This document shows positions 1 to 64,000 of a stretch of 64,000 nt of DNA, piece by piece. Numbering within the stretch: the stretch's first letter is position 1; the number at the start of each line of letters is the position of its first letter. The notes below the pieces were generated by a model. That model was given only the letters and a program-made list of their open reading frames with translations. It was not told the DNA's origin and searched no databases. A program made the translations under genes and the position numbers. The DNA lies in NCBI GenBank assembly GCA_014843695.1, contig CM026404.1, positions 51,640,122-51,704,121 of the forward strand, written 5' to 3'. The DNA is from Archivesica marissinica (lineage: Eukaryota > Mollusca > Bivalvia > Venerida > Vesicomyidae).

Positions 1-2385
1 TACAGTATACTTGGGTATGTGGGCTCCATACACTACTGTATACTTGGACGTGTGGGCTCCGTACACTACTGTATACTTGGGTATGTGGGCTCCATACACT
101 ACTGTATCCTTGGGTATGTGGGCTCCATACACTACTGTATACATGGGTATGTGGGCTCCAGACACTACTGTATACTTGGGTATGTGGGCTCCATACTCTA
201 CTGTATACTTGGGTATGTGGGCTCCATACACTACTGTATACTTGGGTATGTGGGCTCCATACACTACTGTATACTTGGGTATGTGCGCTCCATACACTAC
301 TGTATACTTGGACATGTGGGCTCTGTACACTACTGTATACTTGGACATGTGGGCTCCATACACTACTGTATACTTGGGACATGTGGGCTCCATACACTAC
401 TGTATACTTGGGACATGTGGGCTCCATACACTACTGTATACTTGGGACATGTGGGCTCCATACACTACTGTATACTTGGGACATGTGGGCTCCATACACT
501 ACTGTATACTTGGGTATGTATGCTCTGTATACTTGGACATGTGGGCTCCATACACTACTGTATACTTGGGACATGTGGGCTCCGTACACTACTGTATACA
601 TGGATATGTGGGCTCCGTACACTACTGTATACTTGGGTATGTGGGCTCCGTACACTACTGTATACTTGGATATGTGGGCTCCGTACACTACTGTATACTT
701 GGGTATGTGGGCTCCGTACACTACTGTATACTTGGATATGTGGGCTCCGTACACTACTGTATACTTGGGTATGTGGGCTCCAGACACTACTGTATACTTG
801 GATATGTGGGCTCCGTACACTACTGTATACATGGGTATGTGGGCTCCGTACACTACTGTATACTTGGGTATGTGGGCTCCATACACTACTGTATACTTGG
901 GTATGTGCGCTCCATACACTACTGTATACTTGGACATGTGGGCTCTGTACACTACTGTATACTTGGACATGTGGGCTCCATACACTACTGTATACTTGGG
1001 ACATGTGGGCTCCATACACTACTGTATACTTGGGACATGTGGGCTCCATACACTACTGTATACTTGGGACATGTGGGCTCCATACACTACTGTATACTTG
1101 GGTATGTATGCTCTGTATACTTGGACATGTGGGCTCCATACACTACTGTATACTTGGGACATGTGGGCTCCGTACACTACTGTATACATGGATATGTGGG
1201 CTCCGTACACTACTGTATACTTGGGTATGTGGGCTCCGTACACTACTGTATACTTGGATATGTGGGCTCCGTACACTACTGTATACTTGGGTATGTGGGC
1301 TCCGTACACTACTGTATACTTGGATATGTGGGCTCCGTACACTACTGTATACTTGGGTATGTGGGCTCCAGACACTACTGTATACTTGGATATGTGGGCT
1401 CCGTACACTACTGTATACATGGGTATGTGGGCTCCGTACACTACTGTATACTTGGGTATGTGGGCTCCGTACACTACTGTATACTTGGATATGTGGGCTC
1501 CGTACACTACTGTATACTTGGGTATGTGGGCTCCATACACTACTGTATACTTGGACATGTGGGCTCCATACACTACTGTATACTTGGGTATGTGGGCTCC
1601 ATACACTACTGTATACTTGGACATGTGGGCTCCATACACTACTGTATACATGGGTATGTGGGCTCCGTACACTACTGTACACTTGGACATGTGGGCTCTG
1701 TACACTACTGTATACTTGGTACATGTGGGCTCCGTATACTACTGTATATTTGGGACATCTGGGCTCTGTACACTACTGTATACTTGTACATGTGGGCTCT
1801 GTACACTACTGTATACTTGGGCTTATGGGCTCCGTACACTACTGTATACTTGGGTATGTGTGCTCTGTACACTAATGTATACTTGCGTATGTGGGCTCCG
1901 TACACTACTGTATACATGGGTATGTGGGCTCCGTACACTACTGTATACATGGGTATGTGGGCTCCGTACACTACTGTATACATGGGTATGTGGGCTCTGT
2001 ATACTTGGACATGTGGGCTCAGTACACTACTGTATACTTGGGTATGTGGGCTCCGAACACTACTGTATACATGGGTATGTGGGCTCCGTACACTACTGTA
2101 TACATGGGTATGTGGGCTCCGAACACTACTGTATACATGGGTATGTGGACTCCGAACACTACTGTATACATGGGTATGTGGGCTCCGAACACTACTGTAT
2201 ACATGGGTATGTGGGCTCCGAACACTACTGTATACATGGGTATGTGGGCTCCGTACACTACTGTATACATGGGTATGTGGGCTCCGTACACTACTGTATA
2301 CATGGGTATGTGGGCTCAGTACACTACTGTATACTTGGACATGTGGGCTCCGTACACTACTGTATACTTGGGCTTGTGAGGTCCA
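1..2385. repeat. 33-bp minisatellite with 590-bp higher-order repeat
   Basis: Tandem units of about 33 bp with core gtgggctccatacactactg and variable gggtat/ggacat/ggatat linkers. A distinctive variant (tatgtatgctctgtatac) occurs near 512 and again near 1101, and the order of variants around it repeats, so a block of about 590 bp has been duplicated. Because 33 is a multiple of three, open frames persist on both strands. It lies in the intron after the SH2 core exon. Confidence 0.97.
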
Positions 2386-2395
2386 TATACTACCG

Positions 2396-2612
2396 TTTTT
2401 TGGTACAAGCCATAGTTATTATAAAGACATACAGTTATTTCCTGCAGTGGTACAAGCCGTAGTTATTATAAAGACATACAGTTATTTCCTGCAGTGATAC
2501 AAGCCGTAGTTATTATAAAGACATACAGTTATTTCCTGCAGTGGTACAAGCCATAGTTATTATAAAGACATACAGTTATTTCCTGCAGTAATACAAGCCG
2601 TAGTTATTATAA
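2396..2612. repeat. 46-bp tandem repeat, about 5 copies
   Basis: Units of 46 bp containing acaagccgtagttattataa and acatacagttatttcctgca. The last unit reaches to within about 15 bp of the splice donor of the exon at 2626, so the intron begins almost directly with the array. Read on the transcript strand each unit contains ctgcag, an acceptor-like string. Confidence 0.93.
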
Positions 2613-2625
2613 TGACAATTATTAC

Positions 2626-2778
2626 CCTTTCTTCCACTTTCTCCTCTTTTCCAACAGCAAGGAGATTGTCTAGTCTTCTTCTAATTGGTAGATTATAAAC
2701 TTTTCCCCGAAAGAAAATCTGTAAGGTGTATGGTTTATCATTACCCTGAGAACTCTTCCGTATCAGATACATGCCATC
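2626..2778 (-). CDS. SH2 adaptor exon: SH2 core with FLVR-type motif
   Basis: A 51-codon exon, phase 0-0; acceptor atgtttcag, donor gtaata. It starts DGMYLIRKSSQGNDKPYTL, where YLIRKSS is the FLVR-type motif with the phosphate-binding arginine. It continues with QIFFRGKVYNLPIR and LLAVGKEEKVEER. RKSS, PYTL, KVYN-P and the GK(E/K) near the end are features I recognise from SLP-76/BLNK SH2 domains rather than Src-type ones. The remaining third of SH2 must be encoded left of position 1. Confidence 0.95.
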
Positions 2779-2805
2779 CTGAAACATAGAACATCTGTAA
2801 GGCGT

Positions 2806-5503
2806 ACCAAACTAAGCTGTTTCAATCTGACATCAATTTAACCTACCAAACTAAGCTGTTTCAATCTGACATCAATTTAACCCACCAAACTAAGCTGTTT
2901 CAATCTGACATCAATTTAACCCACCAAACTAAGCATTTTCAATCTGACATCAATTTATCCCACCAAACTAAGCATTTTCAATCAGACATCAATTTAACCC
3001 ACCAAACTAAGCTGTTTCAATCTGACATCAATTTAACCCACCAAACTAAGCTGTTTCAATCTGACATCAATTTAACCCACCAAACTAAGCATTTTCAATC
3101 TGACATCAATTTAACCCATCAAACTAAGCATTTTCAATCTGACATAAATTTAACCTACAAAACTAAGCTGTTTCAATCTGACATCAATTTAACCTACCAA
3201 ACTAAGCTGTTTCAATATGACATCAATTTAACCTACCAAACTAAGCTGTTTCAATCTGACATCAATTTAACCCACCAAACTAAGCTGTTTCAATCTGACA
3301 TCAATTTAACCCACCAAACTAAGCTGTTTCAATCTGACATCAATTTAACCCACCAAACTAAGCATTTTCAATCTGACATCAATTTAACCCATCAAACTAA
3401 GCATTTTCAATCTGACATAAATTTAACCTACAAAACTAAGCTGTTTCAATCTGACATCAATTTAACCTACCAAACTAAGCTGTTTCAATATGACATCAAT
3501 TTAACCTACCAAACTAAGCTGTTTCAATCTGACATCAATTTAACCCACCAAACTAAGCTGTTTCAATCTGACATCAATTTAACCCACCAAACTAAGCTGT
3601 TTCAATCTGACATCAATTTAACCCACCAAACTAAGCATTTTCAATCTGACATCAATTTATCCCACCAAACTAAGCATTTTCAATCCGACATCAATTTAAC
3701 TCATCAAACTAAGCATTTTCAATCTAACATCAATTTAACCCACCAAACTAAGTATTTTCAATCCGACATCAATTTAACCCATTAAACTAAGCATTTTCAA
3801 TCTAACATCAATTTAACCCACCAAACTAAGCATTTTCAATCTAACATCAATTTAACCCACCAAACTAAGCATTTTCAATCTGACATCAATTTAACCCACC
3901 AAACTAAGCATTTTCAATCTAACATCAATTTAACCCACCAAACTAAGCATTTTCAATCTGACATCAATTTAACCAACCAAACTAAGCTGTTTCAACTCAA
4001 CATTATTATATTAACTTACCAAACTAAGCTGTTTCAATCTGACATCAATTTATCCCACCAAACTAAGCATTTTCAATCTGACATCAATTTATCCCACCAA
4101 ACTAAGCATTTTCAATCCGACATCAATTTAACCCATCAAACTAAGCATTTTCAATCTAACATCAATTTAACCCACCAAACTAAGTATTTTCAATCCGACA
4201 TCAATTTAACCCATCAAACTAAGCATTTTCAATCTAACATCAATTTAACCCACCAAACTAAGCATTTTCAATCTAACATCAATTTAACCCACCAAACTAA
4301 GCATTTTCAATCTAACATCAATTTAACCCACCAAACTAAGCATTTTCAATCTGACATCAATTTAACCAACCAAACTAAGCTGTTTCAACTCAACATTATT
4401 ATATTAACTTACCAAACTAAGCATTTTCAACTCAACATTATTATCTTAACTTACCAAACTAAGCATTTTCAACTCAACATTATTATCTTAACTTACCAAA
4501 CTAAGCATTTTCAACTCAACATTATTATCTTAACTTACCATACTAAGCATTTTCAACTCAACATTATTATCTTAACTTACCAAACTAAGCATTTTCAACT
4601 CAACATTATTATATTAACTTACCAAACTAAACTGTTTCAAGTTGACATCATTATCTTAACTTACCATACTAAGCATTTTCAACTCAACACTATTATCTTA
4701 ACTTACCAAACTAAGCATTTTCAACTCAACATTATTATATTAACTTACCAAACTAAACTGTTTCAAGTTGACATCATTATCTTAACTTACCAAACTAAGC
4801 ATTTTCAACTTGACATCATTATCTTAACTTACCAAACTAAGCATTTTCAACTCAACATTATTATCTTAACTTACCAAACTAAGCATTTTCAACTCAACAT
4901 TATTATCTTAACTTACCAAACTAAGCATTTTCAACTCAACATTATTATCTTAACTTACCATACTAAGCATTTTCAACTCAACATTATTATCTTAACTTAC
5001 CAAACTAAGCATTTTCAACTCAACATTATTATATTAACTTACCAAACTAAACTGTTTCAAGTTGACATCATTATCTTAACTTACCATACTAAGCATTTTC
5101 AACTCAACATTATTATCTTAACTTACCAAACTAAGCATTTTCAACTCAACATTATTATCTTAACTTACCATACTAAGCATTTGCAACTCAACATTATTAT
5201 CTTAACTTACCAAACTAAGCATTTTCAACTCAACATTATTATATTAACTTACCAAACTAAACTGTTTCAAGTTGACATCATTATCTTAACTTACCAAACT
5301 AAGCATTTTCAACTTGACATCATTATCTTAACTTACCAAACTAAGCATTTTCAACTTGACATCATTATCTTAACTTTCCATACTAAGCATTTTCAACTTG
5401 ACATCATTATCTTAACTTTCCATACTAAGCATTTTCAACTTGACATCATTATCTTAACTTTCCATACTAAGCATTTTCAACTTGACATCATTATCTAACT
5501 TAC
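2806..5503. repeat. 39/42-bp minisatellite copying a splice donor
   Basis: Roughly 65-70 units. The left part uses a 39-bp form (accaaactaagctgtttcaa, tctgacatcaatttaaccc) and the right part a 42-bp form (cttaccaaactaagcatttt, caactcaacattattat). The right edge runs into the donor of the SH2 exon at 5504; that real junction reads cttaccaaactaagccgttt, caacttg. Each unit therefore repeats the last 20 or so exon bases plus a GT donor in transcript orientation. Confidence 0.97.
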
Positions 5504-5584
5504 CAAACTAAGCCGTTTCAACTTGTCGTCAGCATCTATTCTCTTAATGTTCCCATGATACCATTTCTGTCTCAGTAGATCAAC
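5504..5584 (-). CDS. SH2 adaptor exon: first part of SH2 domain
   Basis: A 27-codon exon, phase 0-0; acceptor cttttacag, donor gtaagt. It reads VDLLRQKWYHGNIKRIDA then DDKLKRLSL. KWYHGNIKR is the SH2 betaA-alphaA start; the Arg after NIK is in the alphaA2 position that helps bind phosphotyrosine. The following exon continues with DGMYLIRKSS at the expected spacing. The last bases of this exon plus its donor are the apparent seed of the tandem array at 2806-5503. Confidence 0.93.
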
Positions 5585-5727
5585 CTGTAAAAGTGAAAAA
5601 ACAAGATGGTTCAGTTGTCTCTGTCCATATGACAATAGTAAACTCTTGTTAAACTTGACCAGAATGGGTGAATTTTATTTACTGAAACCTAGTCTATGGA
5701 ATAATGTCTCTTCTATTACCACTAGAC

Positions 5728-6330
5728 AGATAACCAGTCACTGGCCCATCTATTACACCAGACATATAACCAGTCACCAACCCATCTATTACACCAGACA
5801 GATATCCAGTCACCAACCCATCTATTACACCAGACATATAACCAGTCCCCAACCCATCTATTACACCAGACATATAACCAGTCACCAGTCCATCTATTAC
5901 ACCAGACATATAACCAGTCACCAACCCATCTATTACACCAGACATATAACCAGTCACCAGTCCATCTATTACACCAGACATATATCAAGTCACCAACCCA
6001 TCTATTACACCAGACATATATCCAGTCCCCAACCCATCTATTACACCAGACATATATCCAGTCACCAACCCATCTATTACACCAGACATATAACCAGTCA
6101 CCAACCCATCTATTACACCAAACAGATATCCAGTCACCAACCCATCTATTACACCAGACATATAACCAGTCACCAGTCCATCTATTACACCAGACATATA
6201 ACCAGTCACCAACCCATCTATTACACCAGACATATAACCAGTCACCAACCCATCTATTACACCAGACATATAACCAGTCACCAATGTGTCCAATACATGA
6301 GACAGATAACCAGTCAACAAACAATCTTTT
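5728..6330. repeat. 36-bp minisatellite
   Basis: About 16 units with core cagtcaccaacccatctatt and acaccagacatataac. The period of 36 keeps frames open on both strands, which explains the apparent ORFs here. Intronic between the linker exon and the first SH2 exon. Confidence 0.96.
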
Positions 6331-6489
6331 ACAGATAATCATTAAATTCTGTCAGAGACAATTTGCTGTTCTCTTTCTCTGAAACCTGCTGAATAATTAC
6401 AGAACATATTCAATAAAGTTACTGGGGATGTTCCTTTCCAGGAAAATATTTCATGACCTCTAGGACTATCAGGACTAATGTTTGACCAA

Positions 6490-7340
6490 TTTTACTCGCC
6501 TGAACTGATTGCTTACATTCCTTGGGAAGCAAGCGAGTGGAATGTTTAACCCTTGTTTCATTCCTTGGGAAGCAAGCGAGTGGAATGTTTAACCCTTGTT
6601 TCATTCCTTGAGAAGCAAGTGAGTGGAATGTTTAACCCTGGCTTCATTCCTTGGGAAGCAAGCGAGTGGAATGTTTAACCCTTGCTTCATTCCTTGGGAA
6701 GCAAGCGAGTGGAATGTTTAACCCTGGCTTCATTCCTTGGGAAGCAAGCGAGTGGAATGTTTAACCCTTGCTTCATTCCTTGGTAAGCAAGTGAGTGGAA
6801 TGTTTAACCCTTGCTACATTCCTTGAGAAGCAAGCGAGTGGAATGTTTAACCCTGGCTTCATTCCTTGGGAAGCAAGCAAGTGAAATGTTTAACCCTTGC
6901 TTCATTCCTTGAGAAGCAAGCGAGTGGAATGTTTAACCCTTGCTTACATTCCTTGGGAAGCAAGCGAGTGGAATGTTTAACCCTTGCTTCATTCCTTGAG
7001 AAGCAAGCGAGTGGAATGTTTAACCCTGGCTTCATTCCTTGGGAAGCAAGCGAGTGAAATGTTTAACCCTTGCTTACATTCCTTGGGAAGCACGCGAGTG
7101 GAATGTTTAACCCTTGCTTCATTCCTTGGGAAGCATGCGAGTGGAATGTTTAACCCTTGCTTACATTCCTTGGGAAGCAAGCGAGTGGAATGTTTAACCC
7201 TTGCTTACATTCCTTGGGAAGTAAGCGAGTGGAATGTTTAACCCTTGCTTACATTCCTTGGGGAGCAAGCGAGTGGAATGTTTAACCCTTGCTTACATTC
7301 CTTGGGGAGCAAGCGAGTGGAATGTTTAACCATTGCTTAT
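6490..7340. repeat. 43/44-bp minisatellite
   Basis: About 19 units containing attccttgggaagcaagcga and gtggaatgtttaaccctt, 43 bp with ttcatt and 44 bp with ttacatt. It ends about 20 bp from the donor of the exon at 7362. Confidence 0.96.
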
Positions 7341-7361
7341 TGTCTGGGAGATATAACATAC

Positions 7362-7456
7362 CTCACTCATTACAGCTGGCTTTTTCTGTGCAACAGATGG
7401 AACAGAGCTATGCACAGCAGACGTCAGTGGCTTTACCGGTTCCTTCTCAGGAGTCA
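7362..7456 (-). CDS. SH2 adaptor exon: linker before SH2
   Basis: A 95-bp exon starting in phase 1 (two bases completing a Val codon) and ending in phase 0; acceptor acatttcag and donor gtatgt. It encodes TPEKEPVKPLTSAV, then HSSVPSVAQKKPAVMSE. It joins in frame to the SH2 start at 5584. The 43-bp array ends about 20 bp from its donor. Confidence 0.85.
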
Positions 7457-7537
7457 CTGAAATGTAATACCTGGCATTATTACCTTCATCTAGAACCAAG
7501 GTATTATATCATAATACATACTAGTACATCCTTCATA

Positions 7538-7767
7538 GAAGTCGTGATAGCGCAGTGGATGCGCATTCGCTTCAGGTGCGAAAGGTCCGGAGTTCGAGCC
7601 CTGCTGGAGCTGTTACGATTGTGCCTAAGGCAAGGCATTTAAATTCCACGTTGCCTCATCTCTCTCCCTCGTGGCGATGGATTCCATCAGGAATGAGGTC
7701 TCGAGAGTGATTAATATAAGTTGTAAGAACTTGTTTCACAATCGAGCTAAAATAAATTTGTATAAAC
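7538..7767 (+). mobile_element. SINE-A (tRNA-derived), full length
   Basis: The tRNA-like head has an A box region (gatagcgcagtggatgcg) and a B box (gagttcgagccc); the anticodon loop resembles tRNA-Leu (CAG). The body includes ctcgtggcgatggattccat and the tail ends aaaataaatttgtataaac. Three more copies occur at 16906, 18058 and 43726. The tail is shared with SINE-B. No lineage name is assigned. Confidence 0.85.
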
Positions 7768-7871
7768 TAAACTACTCCTACTTGGCATACATATATTAAC
7801 TATTTAACTGCTTGTATTCTATAACTGTGAAACTGTTATATACCAATACTTTGTCTCCTTGAATGTATAAA

Positions 7872-8053
7872 TTCAGTCAAACCTGTGTACGTGGTCACCT
7901 CTATTAAGCAGCCAACCTTTATAAAGCAGCCAGTTGCCAGATTCCCAATTTGTTGATTTGTTATACATTTGACCTCTATTAAGCAGCCACCTGTGCTAAG
8001 CAGCCACTTTCTGTGATTCCCTTGGCTGGCTGCTTAAGACAGGTTTGACTGTA
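7872..8053. mobile_element. Small MITE with CAGTCAAACCTGT ends
   Basis: About 180 bp bounded by cagtcaaacctgtgt and its complement acaggtttgactg. It contains repeated ctattaagcagcca. The termini resemble pogo/Tc1-mariner-type ends, but this is inference. A second copy at 30298-31331 is split by another element. Confidence 0.75.
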
Positions 8054-8716
8054 CATATGTGAGGGGAGTTGAAGTTCTTTGAAGACAATTGGGACTGGAA
8101 TGAAGATGACTAGATAAAATGTAGGTCTGAAAAACATAATTGGCGAGTTACCATTGTCCAATGGGTGGATACCCCCGACTACTGGGGGTGTAGTGTTACC
8201 AGATCGAATATGGTATGAAGTGGCGGTCTGTCAGAGGATTGGCTAGGAAGACTGATTCTAAAACCAGTTCATGAGAAGTCAGCAGTAAATATTCAAGATT
8301 ATTTAGATCTGTTTTCTATCCATTATTTGACCCAATGCTGCTCACAAAGTTTCCTAAAATGTGAACTTCAGGTGAAGAAATCTAATAGATGCTGGACAAA
8401 ACTCGCAGTTTTTATTAACTATTTCAACAAGTTTCGACAAAATTGTCAGTGCTTCTGCAGACAAGGTTGAAAATATATTTTCAAATGGTCACCATTGTAG
8501 GACCATTCTGGATTTCACATCGGAGTGATTTTAGCTAATTTTGATGTACTATTTGCCCGGAAGCTCCACGCCAACTCAAACATGGGCAAAGGGGTTCATA
8601 ACGGGAAGTCAAAAATAGATTTTCAAGATAGGTGTCATGGTGTCCATCTTGGATATGAGATTGGAACGATTGTAGTTCTTGTTTATCTATTGATTGTTGC
8701 GACGCTCCACATTAAC
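8054..8716. other. Intronic sequence, no gene seen
   Basis: There is no supportable exon here. Near 8600 the bases tagattttcaagatag and ttggatatgagattggaacg resemble a stretch near 52960, so a diverged dispersed repeat is likely. Near 8170 there is a short hairpin (tacccccgactactgggggt). Confidence 0.5.
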
Positions 8717-11700
8717 CTTCATCACAGTTAATGATGGGCGTCAGATGGAGAAGATGATGATGGGTGTCAGAAGGAGAAGTTGATAATGGGCGTCAGACGG
8801 AGAAGATGATGATGGGTGTCAGACGGAGAAGTTGATAATGGGCATCAGACGGAGAAGTTGATGATGGGTGTCAGACGGAGAAGTTGATAATGGGCGTCAG
8901 ACGGAGAAGTTGATGATGGGTTTCAGACGGAGAAGTTGATGATGGGCATCAGGAGGAGAAGTTGATGATGGGCGTCAGACGGAGAAGTTGATGATGGGCG
9001 TCAGACGGAGAAGTTGATGACGGGCGTCAGGAGGAGAAGTTGATGATGGGCGTCAGGAGGAGAAGTTGATGATGGGCGTCAGATGGAGAAGTTGATGATG
9101 GGCATCAGACGAAGAAGTTGATGATGGGCGTCAGGAGGAGAAGTTGATGATGGGCGTCAGACGGAGAAGTTGATGATGGGCGTCAGGAGGAGAAGTTGAT
9201 GATGGGCATCAGGAGGAGAAGTTGATGATGGGCGTCAGACGGAGAAGTTGATGACGGGCGTCAGGAGGAGAAGTTGATGATGGGCATCAGGAGGAGAAGT
9301 TGATGATGGGCGTCAGACGGAGAAGTTGATGATGGGCATCAGGAGGAGAAGTTGATGATGGGCGTCAGATGGAGAAGTTGATGATGGGCGTCAGACGGAG
9401 AAGTTGATGATGGGCGTCAGGAGGAGAAGTTGATGATGGGCGTCAGACGGAGAAGATGATGATGGGCGTCAGATGGAGAAGTTGATGATGGGCGTCAGGA
9501 GGAGAAGTTGATGATGGGCGTCAGACGGAGAAGATGATGATGGGCATCAGGAGGAGAAGTTGATGATGGGCGTCAGACGGAGAAGTTGATGATGGGCGTC
9601 AGACGGAGAAGTTGATGATGGGCGTCAGGAGAAGTTGATGATGGGTGTCAGGAGGAGAAGTTGATGATGGGCGTCAGGAGGAGAAGTTGATGATGGGCAT
9701 CAAGAGGAGAAGTTGATGACGGACGCCAGGAGGAGAAGTTGATGATGGGCGTCAGGAGGAGAAGTTGATGATGGGCGTCAGGAGGAGAAGTTGATGATGG
9801 GCGTCAGGAGGAGATGTTGATGAAGAGTGTCAGGAGGAGAAGTTGATGACGGGTGTCAGACGGAGAAGTTGATGATGGGCGTTAGTGAGGAGAAGTTGAT
9901 GATGGGCGTCAGACAGCGAAGTTGATGATGGGCGTCAGGAGGAGAAGTTGATGATGGGCGTCAGACGGAGAAGTTGATGATGGGCGTCAGGAGGAGAAGT
10001 TGATGATGGGCGTCAGGAGGAGATGTTGATGATGGGCGTCAGGAGGAGAAGTTGATGACGGGCGTCAGGAGGAGAAGTTGATGATGGGCGTCAGGAGGAG
10101 ATGTTGATGATGGGTGTCAGGAGGAGATGATGGGCGTCAGGAGGAGATGTTGATGATGGGTGTCAGGAGGAGTTGATGAAGAGTGTCAGGAGGAGAAGTT
10201 GATGATGGGTGTCAGACTGAGTTGATGAAGAGTGTCAGGAGGAGGAGTTGATGATGGGCGTCAGGAGAAGTTGATGATGGGCGTCAGACGGAGAAGTTGA
10301 TGATGGGCATCAGGAGGAGAAGTTGATGATGGGCGTCAGACGGAGAAGTTGATGATGGGCGTCAGACGGAGAAGTTGATGATGGGCGTCAGGAGAAGTTG
10401 ATGATGGGTGTCAGGAGGAGAAGTTGATGATGGGCGTCAGGAGGAGAAGTTGATGATGGGCATCAAGAGGAGAAGTTGATGACGGACGCCAGGAGGAGAA
10501 GTTGATGATGGGCGTCAGGAGGAGAAGTTGATGATGGGCGTCAGGAGGAGAAGTTGATGATGGGCGTCAGGAGGAGATGTTGATGAAGAGTGTCAGGAGG
10601 AGAAGTTGATGACGGGTGTCAGACGGAGAAGTTGATGATGGGCGTTAGTGAGGAGAAGTTGATGATGGGCGTCAGACAGCGAAGTTGATGATGGGCGTCA
10701 GGAGGAGAAGTTGATGATGGGCGTCAGACGGAGAAGTTGATGATGGGCGTCAGGAGGAGAAGTTGATGATGGGCGTCAGGAGGAGATGTTGATGATGGGC
10801 GTCAGGAGGAGAAGTTGATGACGGGCGTCAGGAGGAGAAGTTGATGATGGGCGTCAGGAGGAGATGTTGATGATGGGTGTCAGGAGGAGATGATGGGCGT
10901 CAGGAGGAGATGTTGATGATGGGTGTCAGGAGGAGTTGATGAAGAGTGTCAGGAGGAGAAGTTGATGATGGGTGTCAGACTGAGTTGATGAAGAGTGTCA
11001 GGAGGAGAAGTTGATGATGGGCGTCAGACGGAGAAGATGATGATGGGCGTCAGATGGAGAAGTTGATGATGGGCGTCAGGAGGAGAAGTTGATGATGGGC
11101 GTCAGACGGAGAAGATGATGATGGGCATCAGGAGGAGAAGTTGATGATGGGCGTCAGACGGAGAAGTTGATGATGGGCGTCAGACGGAGAAGTTGATGAT
11201 GGGCGTCAGGAGAAGTTGATGATGGGTGTCAGGAGGAGAAGTTGATGATGGGCGTCAGGAGGAGAAGTTGATGATGGGCATCAAGAGGAGAAGTTGATGA
11301 CGGACGCCAGGAGGAGAAGTTGATGATGGGCGTCAGGAGGAGAAGTTGATGATGGGCGTCAGGAGGAGAAGTTGATGATGGGCGTCAGGAGGAGATGTTG
11401 ATGAAGAGTGTCAGGAGGAGAAGTTGATGACGGGTGTCAGACGGAGAAGTTGATGATGGGCGTTAGTGAGGAGAAGTTGATGATGGGCGTCAGACAGCGA
11501 AGTTGATGATGGGCGTCAGGAGGAGAAGTTGATGATGGGCGTCAGACGGAGAAGTTGATGATGGGCGTCAGGAGGAGAAGTTGATGATGGGCGTCAGGAG
11601 GAGATGTTGATGATGGGCGTCAGGAGGAGAAGTTGATGACGGGCGTCAGGAGGAGAAGTTGATGATGGGCGTCAGGAGGAGATGTTGATGATGGGTGTCA

Positions 11701-13135
11701 GGAGGAGATGATGGGCGTCAGGAGGAGATGTTGATGATGGGTGTCAGGAGGAGTTGATGAAGAGTGTCAGGAGGAGAAGTTGATGATGGGTGTCAGACTG
11801 AGTTGATGAAGAGTGTCAGGAGGAGGAGTTGATGATGGGCGTCAGGAGAAGTTGATGATGGGCGTCAGACGGAGAAGTTGATGATGGGCATCAGGAGGAG
11901 AAGTTGATGATGGGCGTCAGACGGAGAAGTTGATGATGGGCGTCAGACGGAGAAGTTGATGATGGGCGTCAGGAGAAGTTGATGATGGGTGTCAGGAGGA
12001 GAAGTTGATGATGGGCGTCAGGAGGAGAAGTTGATGATGGGCATCAAGAGGAGAAGTTGATGACGGACGCCAGGAGGAGAAGTTGATGATGGGCGTCAGG
12101 AGGAGAAGTTGATGATGGGCGTCAGGAGGAGAAGTTGATGATGGGCGTCAGGAGGAGATGTTGATGAAGAGTGTCAGGAGGAGAAGTTGATGACGGGTGT
12201 CAGACGGAGAAGTTGATGATGGGCGTTAGTGAGGAGAAGTTGATGATGGGCGTCAGACAGCGAAGTTGATGATGGGCGTCAGGAGGAGAAGTTGATGATG
12301 GGCGTCAGACGGAGAAGTTGATGATGGGCGTCAGGAGGAGAAGTTGATGATGGGCGTCAGGAGGAGATGTTGATGATGGGCGTCAGGAGGAGAAGTTGAT
12401 GACGGGCGTCAGGAGGAGAAGTTGATGATGGGCGTCAGGAGGAGATGTTGATGATGGGTGTCAGGAGGAGATGATGGGCGTCAGGAGGAGATGTTGATGA
12501 TGGGTGTCAGGAGGAGTTGATGAAGAGTGTCAGGAGGAGAAGTTGATGATGGGTGTCAGACTGAGTTGATGAAGAGTGTCAGGAGGAGGAGTTAATGATG
12601 GGCGTCAGGAGAAGTTGATGATGGGCGTCAGACGGAGAAGTTGATGATGGGCGTCAGGAGGAGAAGTTGATGATGGGCATCAGGAGGAGATGTTGATGAA
12701 GAGTGTCAGGAGGAGAAGTTGATGACGGGTGTCAGACGGAGAAGTTGATGATGGGCGTCAGGAGGAGAAGTTGATGATGGGCGTCAGACAGAGAAGTTGA
12801 TGATGGGCGTCAGGAGGAGAAGTTGATGATGGGCGTCAGACGGAGAAGTTGATGATGGGCGTCAGGAGGAGAAGTTGATGATGGGCGTCAGGAGGAGATG
12901 TTGATGACGGGCATCAGGAGGAGAAGTTGATGACGGGCATCAGGAGGAGAAGTTGATGATGGGCGTCAGGAGGAGAAGTTGATGATGGGCGTCAGGAGGA
13001 GAAGTTGATGATGGGCGTCAGGAGGAGAAGTTGATGATGGGCGTCAGGAGGAGATGTTGATGATGGGCGTCAGGAGAAGTTGATGATGGGCGTCAGGAGG
13101 AGAAGTTGATGATGGGCGTCAGGAGAAGTTGACAA
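8717..13135. repeat. 26-bp minisatellite with 763/818-bp higher-order repeat
   Basis: About 170 units of the form gttgatgatgggcgtcagg, aggagaa with acggag/aggagg alternation. A rare variant (gttagtgaggagaag) occurs at 9881, 10644, 11462 and 12225, spaced 763, 818 and 763 bp, and the variants around it recur in the same order. So the array grew by duplication of large blocks as well as single units. Confidence 0.97.
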
Positions 13136-14105
13136 TGTATGCAATATCAGTTAGTAAGAAATAAATCATAACTGAATCAATAACAAAGTGAATGGAACAG
13201 CACTGGTCTCCATCTTTTATTGACGCGGTGATACCAATTATCGGTGATGATGTATATTTCGCCTTAAATGTTTATACCAGTAGCAATACATGCCATATAA
13301 GGCAATCATGTGACATCACATGAGTGACGGGCACCTTTACAAATGTCAAATGCAGTCGATAGATAACAAATTCATTGAAATTCTTCTAAATATTGACTAC
13401 ATGAACGAAAACTTACGAGAGTAATGAAAAAAGAACATGTTTTGAATAAATGAAGGTAAATTTACCCGTAGAAATGACATTTCAGCTTGTTTTTGCTATG
13501 CACATTTTAGGAACTCCGACGAAAATAGTCAATAGTAACACAAAATAAGCATGTACAGCTCATTTCAATTTATTCTGATATCACCGCTAATTAGTATTCC
13601 CCAATATTAGTGTCACTGGGGATAATTAATGCTCCATACCCAGGATTCATTTTAGGTCAGAATATTTGGGAGAAGTGAGAAAGCGCGTGATCGCTTCCTT
13701 AAATGGTGTTCTTTAATATACTTCTGCAAAATATGGTTAAAATGCACGCTACAACCATTAAATACAACATTTGAATAGAAGGAGTGCTTTATAATGGGCC
13801 AGTGTATCTTAACTAGACAACATTTTGTTTGAAAATCGTTTTTTTAGGGAGAAGTGGGGCCTCCAGAGGGCGAAGTCAGGGTCCCTAGGGCGACAATTTC
13901 GCCCACATCGCCCTCTAGAATGATCCCTGCATATCACATTTCATCAAATTTGATCCAGTAGTTCAGCGGAGATGCGTTTTGGAGCCAACATGCTGAAAGC
14001 CCAATACCCAACAAATATTAATGGCATTGCCTGAGTATATACCTAGGTGATCTATAAGGAAGGGATGGGAAGGGGCAAGAAAGGTAATCGTTATTCCTTA
14101 CTCAC
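13136..14105. other. Unique intronic sequence, no gene seen
   Basis: AT-rich sequence with no exon I can support. Around 13850-13920 there is a small inverted repeat (gagggcgaag with cgccctct), possibly a degraded transposon end. Confidence 0.5.
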
Positions 14106-14171
14106 CTGTTGGTGGAGGGGGCAGACCACGCCCTGGTCTTACCGGCTTAGGTTGCACACTGTCCGTCACAG
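14106..14171 (-). CDS. SH2 adaptor exon: proline-rich linker
   Basis: A 66-bp exon, phase 1-1, donor gtgagt (strong) and acceptor tttaaag (pyrimidine-poor). It encodes VTDSVQPKPVRPGRGLPPPP and one more Thr. KPVRPGRGLPPPP is a candidate SH3 ligand, matching the proline-rich region that precedes SH2 in SLP-76/BLNK proteins. Confidence 0.82.
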
Positions 14172-14278
14172 CTTTAAATTAAAACGTTCATAGTTACAGG
14201 ACACAATAGAAGTATGATGGATAAAGATCCGACGAACACTTAACAATAAAATACGTAAAGTTAAATAATATAATTATT

Positions 14279-14519
14279 TTAACCCTTTCAACACCACAGA
14301 CCTCTAAACAGGCTTACAAAAAGTGTAGATCCAGATGAGCCGGCTCATGACGAGCCGTCTCATCAGGATCTGCACTTTTTGCCAGTGATATGACTATTTT
14401 TAGACATAATTACCCATTTTGATAAATGAACTTGTCCAAATGTGATTTTCTGATTCATTTATTGGTTTATGAATATCATGGACCAGTCCATGTGAGTTAC
14501 TTGGTGTTGAATGGGTTAA
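14279..14519 (+). mobile_element. TTAA MITE family 1, copy 1 (piggyBac-like)
   Basis: 241 bp including TTAA at both ends. The termini are CCCTTTCAACACCA and, inverted, CCCATTCAACACCA. The interior has a near-palindrome around gatgagccggctcatgacga. TTAA duplication with CCC-starting ends is the piggyBac hallmark; there is no transposase. Confidence 0.85.
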
Positions 14520-14592
14520 GTATAAAGGCAATTTTGATTAAAAGGAAAATAAACTATCCTAGTCAATAGAGAATTCCAGATTTTCAAGTACA

Positions 14593-15123
14593 TTAAAGCG
14601 ACACTACATTAGTGAAAACGCAAATTTCTACAGAATGTATTTTCCTATTATATGGTATAATTGTTTCCCAAATATTTGCCTCAAATAATGAGTATTTCAA
14701 CTAATAAGCAGACGTCGTATATGCGGTTTGTTGACATAACAAAATAATATAAATAGGGTCGATATCCATGCGTAATACAACTCGTGTATCCTGAATAACA
14801 CGATTTATGGTACATTCTTACCGTTATATCTCACATGTGTGCATATGCATATTTATTTGTAGACTATTCTTAGTTAAATTATCTTTAATTGACATTATCT
14901 CGCCCTTAGTATTGACTCCGATGACAAACACACGTCAATTCAGGAGCGTGGATGATCGGTATATGAAATCCTACTTTCAATATTGAAAGTTTGTAGATCA
15001 CAAAAACACTGTTTATTGATTCAATGTTAGTGTTCGAATGTATTCGGAAGAATTTGTAGTAGCAACGAATTTATATGTGAAAAAATGCATTTAGTTGCTT
15101 TTTGCGATGTAATGTCGCTTTAA
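14593..15123. mobile_element. MITE with TTAAAGCGACA-type ends, copy 1
   Basis: About 530 bp bounded by ttaaagcgacactacatta and, inverted, atgtaatgtcgctttaa. The same family of termini bounds the elements at 20474, 45628 and 58427. No coding capacity. Confidence 0.75.
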
Positions 15124-15518
15124 AAATATTTCTTAATTTCGATTTTTTCTCTAATGAAACACTGGTTTTGTAATGAATATAATTGGATGCTAACAAACTT
15201 TTTTCAAATTGTGAAGAGGACTATACCTTTAAATTGAGGTAAAGTTTCACCAAAATACAAAAACACCCCTTTTCCTTTTTAGTTCTACATAATATAATTT
15301 AAATTGTCTCTTCTCGACTGTTTTCTGATTGAGTTTGTATGACATTAAGTCATCGATATGTACATGATTCATTGTTTATTGGATCATGAATTAAAAGAAC
15401 AAGGGGTGATTTTAGAATTGGGGCATCTTCTGTATCCTAACCTATAAGAGGCATCACCCCCAATGCTGCGGGGGTGACAATAATAAACACATGAAAAGAA
15501 TCAAAAATTTGTTATTAC
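15124..15518. other. Intronic sequence, no gene seen
   Basis: AT-rich with a small hairpin near 15450 (caccccc...gggggtg). I see no exon or transposon end that I can define. Confidence 0.45.
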
Positions 15519-15590
15519 CATTTGAAATGTTTAAGTCTTTTAATCCTGGCAGAGCAACACCGCCTACCACCTTCTTGTTCTTCTGGGGAA
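15519..15590 (-). CDS. SH2 adaptor exon: basic linker
   Basis: A 72-bp exon, phase 1-1, acceptor attttcag and donor gtaata. It encodes PQKNKKVVGGVALPGL then KDLNISN between split codons. There is no recognisable domain. It is supported mainly by splice consensus at both ends and by exact phase agreement with its neighbours. Confidence 0.75.
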
Positions 15591-15677
15591 CTGAAAATAT
15601 TGCAGCATCAAACATTTACATCTTATTTTAGTTTAAAATATATCTTATTTTTCAATTCTTTGCAGCAACAAATGACA

Positions 15678-15930
15678 TTGACCCATAACCTGCCAATCGT
15701 GACTAAAGTTGCTTTTCAAACAGCAAACAGTCAGATCAGATGGCACAGAACGTGCACAGAACGTCCTGCCTGATCAAGCTCTATACTGTTTGCTACGTGG
15801 ATAGTGGAGCTGAAACACTTGTCTGAATAGCAAACAACATAGATCCTGATCAGATGCAGTGCAATGCAACTGATCTGGATCTCTGTTGTTTGCACATTCC
15901 TTCCAATTCATTCAGCAGGTTACGGGTTAA
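15678..15930. mobile_element. TTAA MITE family 2, copy 1
   Basis: About 253 bp from ttgacccataacctgcc to caggttacgggttaa. The interior holds paired inverted blocks such as agcaaacaacatagatcctg and ctgatctggatctctgttgt. Related copies are at 16103, 19706 and 58061. Left TTAA is mutated to TTGA. Confidence 0.75.
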
Positions 15931-16102
15931 TATAAACTAAAGGATAGGAATGAGTGACTTATCATTTTATCGTCACCATAGTAACAGGTAATACTGCCAA
16001 ATAATCTACAATATATAATACTGCATATTTAGGATTGAAACATTTCAAATATGGAAATTATTGTGACAATTTAAGTCTTATGTATGTCAATTATTTGGTA
16101 TC

Positions 16103-16295
16103 TTAACCCTTAACCTGCCGAATAAATTGGAAGGAATGTGCAAACAACATAGATCCAGATCAGCGACATCGCGCCACTTCTGATCAGGATCTATGTTGCT
16201 TGCTATTCAGACAAGTGTTTCAGCTCCACTATCTGCATAGCTAACAGCATAGAGCCTGATCAGACGGAACGTTATGTGCTGCTTGCAAAAGCAAC
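16103..16295. mobile_element. TTAA MITE family 2, copy 2 (3' truncated)
   Basis: It begins ttaacccttaacctgccg and contains the inverted blocks catagatccagatcag and ctgatcaggatctatg. The expected caggttacgggttaa end is absent; similarity fades near 16295. It lies just above a SINE-C tail fragment. Confidence 0.65.
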
Positions 16296-16371
16296 ATGTG
16301 GCTGCTTAATAAATGTCAAGTGTATAGTAAAACAACATATTGGGAATCTTGAAACTGGCTGTTTAATACAA

Positions 16372-16430
16372 GGTCGCTCATATGGGCAACCGGTAGCAAC
16401 GATAAATAAACGTAAAACACACAAAACACA
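16372..16430 (+). mobile_element. SINE-C 3' fragment
   Basis: Only the tail of SINE-C is present: gctcatatgggcaaccggta, then gcaacgataaataaacgtaa and a CA-rich end. There is no tRNA head or core. Confidence 0.65.
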
Positions 16431-16803
16431 CTTGCATGTCACAGGATCATATTCCATACTGTGCTTGTATTGTATTAAAAGAGGTTGGAATTGTTTGCTA
16501 TAGCTGTATTTTAATTTCCCATAATAATAATAAATTGTATTCAACAAATGATCGATCATGCAAACAATAATGACACATTGAAAGCTTGAAATTTGGAATT
16601 ATTTATATATGTACTTGCACAATGCAGATCCACGAGTGGATGGGACAGATTTTACCCAGTAATATTGTATTCTTAGAAATGACACACCAGAGAATTTAAG
16701 ACACCGTGTATATGCCGGCATGAGTTTCAGGGTACTGTCATAAAACGGTACTGCGAAATTATAACACAAGAAACAGTAATCCAATGATCAAATATATAAC
16801 TAC

Positions 16804-16858
16804 CCTTCACTTCCTCCAGTTCGGGTATTTCGTATGTCTCCTGGGATTCCAGAGGTGC
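16804..16858 (-). CDS. SH2 adaptor exon: YEIPE motif
   Basis: A 55-bp exon starting in phase 0 and ending with one extra base (phase 1). Acceptor tttgtag, donor gtagtt. It encodes APLESQETYEIPELEEVK, the last Y-x-x-P motif before the linker and SH2 domain. The leftover G joins TT of the next exon to make a valine codon. Confidence 0.82.
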
Positions 16859-16905
16859 CTACAAAGACATGCAAACTTTTGATTGTTACACGTTATAACA
16901 CAAGT

Positions 16906-17130
16906 GGAAGTCATGATAGCGCAGTGGTAGCACGTTCACTTTAGGTGTGAATTGTGAGTTCGCGCCCAGCTGTAGCTGTTATGATTGTGCCCGTAAGCAT
17001 TTAAATTTCACAATGTCTCTTCTCTCTCCCTCGTGGCGGTGGATTACATCAGGAATGAGGTCTCAAAGAGTGATTCATATAGGTTGTAATAACTTGTTTC
17101 GCAATCGAGCTAAAATAAATTTGTATAAAT
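16906..17130 (+). mobile_element. SINE-A copy
   Basis: It matches the copy at 7538 from gaagtcatgatagcgcagtg through ctcgtggcggtggattacat to aaaataaatttgtata. A few substitutions lie in the tRNA-like head. It is inserted shortly above the acceptor of the exon at 16804. Confidence 0.83.
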
Positions 17131-17199
17131 ATTAGAACCCACTCAACATGCAGGTCTTAATCCTACTCCAACTGCATGCTCATAATGGAATACTCTCTC

Positions 17200-17430
17200 A
17201 ATTTTGGATCAGTGAAACCATCATAGAAAGGCATAATGGACTATTCCATCTATTTGGATCAGTGAATTCATACAAATGGCATAATGGACTATTCCATCTA
17301 TTTGGACCAGTGAATTCATGAAAATGGCATAATAAACTATTCCATCTATTTGGATCAGTGAATTCATAAAAATGGCATAATAAGACTATTCCATCTATTT
17401 CGTTCAGTGAACATAATGTAGAAAGGGGCA
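17200..17430. repeat. 48-bp tandem repeat, about 5 copies
   Basis: Units contain gcataatggactattccatc and tatttggatcagtgaattca. The 48-bp period keeps a minus-strand frame open, which is not a gene. Intronic. Confidence 0.9.
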
Positions 17431-17461
17431 TTTTGCAGAATTAAATTTCTTTTTAATGATA

Positions 17462-17900
17462 CAGTGTATATCACTGTTGATCAAGATCAGACGACAAAGT
17501 GTAGATCAAGATCAGATAACACAGTGTAGATTAATGCAGACCAAGATCAGATAACACAGTGTAGATCAATGCAGACCAAGATCAGATAACACAGTGTAGA
17601 TCAATGCAGACCAAGATCAGATAACACAGTGTAGATCCCAATCAGATAACACAGTGTAGATCCCAATCAGATAACACAGTGTAGATCCCAATCAGATGAC
17701 ACAGTGTAGATCCCAATCAGATGACACAGTGTAGATCCCAATCAGATGACACAGTGTAGATCCCAATCAGATAACACAGTGTAGATCCCAATCAGATAAC
17801 ACAGTGTAGATCCCAATCAGATGACACAGTGTAGATCCCAATCAGATGACACAGTGTAGATCAATGTAGACATATATCAGATGAAACATCATAGATCCCA
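17462..17900. repeat. 25-bp minisatellite
   Basis: About 16 units of agtgtagatcccaatcagat plus aacac/gacac; the first units carry longer spacers (agatcaatgcagaccaag). The unit resembles the inner arm of the TTAA MITEs (gtgtagatccagatgag), a possible origin. Confidence 0.92.
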
Positions 17901-18057
17901 ATCAGACTATTGAAAACTGTTCCCAAATCATATCATGCTGTGGCATAGAGGTTCGACTAGAATCAGCTCCAGTTGTGACAGACTACTATGGAGCCGACAA
18001 CCATTAATTCACTGTTATTTCTTACATGTACATATTTTCTACCAAATATTCTACTCC

Positions 18058-18472
18058 CATTCGTTGCAGGTGTGAAAGGTGCGGAGTTCACGCCCAGCTG
18101 TATCCATTACAATTGTGCCCCTAGTTAGAACATTTAAATTCCACACTGTCTTTTGGCTGTCCAATTAGGCAGTGGTTATCATGCTCGCTTCTCACCAATG
18201 CAATCCAGGTTCGATCCTCGGACCGGGAAGTATGTGACATAGTACACTGGTCGCCAGATCGGACAGGTAGGTTTTCTCTGGGTACTCCGGTTTCCTCCCA
18301 CACGAATGACCACAGCTACGCATTCATCCGCGCCAACAAGAGAGATTAATTTAAGTTGGTAAATCTCTCAGTCGTGGCGATGGATTCCATCAGTAATGAG
18401 GTCTCGAGAGTGGTTAAACTAATGTTGTAAGGACTTTATTTTGAAATAGAACTAAAATAAATTTGTATAAAC
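18058..18472 (+). mobile_element. SINE-A interrupted by a SINE-B
   Basis: A 5'-truncated SINE-A begins near ttgcaggtgtgaaaggtgcg and is broken near 18151. A SINE-B follows, and SINE-A resumes near 18364 at tctctcagtcgtggcgatgg, ending aaaataaatttgtataaac. The order shows SINE-B jumped into an existing SINE-A. Confidence 0.8.
18155..18363 (+). mobile_element. SINE-B nested in SINE-A
   Basis: The head is ggctgtccaattaggcagtg with B box ggttcgatcct. The strongly conserved core reads ggttttctctgggtactccg then gtttcctcccac, which resembles the central domain conserved across animal MetaSINE-type elements (inference). The tail is gagagattaatttaagttgg. Confidence 0.82.
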
Positions 18473-18490
18473 AAAATATAATACTGTTAC

Positions 18491-18640
18491 CTTCTTTTCA
18501 TACATTGTTCTGCCCACTTGAGGTTTAGCCGCTTGAGGTTTAGACGCTTGAGGTTTAGACGCTTGAGGTTTAGCCTCATTCGGTAATGGCATGGCACAGC
18601 CCCGTCTAAAGTTCATGTCATTTTTGTGTGATGACGATAC
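18491..18640 (-). CDS. SH2 adaptor exon: linker with KPQ repeat
   Basis: A 50-codon exon, phase 0-0, acceptor gattttag and donor gtaaca. It starts VSSSHKNDMNFRRG, then carries four tandem five-residue units (EAKPQ, ASKPQ, ASKPQ, AAKPQ) encoded by a 15-bp repeat, and ends VGRTMYEKK. No Y-x-x-P motif is present, although MYEKK is a possible minor site. The lysine/proline repeat may be length-polymorphic. Confidence 0.85.
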
Positions 18641-18866
18641 CTAAAATCAAGCAACATGAAGCTTACAATACAAAACAAGTTGCATAATGAAAATAAAACA
18701 AATGCCAGAAAGAAAATTATAACTAATTGGCTAGAATTTCATACAACTAGGATAACACAGGTATCTAATTGACCATTTGATTTCACTTATCCATTCTACT
18801 CAGCGAGGAAAAACATAATATGGATAGTAAACTATGGCAATAATGCACCTTTTTGTTATTTAATTT

Positions 18867-19110
18867 TAAGTTTATTTATTGCCGCTACCAGTTGCCCATC
18901 AGAACGACGGGCAGTTTACCGAACAACACTTTTCATGTGCAGGATCCAGAGGTTAACCAGTACATGGTGCACCAACCCTCGTAAGAAACTGCCAACTTTT
19001 TCAAATAAACAAATACGGCCTGAGTGGGGCTTGAACTAGTCACCATCAGTGATGATAGGTTACAGTGGTATATAAGTCAATGACCCTAACAACAACTCGA
19101 CCACGGAGGC
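18867..19110 (-). mobile_element. SINE-D (tRNA-derived)
   Basis: On the minus strand the head reads ctccgtggtcgag..., with a B-box-like gttcaagcccc. The 3' end (ttgccgctaccagttgccc on the plus strand) resembles the SINE-C tail. A related copy is at 20562. Confidence 0.65.
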
Positions 19111-19137
19111 GATCAATAATTCACCTCTTGATCAATC

Positions 19138-19382
19138 TTAACCCATTCAACACCAAGTAACTGACATGGACTGGTCCATGATATTCTTAGACCAATAAAT
19201 TAATAACAAAATTACATTTGGATCAGTTCATTTATCAAAATGGGTAATTTTTTTCCTAAAAATAGTTATATTACTTGAAAAAAGTGCAGATCCTGATGAG
19301 ACGGCTCGTCACGAGCCGGCTCATCTGGATCTACACTTTTTTGTAAGCCAATTTAGAGGTCTGTGGTGTTGAAAAGGGTTAA
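19138..19382 (-). mobile_element. TTAA MITE family 1, copy 2
   Basis: It has TTAA on both sides, starts CCCATTCAACACCA and ends with the complement of CCCTTTTCAACACCA, i.e. inverted relative to the copy at 14279. The central palindrome (gacggctcgtcacgagccgg) is kept. Confidence 0.85.
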
Positions 19383-19705
19383 CTGATTTTAAATTTTAGT
19401 GTATTCAATGATTTAACAATATCTACTGTCCTGGAGAGATAAAGAAAATCGCATGAAAATAATAGACAAGTCCACATAAAATACCGTAATTTAGGTGGGT
19501 CGTTTATGCCTATGATATATGATATACATGGATATCGGTCCTGACAACTGGGCTATATAAACTTACCTATCCAGGTAAATAATACGGTCAAATGCATAAG
19601 TTAACAAATATCAAGTTATCATTCGACACTAGTATATACAGGTACAAATTATGTTTATTTGTATTTTTCTGACATTTTATGCCAATTTTGATAAATCTGA
19701 TAATG
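19383..19705. other. AT-rich intronic sequence, nothing seen
   Basis: No exon, repeat array or transposon end can be supported here. Confidence 0.45.
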
Positions 19706-19924
19706 TTAACACTTAACCTGCCGAATAAATTTGACGGAATGTGCAAACAACATAGATCCAGATCAGCCACGGCACAATGCCATGTCTGATCAGGATCTAT
19801 GTTGTTTGCTATTCAGACAAGTGTTTTAACTCCACTATCCGAATAGCAAACAGCATAGAGCCAAATCAGGCTCTATGCTGTCTGCACAAGCGACTTCAGT
19901 TGTGATTGGCAGGTTACGGGTTAA
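19706..19924. mobile_element. TTAA MITE family 2, copy 3 (intact ends)
   Basis: TTAA both sides; termini cacttaacctgccgaat and caggttacggg. The interior has the catagatccagatcag / ctgatcaggatctatg inverted pair, then a second hairpin around catagagccaaatcaggctc. Confidence 0.75.
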
Positions 19925-20146
19925 TAAATACATCATGACGTGTACACATTTAGATGAATGGAAATTTGAAGAATGACAACATTACGAGCAGTGAGGGAAA
20001 ATTGCAAGCCAGGAACAAGCTACAAAATGTAATGTATAATCACAGAACAGAATATATAACCAACAAATTGACTTTATTTATATACGTAAACCATAACCTC
20101 ATACCGGTACACTCATTCATATGGTTGGATTTTATTACCTGTATCT

Positions 20147-20443
20147 TGTGTGTGCGTTTTACGTCTACTTATCGTCGCTACTGGTTGCCCATATGAGCGA
20201 CGCCTCCTGAAGAGATTAGTCATTTCAGATTTTTGGAGGATAGTACAATGATACATATAGAGACACATTCCAGAGTCCCATCTGGTTCTATTACGTGCAT
20301 GGTGTAAAGCACCGACACGAGACCTCGGTTTAAAGTCCCATCTGAAAGACTGTTAATTTTATTAGGGTCAGACGGGGGATCGAACCTGCGATCCCTGGAT
20401 TACCAGTCCAACGTGTTACTACTGGACTACATATCCGTCTGTA
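20147..20443 (-). mobile_element. SINE-C, full length
   Basis: On the minus strand it starts acagacggatatgtagtcca with a tRNA-Thr-like anticodon arm (ctggactggtaatccag form) and B box gttcgatcccc. The core has gactttaaaccgaggtct and gcacgtaaaagaacc-like motifs, and the tail is gcaaccagtagcgacgataa. Confidence 0.83.
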
Positions 20444-20561
20444 AAATAAACCACTATCAACAATAGCTTAAGCCCTAAAGCGACACTTAATTTGTGAAAA
20501 ATGTAATTTCCTAGTACATTGTATAATTGTTTTTCAAATAATAGTCGTTCATGTTATATTT

Positions 20562-20881
20562 ATATTTCCGGCTTTATGCCTGTATCAGCACCATTTTGGG
20601 CTATGTCGCCGGCGGCAGTTTACCTAACAACACCTTTCCTGGGCAGGCTCCAGCGGTTAACCAGTACTTGGGTGCACCAACGTCCGTAAGAAACTGCCAA
20701 CATTTTCATATAAATGAGACACGGTCTGAGCGGGGCTCGAACCCGTGACCATCAGTGATGATAGGTTACAGTGGTATACAAGTCAGCGACCTTAACCACT
20801 CGACCACGGAGGAAATCGATAATAAACAGATACGGCCTGAGAGGGGCTTGAACTAGTCACCATCAGTGATGATAGGTTAAT
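20562..20881 (-). mobile_element. SINE-D copy plus fragment
   Basis: The main copy runs to about 20813 and has the minus-strand head ctccgtggtcgagtggttaa and ggttcgagccccgct. A second head fragment (tacggcctgagaggggcttg) follows at about 20826-20881. Confidence 0.6.
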
Positions 20882-21050
20882 CGTTCAACTAATAAAAAAA
20901 TGTGGTATATGACGTTTGTTGACGCAACAAATTTTAATAAACAAGTTCTACATTAATGTGTGTATCATCAATAAAGATTTGCAATCAATGATCAGAGTGT
21001 GTTTTCTTACAAATTTACCATTATCGTCTCGCCCTTTGCACCTGTACATA

Positions 21051-21232
21051 ACCCGGGTTTGATCCTCGGACCAGAAAGTATGTGAGATGGTACGGTAGTC
21101 GCCAGGTCGGATATGTGGGTTTTCTCCGGGTACTCCGGTTTCCTCCCACACGAATGACTACATTTACGCTTTCATCTGCGCCAACGAGAGTGATTAATAT
21201 AAGTTGTTAGAACTTGCTTCGCAATCGTTGTT
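21051..21232 (+). mobile_element. SINE-B, 5' truncated
   Basis: It begins in the B box (gggtttgatcctcgg), has the core gtgggttttctccgggtact and the tail gagtgattaatataagttgt. Confidence 0.8.
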
Positions 21233-21664
21233 TGGTCGTGTTAACTATTTCGGAAATTCCTACTTTCACTTTTGCGAGATTGTAGATCGCATAAAACTTG
21301 TTTACTAATGAAAATTAATTATGTAAGGCAGAATGTGTAGTAGCAATACTAATTATATGTGAAAACATCCATTTTATTGCTATTTACAACGTAATGTCGC
21401 TTTAAATGTCATTCTTAATTAACTTTCATGTCGTAATTGAATGAATAACTCTTATCATATATTTGATTTTTTATTCGTATTAAAAATTATTATAATTATG
21501 TGCAAACTATGCTGACAAGCTTCTTTAATTAATTACGTGCAAGATACACTGACATGCTTCTGTGTGCGCTAAATTTGCAATGAGAGATTGTTCAGCTTTT
21601 TGTATTACCTCCCTTTGGTAGATTTCTTAATTATATATTGGTCCCTTTAGTTGGTGAGATCCCC

Positions 21665-21745
21665 GGTCTGACCCTAATACCTTTCAATTGGGACTTTAAA
21701 CTGTGCTCTCATGTCGGTGCTGTACACTGAGCACGTAAAAGAACC
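21665..21745 (+). mobile_element. SINE-C core fragment
   Basis: It carries ggtctgaccctaatacctt and gagcacgtaaaagaaccag, then switches abruptly to the dispersed segment that leads into the 22011 array. Confidence 0.6.
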
Positions 21746-22010
21746 AGTGTAGAAGTTTAATCAATTCCCTCATGTAAGAAGTTTGACAGATATAAGCTTT
21801 ATACATGCAAGGAGCAACAAAGACACGAAAGTCAGGACAAACATTGACGAATGGCGAGCTATATGTCTACAAATTCTACGAATATTAGCGCTAAGAATTA
21901 GTATAATAGTTAATCAGTTTAAAGCATACACACAAAATTTACCGGCAATTTATTTTGTGGAAGTCCAATTTTGTCAGGTTCCATTAGTAAATAATCCTCC
22001 TGTTCCTCTA
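21743..22010 (+). repeat. Dispersed segment X, copy leading into the array
   Basis: It matches 29416-29650 closely (for example gtaagaagtttgacagatat, then aagctttatacatgcaagg; ataatcctcctgttcctcta). The two copies are identical in order up to the first cctgccatgttatata unit; only this one continues into a long array. Confidence 0.8.
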
Positions 22011-25000
22011 CCTGCCATGTTATATAACGTAATGTTTATATGTAATGTTGTACCCTGCCATGTTATATAACATAATGTTTATATGTAATGTACCTGCCAT
22101 GTTATATAATGTAATGTTTATATGTAATGTTGTACCTACCATGTTATATAACGTAATGTTTATATGTAATGTTGTACCTGCCATGTTATATAACATAATG
22201 TTTATATGTAATGTTGTACCTACCATGTTATATAACGTAATGTTTATATGTAATGTTGTACCTGCCATGTTATATAACATGTTTATATGTAATGTACCTG
22301 CCATGTTATATAACATGTTTATATGTAATGTACCTGCCATGTTATATAATGTAATGTTTATATGTAATGTACCTGCCATGTTATATAATGTAATGTTTAT
22401 ATGTAATGTACCTGCCATGTTATATAATGTAATGTTTATATGTAATGTACCTGCCATGTTATATAATGTAATGTTTATATGTAATGTACCTGCCATGTTA
22501 TATAATGTAATGTTTATATGTAATGTACCTGCCATGTTATATAATGTAATGTTTATATGTAATGTTGTACCTGCCATGTTATATAATGTAATGTTTATAT
22601 GTAATGTACCTGCCATGTTATATAATGTAATGTTTATATGTAATGTACCTGCCATGTTATATAATGTAATGTTTATATGTAATGTACCTGCCATGTTATA
22701 TAATGTAATGTTTATATGTAATGTTGTACCTGCCATGTTATATAATGTAATGTTTATATGTAATGTACCTGCCATGTTATATAATGTAATGTTTATATGT
22801 AATGTACCTGCCATGTTATATAATGTAATGTTTATATGTAATGTACCTGCCATGTTATATAATGTAATGTTTATATGTAATGTTGTACCTGCCATGTTAT
22901 ATAATGTAATGTTTATATGTAATGTACCTGCCATGTTATATAATGTAATGTTTATATGTAATGTACCTGCCATGTTATATAATGTAATGTTTATATGTAA
23001 TGTACCTGCCATGTTATATAATGTAATGTTTATATGTAATGTACCTGCCATGTTATATAATGTACCTGCCATGTTATATAATGTAATGTTTATATGTAAT
23101 GTACCTGCCATGTTATATAATGTAATGTTTATATGTAATGTACCTGCCATGTTATATAATGTAATGTTTATATGTAATGTTGTACCTGCCATGTTATATA
23201 ATGTAATGTTTATATGTAATGTTGTACCTGCCATGTTATATAATGTAATGTTTATATGTAATGTTGTACCTGCCATGTTATATAATGTAATGTTTATATG
23301 TAATGTACCTGCCATGTTATATAATGTAATGTTTATATGTAATGTTGTACCTGCCATGTTATATAATGTAATGTTTATATGTAATGTTGTACCTGCCATG
23401 TTATATAACATGTTTATATGTAATGTACCTGCCATGTTATATAATGTAATGTTTATATGTAATGTACCTGCCATGTTATATAATGTAATGTTTATATGTA
23501 ATGTACCTGCCATGTTATATAATGTAATGTTTATATGTAATGTTGTACCTGCCATGTTATATAATGTAATGTTTATATGTAATGTTGTACCTGCCATGTT
23601 ATATAATGTAATGTTTATATGTAATGTACCTGCCATGTTATATTATGTAATGTTGTACCTGCCATGTTATATAATGTAATGTTTATATGTAATGTACCTG
23701 CCATGTTATATAATATAATGTTTATATGTAATGTACCTGCCATGTTATATAATGTAATGTTTATATGTAATGTACCTGCCATGTTATATAATGTAATGTT
23801 TATATGTAATGTTGTACCTGTCATGTTATATAACATAATGTTTATATGTAATGTACCTGCCATGTTATATAATGTAATGTTTATATGTAATGTACCTGCC
23901 ATGTTATATAATGTAATGTTTATATGTAATGTACCTGCCATGTTATATAATGTAATGTTTATATGTAATGTTGTACCTGCCATGTTATATAATGTAATGT
24001 TTATATGTAATGTTGTACCTGCCATGTTATATAATGTAATGTTTATATGTAATGTTGTACCTGCCATGTTATATAACGTAATGTTTATATGTAATGTTGT
24101 ACCTGCCATGTTATATAATGTAATGTTTATATGTAATGTACCTGCCATGTTATATAACGTAATGTTTATATGTAAGTACCTGCCATGTTATATAATGTAA
24201 TGTTTATATGTAATGTACCTGCCATGTTATATAATGTAATTTATATGTTTTTATGTAATGTACCTGCCATGTTATATAATGTAATGTTTATATGTAATGT
24301 TGTACCTGCCATGTTATATAATGTAATGTTTATATGTAATGTTGTACCTGCCATGTTATATAATATGTTTATATGTAATGTACCTGCCATGTTATATAAC
24401 ATAATGTTTATATGTAATGTACCTGCCATGTTATATAATGTAATGTTTATATGTAATGTACCTGCCATGTTATATAATGTAATGTTTATATGTAATGTTG
24501 TACCTGCCATGTTATATAATGTAATGTTTATATGTAATGTTGTACCTGCCATGTTATATAATGTAATGTTTATATGTAATGTACCTGCCATGTTATATAA
24601 TGTAATGTTTATATGTAATGTTGTACCTGCCATGTTATATAACATGTTTATATGTAATGTTTACCTGCCATGTTATATAATATGTTTATATGTAATGTAC
24701 CTGCCATGTTATATAATGTAATGTTTATATGTAATGTTGTACCTGCCATGTTATATAACGTAATGTTTATATGTAATGTACCTGCCATGTTATATAATGT
24801 AATGTTTATATGTAATGTACCTGCCATGTTATATAATGTAATGTTTATATGTAATGTAATGTACCTGCCATGTTATATAATGTAATGTTTATATGTAATG
24901 TTGTACCTGCCATGTTATATAATGTAATGTTTATATGTAATGTACCTGCCATGTTATATAATGTAATGTTTATATGTAATGTACCTGCCATGTTATATAA

Positions 25001-27158
25001 TGTAATGTTTATATGTAATGTTGTACCTGCCATGTTATATAACATGTTTATATGTAATGTACCTGCCATGTTATATAACGTAATGTTTATATGTAATGTA
25101 CCTGCCATGTTATATAATGTAATGTTTATATGTAATGTAATGTACCTGCCATGTTATATAATGTAATGTTTATATGTAATGTTGTACCTGCCATGTTATA
25201 TAATGTAATGTTTATATGTAATGTACCTGCCATGTTATATAATGTAATGTTTATATGTAATGTACCTGCCATGTTATATAATGTAATGTTTATATGTAAT
25301 GTACCTGCCATGTTATATAATGTAATGTTTATATGTAATGTACCTGCCATGTTATATAATGTAATGTTTATATGTAATGTTGTACCCTGCCATGTTATAT
25401 AACGTAATGTTTATATGTAATGTTGTACCTGCCATGTTATATAATGTAATGTTTATATGTAATGTACCTGCCATGTTATATAATGTAATGTTTATATGTA
25501 ATGTACCTGCCATGTTATATAACGTAATGTTTATATGTAATGTTGTACCTGTCATGTTATATAATGTAATGTTTATATGTAATGTTGTACCTGCCATGTT
25601 ATATAACGTAATGTTTATATGTAATGTACCTGCCATGTTATATAATGTAATGTTTATATGTAATGTACCTGCCATGTTATATAACGTAATGTTTATATGT
25701 AATGTTGTACTCTGCCATGTTATATAACGTAATGTTTATATGTAATGTACCTGCCATGTTATATAATGTAATGTTTATATGTAATGTTGTTCCTGCCATG
25801 TTATATAACGTAATGTTTATATGTAATGTACCTGCCATGTTATATAATGTAATGTTTATATGTAATGTACCTGCCATGTTATATAATGTAATGTTTATAT
25901 GTAATGTTGTACCTGCCATGTTATATAACGTAATGTTTATATATAATGTACCCTGCCATGTTATACAGCATAACGTGATGTTTATATATAATGATGTACC
26001 TGCCATGTTATATAACATAACGTGATGTTTACATATGATGATGTACCTGCCATGTTATATAGCATAATGTGATGTTTATATGTAATAATGTACCTGCCAT
26101 GTTATATAGCATAGCATGATGTTTACATATAATGATGTACCTGCCATGTTATATAGCATAACGTAATGTTTATATGTAATAATGTACCTGCCATGTTATA
26201 TAGCATAGCATGATGTTTACATATAATGATGTACCTGCCATGTTATATAGCATAACGTGATGTTTACATATAATGATGTACCTGCCATGTTATATAGCAT
26301 AACGTAATGTTTATATGTAATGATGTACCTGCCATGTTATATAGCATAGCATGATGTTTACATATAATGATGTACCTGCCATGTTATATAGCATAACGTA
26401 ATGATTATATGTAATAATGTACCTGCCATGTTATATAGCATAGCATGATGTTTACATATAATGATGTACCTGCCATGTTATATAGCATAACGTAATGTTT
26501 ACATATAATGATGTACCTGTCATGTTATATAGCATAACGTAATGTTTACATATAATGATGTACCTGTCATGTTATATAGCATAACGTAATGTTTACATAT
26601 AATGATGTACCTGTCATGTTATATAGCATAATGTAATGTTTACATATAATGATGTACCTGTCATGTTATATAGCATAACGTAATGTTTACATATAATGAT
26701 GTACCTGCCATGTTATATAGCATAACGTAATGTTTACATATAATGTTGTACCCTGCCATGTTATATAATGTAATGTTTATATGTAATGTACCTGCCATGT
26801 TATATAATGTAATGTTTATATGTAATGTACCTGCCATGTTATATAATGTAATGTTTATATGTAATGTACCTGCCATGTTATATAATGTAATGTTTATATG
26901 TTTTGTTTATATGTAATGTACCTGCCATGTTATATAATGTAATGTTTATATGCAATGTTGTACCTGCCATGTTATATAATGTAATGTTTATATGTAATGT
27001 ACCTGCCATGTTATATAATGTAATGTTTATATGTAATGTACCTGCAATGTTATATAATGTAATGTTTATATGTAATGTACCTGCCATGTTATATAACATA
27101 ACATAATGGTTATATGTAATGTACCTGCCATGTTATATAGCATAACGTGATGTTTATA
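22011..27158. repeat. 39/42-bp AT-rich minisatellite, about 5.1 kb
   Basis: Units read cctgccatgttatataatgt then aatgtttatatgtaatgta, with a ttg insertion making the 42-bp form. Between about 25950 and 26750 the units change to a longer variant (atagcataacgtgatgttta, catataatgatgta). Periods divisible by three leave long ORFs on both strands; these are artefacts. Confidence 0.98.
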
Positions 27159-27434
27159 TTTTATAATAAATAATAAAGCTAGCTAACGAATACCCAAACA
27201 ACTAGAGGTAAACATGAACATTTGACAAAACAAAGAGTGATTATCGCGACTCTACTACTGCTTGGCTGCTATGCATGTTTGGTATCCAGTACATTATTGG
27301 GCTGAATATTGCTGCACCGTTGCTGGTACGGTTTAGAACTGGGAATGGTGCATATATGTTTCTTCAAATTCTGGTTTTCAAACCTAATCTGTACCAACTG
27401 GCTTTAACTGAGATAGGAATACTGTCCTTGTCTA

Positions 27435-27641
27435 GGCTGTCCAATTAACACAGTGGTTAGCGCGCTCGCTTCTCACCAAAGCTACCTGGGTTCGATCCTC
27501 GGAATGGGAAGTATGTGAGATGGTATGGTGGTTGCCAGAGCAGACAGGTGGGTTTTCTCCGGGTACTCCGGTTTCCTCCCACAGGAATGACCACGCATAC
27601 GCTTTCATCCGCGCCAACGAGAGTGATTAATATAAGTTGTT
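27435..27641 (+). mobile_element. SINE-B next to the YEVP microexon
   Basis: Near full length: head ggctgtccaattaacacagt, B box ggttcgatcct, core ttctccgggtactccggttt, tail gagtgattaatataagttgt. It ends about 19 bp below the splice donor of the microexon at 27661. Confidence 0.83.
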
Positions 27642-27660
27642 GAAATGATTATATCATTAC

Positions 27661-27693
27661 CTCTGTATCAGGAACTTCATATGTTTCCTCCCC
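27661..27693 (-). CDS. SH2 adaptor microexon: YEVPD motif
   Basis: A 33-bp microexon (11 codons, GEETYEVPDTE), phase 0-0, acceptor acttacag and donor gtaatg. Its size makes it easy to miss, but both neighbours join in the same frame, and it contributes nothing but one tyrosine motif. A SINE ends about 20 bp below its donor, and the acceptor side runs into the 64-bp tandem array, so this is an unusually crowded exon. Confidence 0.78.
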
Positions 27694-29055
27694 CTGTAAG
27701 TAAATATAAGTTATATGTTACATATTGGTAATGTATGTATTAAAGTCTGGATTTTTGTAAGTATTTACTTATATACAAGTTATATGATACACATGATACT
27801 GTATTAAAGACTTGATTTCTGTAAGTATTTACTTATATACAAGGTATATGTTACACATGATGCTGTATTAAAGTCTGGATTTCTGTAAGTATTTACTTAT
27901 ATACAAGGTATCCTCTAGTGTCCTCAAATCGTGATACCTTCGTTTTCGTTACCCCGTAAGTATTTACAATACTGCGCGCGATCGGTGTTTTCTGACGTCA
28001 CCAATCAGGAATAGATAGTGTCAAAGGTCATTTTCCATATTTGGCAACAACAATGCGCCGTATAATCCTTGTAGGCGTAAGTAATCGGTTATTTTCCTTG
28101 CATTGGTATAAAACATGCTATTTTTCATAATGCAATATTGCATCACCATTTGTACATTTGATTTACTGCAAAATATTGACCATTTCCAGTTTTGTTTTGC
28201 GTCGTCTGATTTGTTTACCTACCTGTCATTTAAAGTGAAGGTCAAAATAGACTGGGTTACAATTTTAATTAGTGTAAGGGGAGATAGTTTTGGATACTTC
28301 TCCTATATTGTTTTGAGGTCCATACAGTGTTACTGTCATCGTCAACTAAGCGATGTATCCTGTAGTGTAGTGTACTTAAAGGAATAGTTTTTAATTTTGT
28401 TTTAGGTTTATGGCAGTCCACTACCTACAAAGCAAAAGTACAGGCAATATTCATCAACAGCCCTTACAAATGGGCACAGTGTGACCACTGGACCCACCTC
28501 ATTTACTGTTCAAAAGTCAGGTTTACAAGATTAGGTGATGAATTCAGGTGTCCACATGTGAAAATGCTTGTTAAACTGTGAAAGTGTTCACTGTGAAAAG
28601 AAATATTCATCAAAATAATAGAAATTATCATTATGCTGCATAAAACGTGTTCGTTTTATATTTACACCCATTCGATGTTACGCAAAATTGATTTTCTGAA
28701 AGGTCACGAAAACTCCGGTACCAGTCACCACAGATGTCGGTTTCGGGTCATGGTAAAAATGACAGCGCCCGTTGTTATTTACGTAGTCATATTCATTTCT
28801 AATTCTTTGGAATAAAAGAGGAACGTTACTTTATTTACATCATACATTTAGAAACTATGTAGTTTTAAGATTCGTTTGGTTGAATGCCGATCATTTCTTA
28901 TCATAACGGAAACCGGAAACTCGAGGGTATATGTTACACATGATGCTATCTCAACGTCTGGATTTCTGTAAGTATTTACTTATATACAAGTTATATGTTA
29001 CACATGATGCTGTATTAAAGTCTGGATTTCTGTAAGTATTTACTTATATACATGT
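27694..29055. repeat. 64-bp tandem repeat split by a 1-kb insertion
   Basis: Three to four units at 27694-27910 and two at 28928-29055, each with ctgtaagtatttacttatat, acaagttatatgttacacat and gctgtattaaagtctggatt. The first unit starts in the acceptor of the exon at 27661, so each unit read on the minus strand contains a cttacag acceptor-like string. Confidence 0.88.
27911..28927. mobile_element. 1-kb insertion with TA target and weak inverted ends
   Basis: It interrupts a 64-bp repeat unit: the left flank ends acaaggta and the right flank resumes tatatgttac, consistent with a duplicated TA. The ends are imperfectly inverted (tcctctagtgtcc and ccctcgagtttcc). The 90-codon ORF inside shows no recognisable domain. 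Confidence 0.55.
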
Positions 29056-29079
29056 GTAATTTGTTATTGTAATGACATA

Positions 29080-29362
29080 CAGACGGATCTGTAGTCCAGT
29101 GGTAATACGCTGGACTGGTAATCCAGGGATTGCATGTTCGATCCCCCGTCTGACCCTAATAAAATTAACAGTCTTTCAGATGGGACTTTAAACCGAGGTC
29201 TTGTGTCGGTGCTTTAGACTGTGCACGTAAAAGAACCAGAGGAGACCCTGGAATGGGTCTGTATCATTGCACTATCCTCCAAAAATCTAAAATGACTAAT
29301 CTCTTCAGAAGGCGTTGCTCATATGGGCAACCGGTAGCGACGATAAATAAACGTAAAAACAA
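29080..29362 (+). mobile_element. SINE-C, full length
   Basis: Head acagacggatctgtagtcca, anticodon arm ctggactggtaatccag (GGT, Thr-like), B box gttcgatcccc, core gggactttaaaccgaggtct, tail gcaaccggtagcgacgataa. Confidence 0.85.
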
Positions 29363-29415
29363 ACATAGTGCTTTATTAATTAAATGGCGTTTCATGTTCT
29401 CTTTATATGTCAAAT

Positions 29416-29680
29416 ACCAGTGTAAAAGTTTAATTAATTCCCTCATGTAAGAAGTTTGACAGATATAAGCTTTATACATGCAAGGTGCAACACAGACATG
29501 AAAGTCAGGACCAACATTGACGAATTGCGAGCTATATGTCTAGCTTATATGTATAAGCTTGAAGCGTACACAAACATTTTACCAGCAATTTATTTTGTGG
29601 AAGTCCAATATTGTTAGGTTCCATTTGTAAATAATCCTCCTGTTCCTCTACCTGCCATGTTATATAACGTAAGTTCATAT
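29416..29680 (+). repeat. Dispersed segment X, single-unit copy
   Basis: It matches 21743-22040. It ends with one cctgccatgttatataacgt unit and then goes directly into SINE-C core sequence instead of an array. Confidence 0.8.
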
Positions 29681-29846
29681 GTCGGTTCTGTACATCATGC
29701 GTGTAAAAGAACCAGAGGACATTCTGGAATGGGTCTATGTCTGTATCATTGCGCTATCCTCCAAAATCTAAAATGACTAATCTCTTCAGGAGGTGTCGCT
29801 AATATGGGCAACCGGTAGCGACGATAAATAAACGTAAAACACACAT
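29676..29846 (+). mobile_element. SINE-C 3' part
   Basis: It starts in the core (catatgtcggttctgtacat) and has gtaaaagaaccagaggacat and the tail gggcaaccggtagcgacgat. It has no tRNA head. Confidence 0.75.
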
Positions 29847-30176
29847 TGTATTATATAGCGACACAACAAGAATGATTGACTGGTTAATTCATTTTTGCAT
29901 GCTGGATTTTAATATTAAGAACAAAATAAAAGTTATACTCTGCAATACTTGTTATTTAGAATTTCCCACAATATGATTACAAAGGGCCAAGAAATACGTA
30001 GCCACGTCAGCCGTGACGTTACAATACAACATTGGTGAATACACTGATTGCTAAAATCCTACCATAAACAGTGAACCTTCTTGTTCGTTGTATCAACATT
30101 TCACTGTATGACAATAATATGGTATAATGTTGCATAGTATGGTTTCGTATGTAAGAACAAAACAAGCGCCTGTTAC
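29847..30176. other. Intronic sequence, nothing seen
   Basis: AT-rich sequence on the donor side of the exon at 30177. No repeat or exon can be supported. Confidence 0.45.
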
Positions 30177-30251
30177 CTGTAGTGGCACGGTTGGCTGGTT
30201 GCCAGAATGGGACGAGTCTGTGTCATCTGGTATTTCATAGATCTCCTCAAC
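30177..30251 (-). CDS. SH2 adaptor exon: YEIPD motif
   Basis: A 25-codon exon, phase 0-0, acceptor cttgtgcag and donor gtaaca. It reads VEEIYEIPDDTDSS followed by HSGNQPTVPLQ. YEIP with acidic residues before and after the tyrosine is a typical Src/Syk-family substrate context and a Y-x-x-P docking site (family knowledge). Confidence 0.85.
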
Positions 30252-30297
30252 CTGCACAAGACAACAATATTAATCTTTCGTGGGTCAAAAATGTATA

Positions 30298-31331
30298 TAG
30301 TTAAATCTGTGTTAGTGGTCATCTCTATTAAGTGGCCAAACTGCATTAACCCTTTCCTTCATAGAGATTTGGGTTAATATACTATTATATCTCCATACAA
30401 ACGACAGCCATTTAGCTATCATGCAGTGGTTAAGTAGTCGCCATATCTATCCCACCTCCATAGATATTACTGGTACTTCATAGAGATTTAGGTTAATATA
30501 CTATTATATCTCCATACAAACAACAGCCATTTAGCTGTCATGCAGTGGTTAAGTAGTCGCCATATCTATCCCACCTCCATAGATATTACTGGGACTTCAT
30601 AGAGATTTGGGTTAATATACTATTATATCTCCATACAAACGACAGCCATTTAGCTATCATGCAGTGGATAAGTAGTGGCCATATCTATCCCACCTCCATA
30701 GATATTACTGGGACTTCATAGAGTTTTGGGTTAATATACTATTATATCTCCATACAAATGACAGCCATTTAGCTATCATGCAGTGGTTAAGTAGTCGCCA
30801 TATCTATCCCACCTCCATAGATATTACTGGGACTACATGAGATTCCAGCCTTTATTATGCGCATTGGTTTGGCTATACATTGTCAATATATGTCATATTG
30901 GTAATGTCGTCAATAGGTGCTTCTATGAGGGAAAGGGTTAATGTATGTCATATTGGTAATGGCGTCAAGAGGTGCTTCTATGAGGGAAAGGGTTAATGTA
31001 TGTCATATTGGTAATGGCGTCAATAGGTGCTTCTTTGAGGGAAAGGGTTAATGTATGTCATATTGGTAATGGCGTCAATAGGTGCTTCTATGAGGGAAAG
31101 GGTTAATGTATGTCATATTGGTAATGGCGTCAATAGGTGCTTCTATGAGGGAAAGGGTTAATGTATGTCATATTGGTAATGGCGTCAATAGGTGCTTCTA
31201 TGAGGGAAAGGGTTAAGCAGCCAGTTTTCAGATTCCCAAGTTGTTACTTTGACGTCTATTAAGCAGCCACCTGTGATAACCATTCATTTTCTGCGATTTC
31301 CTTGGCTGGCTGCTTAACACAGGGTTGACTG
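30298..31331. mobile_element. Pogo-like MITE split by a TTAA element
   Basis: The left half (to 30345) has ctctattaagtggccaaac and the right half (from 31217) has gcagccagttttcagattcc and ends ggctggctgcttaacacagg, gttgactgta. Together they match the intact copy at 7872-8053. The interruption falls exactly at the TTAA of the inserted element. Confidence 0.75.
30346..31216. mobile_element. TTAA element with multiplied subterminal regions
   Basis: Bounded by TTAA, with ends CCCTTTCCTTCATAGA and, inverted, CCCTTTCCCTCATAGA. The left interior is four units of about 120 bp (gagatttgggttaatatact, catgcagtggttaagtagtc). The right interior is six units of 55 bp (aatgtatgtcatattggtaa, tgagggaaagggtt), each containing the complete right end plus a TTAA. 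PiggyBac-like by target and termini; no transposase. Confidence 0.78.
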
Positions 31332-31489
31332 TATATGCTACTGTACATGTATATCCATTCAGTGTCAGCTTATCTACACCACCTCCATACAAATGTAGAT
31401 ATTATTGGTAGTGTTAAGCATTGAATCCATTATGATATTCTGATAATAATTGAGGGTGCTATCCTTTAATTGACTTCTGTTGTGTCAGT

Positions 31490-34400
31490 ATTTTATGTGA
31501 TAGTGGTAATGTATGTGGTATTTGGTAATGTATGTGGTATTGGTAATGTATGTGGTATTGGTAATGTATGTGGTATTGGTAATGTATGTGGTATTTGGTA
31601 ATGTATGTGGTATTTGGTAATGTATGTGGTAATGTATGTGGTATTGGTAATGTATGTGTTATTGGTAATGTATGTGTTGTTTGGTAATGTATGTGGTATT
31701 GGTAATGTATGTGGTATTGGTAATGTATGTGGTATTGGTAATGTATGGTATTGGTAATGTATGTGTTGTTTGGTAATGTATGTGTTGTTTGGTAATGTAT
31801 GTGGTATTGGTAATGTATGTGTTGTTTGGTAATGTATGTGGTATTTGGTATTGCATGTGGTATTTGTAATGTATGTGGTATTTGTAATGTATGTGGTATT
31901 TGTAATGTATGTGGTATTGGTAATGTATGTGGTATTGGTAATGTATGTAGTATTGGTAATGTATGTGGTATTGGTAATGTATGTGGTATTGGTAATGTAT
32001 GTGGTATTTGTAATGTATGTGGTATTTGTAATGTATGTGGTATTTGTAAGTATTTGTAGTGTATGTGGTATTGGTAATGTGTATGGTATTTGTAATGTGT
32101 GTGGTATTTCAAATGTATGTGGTATTTGTAATGTATGTGGTATTTGTAATGTATGTGGTATTTGTAAGTATTTGTAGTGTATGTGGTATTAGTAATGTGC
32201 ATGGTATTTGTAATGTGTGTGGTATTTGTAATGTGTGTGGTATTTGTAATGTATGTGGTATTGGTAATGTATGTGGTATTTGTAATGTATGTGGTATTGG
32301 TAATGTATGTGGTATTTGTAATGTATGTGGTATTTGTAATGTATGTGGTATTGGTAATGTATGTGGTATTTGTAATGTATGTGGTATTGGTAATGTATGT
32401 GGTATTGGTAGTGTATGTGGTATTGGTAATGTATGTGGTATTGGTAATGTGTGTGGTATTTGTAATGTAAGTGGTATTGGTAATGTATGTGTTATTGGTA
32501 ATGTATGTGGTATTGGTAATGTATGGTAGTGGTAATGTATGTGGTATTGGTAATGTATGTGGTATTGGTAATGTATGGTATTGGTAATGTATGTGTTGTT
32601 TGGTAATGTATGTGTTGTTTGGTAATGTATGTGGTATTGGTAATGTATGTGTTGTTTGGTAATGCATGTGGTATTTGGTATTGGTAATGTGTGTGGTATT
32701 TGTAATGTATGTGGTATTGGTAATGTATGTGGTATTGGTAATGTATGTGGTATTGGTAATGTATGTGGTATTGGTAATGTGTGTGGTATTTGTAATGTAT
32801 GTGGTATTGGTAATGTATGTGGTATTGGTAATGTATGTGGTATTGGTAATGTATGGTATTGGTAATGTGTGTGGTATTGGTAATGCATGTGGTATTGGTA
32901 TGTATGTGGTATTGGTAATGTATGTGGTATTGGTAATGTATGTGTTGTTTGGTAATGTATGTGTTGTTTGGTAATGTATGTGGTATTGGTAATGTATGTG
33001 TTGTTTGATAATGTATGTGGCATTTGGTATTGCATGTGGTATTTGTAATGAATGTGGTATTTGTAATGTATGTGGTATGTGTAATGTATGTGGTATTGGT
33101 AATGTATGTGGTATTTGGTATTGCATGTGGTATTTGTAATGTATGTGGTATTGGTAATGTATGTGGTATTTGTAATATATGTGGTATTTGTAATGTATGT
33201 GGTATTTGTAATGTATGTGGTATTGGTAATGTATGTGGTATTTGTAATGTGTGTGGTATTTGTAATATATGTGGTATTTGTAATGTATGTGGTATTGGTA
33301 ATGTATGTGGTATTTGTAATGTATGTGGTATTTGTAATATATGTGGTATTTGTAATATATGTGGTATTTGTAATGTATGTGGTATTTGTAATGTATGTGG
33401 TATTGGTAATGTATGTGGTATTTGTAATATATGTGGTATTTGTAATGTATGTGGTATTGGTAATGTATGTGGTATTTGTAATGTATGTGGTATTTGTATA
33501 TGTGGTATTGGTAATGTTGTGGTATTTGTAATGTATGTGGTATTGTAATGTATGTGGTATTGGTATGTATGTGGTATTGGTAATGTGTGTGGTATTTGTA
33601 ATGTATGTGGTATTGGTAATGTATGTGGTATTGTAATGTATGTGGTATGGTAATGTATGTGGTATTGGAATGTTGTGGTATTGTAATGTATGGGTTTGTA
33701 ATGTAGTGGTATTGTAAGTATTTGTAGTGATGGGTATTGTATGTGTATGGTTTTGTAATGTGTGTGGTATTGTAATGTATGTGGTATTGTAATGAGTGGT
33801 ATTGTAATGATGTGGTATTGGAATGTATGTGGTTTTTAATGTATGTGGTATTTGTATTGTGTTTGGTATGTATGTGGTATTGTAATGTATGTGGTATTGT
33901 AATGTATGTGGTATTGGTATGTATGTGGTATTGTAATGTTGTGGTTTGTAATGTTGTGGTATTGTAATGTATGTGGTATGGTAATGTATGTGGTATTGGT
34001 ATGTATGTGGTATTGGTATGTTGTGGTATTGTATGATGGGTATGGTAATGTATGTGGTATTGGTAATGTATGGTATTGGTAATGTTGTGGTATTGGTAAT
34101 GTATGTGGTATTGGTAATGTATGTGGTATTGGTAATGTGTGTGGTATTTGTAATGTATGTGGTATTGGTAATGTATGTGGTATTGGTAATGTATGTGGTA
34201 TTTGTAATGTATGTGGTATTGGTAATGTGTATGTTATTGGTAATGTATGTGGTATTGGTAATGTGTGTGGTATTGGTAATGTGTATGGTATTGGTAATGT
34301 ATGTGGTATTGGTAATGTATGTGGTATTGGTAATGTATGTGGTATTGGTAATGTGTATGGTATTGGTAATGTATGTGGTATTGGTAATGTACGTGGTATT

Positions 34401-34560
34401 GGTAATGTATGTGGTATTGGTAATGTGTATGGTATTGGTAATGTATGTGGTATTGGTAATGTATGTGGTATTGGTAATGTATGTGGTATTGGTAATGTGT
34501 ATGGTATTGGTAATGTATGTGGTATTGGTAATGTATGTGGTATTGGTAATATGTATGGTA
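31490..34560. repeat. 18-bp minisatellite, about 3.1 kb
   Basis: Units of gtatgtggtattggtaat with variants gtatttgtaat, gtgttgtttggtaat. Blocks around 31680-31860 recur near 32590-32680 and 32940-33040. Between about 33540 and 34080 many units lack single bases, unlike the clean units on both sides. The long ORFs of both strands here are repeat artefacts. Confidence 0.97.
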
Positions 34561-34892
34561 AAATGTGAAGCCATGTTAGTATATTGTTTATACATTGTTG
34601 TAATGGTGTGCATTGTTGTACCTTGTAAATTTACAAACACAAAATCTCCCTTATTTTAGTCAAAAGTCACTTCAAATTGCAACAGATTAGAATATTCTCA
34701 CTTGTTGGATGTCCAGAACATGGCATGTATGAATACTATATGGAAAATTGCATATGGAATTTAATATAACTCCCTGGAACTTCTTTGGCTATATTGTAAC
34801 ATTACGAGGTATGCTTAATTCATCCTGGTGTCCATTAGGGTTCTAAGAGATCTAAGAGATAACAATAATCATTTTAAACAAAGCAATTTAAC
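34561..34892. other. Intronic sequence, nothing seen
   Basis: Unique AT-rich sequence between the 18-bp array and the donor of the exon at 34893. Confidence 0.5.
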
Positions 34893-35000
34893 CTGTACAG
34901 GTTTTGACTTAGGCTGCTGGTTTCTCTTTGACTTCGGTACACTTCGGGGTACAGCAGGTGGCACATCTCCCTCTGCTGGCAGCTGATAAGTTGGCAAGTC
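34893..35000 (-). CDS. SH2 adaptor exon: YQLP motif, basic tail
   Basis: A 36-codon exon, phase 0-0, acceptor atttcag, donor cag/gttaaa (a weaker donor; an alternative two codons earlier, cct/gtacag, would also keep the frame). It starts DLPTYQLPAEGDVPP, then PRSVPKSKRNQQPKSK. The YQLP motif replaces YEDP here but keeps the proline at +3. The exon sits between the 18-bp array (31490-34560) and the 31-bp array (35280-41600). Confidence 0.8.
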
Positions 35001-35249
35001 CTGAAATGTTACACACAGGTAAAAATAAAGATGGATATATACGGGTTTTACAGCCTATTTACAAACTTTCAGTCATATTGTTTGTTTATTTATATTATTG
35101 TATTTAGAATTGCTATGGTCATATAGTGTATGCTGTTTTCTAGTGGAAAGTAATGGGCCCTCTGAGCAATGTCTTTGGTGAAGCTAGAGGAACACGGAAC
35201 ACTGTATCTGAAGGTAGTGAACCCTAAATCTGAGCTTTATTAACATGTC

Positions 35250-38200
35250 CAGTAAAGCTAGAGGATACTTCTGGATCTGTTACTGAAGTTAGAGGACTGT
35301 CTGGTCAGTGTTACTGAAGTTAGAGGACTGTCTGGTCAGTGTTACTGAAGTTAGAGGACTGTCTGATCAGTGTTACTGAAGTTAGAGGACTGTCTGGTCA
35401 GTGTTACTGAAGTTAGAGGACCCTCTAGTCAGTGTTACTGAAGTTAGAGGACTGTCTGGTCAGTGTTACTGAAGTTAAAGGACCATCTGGTCAGTGTTAC
35501 TGAAGTTAGAGGACTGTCTGGTCAGTATTACTGAAGGTAGAGGACCCTCTGGTCAGTGTTACTGAAGTTAAAGGACCCTCTGGTCAGTGTTACTGAAGTT
35601 AGAGGACTGTCTGGTCAGTGTTACTGAAGTTAAAGGACCCTCTGGTCAGTGTTACTGAAGTTAGAGGACGCTCTGGTCAGTGTTACTGAAGTTAGAGGAC
35701 CCTCTGGTCAGTGTTACTGAAGTTAGAGGACTGTCTGGTCAGTATTACTGAAGTTAGAGGACTGTCTGGTCAGTGTTACTGAAGTTAGAGGACTGTCTGG
35801 TCAGTGTTACTGAAGTTAGAGGACTGTCTGGTCAGTGTTACTGAAGTTAGAGGACTGTCTGGTCAGTGTTACTGAAGTTAGAGGACTGTCTGGTCAGTAT
35901 TACTGAAGTTAGAGGACTGTCTGGTCAGTGTTACTGAAGTTAGAAGACTGTCTGGTCAGTATTACTGAAGTTAGAGGACTGTCTGGTCAGTGTTACTGAA
36001 GTTAGAGGACTGTCTGGTCAGTGTTACTGAAGTTAGAGGACTGTCTGGTCAGTGTTACTGAAGTTAGAGGACTGTCTGGTCAGTATTACTGAAGTTAGAG
36101 GACTGTCTTTTCAGTGTTACTGAAGTTAGAGGACTGTCTGGTCAGTGTTACTGAAGTTAGAGGACCCTCTGGTCACTGTTACTGAAGTTAGAGGACTGTC
36201 TGGTCAGTATTACTGAAGTTAGAGGACTGTCTGGTCAGTGTTACTGAAGTTAGAGGACTGTCTGGTCAGTATTACTGAAGTTATAGGACTGTCTTTTCAG
36301 TGTTACTGAAGTTAGAGGACTGTCTTTTCTGTGTTACTGAAGTTAGAGAACTGTCTTTTCAGTGTTACTGAAGTTAGAGGACTGTCTGGTCAGTGTTACT
36401 GAAGTTAGAGGACTGTCTGGTCAGTGTTACTGAAGTTAGAGGACTGTCTGGTAAGTGTTACTGAAGTTAGAGGACTGTCTGGTCAGTGTTACTGAAGTTA
36501 AAGGACCCTCTGGTCAGTGTTACTGAAGTTAGAGGACTGTCTTTTCAGTGTTACTGAAGTTAGAGAACTGTCTTTTCAGTGTTACTGAAGTTAGAGGACT
36601 GTCTGGTCAGTATTACTGAAGTTAGAGGACTGTCTGGTCAGTGTTACTGAAGTTAGAGGACTGTCTGGTAAGTGCTACTGAAGTTAGAGGACTGTCTGGT
36701 CAGTATTACTGAAGTTAGAGGACTGTCTGGTCAGTGTTACTGAAGTTAGAGGACTGTCTGGTCAGTGTTACTGAAGTTAGAGGACTGTCTGGTCAGTGTT
36801 ACTGAAGTTAGAGGACTGTCTGGTCAGTGTTACTGAAGTTAGAGGACCCTCTGGTCAGTATTACTGAAGTTAGAGGACTGTCTTGTCAGTGTTACTGAAG
36901 TTAGAGGACTGTCTGGTCAGTATTACTGAAGTTAGAGGACTGTCTGATCAGTGTTACTGAAGTTAGAGGACTGTCTGGTCAGTGTTACTGAAGTTAGAGG
37001 ACTGTCTGGCCAGTGTTACTGAAGTTAGAGGACTGTCTGGTCAGTGTTACTGAAGTTAGAGGACTGTCTGGTCAGTGTTACTGAAGTTAGAGGACTGTCT
37101 TTTCAGTGTTACTGAAGTTAGAGGACTGTCTGGTCAGTGTTACTGAAGTTAGAGGACTGTCTTTTCAGTGTTACTGAAGTTAGAGGACTGTCTTTTCAGT
37201 GTTACTGAAGTTAGAGGACTGTCTTTTCAGTGTTACTGAAGTTAGAGGACTGTCTTTTCAGTGTTACTGAAGTTAGAGGACTGTCTGGTCAGTGTTACTG
37301 AAGTTAGAGGACCCTCTGGTCAGTGTTACTGAAGTTAGAGGCCTGTCTGGTCAGTGTTACCGAAGTTAGAGGACTGTCTGGTCAGTGTTACTGAAGTTAG
37401 AGGACTGTCTGGTCAGTATTACTGAAGTTAAAGGACCCTCTGGTCAGTATTACTGAAGTTAGAGGACTGTCTGGTCAGTGTTACTGAAGTTAGAGGACTG
37501 TCTTTTCAGTGTTACTGAAGTTAGAGGACTGTCTGGTCAGTGTTACTGAAGTTAGAGGACTGTCTTTTCAGTGTTACTGAAGTTAGAGGACTGTCTGGTC
37601 AGTGTTACTGAAGTTAGAGGATTGTCTGGTCAGTGTTACTGAAGTTAGAGGACTGTCTGGTCAGTGTTACTGAAGTTAGAGGACTGTCTGGTCAGTATTA
37701 CTGAAGTTAGAGGACTGTCTTGTCAGTGTTATTGAAGCTAGAGGACTGTCTGGTCAGTGTTACTGAAGATAGAGGACTGTCTGGTCAGTATTACTGAAGT
37801 TAAAGGACCCTCTGGTCAGTATTACTGAAGTTAGAGGACTGTCTGGTCAGTGTTACTGAAGTTAGAGGACTGTCTGGTCAGTGTTACTGAAGTTAGAGGA
37901 CTGTCTGGTCAGTATTACTGAAGTTAAAGGACCCTCTGGTCAGTATTACTGAAGTTAGAGGACTGTCTGGTCAGTGTTACTGAAGTTAGAGGACTTTCTG
38001 GTCAGTGTTACTGAAGTTAGAGGACCCTCTGGTCAGTGTTACTGAAGTTAGAGGACTGTCTGGTGAGTGTTACTGAAGTTAGAGGACTGTCTGGTCAGTA
38101 TTACTGAAGTTAGAGGACCCTCTGGTCAGTGTTACTGAAGTTAGAGGACCCTCTGGTCAGTGTTACTGAAGTTAGAGGACCCTCTGGTCAGTATTACTGA

Positions 38201-41200
38201 AGTTAGAGGACCCTCTGGTCAGTGTTACTGAAGTTAGAGGACCCTCTGGTCAGTGTTACTGAAGTTAAAGGACTGTCTGGTCAGTGTTACTGAAGTTAGA
38301 GGACTGTCTGGTCAGTGTTACTGAAGTTAGAGGACTGTCTGGTCAGTATTACTGAAGTTAGAGGACCCTCTGGTCAGTGTTACTGAAGTTAAAGGACTGT
38401 CTGGTCAGTATTACTGAAGTTAGAGGACTGTCTGGTCAGTGTTACTGAAGTTAAAGGACTGTCTGGTCAGTATTACTGAAGTTAGAGGACTGTCTGGTCA
38501 GTGTTACTGAAGTTAAAGGACTATCTGGTCAGTATTACTGAAGTTAGAGGACCCTCTGGTAAGTGTTACTGAAGTTAGAGGACTGTCTGGTCAGTATTGC
38601 TGAAGTTAGAGGACCCTCTGGTAAGTGTTACTGAAGTTAGAGGACTGTCTGGTCAGTATTACTGAAGTTAGATGACTGTCTGTTCAGTGTTACTGAAGTT
38701 AGAGGACTGTCTGGTCAGTATTACTGAAGTTAGAGGACTGTCTGGTCAGTATTACTGAAGTTAGAGGACTGTCTGGTAAGTGTTACTGAAGTTAGAGGAC
38801 TGTCTGGTCAGTATTGCTGAAGTTAGAGGACCCTCTGTTCAGTGTTACTGAAGTTAGAGGACTGTCTGGTCAGTGTTACTGAAGTTAGAGGACTGTCTGG
38901 TCAGTATTACTGAAGTTAGAGGACTGTCTGGTCAGTATTACTGAAGTTAGAGGACTGTCTGGTAAGTGTTACTGAAGTTAGAGGACCCTCTGGTAAGTGT
39001 TACTGAAGTTAGAGGACTGTCTGGTCAGTATTACTGAAGTTAGAGGACTGTCTGGTCAGTGTTACTGAAGTTAGAGGACTGTCTGGTCAGTGTTACTGAA
39101 GTTAGAGGACTGTCTGGTCAGTGTTACTGAAGTTAGAGGACTGTCTGGTCAGTGTTACTGAAGTTAGAGGACCCTCTGGTCAGTGTTACTGAAGTTAGAG
39201 GACTGTCTGGTCAGTGTTACTGAAGTTAGAGGACTGTCTGGTCAGTATTACTGAAGTTAGAGGACCCTCTGGTCAGTGTTACTGAAGTTAGAGGACCCTC
39301 TGGTCAGTGTTACTGAAGTTAGAGGACCCTCTGGTCAGTATTACTGAAGTTAAAGGACCCTCTGGTCAGTGTTACTGAAGTTAGAGGACTGTCTGGTCAG
39401 TGTTACTGAAGTTAGAGGACTGTCTTTTCAGTGTTACTGAAGTTAGAGGACTGTCTGGTCAGTGTTACTGAAGTTAGAGGATTGTCTGGTCAGTGTTACT
39501 GAAGTTAGAGGACTGTCTGGTCAGTGTTACTGAAGTTAGAGGACTGTCTGGTCAGTATTACTGAAGTTAGAGGACTGTCTTGTCAGTGTTATTGAAGCTA
39601 GAGGACTGTCTGGTCAGTATTACTGAAGTTAAAGGACCCTCTGGTCAGTATTACTGAAGTTAGAGGACTGTCTGGTCAGTGTTACTGAAGTTAGAGGACT
39701 GTCTGGTCAGTGTTACTGAAGTTAGAGGACTGTCTGGTCAGTATTACTGAAGTTAAAGGACCCTCTGGTCAGTATTACTGAAGTTAGAGGACTGTCTGGT
39801 CAGTGTTACTGAAGTTAGAGGACTGTCTGGTCAGTGTTACTGAAGTTAGAGGACTGTCTGGTCAGTATTACTGAAGTTAAAGGACCCTCTGGTCAGTATT
39901 ACTGAAGTTAGAGGACTGTCTGGTCAGTGTTACTGAAGTTAGAGGACTTTCTGGTCAGTGTTACTGAAGTTAGAGGACCCTCTGGTCAGTGTTACTGAAG
40001 TTAGAGGACTGTCTGGTCAGTGTTACTGAAGTTAGAGGACTGTCTGGTCAGTGTTACTGAAGTTAGAGGACTGTCTGGTCAGTATTACTGAAGTTAAAGG
40101 ACACTCTGGTCAGTATTACTGAAGTTAGAGGACTGTCTGGTCAGTGTTACTGAAGTTAGAGGACCCTCTGGTCAGTGTTACTGAAGCTAGAGGACTGTCT
40201 GGTCAGTGTTACTGAAGTTAGAGGACTGTCTGGTCAGTATTACTGAAGTTAGAGGACCCTCTGGTCAGTGTTACTGAAGTTAGAGGACCCTCTGGTCAGT
40301 GTTACTGAAGTTAGAGGACCCTCTGGTCAGTATTACTGAAGTTAGAGGACCCTCTGGTCAGTGTTACTGAAGTTAGAGGACCCTCTGGTCAGTGTTACTG
40401 AAGTTAAAGGACTGTCTGGTCAGTGTTACTGAAGTTAGAGGACTGTCTGGTCAGTGTTACTGAAGTTAGAGGACTGTCTGGTCAGTGTTACTGAAGTTAG
40501 AGGACTGTCTGGTCAGTGTTACTGAAGTTAGAGGACTGTCTGGTCAGTGTTACTGAAGTTAAAGGACTATCTGGTCAGTATTACTGAAGTTAGAGGACCC
40601 TCTGGTCAGTGTTACTGAAGTTAGAGGACTGTCTGATCAGTATTACTGAAGTTAGAGGACCCTCTGGTCAGTGTTACTGAAGTTAGAGGACCCTCTGGTC
40701 AGTGTTACTGAAGTTAGAGGACTGTCTGGTCAGTATTGCTGAAGTTAGAGGACCCTCTGGTAAGTGTTACTGAAGTTAGAGGACTGTCTGGTCAGTATTA
40801 CTGAAGTTAGATGACTGTCTGTTCAGTGTTACTGAAGTTAGAGGACTGTCTGGTCAGTGTTACTGAAGTTAGAGGACTGTCTGGTCAGTATTACTGAAGT
40901 TAGAGGACTGTCTGGTCAGTATTACTGAAGTTAGAGGACTGTCTGGTCAGTGTTACTGAAGTTAGAGGACCCTCTGGTAAGTGTTACTGAAGTTAGAGGA
41001 CTGTCTGGTCAGTGTTACTGAAGTTAAAGGACTATCTGGTCAGTATTACTGAAGTTAGAGGACTTGGTCAGTGTTACTGAAGTTAGAGGACTGTCTGGTC
41101 AGTATTACTGAAGTTAGAGGACCTCTGGTCAGTGTTACTGAAGTTAGAGGACCCTCTGGTCAGTGTTACTGAAGTTAGAGGACTGTCTGGTCAGTATTGC

Positions 41201-41600
41201 TGAAGTTAGAGGACCCTGGTAAGTGTTACTGAAGTTAGAGGACTGTCTGGTCAGTATTACTGAAGTTAGATGACTGTCTGTTCAGTGTTACTGAAGTTAG
41301 AGGACTGTCTGGTCAGTGTTACTGAAGTTAGAGGACTGTCTGGTCAGATTACTGAAGTTAGAGGACTGTCTGGTCAGTATTACTGAAGTTAGAGGACTGT
41401 CTGGTCAGTATTACTGAAGTTAGAGGACTGTCTGGTCAGTGTTACTGAAGTTAGAGGACCCTCTGGTAAGTGTTACTGAAGTTAGAGGACTGTCTGGTCA
41501 GTATTACTGAAGTTAAAGGACTGTCTGGTCAGTGTTACTGAAGTTAAAGGACTGTCTGGTCAGTGTTACTGAAGTTAAAGGACCCTCTGGTCAGTGTTTT
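35250..41600. repeat. 31-bp minisatellite, about 6.3 kb
   Basis: About 200 units of ttactgaagttagaggactg, tctggtcagtg with gaccctct, cttttcag and agtatt variants. The sequence just before it (gaagctagaggaacacgg) looks like a degenerate edge. Several multi-unit variant patterns recur, e.g. around 37500-37980 and 39420-39960. Stops in all frames prevent long ORFs. Confidence 0.98.
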
Positions 41601-42367
41601 ATCTGGGATTCCATCTGGGATTTAGATATAACCTTCAAATTGCCTCCCTTTTGATAACTATGCATTTGCTACCCTTTGTTTATATTTAGATGCAATATAA
41701 TGGCGAGATTTAGATTTGGCAGAATCGTTACTGATCCATAATATATAGATCTAGCCAAAATAGAAATCCGTCAACAAATCTACTAACACAGTATGCAACA
41801 CATTTAAAAACAATATTAATTTCCTATGGTGGATTTCTTGAAAATTTTCAAGAATATACATACGGTTCCCACAAGGCACTGCAAACAAACCGTTAAATTC
41901 ATTGGTTTAACATGGAAAAATGTGTTGATAAAAGGCACTCTTACACGGCAGCATTCAAATTATAAGTTGTTAATAATGCTGTTGTTTATAATGCTGTTAA
42001 TGTGTTCTCCATTGATAGAAAACGTGTACGCGAATGGTCCCGTGGGTGGATAAGTTATTTAATAGGGAAATATAAGGAAAGCGCATGGTACAATCAATCG
42101 GTCGGTCGTTAGAGACAAACGGTTGCTGAATAAATGTGGTTGCATGATCGTAATTGGTAAGTTTTTATTTTTCATTATTTAAAAACTTCCGGCTAAATAT
42201 GGGGAGGGCGTAAAAAAGGGAATATACAGTAGTTTAATAAACAATAAATATTCACTTTTTATTTTTATATGGCTGTTCATGATAGTTATTTCATATGGCG
42301 AGTCGGCTATATTGATACATACTATATATTTCGGATTTGAAGCTATGGATAATTATATGCAACATAC
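41601..42367. other. Unique intronic sequence, no gene seen
   Basis: No splice-supported exon. An open frame of 75 codons at 41826-42053 lacks any recognisable motif and is not annotated as coding. Confidence 0.5.
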
Positions 42368-42496
42368 ATTTAATGCTGCGTTTGTCTTTCTCGGCATCGC
42401 TGACACAGGCGGAGGTGCGGGCCTTCCCTGACCACCATGCCTTCCCTGACCACCAGTCAGTGTTGATATAGTCTGGTCTGGGTCTTCATATTTCTC
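42368..42496 (-). CDS. SH2 adaptor exon: YEDPD module with GGQGR repeat
   Basis: A 43-codon exon, phase 0-0, acceptor attcacag and donor gtatgt. It starts EKYEDPDQTISTLT, then GGQGRH and GGQGRP in tandem (a 15-bp internal duplication), then PAPPPVSAMPRKTN. The order tyrosine motif, proline-rich stretch, basic end is the same as in the exons on either side. Confidence 0.87.
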
Positions 42497-43081
42497 CTGT
42501 GAATCACAAGTTGTAAATGCAATGTAATATTAAACTGTCATGTCTAGCAAGATTTCATGAACATCTTGTGTAAATGCATGATCTTGTCTGTATTTTTCAG
42601 CCTAATTTTTCTCAAAATTCACTCATTTTTGGGGGTTGGGTGCGTTTTCAGCACACCATGGTTATTATTTGCTGTGACCCTGCCTGGTATTTCCACAGAA
42701 GCCAGTCACAAGCTATTTGAGAGGCTAGAATCTTCCATATGTATTATATAATCAAATAGCTTGTGGATATTTCATCGCATGAGATTTTCATGTCTTTTTC
42801 ATTGGGTAAGTACCAACACTTTTGGTATTTAATCAAGTAAGAATTTGAATCATATAAATTTTGTAGCCTTCATCCGGTCAAAGATGGACACGAAATTCAC
42901 TAAAATGCTCATAATTTAAAACCTACCTGTGTGACAACTACAATATGACAACAATATGGTGAAAAGATATTTCGTTCGGAGATATTGTGACCAGATGAGG
43001 CTACGATACTATGTATACAATTGACAAAATCCCTCTCACCCATTCTCAATATAAAGGTGTATTATCACTCATCTACAAAAG
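42497..43081. other. Intron between two YEDP exons, short inverted repeat
   Basis: No exon is seen. A perfect 14-bp inverted pair (cacaagctatttga at 42707 and its complement at 42752-42765) may mark a tiny hairpin or transposon relic. Confidence 0.5.
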
Positions 43082-43262
43082 TGACAGACGGATCTGTAGT
43101 ACAGTGGTAACACGCTGGACTGGTAAAAAAAGAACCAGAAGAGACTCTGGAATGGGTCTCTTATCTGTATCATTGCACTATTCTCCAAAAATCTAAAATG
43201 ACTAATCTCTTCAGGAGGAGTCGCTCATATGGGCAACCGGTAGCGACGATAAATAAGAGTAA
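43082..43262 (+). mobile_element. SINE-C with core deleted, flanked by 12-bp target duplication
   Basis: The tRNA head runs to ctggactggtaa and jumps straight to aaaagaaccagaagagac, so the B-box half and the core are missing. A 12-bp direct repeat (tctacaaaagtg) flanks the element. Confidence 0.82.
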
Positions 43263-43503
43263 AAACAGATTCTACAAAAGTGGAAAACGTGATAATTGAA
43301 AGAACAGCAGACAACTAACTTACTGTGGATCACAAAATAATAGCAAGATCACAAAATAATCCATTTCAAGCTTCCCCCACACTGAGATCTTGTATACTGA
43401 TTCCATTGAAATTGCTAAGAAATATAAGACAAGTTGGCAAAATATAGCTTCATAATCTAAAAGAATGAAGCAAGAATGTTCGGTAATGTTACCCAAAACT
43501 TAC

Positions 43504-43644
43504 TTCCGGTTCTTGAGTTATAGACCGTTTTCTGATTGATGATGGTACGGAAGACATGGGAGGTGGTGGGGGTCTTCTCTGGCCAGTCCGTACAGGTATT
43601 TCTATCTTAGTTGGCACATGCAGGTTTGGATCCTCATAATTCTC
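43504..43644 (-). CDS. SH2 adaptor exon: YEDPN module with polyproline
   Basis: A 47-codon exon, phase 0-0, acceptor tctttcag and donor gtaagt. It starts ENYEDPNLHVPTK, followed by TGQRRPPPPPMSS and a basic SIRKRSITQEPE end. The RRPPPPP run is a good candidate SH3-binding site. The upstream intron boundary is a strong consensus acceptor. Confidence 0.9.
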
Positions 43645-43725
43645 CTGAAAGAGAAAACAATAAATTGTAATATACTTCTGTAAAATCTGATAACAATCAA
43701 TCAACAATGATTTTTCGTTAATTTA

Positions 43726-44056
43726 GTTTATACAAATTTATTTTAGCTTGATTGCGAAACAAGTTCTTACAACTTATATTAATCACTCTCGAGACCTCTT
43801 TCTTGATGGAATCCATTGCCACGAGGGAAAGAGAAGAGGCAACGTGGAATGACCACGCGCTAACGAGAGTGATTAATATAAGTTGTTAAAACTTGTTTCG
43901 CAATCATTGTAAAATAAATAAAGTTTAAACTTTTTTTTAATGTAGAATCTAAATGCCTTGCGTAAGGGCACAATCATAACGGCTCCAGTGGGGGTGAACT
44001 CAGGGCCTTTCACACCTGAAACGATCAAGCTACCACAACGCTATCACGACTTCCAC
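43726..44056 (-). mobile_element. SINE-A interrupted by a SINE-B tail
   Basis: On the minus strand: head gaagtcgtgatagcgttgtg, tail ending at gtttatacaaatttatttta on the plus strand. A plus-strand, 5'-truncated SINE-B (about 43847-43932, gaccacgcgctaacgagagt to ataaataaagtttaaac) lies inside. This is the second SINE-B-in-SINE-A case in the window. Confidence 0.78.
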
Positions 44057-44131
44057 TTAATATGTTAATTTAACATAGTGACCTATTTCCGTATGGACTA
44101 AATGGGATAAGCTCGGTAGAGGAAAAAGACA

Positions 44132-44373
44132 TTAACTCATTCAACACCAAGTAACTCACATGGACTGGTCCATGATATTCATAAACCAATAAATGAATCA
44201 GAAAATCACATTTGGACAAGTTCATTTATCAAAATGGGTAATTATGTCTAAAAATAGTCATATCACTGGCAAAAAGTGCAGATCCTGATGAGACGGCTCG
44301 TCACGAGCCGGCTCATCTGGATCTACACTTTTTTGTAAGCCAATTTAGAGGTCTGTGGTGTTGAAAGGGTTAA
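44132..44373 (-). mobile_element. TTAA MITE family 1, copy 3
   Basis: TTAA ends; termini ctcattcaacacca and, inverted, ccctttcaacacca; the palindromic centre gacggctcgtcacgagccgg is kept. Confidence 0.85.
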
Positions 44374-44553
44374 AGAGATACTAAGATTGGTCATATTTGG
44401 ACCATTAATTTCATTATGTTGTGAATTTGGCATGGTACAACGGAACGTTGTTTGCTTATCGCAACCTCATGTCCATTATATGTTGATCATAAATGTAATA
44501 ATACACTCAATGAAATAGATACAACGTTTATTTGCAACCACTATACAGATGTC

Positions 44554-44710
44554 ATGTGAGATGGTACGGTGGTCGCCAGATCGGAAAGGTGGGTTTTCTC
44601 TGGGTACTCCGGTTTCCTCCCACATGAATGACGCTGTCATCCGCGCCAACGAGAGTGATTAATATAAGTTGTTAAAGCTTGTTTCGCAATCGTTGTAAGA
44701 TAAATAAAGT
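44554..44710 (+). mobile_element. SINE-B, 5' truncated
   Basis: It starts at atgtgagatggtacggtggt, has the core gtgggttttctctgggtact and the tail gagtgattaatataagttgt then an A-rich end. Confidence 0.8.
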
Positions 44711-44868
44711 AGAAAAAAAAAATTAAATTGTTTTTCTTAAGGAATAAAAGCAACCCGTGTTGCATGTATTGGGATATACATATAGGATCTTATACGAATG
44801 GCGATTTCATACCATATTTTATGAAACGAGTTTTGGAATTTGCTATTAAGAGCGTCCTTTTGGCTAGT

Positions 44869-45110
44869 TTAACCCTTTCAACACCACAGACCTCTCAATA
44901 GGCTTATAAAAAGTGTAGATCCAGATGAGCCGGCTCGTGACGAGCCATCTCATCAGGATCTGCACTTGTTGCCAGTAATATTATTATTTTTAGACAAAAA
45001 TTACCTATTTTGATAAATGAACTGGTCCAAATGTAATTTCCTTATTAATTTATTGGTCTAAAAATATCATGCACCAGTCCATGTGAGTTACTTGGTGTTG
45101 AATGGGTTAA
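44869..45110 (+). mobile_element. TTAA MITE family 1, copy 4
   Basis: TTAA ends, same orientation as the copy at 14279; termini ccctttcaacacca and, inverted, cccattcaacacca; centre gatgagccggctcgtgacga. Confidence 0.86.
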
Positions 45111-45627
45111 TAGCAAAACTCCATCAAACTTCATAAATATGAAATCACCACGAGTGTAAGTTCTTTGTATAACATTACCATATCTCGTTTTAATAATATT
45201 TTTGCACAAAATCACGTTCCTACTTTCAATTTGGTGCCAAGAGACAGTGCAAATTGTTAAGAAGTGACTAAATTGTGATGACGTCACAATGCAAATAAGC
45301 GTTATATTTACATTTTAAACAACATTATAACTACTTCACGACTTCTTTTAAATCGCCATTTGTCTTATCGTTTTGTAACAATTCAAATATAAATATGAAT
45401 AATTTAAAGCTTAATTTACAAATAATACGCTTTATTCTCTCAACCAATCAAAAATTCTTCCAGGTTGTATTACACATGTGTACATATAAGAAAATATGTG
45501 ATGGCTGTATGAATCTGAATACAAGGAAAGTTATGTGATAAAATACATTTGTGCTGTTTAATGTGTGTGGGGTCCGAAGATGTCTCCACATACACGTTAA
45601 ACAGTATACATGTATTCACCTCAGCAG
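45111..45627. other. Intronic sequence with one hairpin
   Basis: No exon is seen. At about 45553-45609, ctgtttaatgtgtgtgg pairs with ccacatacacgttaaacag across a 20-base loop, possibly a relic of a small inverted-repeat element. Confidence 0.45.
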
Positions 45628-46202
45628 TTTTAAAGCAGCATTACATCGTATGAAATAAAAGATATTTGAAAAATTCAAATTTTACGTATGGGTAGCAATG
45701 CTGCTACACATTCTAACATTATACTTCGTATGTTTATGTTCATTTGGTAAACAGTGTTTTTTGCGATAAAACAAACTGGAAACCGAAAGCAGAACTTTCT
45801 GAGTCAATCGGTCACGCACTTGTTTACAACCGGTATGCATCGTCCCCATTTGTCCCACGTTGTCTTTGTAATTAAATTACTTGATATGTTGATTCATACC
45901 TCTGTTAGCTAAGTCTTTTAGGAAATTTCTACATCCACAGGGTTCGACATTAGAGGAAGAATAGATAGATAGTATTTCATGTTCAAAATATATACGTTGT
46001 TTTCTACACTCTGTTGTTTCACGCATGCGCGCTGTGCGTGTTTACATTTCGTGTGTTGATAAACAAATTCGTGTATACGACGGTTTAAATTTATTGGAAT
46101 TGTATCGTTTCTGAGCGACTATTTCGATTTTTGTAAACACACACACATTAGTATTTATATTTTACCCAAAACATCCTTTATTACGATGTAATGCTGCTTT
46201 AA
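45628..46202 (+). mobile_element. MITE with TTTAAAGCAGCATTACATC ends, copy 3
   Basis: About 575 bp; left end ttttaaagcagcattacatc, right end inverted acgatgtaatgctgctttaa. The interior matches the element at 58427-59034 in opposite orientation (e.g. gtgggacaaatgggg region, gcgcatgcgtgaaac). Confidence 0.82.
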
Positions 46203-46355
46203 TATAGATTTAATGATTTCGTATTTATGCACTCACAAAGTCAAGCGCTGTATTTTAATCATTTTGAAATTCAAGCGCTGTATTTGTTAGCTCTTCAATG
46301 GGACTCTGGAAATCCCTGATATACAGTAATACAATAAAGAAGAGCTTCACTGTAC

Positions 46356-46490
46356 CTCTGGCTGGGCAGGTGGTTCACGATGGCTGGTTGGGATAGGTGA
46401 TACAGGAACAGGTGGTTGTTTTCTCTTACCAATGGGTATACGTGGTGCCATTGATGTAACTGCACTGTCTGGATCCTCATAGTCTTCATC
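46356..46490 (-). CDS. SH2 adaptor exon: YEDPD module
   Basis: A 45-codon exon, phase 0-0, acceptor gctccag and donor gtacag. It starts DEDYEDPDSAVTSM, then has a basic patch (RIPIGKRKQPP) and a proline-rich end (SHREPPAQPE). The module order (tyrosine motif, basic patch, prolines) repeats that of the adjacent exons, which points to descent by exon duplication. Confidence 0.87.
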
Positions 46491-46665
46491 CTGGAGCTGA
46501 TGTACAAAATTATCATCCTGTGCGAAAATATCTCATGGCTACTAACAAGGTATTTAACACAATGGCACATACTTAATGGCTGCTAAACAAAATAATCCCA
46601 AAATTACACTACCTGGATGCTCCCATAAGCATGCATGTGAATCTGCAAGTACAATGTATGACATA

Positions 46666-46861
46666 GGCTGTCCGATTAGCGCAGTGGTTAGTGCGCTCGC
46701 TTCTCACAAATGCAACCCGGTTTCGATCCTCGGACCGGGAAGAATGTAAGATGGTACGGTGGTCGCCAGATCGGACAGGTGGGTTTTCTCCGGGTACCTC
46801 CCACATGAATGACCACATATACGCTTTCATCCGCGCCAACGAGAGTGATTAATATAAGTTG
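46666..46861 (+). mobile_element. SINE-B copy
   Basis: Head ggctgtccgattagcgcagt, B box gtttcgatcct, core gtgggttttctccgggtacc with the following bases deleted, tail gagtgattaatataagttgt. It lies in the 460-bp intron between two YEDP exons. Confidence 0.82.
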
Positions 46862-46952
46862 TCAATATGGTGAACATTTGCGAAATTCATCGACGAGGAT
46901 GGTGTTCTGAAAAAGTAACAACAATAATTGAAATTAGAACATGTTTACATAC

Positions 46953-47084
46953 TTCCGGCTCTGGTGCGGGTGGCAAAGCTCTCTGGCCGATTGCTGCTGC
47001 CTTACTTCTTCCAGTTGGTAGTTGGGGCAAGGGACCTCCATGAAAGTGCTGCACTTTTATGGTTGCATCGGGGTCCTCATAGTT
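46953..47084 (-). CDS. SH2 adaptor exon: YEDPD module
   Basis: A 44-codon exon, phase 0-0, acceptor ttttcag and donor gtatgt. It starts NYEDPDATIKVQHF and ends in a basic/proline-rich tail (GQRALPPAPEPE). The YEDPD tyrosine is at residue 2, as in its neighbours. The proline tail is a plausible SH3 ligand (inference). It follows the 53244-53402 exon in frame across an intron that holds the 39-bp and 20-bp arrays. Confidence 0.87.
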
Positions 47085-47164
47085 CTGAAAACATTCAATA
47101 GTTTTATAATATCTACAACAATTCCACAGAAATTTCCTTAAGCTACCAAGCTACCACTCATTTC

Positions 47165-48160
47165 TGCAAGCTATTTGCCATCCATTTCATCAGTCTGCCA
47201 TCCATTTCTTCAATCTGCCATCCATTTCCACAATCTGCCATCCATTTCTTCAATCTGCCATCCATTTTCTCAATCTGCCATCCATTTCTTCAATCTGCCA
47301 TCCACTTCCTCAATCTGCCATCCATTTCTTCAATCTGCCAACCATTTCCACAATCTACCAACCATTTCCACAATCTACCAACAATCTACCAATCATTTCC
47401 ACAATCTACCAATCATTTCCACAATCTACCAACCATTTCCACAATCTACCAACCATTTTCTCAATCTACCAACCATTTCCATAATCTACCAACCATTTTC
47501 TCAATCTACCAACCATTTTCACAATCTACCAACCATTTTCACAATCTACCAACCATTTTCACAAACTACCAACCATTTACACAATCTACCAACCATTTCC
47601 ACAATCTGCCAACCATTTCCACAATATACCAACCATTTCCACAATCTGCCATCCATTTCCTCAATCTGCCAACCATTTCCACAATTTACCAACCATTTCC
47701 ACAATTTACCAACCATTTCCACAATTTACCAACCATTTCCACCATTTCCACAATTTACCAACCATTTCCACAATCTGCCATCCATTTCCACAATCTACCA
47801 ACCATTTCCACAATCTGCCATCCATTTCCACAATCTGCCATCCATTTCCACAATTTACCATCCATTTCCACAATCTACCAACCATTTCCACAATATGCTA
47901 TCCATTTCCACAATTTACCAACCATTTCCACAATCTACCAACCATTTCCACAATCTACCAACCATTTCCACAATCTGCCATCCATTTCCACAATTTACCA
48001 ACCATTTCCACAATTTACCATCCATTTCCACAATCTACCATCCATTTCCACAATTTACCAACCATTTCCACAATTTGCCAACCATTTCCACAATTTACCA
48101 ACCATTTCCACAATTTACCAACCATTTCCACAATTTACCAACCATTTCTTTAACCTACTA
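47165..48160. repeat. 20-bp minisatellite
   Basis: About 50 units of ccatttccacaatctaccaa with ctgcc/ttacc variants. Twenty is not a multiple of three, so three units form a 60-bp frame cycle, and the 333-codon ORF here is an artefact. It starts about 80 bp upstream of the acceptor of the exon at 46953. Confidence 0.97.
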
Positions 48161-48225
48161 TTTGCTGCTACCCTGACCAGCACACAAGTTCCATTGCAAT
48201 GCCCTTGTTTCAAGTGATGATCCGC

Positions 48226-48466
48226 TTAGCTCTTTCAACACCAAGTAACTGACATGGACTGGTCCATGATATTCTTAGACCAATAAATGAATAAGAAAAT
48301 TACATTCGGACCAGTTCATTTATCAAGATGGGTAATTTTGTCTAAAATTAGTAATACTACTTGCAAAAAGTGCAGATCCTGATGAGACAGCTCGTCACGA
48401 GCCGGCTCATCTGGATCTACACTTTTTGTAAGCCTATATAGCGGTCTGTGGTGTTGAAAGGGTTAA
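48226..48466 (-). mobile_element. TTAA MITE family 1, copy 5
   Basis: Left target mutated to TTAG with ctctttcaacacca; right end ggtgttgaaagggttaa. The centre gacagctcgtcacgagccgg is kept. Confidence 0.8.
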
Positions 48467-48744
48467 AGGTTTGTCTCTTGTGTTGAATGTCGTAATTTAC
48501 GGGAATAAATACTTAAATAAAAAAACAATCTAAAAGAATGAAGTAAGAAACAGGGAGGGGTTATTGTCCAATTACTCAATCAAGCCATTACATGACAAGA
48601 AATCAAAGTAGAGGGCAGGTGTGCAGGGGCGATTGGTGGACAGAGTGTGTTGTATGGAATTATAATTTAAAACTTTTATTTTGGTCATACAAACAGACCA
48701 CTGATAAAATTCCTCAGATTGATTCATAAGAACGTTTTTTTAAA

Positions 48745-51700
48745 GGGTTTTCCATTTAACCTAGCAACCTAGATGTAGATCCCAGTAACCCCATTTAACC
48801 TAGCAACCTAGCTGTAGATCCCAGTAACCCCATTTCACCTAGCAACCTAGATGTAGATCCCAGTAACCCCATTTCACCTAGCAACCTAGATGTAGATCCC
48901 AGTAACCCCATTTAACCTAGCAACCTAGATGTAGATCCCAGTAACCCCATTTAACCTAGCAACCTAGATGTAGATCCCAGTAACCCCATTTAACCTAGCA
49001 ACCTAGATGTAGATCCCAGTAACCCCATTTAACCTAGCAACCTAGATGTAGATCCCAGTAACCCCATTTAACCTAGCAACCTAGATGTAGATCCCAGTAA
49101 CCCCATTTAACCTAGCAACCTAGATGTAGATCCCAGTAACCCCATTTAACCTAGCAACCTAGATGTAGATCCCAGTAACCCCATTTAACCTAGCAACCTA
49201 GATGTAGATCCCAGTAACCCCATTTAACCTAGCAACCTAGATGTAGATCCCAGTAACCCCATTTAACCTAGCAACCTAGATGTAGATCCCAGTAACCCCA
49301 TTTAACCTAGCAACCTAGATGTAGATCCCAGTAACCCCATTTAACCTAGCAACCTAGATGTAGATCCCAGTAACCCCATTTAACCTAGCAACCTAGATGT
49401 AGATCCCAGTAACCCCATTTAACCTAGCAACCTAGATGTAGATCCCAGTAACCCCATTTAACCTAGCAACCTAGATGTAGATCCCAGTAACCCCATTTAA
49501 CCTAGCAACCTAGATGTAGATCCCAGTAACCCCATTTAACCTAGCAACCTAGATGTAGATCCCAGTAACCCCATTTAACCTAGCAACTGTAGATCCCAGT
49601 AACCCCATTTAACCTAGCAACTGTAGATCCCAGTAACCCCATTTAACCTAGCAACCTAGATGTAGATCCCAGTAACCCCATTTAACCTAGCAACCTAGAT
49701 GTAGATCCCAGTAACCCCATTTAACCTAGCAACCTAGATGTAGATCCCAGTAACCCCATTTAACCTAGCAACCTAGATGTAGATCCCAGTAACCCCATTT
49801 AACCTAGCACCTAGATGTAGATCCCAGTAACCCATTATAGCACCTAGATGTAGATCCCAGTAACCCCATTAACCTAGCAACCTAGATGTAGATCCCAGTA
49901 ACCCCATTTAACCTAGCAACTAGATGTAGATCCAGTAACCCATTTAACTAGCAACCTAGATGTAGATCCCAGTAACCCCATTTAACCTAGCAACCTAGAT
50001 GTAGATCCCAGTAACCCCATTTAACCTAGCAACCTAGATGTAGATCCCAGTAACCCCATTTAACCTAGCAACCTAGATGTAGATCCCAGTAACCCCATTT
50101 AACCTAGCAACCTAGATGTAGATCCCAGTAACCCCATTTAACCTAGCAACCTAGATGTAGATCCCAGTAACCCCATTTAACCTAGCAACCTAGATGTAGA
50201 TCCCAGTAACCCCATTTAACCTAGCAACCTAGATCCCAGTAACCCCATTTAACCTAGCAACCTAGATGTAGATCCCAGTAACCCCATTTAACCTAGCAAC
50301 CTAGATGTAGATCCCAGTAACCCCATTTAACCTAGCAACCTAGATGTAGATCCCAGTAACCCCATTTAACCTAGCAACCTAGATGTAGATCCCAGTAACC
50401 CCATTTAACCTAGCAACCTAGATGTAGATCCCAGTAACCCCATTTAACCTAGCAACCTAGATGTAGATCCCAGTAACCCCATTTAACCTAGCAACCTAGA
50501 TGTAGATCCCAGTAACCCCATTTAACCTAGCAACCTAGATGTAGATCCCAGTAACCCCATTTAACCTAGCAACTGTAGATCCCAGTAACCCCATTTAACC
50601 TAGCAACTGTAGATCCCAGTAACCCCATTTAACCTAGCAACCTAGATGTAGATCCCAGTAACCCCATTTAACCTAGCAACCTAGATGTAGATCCCAGTAA
50701 CCCCATTTAACCTAGCAACCTAGATGTAGATCCCAGTAACCCCATTTAACCTAGCAACCTAGATGTAGATCCCAGTAACCCCATTTAACCTAGCAACCTA
50801 GATGTAGATCCCAGTAACCCCATTTAACCTAGCAACCTAGATGTAGATCCCAGTAACCCCATTTAACCTAGCAACCTAGATGTAGATCCCAGTAACCCCA
50901 TTTAACCTAGCAACCTAGATGTAGATCCCAGTAACCCCATTTAACCTAGCAACCTAGATGTAGATCTGGTAACCCCATTTAACCTAGCAACTGTAGATCC
51001 CAGTAACCCCATTTAACCTAGCAACTGTAGATCCCAGTAACCCCATTTAACCTAGCAACCTAGATGTAGATCCCAGTAACCCCATTTAACCTAGCAACCT
51101 AGATGTAGATCCCAGTAACCCCATTTAACCTAGCAACCTAGATGTAGATCCCAGTAACCCCATTTAACCTAGCAACCTAGATGTAGATCCCAGTAACCCC
51201 ATTTAACCTAGCAACCTAGATGTAGATCCCAGTAACCCCATTTAACCTAGCAACCTAGATGTAGATCCCAGTAACCCTTTAACCTAGCAACCTAGATCCC
51301 AGTAACCCCATTTAACCTAGCAACCTAGATGTAGATCCCAGTAACCCCATTTAACCTAGCAACCTAGATGTAGATCCCAGTAACCCCATTTAACCTAGCA
51401 ACCTAGATGTAGATCCCAGTAACCCCATTTAACCTAGCAACCTAGATCCCAGTAACCCCATTTAACCTAGCAACCTAGATGTAGATCCCAGTAACCCCAT
51501 TTAACCTAGCAACCTAGATGTAGATCCCAGTAACCCCATTTAACCTAGCAACCTAGATGTAGATCCCAGTAACCCCATTTAACCTAGCAACCTAGATGTA
51601 GATCCCAGTAACCCCATTTAACCTAGCAACCTAGATGTAGATCCCAGTAACCCCATTTAACCTAGCAACCTAGATGTAGATCCCAGTAACCCCATTTAAC

Positions 51701-52160
51701 CTAGCAACCTAGATGTAGATCCCAGTAACCCCATTTAACCTAGCAACCTAGATGTAGATCCCAGTAACCCCATTTAACCTAGCAACCTAGATGTAGATCC
51801 CAGTAAACCCATTTAACCTAGCAACCTAGATGTAGATCCCAGTAACCCCATTTAACCTAGCAACCTAGATGTAGATCCCAGTAACCCCATTTAACCTAGC
51901 AACCTAGATGTAGATCCCAGTAACCCCATTTAACCTAGCAACCTAGATGTAGATCCCAGTAACCCCATTTAACCTAGCAACCTAGATGTAGATCCCAGTA
52001 ACCCCATTTAACCTAGCAACCTAGATGTAGATCCCAGTAACCCCATTTAACCTAGCAACCTATGTAGATCCCAGTAACCCCATTTAACCTAGCAACCTAG
52101 ATGTAGATCCCAGTAACCCCATTTAACCTAGCAACCTAGATGTAGATCCCAGTAACCCCA
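48745..52160. repeat. 39-bp minisatellite, highly homogeneous, 3.4 kb
   Basis: About 87 units of atttaacctagcaacctaga, tgtagatcccagtaacccc. Most are identical; variants are mainly short deletions (loss of cctagatg or gatgta, e.g. at 49585, 50575, 50985). A short noisy stretch at about 49805-49950 has scattered single-base losses. Confidence 0.98.
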
Positions 52161-52233
52161 TTTGAACAAACCTGGTAGATATTGCTAAAAGGAGGCTACT
52201 GACCTAGTCTGGTTCATGAGAGGAAGTTTGTTT

Positions 52234-52511
52234 ACAGACGGATCTGTATTCCAGTGGTAACAGGCTGGACTGGTAATCCAGGGATCACAGGTTCAATCCC
52301 CCCGTCTGACCCTAATAAAATTAACAGTCTTTCAGATGGAACATTAAACCGATGTCTTGTGTCGGTGCTTTACACCATGCAGGTAAAAGAACCAGAGGAG
52401 ACTCTGGAATGGGTCTCTGTCTGTATCATTGCACTATCCTCCAAAAATCTAAAATGACTAATCATATGGGCAACCGGTAGCGACGATAAATAAACGTAAA
52501 ACACACACACA
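52234..52511 (+). mobile_element. SINE-C with 10-bp target duplication
   Basis: Head acagacggatctgtattcca, B box gttcaatcccc, core gaacattaaaccgatgtctt, tail gcaaccggtagcgacgataa and (AC)n. Flanked on both sides by aagtttgttt, a clear target-site duplication; a small internal deletion removes the ctcttcaggaggcgtcgct part. Confidence 0.88.
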
Positions 52512-52655
52512 AGTTTGTTTAATAGGTTTCCTTTTAACTTTATCTAGTTGTCAAAACATTTGACCCCAGTGATCCCATTTGAACCAATCTTGCAGCATGC
52601 TATTCACAAAACTTGACATAATTCCTGGGGGAGAAGCCGCTTTAAAGGTTTCCCC

Positions 52656-52896
52656 TTAACCCTTTCAACACCACAGACCTCTAAATAGGCTTACAAAAAG
52701 TGTAGATCCAGATAAGCCGGCTCGTAACGAGCCGTCTCATCAGGATCTGCACTTTTTGCCAGTGATATGACTATTTTTAGACATAATTACCCATTTTGAT
52801 AAATGAACTTGTCCAAATGTGATTTTCTGATTCATTTATTGGTTTATGAATATCATGGACCAGTCCATGTGAGTTACTTGGTGTTGAATGGGTTAA
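52656..52896 (+). mobile_element. TTAA MITE family 1, copy 6
   Basis: TTAA ends; ccctttcaacacca and, inverted, cccattcaacacca. Very similar to the copy at 14279, including tttattggtttatgaatatc. Confidence 0.87.
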
Positions 52897-53243
52897 GTTG
52901 ACCGAGTGACCTAATTCTGATTATTGCGAAATTGAGAAAACAGATCGGAAGGTGAAGTCAAAATTAGATTTTCAAAATGGCCACCATGCCCACTATTTTG
53001 GATATCAGATCGGAACGATATTATCTAAGTTTGATCTAGTTGGCACCAAATTTTACATAGGTTATTCGGATCCAGAGAAGATGGTGTTTGAGGAAATTGT
53101 GGACATATGCATGAACGTGTACACCGGATAACTAGTATACATAAATGGTTGAATCAATTAATCTATATTTGATACTGGTAATTAATCAATCAATCTAAAT
53201 CTGAGTGGATAAATTGATCATATCAATCTATCAATTAACTGAC
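52897..53243. other. Intronic sequence, no gene seen
   Basis: It includes a stretch near 52960 resembling 8600-8670 (dispersed repeat). No exon is visible between here and the YEDP exon at 53244. Confidence 0.45.
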
Positions 53244-53402
53244 CTCATCTGGACTATCATCATATGTGCTAAGCACTGGTGCTCGGCCTCGTATGTCTTG
53301 GACCGGTGCCGGTACTCGGCCTCGTATATCTTGGACCAGTGCCGGTGGTCGGCCTCTCACTGCAGGAATGTCAACATCCTGACCATCAGGGTCTTCATAA
53401 AC
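53244..53402 (-). CDS. SH2 adaptor exon: YEDPD module, most 5' exon seen
   Basis: A 53-codon exon, phase 0 at both ends; acceptor ttgcag at 53403-53408, donor gtcagt just below 53244. It opens with VYEDPDGQDVDIP, giving a YEDP docking tyrosine at residue 2. Then come three imperfect 11-residue repeats beginning RGRPPALVQDI, RGRVPAPVQDI and RGRAPVLSTYD, encoded by a 33-bp internal duplication. A second acidic tyrosine motif (TYDDSPDE) closes the exon. It is the first of five consecutive exons that start with Y-E-D-P. The next upstream exon was not found; the GATGAT array and the 1-kb gap lie on that side. Confidence 0.85.
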
Positions 53403-53473
53403 CTGCAACGTTAATGAATAAAAGAATGATTAATTGCATTATATCATCTACTGACAAGTCTTCAATCACTTGC

Positions 53474-56400
53474 AGATGATGATGATGATGATGTTCACTA
53501 TGCTGGATGATGATGTTCACTATGCTGGATGATGATGTTCACTATGCTGGATGATGATGATGTTCACTCTGCTGGATGATGATGATGTTCACTATGCTGG
53601 ATGATGACTATGATGTTCACTATACTGGATGATGATGTTCACTATGCTGGATGATGATGATGATGTTCACTATGCTGGATGATGATGATGTTCACTATGC
53701 TGGATGATGTTCACTATGCTGGATGATGATGATGTTCACTATGCTGGATGATGATGATGATGTTCACTATGCTGGATGATGATGATGTTCACTATGCTGC
53801 ATGATGATGATGATGTTCACTATGCTGGATGATGATGATGTTGTTCACTATGCTGGATGATGATGTTTACTATGCTGGATGATGATGATGTTCACTCTGC
53901 TGGATGATGATGATGTTTACTATGCTGGATGATGATGTTGTTCACTATGCTAGATGATGATGATGTTCACTATACTGGATGATGATGTTCACTATGCTGG
54001 ATGATGTTCACTGTGCTGGATGATGATGATGTTCACTATACTGGATGATGATGTTCACTATGCTGGATGATGTTCACTGTGCTGGATGATGATGATGTTC
54101 ACTATACTGGATGATGATGTTCACTGTGCTGGATGATGATGATGTTCACTCTGCTGGATGATGATGTTGTTCACTATGCTGGATGATGATGATGTTCACT
54201 ATGCTGGATGATGATGATGATGATATTCACTCTGCTGGATGATGATGTTGTTCACTATGCTGGATGATGATGATGATGATGTTCACTCTGCTGGATGATG
54301 ATGATGATGTTCACTATGCTGGATGATGATGATGTTCACTCTGCTGGATGATGATGATGATGTTCACTATGCTGGATGATGACTATGATGTTCACTATGC
54401 TGGATGATGATGATGTTCACTATGCTGGATGATGATGATGTTCACTATGCTGGATGATGACTATGATGTTCACTATGCTGGATGATGATGATGTTCACTA
54501 TGCTGGATGATGATGATGTTCACTATGCTGGATGATGATGTTCACTATGCTGGATGATGATGCTGATGTTCACTATGCTGGATGATGATGATGTTGTTCA
54601 CTATGCTGGATGATGATGATGTTCACTATGCTGCATTATGATGATGTTGTTCACTATGCTGGATGATGATGATGTTGTTCACTATGCTGGATGATGATGA
54701 TGTTCACTATGCTGGATGATGATGATGTTGTTCACTATGCTGGATGATGATGATGTTCACTATGCTGCATGATGATGATGTTGTTCACTATGCTGCATGA
54801 TGATGATGATGTTCACTATGCTGGATGATGATGATGATGTTCACTATGCTGCATGATGATGATGATGTTCACTATGCTGGATGATGATGTTCACTATGCT
54901 GGATGATGATGATGTTCACTCTGCTGGATGATGATGATGATGTTCACTATGCTGGATGATGATGCTGATGTTCACTATGCTGGATGATGATGCTGATGTT
55001 CACTATGCTGGATGATGATGATGTTCACTCTGATGGATGATGATGATGTTGTTCACTATGCTGGATGATGATGATGTTCACTCTGCTGGATGATGATGTT
55101 CACTATGCTGGATGATGATGATGTTCACTATGCTGGATGATGATGATGTTCACTCTGCTGGATGATGATGATGTTCACTCTGCTGGATGATGATGATGTT
55201 CACTATGCTGCATGATGATGATGATGTTCACTATGCTGGATGATGATGATGTTCACTCTGCTGGATGATGATGATGTTCACTCTGCTGGATGATGATGTT
55301 CACTATGCTGGATGATGATGATGTTCACTATGCTGGATGATGATGATGTTCACTATGCTGGATGATGATGATGTTCACTATGCTGGATGATGATGATGTT
55401 CACTATGCTGGATGATGATGATGTTCACTCTGCTGGATGATGATGATGTTCACTATGCTGGATGATGATGATGTTCACTATGCTGGATGATGATGTTGTT
55501 CACTATGCTGGATGATGATGATGTTCACTATGCTGGATGATGATGATGTTCACTCTGCTGGATGATGATGATGTTCACTCTGCTGGATGATGATGATGTT
55601 CACTATGCTGGATGATGATGTTGTTCACTATGCTGGATGATGATGATGTTCACTCTGCTGGATGATGATGATGTTTACTATGCTGGATGATGATGATGTT
55701 CACTCTGCTGGATGATGATGATGTTCACTCTGCTGGATGATGCTGATGTTCACTATGCTGGATGATGATGATGTTCACTCTGCTGGATGATGATGATGTT
55801 TACTATGCTGGATGATGATGATGTTCACTCTGCTGGATGATGATGATGTTCACTATGCTGGATGATGATGATGTTCACTATGCTGGATGATGATGATGTT
55901 CACTATGCTGGATGATGATGATGTTCACTATGCTGGATGATGATGATGTTCACTATGCTGGATGATGTTGTTCACTCTGCTGGATGATGATGATGTTCAC
56001 TCTGCTGGATGATGCTGATGTTCACTATGCTGGATGATGATGATGTTTACTATGCTGGATGATGATGTTCACTATGCTGGATGATGATGATGATGATGTT
56101 CACTATGCTGGATGATGATGATGATGGTTCACTATGCTGGATGATGATGATGATGATGTTCACTATGCTGGATGATGATGATGTTCACTATGCTGGATGA
56201 TGATGATGTTCACTCTGCTGGATGATGATGTTGTTCACTATGCTGGATGATGATGATGTTCACTCTGCTGGATGATGATGTTGTTCACTATGCTGGATGA
56301 TGATGATGTTCACTATGCTGGATGATGATGATGATGTTGTTCACTCTGCTGGATGATGATGATGTTCACTATGCTGGATGATGATGATGTTCACTATGCT

Positions 56401-56804
56401 GGATGATGATGATGTTCACTATGCTGGATGATGATGATGTTCACTATGCTGGATGATGATGATGTTCACTATGCTGGATGATGATGATGTTCACTATGCT
56501 GGATGATGATGATGTTCACTATGCTGGATGATGATGATGTTCACTATGCTGGATGATGATGATGTTCACTATGCTGGATGATGATGATGTTCACTATGCT
56601 GGATGATGATGATGTTCACTATGCTGGATGATGATGATGTTCACTATGCTGGATGATGATGATGTTCACTATGCTGGATGATGATGATGTTCACTATGCT
56701 GCATGATGATGATGTTCACTATGCTGGATGATGATGATGTTCACTATGCTGGATGATGATGATGATGTTCACTATGCTGGATGATGATGATGATGTTCAC
56801 TATG
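53474..56804. repeat. 25-bp GATGAT-rich minisatellite running into the gap
   Basis: About 130 units of ttcactatgctggatgatga plus tgatg, with a variable number of GAT triplets and cactctg, gttgttc variants. The array stops only where the Ns begin, so its real length is unknown. Confidence 0.97.
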
Positions 56805-57804
56805 NNNNNNNNNNNNNNNNNNNNNNNNNNNNNNNNNNNNNNNNNNNNNNNNNNNNNNNNNNNNNNNNNNNNNNNNNNNNNNNNNNNNNNNNNNNNNNNN
56901 NNNNNNNNNNNNNNNNNNNNNNNNNNNNNNNNNNNNNNNNNNNNNNNNNNNNNNNNNNNNNNNNNNNNNNNNNNNNNNNNNNNNNNNNNNNNNNNNNNNN
57001 NNNNNNNNNNNNNNNNNNNNNNNNNNNNNNNNNNNNNNNNNNNNNNNNNNNNNNNNNNNNNNNNNNNNNNNNNNNNNNNNNNNNNNNNNNNNNNNNNNNN
57101 NNNNNNNNNNNNNNNNNNNNNNNNNNNNNNNNNNNNNNNNNNNNNNNNNNNNNNNNNNNNNNNNNNNNNNNNNNNNNNNNNNNNNNNNNNNNNNNNNNNN
57201 NNNNNNNNNNNNNNNNNNNNNNNNNNNNNNNNNNNNNNNNNNNNNNNNNNNNNNNNNNNNNNNNNNNNNNNNNNNNNNNNNNNNNNNNNNNNNNNNNNNN
57301 NNNNNNNNNNNNNNNNNNNNNNNNNNNNNNNNNNNNNNNNNNNNNNNNNNNNNNNNNNNNNNNNNNNNNNNNNNNNNNNNNNNNNNNNNNNNNNNNNNNN
57401 NNNNNNNNNNNNNNNNNNNNNNNNNNNNNNNNNNNNNNNNNNNNNNNNNNNNNNNNNNNNNNNNNNNNNNNNNNNNNNNNNNNNNNNNNNNNNNNNNNNN
57501 NNNNNNNNNNNNNNNNNNNNNNNNNNNNNNNNNNNNNNNNNNNNNNNNNNNNNNNNNNNNNNNNNNNNNNNNNNNNNNNNNNNNNNNNNNNNNNNNNNNN
57601 NNNNNNNNNNNNNNNNNNNNNNNNNNNNNNNNNNNNNNNNNNNNNNNNNNNNNNNNNNNNNNNNNNNNNNNNNNNNNNNNNNNNNNNNNNNNNNNNNNNN
57701 NNNNNNNNNNNNNNNNNNNNNNNNNNNNNNNNNNNNNNNNNNNNNNNNNNNNNNNNNNNNNNNNNNNNNNNNNNNNNNNNNNNNNNNNNNNNNNNNNNNN
57801 NNNN
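56805..57804. other. Assembly gap, 1000 Ns
   Basis: Exactly 1000 N bases, typical of an arbitrary-size scaffold join. The left side is tandem array, the right side is unrelated unique sequence. Missing 5' exons of the adaptor gene could be here. Confidence 0.99.
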
Positions 57805-58060
57805 GGTTTTAATGCATTTTTGGAGTTTTCATTTTTTTCATTTTCTGAGACCAATGATACGCGTATGCCCAGCGGCAGGCCTGCATTAAGCATACAGTTC
57901 TGTTGGTAGCTGAAGGCAGACATTATGTGGTTTTCTATTATTATCTCCCTTGTTGCCTTGCCGTGATACTGCACATATCTGTGACTTTCTTTCAATTTCA
58001 TTCCATAGATGTCATTACATTACTTTTTTAGTGATACATTTATTTATTGTTGCCCCCTTG

Positions 58061-58306
58061 TTAACCCATTTCATTCTGATACATTTAAAGGTTTTTGCAA
58101 ACAACATAGATCCAGATCAGCCGCAGCTTGATGCTGCGTGCTGATCAGGATGTATGTTGTTTGCTACATAGCCAAGTGTCTTAGCAAGATCATCTGAATA
58201 GCAAATAGCATAGAGCCTGATCAGACGGCTTGTTCCGTTCCGGCTGATCTGGCTCTATGTTACTTACAAATACTGTTTGAACGGTATCCAGAATCAAATG
58301 GGTTAA
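58061..58306. mobile_element. TTAA MITE, family 2 relative
   Basis: TTAA ends with cccatttcattctgatac and, inverted, cccatttgattctggatac. The inner blocks catagatccagatcag and ctgatcaggat are shared with family 2, but the termini differ. Confidence 0.72.
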
Positions 58307-58426
58307 AGCCACATTTTGCGTAAATACATATGTATATTTCATTTTCAATAAGAAATTGATCTAGAATTGTTTTCAGGTTAATCGAGGCAATACCTCCAGA
58401 AATATACTAATAATTTTATTCTTTAG

Positions 58427-59034
58427 TTTAAAGCAGCATTACATGTAATAAAGGATGTCTTGGGTAAAATATAATACTAGTGTTTACAAAAATCGAAATA
58501 GTCGCTCAGAAACGATAAAATTCCAATAAATTTAAACCGTCGTATACTCGAATTTGTTTATCAACACACGAAATGTAAACACGCACAGCGCGCATGCGTG
58601 AAACAACAGAGAATGTAGAAAACAACGTATATATTTTGAACATGAAATACTATCTATCTATCTATCTATCTTCCTCTAATGTCGAACGCCTCGTGGGGAT
58701 GTAAAATGTCCCAAAAAGACTTAGCTAACATAGGTATGAATCAACATATCAAGTAATTTAATTACAAAAGACAACGTGGGACAAATGGGGTCGATGCATT
58801 CCGAATGTAAACAAGTGCGGATGATGCGTTCCGGTTGTAAACAAGTGCTTGACCGATCGACTCGGAAAGTCCTACTTTCGGTTTCGAGTTGTTTTATCGC
58901 AAAAAAACACTGATTACCAAATGAACATAAGCATACAAAGTATAATGTTAGAATGTGTAGCAGCATTGCTACCCATACGTAAAAATTGAATTTTTCAAAT
59001 ATCTTTTATTTCATAAGATGTAATGCTGCTTTAA
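58427..59034 (-). mobile_element. MITE with TTTAAAGCAGCATTACAT ends, copy 4
   Basis: About 608 bp, inverted relative to the copy at 45628; ends tttaaagcagcattacatg and, inverted, ttaaagcagcattacatct. It contains gcgcatgcgtgaaacaac and a (atct)n patch. Any ORF inside is incidental. Confidence 0.82.
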
Positions 59035-59298
59035 ATGCAACTGAAATGCAAATTTGTGAATTCTTATAGTTTAAACATAGTTTATTTCAAACAATGATAT
59101 AACATATACAAATGTACAATTTACACAAATTTTACATACATGTATGAAAAAGGATTAAAACCGAAAGCTATAGCTTATAGAGGTCTTCTCCTATAATTAG
59201 ATGCATATTGTAATTACGGTATGACAGCGTTTTAATCGTTTCTGAACTATTAATTACAATTTGAAAAAGATAAGTATATATTAACAATGAACTGTAAA

Positions 59299-59955
59299 CT
59301 ATAATCTCAATAATATAACGAGATTATTAAGGTGATTACACATAGTAATTAAATTAGTAAGTTGAAATTGAGATTGACTCGAAGATAGGGGAAAGGATAG
59401 ATGGAGGAACATGATGTATTCATTCGGATAGTTCAATGGGAGGAGCAAGCTTGCTACATTTAGTGAACAGATGCTCATGAAAATCGTCTGCTTTCCCCGG
59501 ATGTAGTTTTGGACTGCTTCAAATATGTGTGCGTTGAGTTCATCGCTAAGGTTCCGGTCTCCGTGTAATAGAGTGTATAGTGTTATGGTACAATATTTAG
59601 AAGTAGTTGCTAAGAGACGAACTCTGATGTCATTATAGTATATACACTCAAAGAAGAAATGATGATTACTCTCAGGAAGACCACATTGACAGAGTGGTGA
59701 TGGAGAAATGTTTTTTGTGAACAAATGCTGGTTTAATGAGCTACAATTAGTATGGAGTCGAGCATGATAGACTTGCCATTTGCGGTCACCTAAGTAAAAA
59801 TATTTTGGGCATTTTGTGACGTCACTCTTTAGTTGCGATTTGATTCTTTGTAGGATAGTGTAACATACAGACGATGCTCCAATTCCAGAAGCATCCGTGG
59901 TTCTCTTACATGCCCCGTGTACATGAGACCCGTAGTCTAATAAATTAGTCCCATA
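59299..59955 (-). pseudogene. LINE ORF2 C-terminal fragment
   Basis: An open frame of 218 codons with no start of its own, ending at a stop at 59299. It contains KCPKYFYLGDRKWQVYHARL, NCSSLNQHLF and a C-x-C-x7-H-x4-C knuckle (CQCGLPESNHHFFFEC). This kind of Cys/His tail follows the reverse transcriptase in jockey-like non-LTR retrotransposons. A stop at 59956-59958 cuts it off on the 5' side; no reverse transcriptase domain is present. AT-rich 3' sequence continues to about 59040. Most likely a 5'-truncated insertion. Confidence 0.7.
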
Positions 59956-60092
59956 TTATTAGGGGATATATAGGGGATTGAAACTGCAGGGGGATCGAAC
60001 CTGGATTCGCAGTTCAACATGTTAACAAATGGACACCTGACCTATCTTCATTAGAATAGATACATGCCTATGCCATAATATCAATGAATTCC

Positions 60093-60390
60093 TGTGTGTG
60101 TGTTTTACGTTTATTTATCGTCGCTACCGGTTGCCCATATGAGCGACGCCTCCTACAGAGATTAGTCATTTTTAGATTTTTGGAGGATAGTGTAATGATA
60201 CAGACAGAGACCCATTCCAGAGTATCCTCTGGTTCTTTTACGTGCACAGTGTACAGCACCAACACGAGACCTCGGTTTAATATCCCATCTGAAAGACTGT
60301 TAATTTTATTAGGGTCAGATGGGGGATCGAACCTACGATCCCTGGATTACCAGTCCAGCGTGTTACCACTGGACTACAGATCCGTCTGTA
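60093..60390 (-). mobile_element. SINE-C, full length with target duplication
   Basis: Minus-strand head acagacggatctgtagtcca, B box gttcgatcccc, core gatattaaaccgaggtctcg, tail gcaaccggtagcgacgataa. Flanked by aatgaattcct and aatgatttcct (11 bp, one mismatch). Confidence 0.88.
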
Positions 60391-60928
60391 ATGATTTCCT
60401 AGATTCTCATCCCTGACCACAGTCACCACACCCTCTTTTTGACCCCGCCTACTCAAATTTAGCGAGTACAATTTCCTTGTCCTTTGCTGACACTGCAGAA
60501 TAAGTAGCAAGATAAACTGCTGGTAGAGTTAGAAGATTGTACTGACTGCTTCAAATCAAATATTGTAATTGAAAAACCTGTGTATGAATACATTGGTCAA
60601 CATGAAATTGAATGTGTTATGGGTAGGAAGAGTGTATTCTCAGATTTCAATGTATCAATTAACCCATTCTATTTCCAAATTTCACCTCACTGATCAGGGA
60701 ATATTTAATCAGTAACTGATTTGATTTAATACCTTGACTATTGATTAATCATTCTGAAAACATATTTCATAATGAAAATACCCGGCACTCAATCGAACCA
60801 TTGTTCCAAACCTATTATTGTAATGGAAAATACACAAATATTCATACAAATGTGAAAATTGAAATATAGATCGTTTGAAAGGCAGCGGGACACGATAAAT
60901 TACAATGTTCTCATTTGTTATTGTTTTA
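60391..60928. other. Unassigned sequence
   Basis: No supportable gene. A minus-strand stretch at about 60420-60500 has an acceptor-like ttctgcag but no clear donor or motif. The bases ttaacccattctatttcc at 60659 resemble a TTAA MITE end without a partner. Confidence 0.4.
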
Positions 60929-61215
60929 GTTAGCTTGACAGTTTCAGTTAGCTTGACAGTTTCAGTTAGCTTGACAGTTTCAGTTAGCTTGACAGCTTCA
61001 GTTAGCTTACAACACAGTTTCAGTTAGCTTGACAGTTTCAGTTAGCTTGACAGTTTCAGTTAGCTTGACAGTTTCAGTTAGCTTGACAGTTTCAGTTAGC
61101 TTGACAGTTTCAGTTAGCTTGACAGTTTCAGTTAGCTTGACATCAGTTAGCTTGACAGTTTCAGTTAGCTTGACAGTTTCAGTTAGCTTGACAGTTTCAG
61201 TTAGCTGGACAGTTT
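60929..61215. repeat. 18-bp tandem repeat
   Basis: About 15 units of ttagcttgacagtttcag, with one cttcag and one acaacacag variant. The period of 18 keeps a short plus-strand frame open. Confidence 0.95.
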
Positions 61216-61417
61216 GTACAATTTGAAATTTCTTGGGGGGGGGGAGGAATAGTGAATAGAGTCTATTATTTTATGCTTTCCAATGAAATACAGAAATGTA
61301 TCGGTGAAACAAAATATGTTATATTCCACTGGTTGAAAGCATAACACATTTCATTTTCATTGCTTTACCGGTACACTGCAATATGAACTGTTGTCTATGT
61401 GGACAGACATGTTTGGA

Positions 61418-61709
61418 GTGTGTGTTTTACGTTTATTTATTGTCGCTACCGGTTGCCCATATGAGCGATGCCTCCTGAAGAGATTAGTTATTTTAGATTT
61501 TGTAGGATAGTGCATGATACAGACAGAGTCCCATTCCAGAGTCTCCTCTGGTTCTTTTACGTGCACGGTGTAAAGCACTGACACGAGACCTCGGTTTAAC
61601 GTCCCATCTGAAAGACTGTTAATTTTATTATGGTCAGACGGGGGATCGAACATGCGATCCCTGGATTACCAGTCCAGCATTTTACCACTGGACTACAGAT
61701 CTGCCTGTG
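61418..61709 (-). mobile_element. SINE-C, full length with 12-bp target duplication
   Basis: Minus-strand head acaggcagatctgtagtcca, core gacgttaaaccgaggtctcg, tail gcaaccggtagcgacaataa. Flanked by gacatgtttgga on both sides. Confidence 0.88.
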
Positions 61710-61839
61710 ACATGTTTGGACACAAGGCTCAAATGATTTATGGTATTGTCTAAGCACGACATTCTAGCACTATTTAGTGCATCATATGTTGCATCAATTT
61801 CTATCATGAAAACACCTTCAAATTTGTTTGTTTCACACA

Positions 61840-62591
61840 TAGAGTGGTGGAACCTATGCTCGGCGTATTCCTATGTTCGGCGTATTTTTTCAATTTACAT
61901 CCGTATTTAAAATATTTAAACCGAAATGATGCGGTTTATGGGCATTTCAGGTAGCTATCCGGATTGGAAAAAATGTACAAACAACCAGAAAAAAAGTTTC
62001 TTATGCGTTGTAATATTGTTAGTTCTTGGTGTTACTAAGTCAAAATAATATATTCAACATTTACCCGTGCATAAATAAAAAAATTCATGTATGCCGTGCA
62101 TAGGTGCCCTAAAGTATCTAGTTCGCCATGGAAACAGGTGCCGTTGCGATAGCTGTATTGAGGCGCATGGTCACATAATGAAGCAAACATTTTCAACAAC
62201 AACCTTTTGAAAGTTGTGTTCACGAGTTAAGAAAATAATATTATACAGCAAGTGCATTTAACTTTTTTATAGGCCATGATATGTGGGATTTACGCCGAGC
62301 ACAGGTTCCACAACTCTATATGTGGGATTTACGCCGAGCACAGGTTCCACAACTCTATATGTGGGATTTACGCCGAGCACAGGTTCCACAACTCTATATG
62401 TGGGATTTACACCGAGCACAGGTTCCACAACTCTATATGTGGGATTTACGCCGAGCACAGGTTCCACCACTCTATATGTGGGATTTACGCCGAGCACAGG
62501 TTCCACAACTCTATATGTGGGATTTACGCCGAGCACAGGTTCCACAACTCTATATGTGGGATTTACGCCGAGCACAGGTTCCACAACTCTA
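61840..62591. mobile_element. Inverted-repeat element with multiplied right end
   Basis: The left end is tagagtggtggaacctatgc, tcggcgta; the right end is its complement, tacgccgagcacaggttcca, caactcta. The right end is present eight times in tandem (39-bp units, 62275-62591), each followed by TA. No coding capacity; superfamily unknown. Confidence 0.7.
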
Positions 62592-62634
62592 GTATTATAT
62601 TAAGACTATTATTATCCCTCATGGGGTTGTCAAT

Positions 62635-63270
62635 TACAGCCAATGCCAGAACCTGATTGTGGGGTTGCCAATTACAGCCAATGCCAGAACCTGATTGTGG
62701 TGTTGCCAATTACAGCCAGAACCTGATTGTGGTGTTGCCAATTACAGCCAATGCCAGACCCTGATTGTGGGTTGCCAATTACAGCCAGAACCTGATTGTG
62801 GTGTTGCCAATTACAGCCAATGCCAGAACCTGATTGTGGGGTTGCCAATTACAGCCAATGCCAGAACCTGATTGTGGGGTTGCCATTACAGTCACGATTG
62901 TGTGTTACCAATTACAGCCAATGCCAGAACTGATTGTGGGGTTGCCAATTACAGCCAGAACCTGATTGTGGTGTTGTCAATTACAGCCAGAACCTGATTG
63001 TGGTGTTGCAAATTACAGCCAATGCCAGAACCTGATTGTGGTGTTGCCAATTACAGCCAGAACCTGATTGTGGTGTTGTCAATTACAGCCAATGCCATAA
63101 CCTGATTGTGGTGTTGCCAATTACAGCCAATGCCAGAACCTGATTGTGGTGTTGCCAATTACAGCCAATGCCAGAACCTGATTGTGGGGTTGCCAATTAC
63201 AGCCAATGCCAGACCCTGATTGTGGGGTTGCCAATTACAGCCAATGCCAGAACCTGATTGTGGTGTTGTC
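62635..63270. repeat. 38/32-bp minisatellite
   Basis: About 18 units of ccaattacagccaatgccag, aacctgattgtggggttg; a short form lacks aatgcc. Several units have single-base losses (62880-62940). Confidence 0.95.
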
Positions 63271-63298
63271 ATTAAAAAAGGTAAGATAATTAAACCAA

Positions 63299-63366
63299 CA
63301 CTGCCTCTCTCTCTCCCTCCCTCCCCCTCTCCCTCCCTCCTTCTCTCTCCATCCCTCCCTCCCTGG
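63299..63366. repeat. Polypyrimidine CT/CCCT tract
   Basis: A run of ctctctctccctccctcccc type of about 65 bases, a simple low-complexity tract. Confidence 0.9.
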
Positions 63367-63510
63367 TGTATCACAGTCTAATATATATGGTGATTCGTCT
63401 AAATATCAGACAATACAGCAAGCATGATTTTTAAACATTGAAACTATAAGAAACTATGTTGAAACTGCTAAATTTACAAATTATTAATTAATTAAATTTA
63501 CAATAATTAT

Positions 63511-64000
63511 ACAAGTATACATCATTCATGTATACAACATACAGGTATACAACATACAGGTATACATCATACAGGTATACATCATACAGGTATACATCAT
63601 ACAGGTATCTAGGTATACATCATACAGGTATACATCATACAGGTATACATCATACACGTATACATCATACAGGTATACATCTTACAGGTATACATCATAC
63701 AGGTATCTAGGTATACATCATACAGGTATACATCATACAGGTATACATCATACAGGTATACATCATACAAGCATACATCATTCATGTATACAACATAGAG
63801 GTATACAACATAGAGGTATACATCATACAGGTATACATCATACAGGTATACATCATACAGGTATACATCATACAGGTATACATCATACAAGCATACATCA
63901 TTCATGTATACAACATAGAGGTATACAACATACAGGTATACATCATACAGGTATACATCATACAGGTATACATCATAAAGGTATCTAGGTATACATCATA
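63511..64000. repeat. 15-bp minisatellite, continues past window end
   Basis: Units of tacatcatacaggta with tatctagg and cataagcatacatcattcat interruptions; a block of about 120 bp recurs (63770 and 63890). Still running at position 64000. Confidence 0.95.

Follow-up and report, generated by a model that had tools for sequence, protein, structure and literature searches.

A bivalve SLP-76/BLNK-type adaptor gene with docking tyrosines probably carried in symmetric cassette exons

The (-) strand of the 64-kb stretch of Archivesica marissinica DNA analysed here (the window) probably carries most of an SLP-76/BLNK-type adaptor gene, most of whose docking tyrosines lie in symmetric cassette exons and may be varied by splicing and duplication. 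The family is a known one, and the modular design is a real and well-supported variant of it. The in-window chain consists of 17 exons (1722 bases, 574 residues) with nine YxxP and two YLxM sites; both its ends are open, with the last SH2 exon expected before base 1. The original prediction had placed nine exons on this strand, and all nine are confirmed by an AG before and a GT after each exon and by a single open frame. Its phases were also correct (0-0 for the first eight exons, 0-1 for the ninth), as was its count of at least nine Y-x-x-P sites, to which the two YLxM sites are now added. The joined protein of 528 residues has to be replaced by one of 574 once three missed 0-0 exons and the C-terminal exons are included.

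Exon layout of the adaptor gene

Eleven 0-0 symmetric exons follow one another in series, and ten of them contain a single docking-type tyrosine motif (YEDP five times, YQLP, YEIP and YEVP once each, and YLxM twice). All coordinates given for exons refer to the (-) strand. The five YEDP exons are located at 53244..53402 (VYEDPD, with internal RGRxP repeats), 46953..47084 (NYEDPD), 46356..46490 (DEDYEDPD), 43504..43644 (ENYEDPN), and 42368..42496 (EKYEDPD). As had been proposed, YEDP[D/N] follows one to three residues in each of them, namely V, N, DED, EN, and EK. The accompanying description of the exon ends as proline-rich or basic was too loose, since the last residues are acidic (DE or PE) in four of the five YEDP exons and ALN in the remaining one. 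The array continues with the YQLP exon (34893..35000), the YEIP exon (30177..30251), the YLQM exon (29583..29651), the YEVP exon of only 11 residues (27661..27693), the YLLM exon (21943..22011), and a lysine/proline-rich exon with AMPLPNEAKPQ (18491..18640). The first six gaps between sites are 53, 46, 44, 47, 45, and 36 residues.

The 0-0 run is followed by a 55-base 0-1 exon with a YEIP site (16804..16858), by proline-rich exons, and by the C-terminal SH2 domain. These last exons are a 1-1 exon with VPQKNKK (15519..15590), a proline-rich 1-1 exon with RPGRGLPPPP (14106..14171), a 1-0 linker exon (7362..7456), and the 0-0 SH2 exons a (WYHG, 5504..5584) and b (YLIRKSS, 2626..2778). The YLQM, YLLM, and lysine/proline-rich exons, all absent from the original prediction, were found by homology in a tblastn comparison of eight homologues with the window, while the five exons C-terminal of 16804 were found by reading the sequence or by motif. 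A further candidate near 6385 has, judged by eye, a phase that would break the reading frame, and it was discarded for this reason. Upstream of the exon ending at 53402, the window shows no recognisable N-terminal or SAM exon; such exons would lie beyond base 64000.

Family assignment

On sequence grounds, the gene is a bivalve homologue of SLP-76/BLNK. The protein search returned 48 matches, and all the named ones are molluscan. The top match is a Mercenaria mercenaria "lymphocyte cytosolic protein 2-like" protein (E 5.6e-92), and LCP2-like or BLNK-like are the names of the matches in several bivalves. A separate search with the SH2 region gave four proteins, all already among the 48. The in-window SH2 part, which at 78 residues is an incomplete domain, scores 36.4 bits against the Pfam SH2 model (cut-off 21). 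Among PDB sequences, its top match is human BLNK (49.3 bits, E 4e-12), ahead of PLCgamma2 (38.3 bits, E 1.2e-8). With a profile built from 11 mollusc SH2 domains, BLNK reaches 104.1 bits and the next match 68.1 among the best 60 of 210 PDB matches; no SLP-76 chain is found among these 60.

An SH2 tree of 28 rows, which includes the incomplete window domain and carries a long-branch warning, separates the rows of molluscs, frog BLNK, carp LCP2a, and lamprey from four PLCgamma2/SHP2 domains with a split support of 98/94. The window sequence is placed beside Mercenaria and one further relative (87/81, unstarred). The original prediction had named an SLP-76/BLNK relative, with an SH2 domain grouping in another family as the result that would speak against it. 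The tree shows otherwise, and the top protein match and the PDB match to BLNK agree with it. The Pfam, PDB, and tree results thus identify a C-terminal SH2 domain of the SLP-76/BLNK clade, incomplete in the window, and acidic YExP-type tyrosines are located N-terminal to a proline-rich region, as in this family. Precomputed SAM domains are present in many of the relatives from the protein search and absent from the Mercenaria protein P0001. A scan of the 12 exons between 53402 and 16804, each taken singly, found no RxxK-type GADS/Grb2 SH3 site, a result that applies to these exons only.

The array also resembles the substrate domain of p130Cas, in which many YxxP sites form a tunable SH2 docking array. 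Numerous and evenly spaced YxxP sites, together with the annotation of the abalone relative P0036 as "SH2 domain-containing protein 6-like", could place the gene in a different SH2 adaptor family, such as one related to SH2D6 or Crk/Cas, with the array as a Cas-type substrate domain. We regard this as very improbable, given that the C-terminal SH2 is closest to BLNK in the PDB search, the mollusc profile, and the tree, and that many relatives have SAM domains. Members of the p130Cas family have an N-terminal SH3 and a C-terminal FAT-like domain and no SH2, unlike the in-window chain, which has an SH2 at its C-terminal end and no SH3. The likeness to p130Cas is therefore one of working through many YxxP sites with different domains, and no membership is claimed.

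Conservation, duplication, and skipping of exons

For window modules 1, 2, 4, 5, 6, and 7, the best match is the Mercenaria module of the same number, with z values of 10.7, 17.0, 8.6, 7.5, 5.1, and 2.9, respectively; the YQLP exon corresponds to a Mercenaria YEMP module and the YEIP exon to a YEIP module. Module 3 scores slightly higher with Mercenaria module 4 (z 5.8) than with module 3 (z 4.9), and the YLLM module pairs with a Mercenaria YLDI module (z 7.8). Against P0003 the order is less strict, as modules 1, 3, and 5 have their best matches off the diagonal and P0003 has two extra modules, and against P0004 little collinearity is left. In the global alignment with Mercenaria, Y and P are both kept at eight of the nine YxxP sites, compared with 204 of the 381 remaining aligned linker positions. 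The ninth site, that of the 0-1 YEIP exon, falls in a gap in Mercenaria and has matches in P0002 and P0003. In the same species YLLM is kept, and the YLQM site aligns to V/gap. The EETYEVPDTE of the YEVP exon is identical in P0002. Key residues are kept at 18/22 positions in Mercenaria, 17/22 in P0003, and 10/22 in P0002, a partial protein. The exon array is beyond chance because its order matches that of homologous proteins and because Y and P are jointly kept at 8/9 YxxP sites in Mercenaria. Judged by these alignments, the array is old, being collinear in Mercenaria, and it is common to Mercenaria and other bivalves and not peculiar to Archivesica marissinica. The number of YxxP sites differs among bivalve species and isoforms.

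The original prediction had attributed the expansion of the array to exon duplication, and this is borne out for part of it. The YLQM and YLLM exons are copies of one another: a 301-column DNA alignment shows 81.7% identity, with 65 of 69 exon bases and, ungapped, 153 of 166 bases of the downstream intron identical. The two copies occupy different introns, flanking the YEVP exon on either side, and all four base differences between the exons alter a residue. Exon duplication therefore occurs in this gene. At the protein level, YEDP exons 3 and 4 (1 of 500 shuffles as high) and 4 and 5 (0 of 500) are related outside the motif, while the similarity is weak for exons 2 and 4 (17/500), 3 and 5 (22/500), and 2 and 3 (28/500). 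A common duplication origin for all YEDP exons was rejected because no similarity is detectable in the tail of exon 1, for which 100, 151, 180, and 336 of 500 shuffles score as high against exons 2 to 5. The module-by-module comparison gave no duplication signal among exons 6-9 either, so that the duplication claim holds for the YLxM pair and YEDP exons 3-4-5 and is not supported for exon 1 and exons 6-9. Since exon 1 has no detectable relation to the others outside the motif and exons 6-9 carry no such signal, their short motifs may stem from convergent gain.

These results bear on a reading that we consider possible and on balance somewhat doubtful, in which the gene is an ordinary multi-exon scaffold with a disordered, intron-rich linker, motifs that arise by single point mutations, and isoforms that are mostly splicing noise or artefacts. 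It fits the dissimilarity of YEDP exon 1 and exons 6-9 to the other exons outside the motif, the six to seven YxxP sites already present in frog BLNK, and the fact that the isoforms are predicted models. The DNA-level YLxM duplicate inside the window, the relatedness of YEDP exons 3-4 and 4-5 beyond shuffles, and the better conservation of motif residues than of the remaining linker in Mercenaria argue against it, as does the absence of a mussel cassette pair from models of two more Mytilus species.

That whole cassettes can be skipped, as was also proposed, agrees with the predicted gene models of relatives, especially those of Mytilus. The 13 Mytilus edulis models from the protein search, numbered as high as isoform X49, are set apart mainly by whole blocks. 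The larger variable blocks are QDTYEDPD... (block 1, 41 residues), QEEFYEDPD... (block 2, 31 residues), and LEYEVPEE...DDYMTM (block 3, 25 residues), and the smaller ones are QPVYEETN (9-12 residues), QQVYDETM (9 residues), and RRKDKYKY (8 residues). The 13 models show 12 presence patterns over these six cassettes and five to seven YxxP sites per model; they are distinct partly by construction because they are 90%-cluster representatives, and 15 columns are poorly aligned. Blocks 2 and 3 are partly independent of block 1, and five of the eight possible combinations of the three largest blocks are present. In M. galloprovincialis (one model of three) and M. californianus (one model of two), the same 73-residue pair of YEDP blocks is missing, and the two M. 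trossulus models compared show no tyrosine-cassette difference. Single blocks of 30 and 62 residues distinguish the Potamilus pair, which also has 52 mismatched columns, and the Patella pair, respectively. In the available text of a study of sea star, a 38-residue segment is missing from one of a pair of BLNK sequences (PMC11593052).

Tandem arrays occupy 36,824 of the 63,000 non-N bases of the window, and two of them have repeat units derived from the adaptor gene's own splice junctions. The first is an unstranded 39-bp minisatellite at 22009..27139 whose unit contains the 3' splice site of the YLLM exon, giving 98 exact copies of this acceptor. The second, also unstranded, lies at 2805..5521 and opens on the 3' end of SH2 exon a together with that exon's 5' splice site; 20 exact copies of this donor, including the real one, run from 5511 down to 4027. 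A tRNA-Thr prediction was rejected as a gene because it stands at the head of a repeat whose other copies are about 90% identical, and two long open reading frames, both inside minisatellites, have no match in Pfam. The share of tandem arrays (58.5% of the non-N window), the splice-site copies adjoining two exons, a 1000-N gap, and the residue changes caused by 4/4 base differences between the YLxM copies might suggest a decaying or mis-assembled copy, broken by minisatellites and decoy splice sites. We consider such a locus highly unlikely in view of its 17 exons in a single open frame with intact splice sites and of the identity of the SH2 part with Mercenaria at 63 of 78 positions. Similar "mirage" arrays are known in the amphioxus Adh3 and globin genes, where, according to the available text of the report, splicing is normal and reportedly undisturbed (PMC3087553).

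Predicted docking mechanism and comparison with known adaptors

In SLP-76/BLNK, the docking of SH2 proteins to phosphorylated tyrosines is treated as established in the introduction of the amphioxus SLP-76 study (PMC5431462). By homology, a Syk/Tec/Src-type kinase would act on the tyrosines of the bivalve protein, and SH2 proteins would bind them once phosphorylated. The YE[D/E]P sites would recruit Vav/Nck/Tec-type SH2 domains; SH2 domains of the PLCgamma, Crk, or PI3K type would go to the YEVP/YEIP and YLxM sites. How many sites a molecule has, and of which kinds, would depend on cassette splicing with occasional exon duplication. The tyrosine of YEDP exons 2-5 comes 1-3 residues after the exon joint, and the preceding exon supplies one or two acidic residues at -5 to -1. 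These acidic ends would add to the kinase-recognition context, and an acidic-ended exon spliced in front of a YEDP exon, whichever it is, would still provide the acidic lead; sites may therefore stay kinase-ready whatever the exon joining. A composite module with one SH2 and one SH3 site per exon was rejected because SH3 motifs are not above chance: strict class I/II motifs occur in only three of 12 exons (Y2, Y3, and Y4), and 19-42% of shuffles of these exons also score.

A regulated combinatorial scaffold in immunity is the strong reading of these observations, and the gene may be one. In its fullest form, splicing of interchangeable cassettes in bivalves would yield dozens of molecules that differ in the number and order of their Vav/Nck-, PLCgamma-, and PI3K-type sites, and the splice-site minisatellites next to some cassettes, with up to 98 exact acceptor copies, would tune or diversify inclusion between individuals, which we think rather unlikely.

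The protein shares with vertebrate SLP-76 (LCP2) and BLNK the C-terminal SH2 clade, the proline-rich linker, and the YEDP/YEVP-type sites, with YEDPD and YEVPEN found in frog BLNK and YEDPN in carp LCP2a. Seven frog BLNK sequences have six to seven YxxP sites each, one carp LCP2a has three, and one lamprey sequence has two. The original contrast with "a few" vertebrate tyrosines is overdrawn in view of the frog sequences. However, the frog sites form two tight groups, with 9-14 residues between sites inside a group, compared with 36-53 residues for the first six bivalve gaps. The amphioxus protein bbslp76 is likewise an invertebrate SLP-76 with SAM, a proline-rich region, an SH2 domain, and a DYEPPP site, but differs in having a WW domain, as described in the available text (PMC5431462). 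A one-exon-one-tyrosine layout is not described there for amphioxus SLP-76, and the main text never uses the word "exon" (PMC5431462). The LCP2-like and BLNK-like entries of bivalves and gastropods, among them Mercenaria, Mytilus, Pecten, Magallana, and Haliotis, represent the same protein and are automatic annotations only. No description of a molluscan SLP-76/BLNK with this exon layout was found in the literature searched, with subscription papers largely outside it. The part that may be new is the even spacing and the exon-by-exon packaging of the sites.

In vertebrates, the set of tyrosines through which SLP-76 and BLNK nucleate antigen-receptor signalling is fixed. Lymphocyte-free animals have here a homologue with its sites in separate symmetric exons, which are duplicated and, in predicted isoforms, included or skipped; it would provide a natural series linking how many docking sites there are, and of what kind, to signalling strength. 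The bivalve gene may thereby offer a view of the role of this adaptor prior to adaptive immunity.

Tandem arrays built from splice junctions

Tandem arrays make up 36,824 of the 63,000 non-N bases of the window (58.5%; positions 1-64000), and most of the introns within it contain them. Two of these arrays repeat splice junctions of the adaptor gene itself. The exon encoding the YLLM motif (22011-21943, minus strand) is adjoined by a minisatellite at 22009-27139, whose 39-bp unit is made of the exon's 3' splice site; TTATATAACATGGCAG followed directly by GTA, the sequence of this site, occurs there in 98 exact copies. This minisatellite resembles the "mirage" arrays of amphioxus genes (PMC3087553). 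A second minisatellite (2805-5521) starts within an SH2 exon (5584-5504, minus strand) and repeats the exon's 3' end together with its 5' splice site; TTAGTTTG followed directly by GTAAG is present in 20 identical copies, one of which is the genuine site.

Interspersed repeats and an assembly gap

An interspersed repeat headed by a predicted tRNA-Thr (60311-60383, 61708-61418, and 20444-20144) has further copies at ~89-91% identity and is probably a tRNA-derived SINE. Another, of ~243 bp, lies at 52898-52656, 45110-44865, and 14521-14279; two of its copies are 98.4% identical, and therefore the repeat has been recently active. Upstream of the first exon of the tyrosine-site array (53402-53244), an assembly gap of 1000 N (56805-57804) could hide exons.

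A possible second molluscan paralogue

In the SH2 tree, the oyster protein Ostrea edulis LOC125658706 (database relatives P0043, P0044, and P0045; P0044 being the row included) groups with vertebrate BLNK/LCP2 and not with the other molluscs (support 95/85). This placement suggests that there is a second molluscan paralogue.
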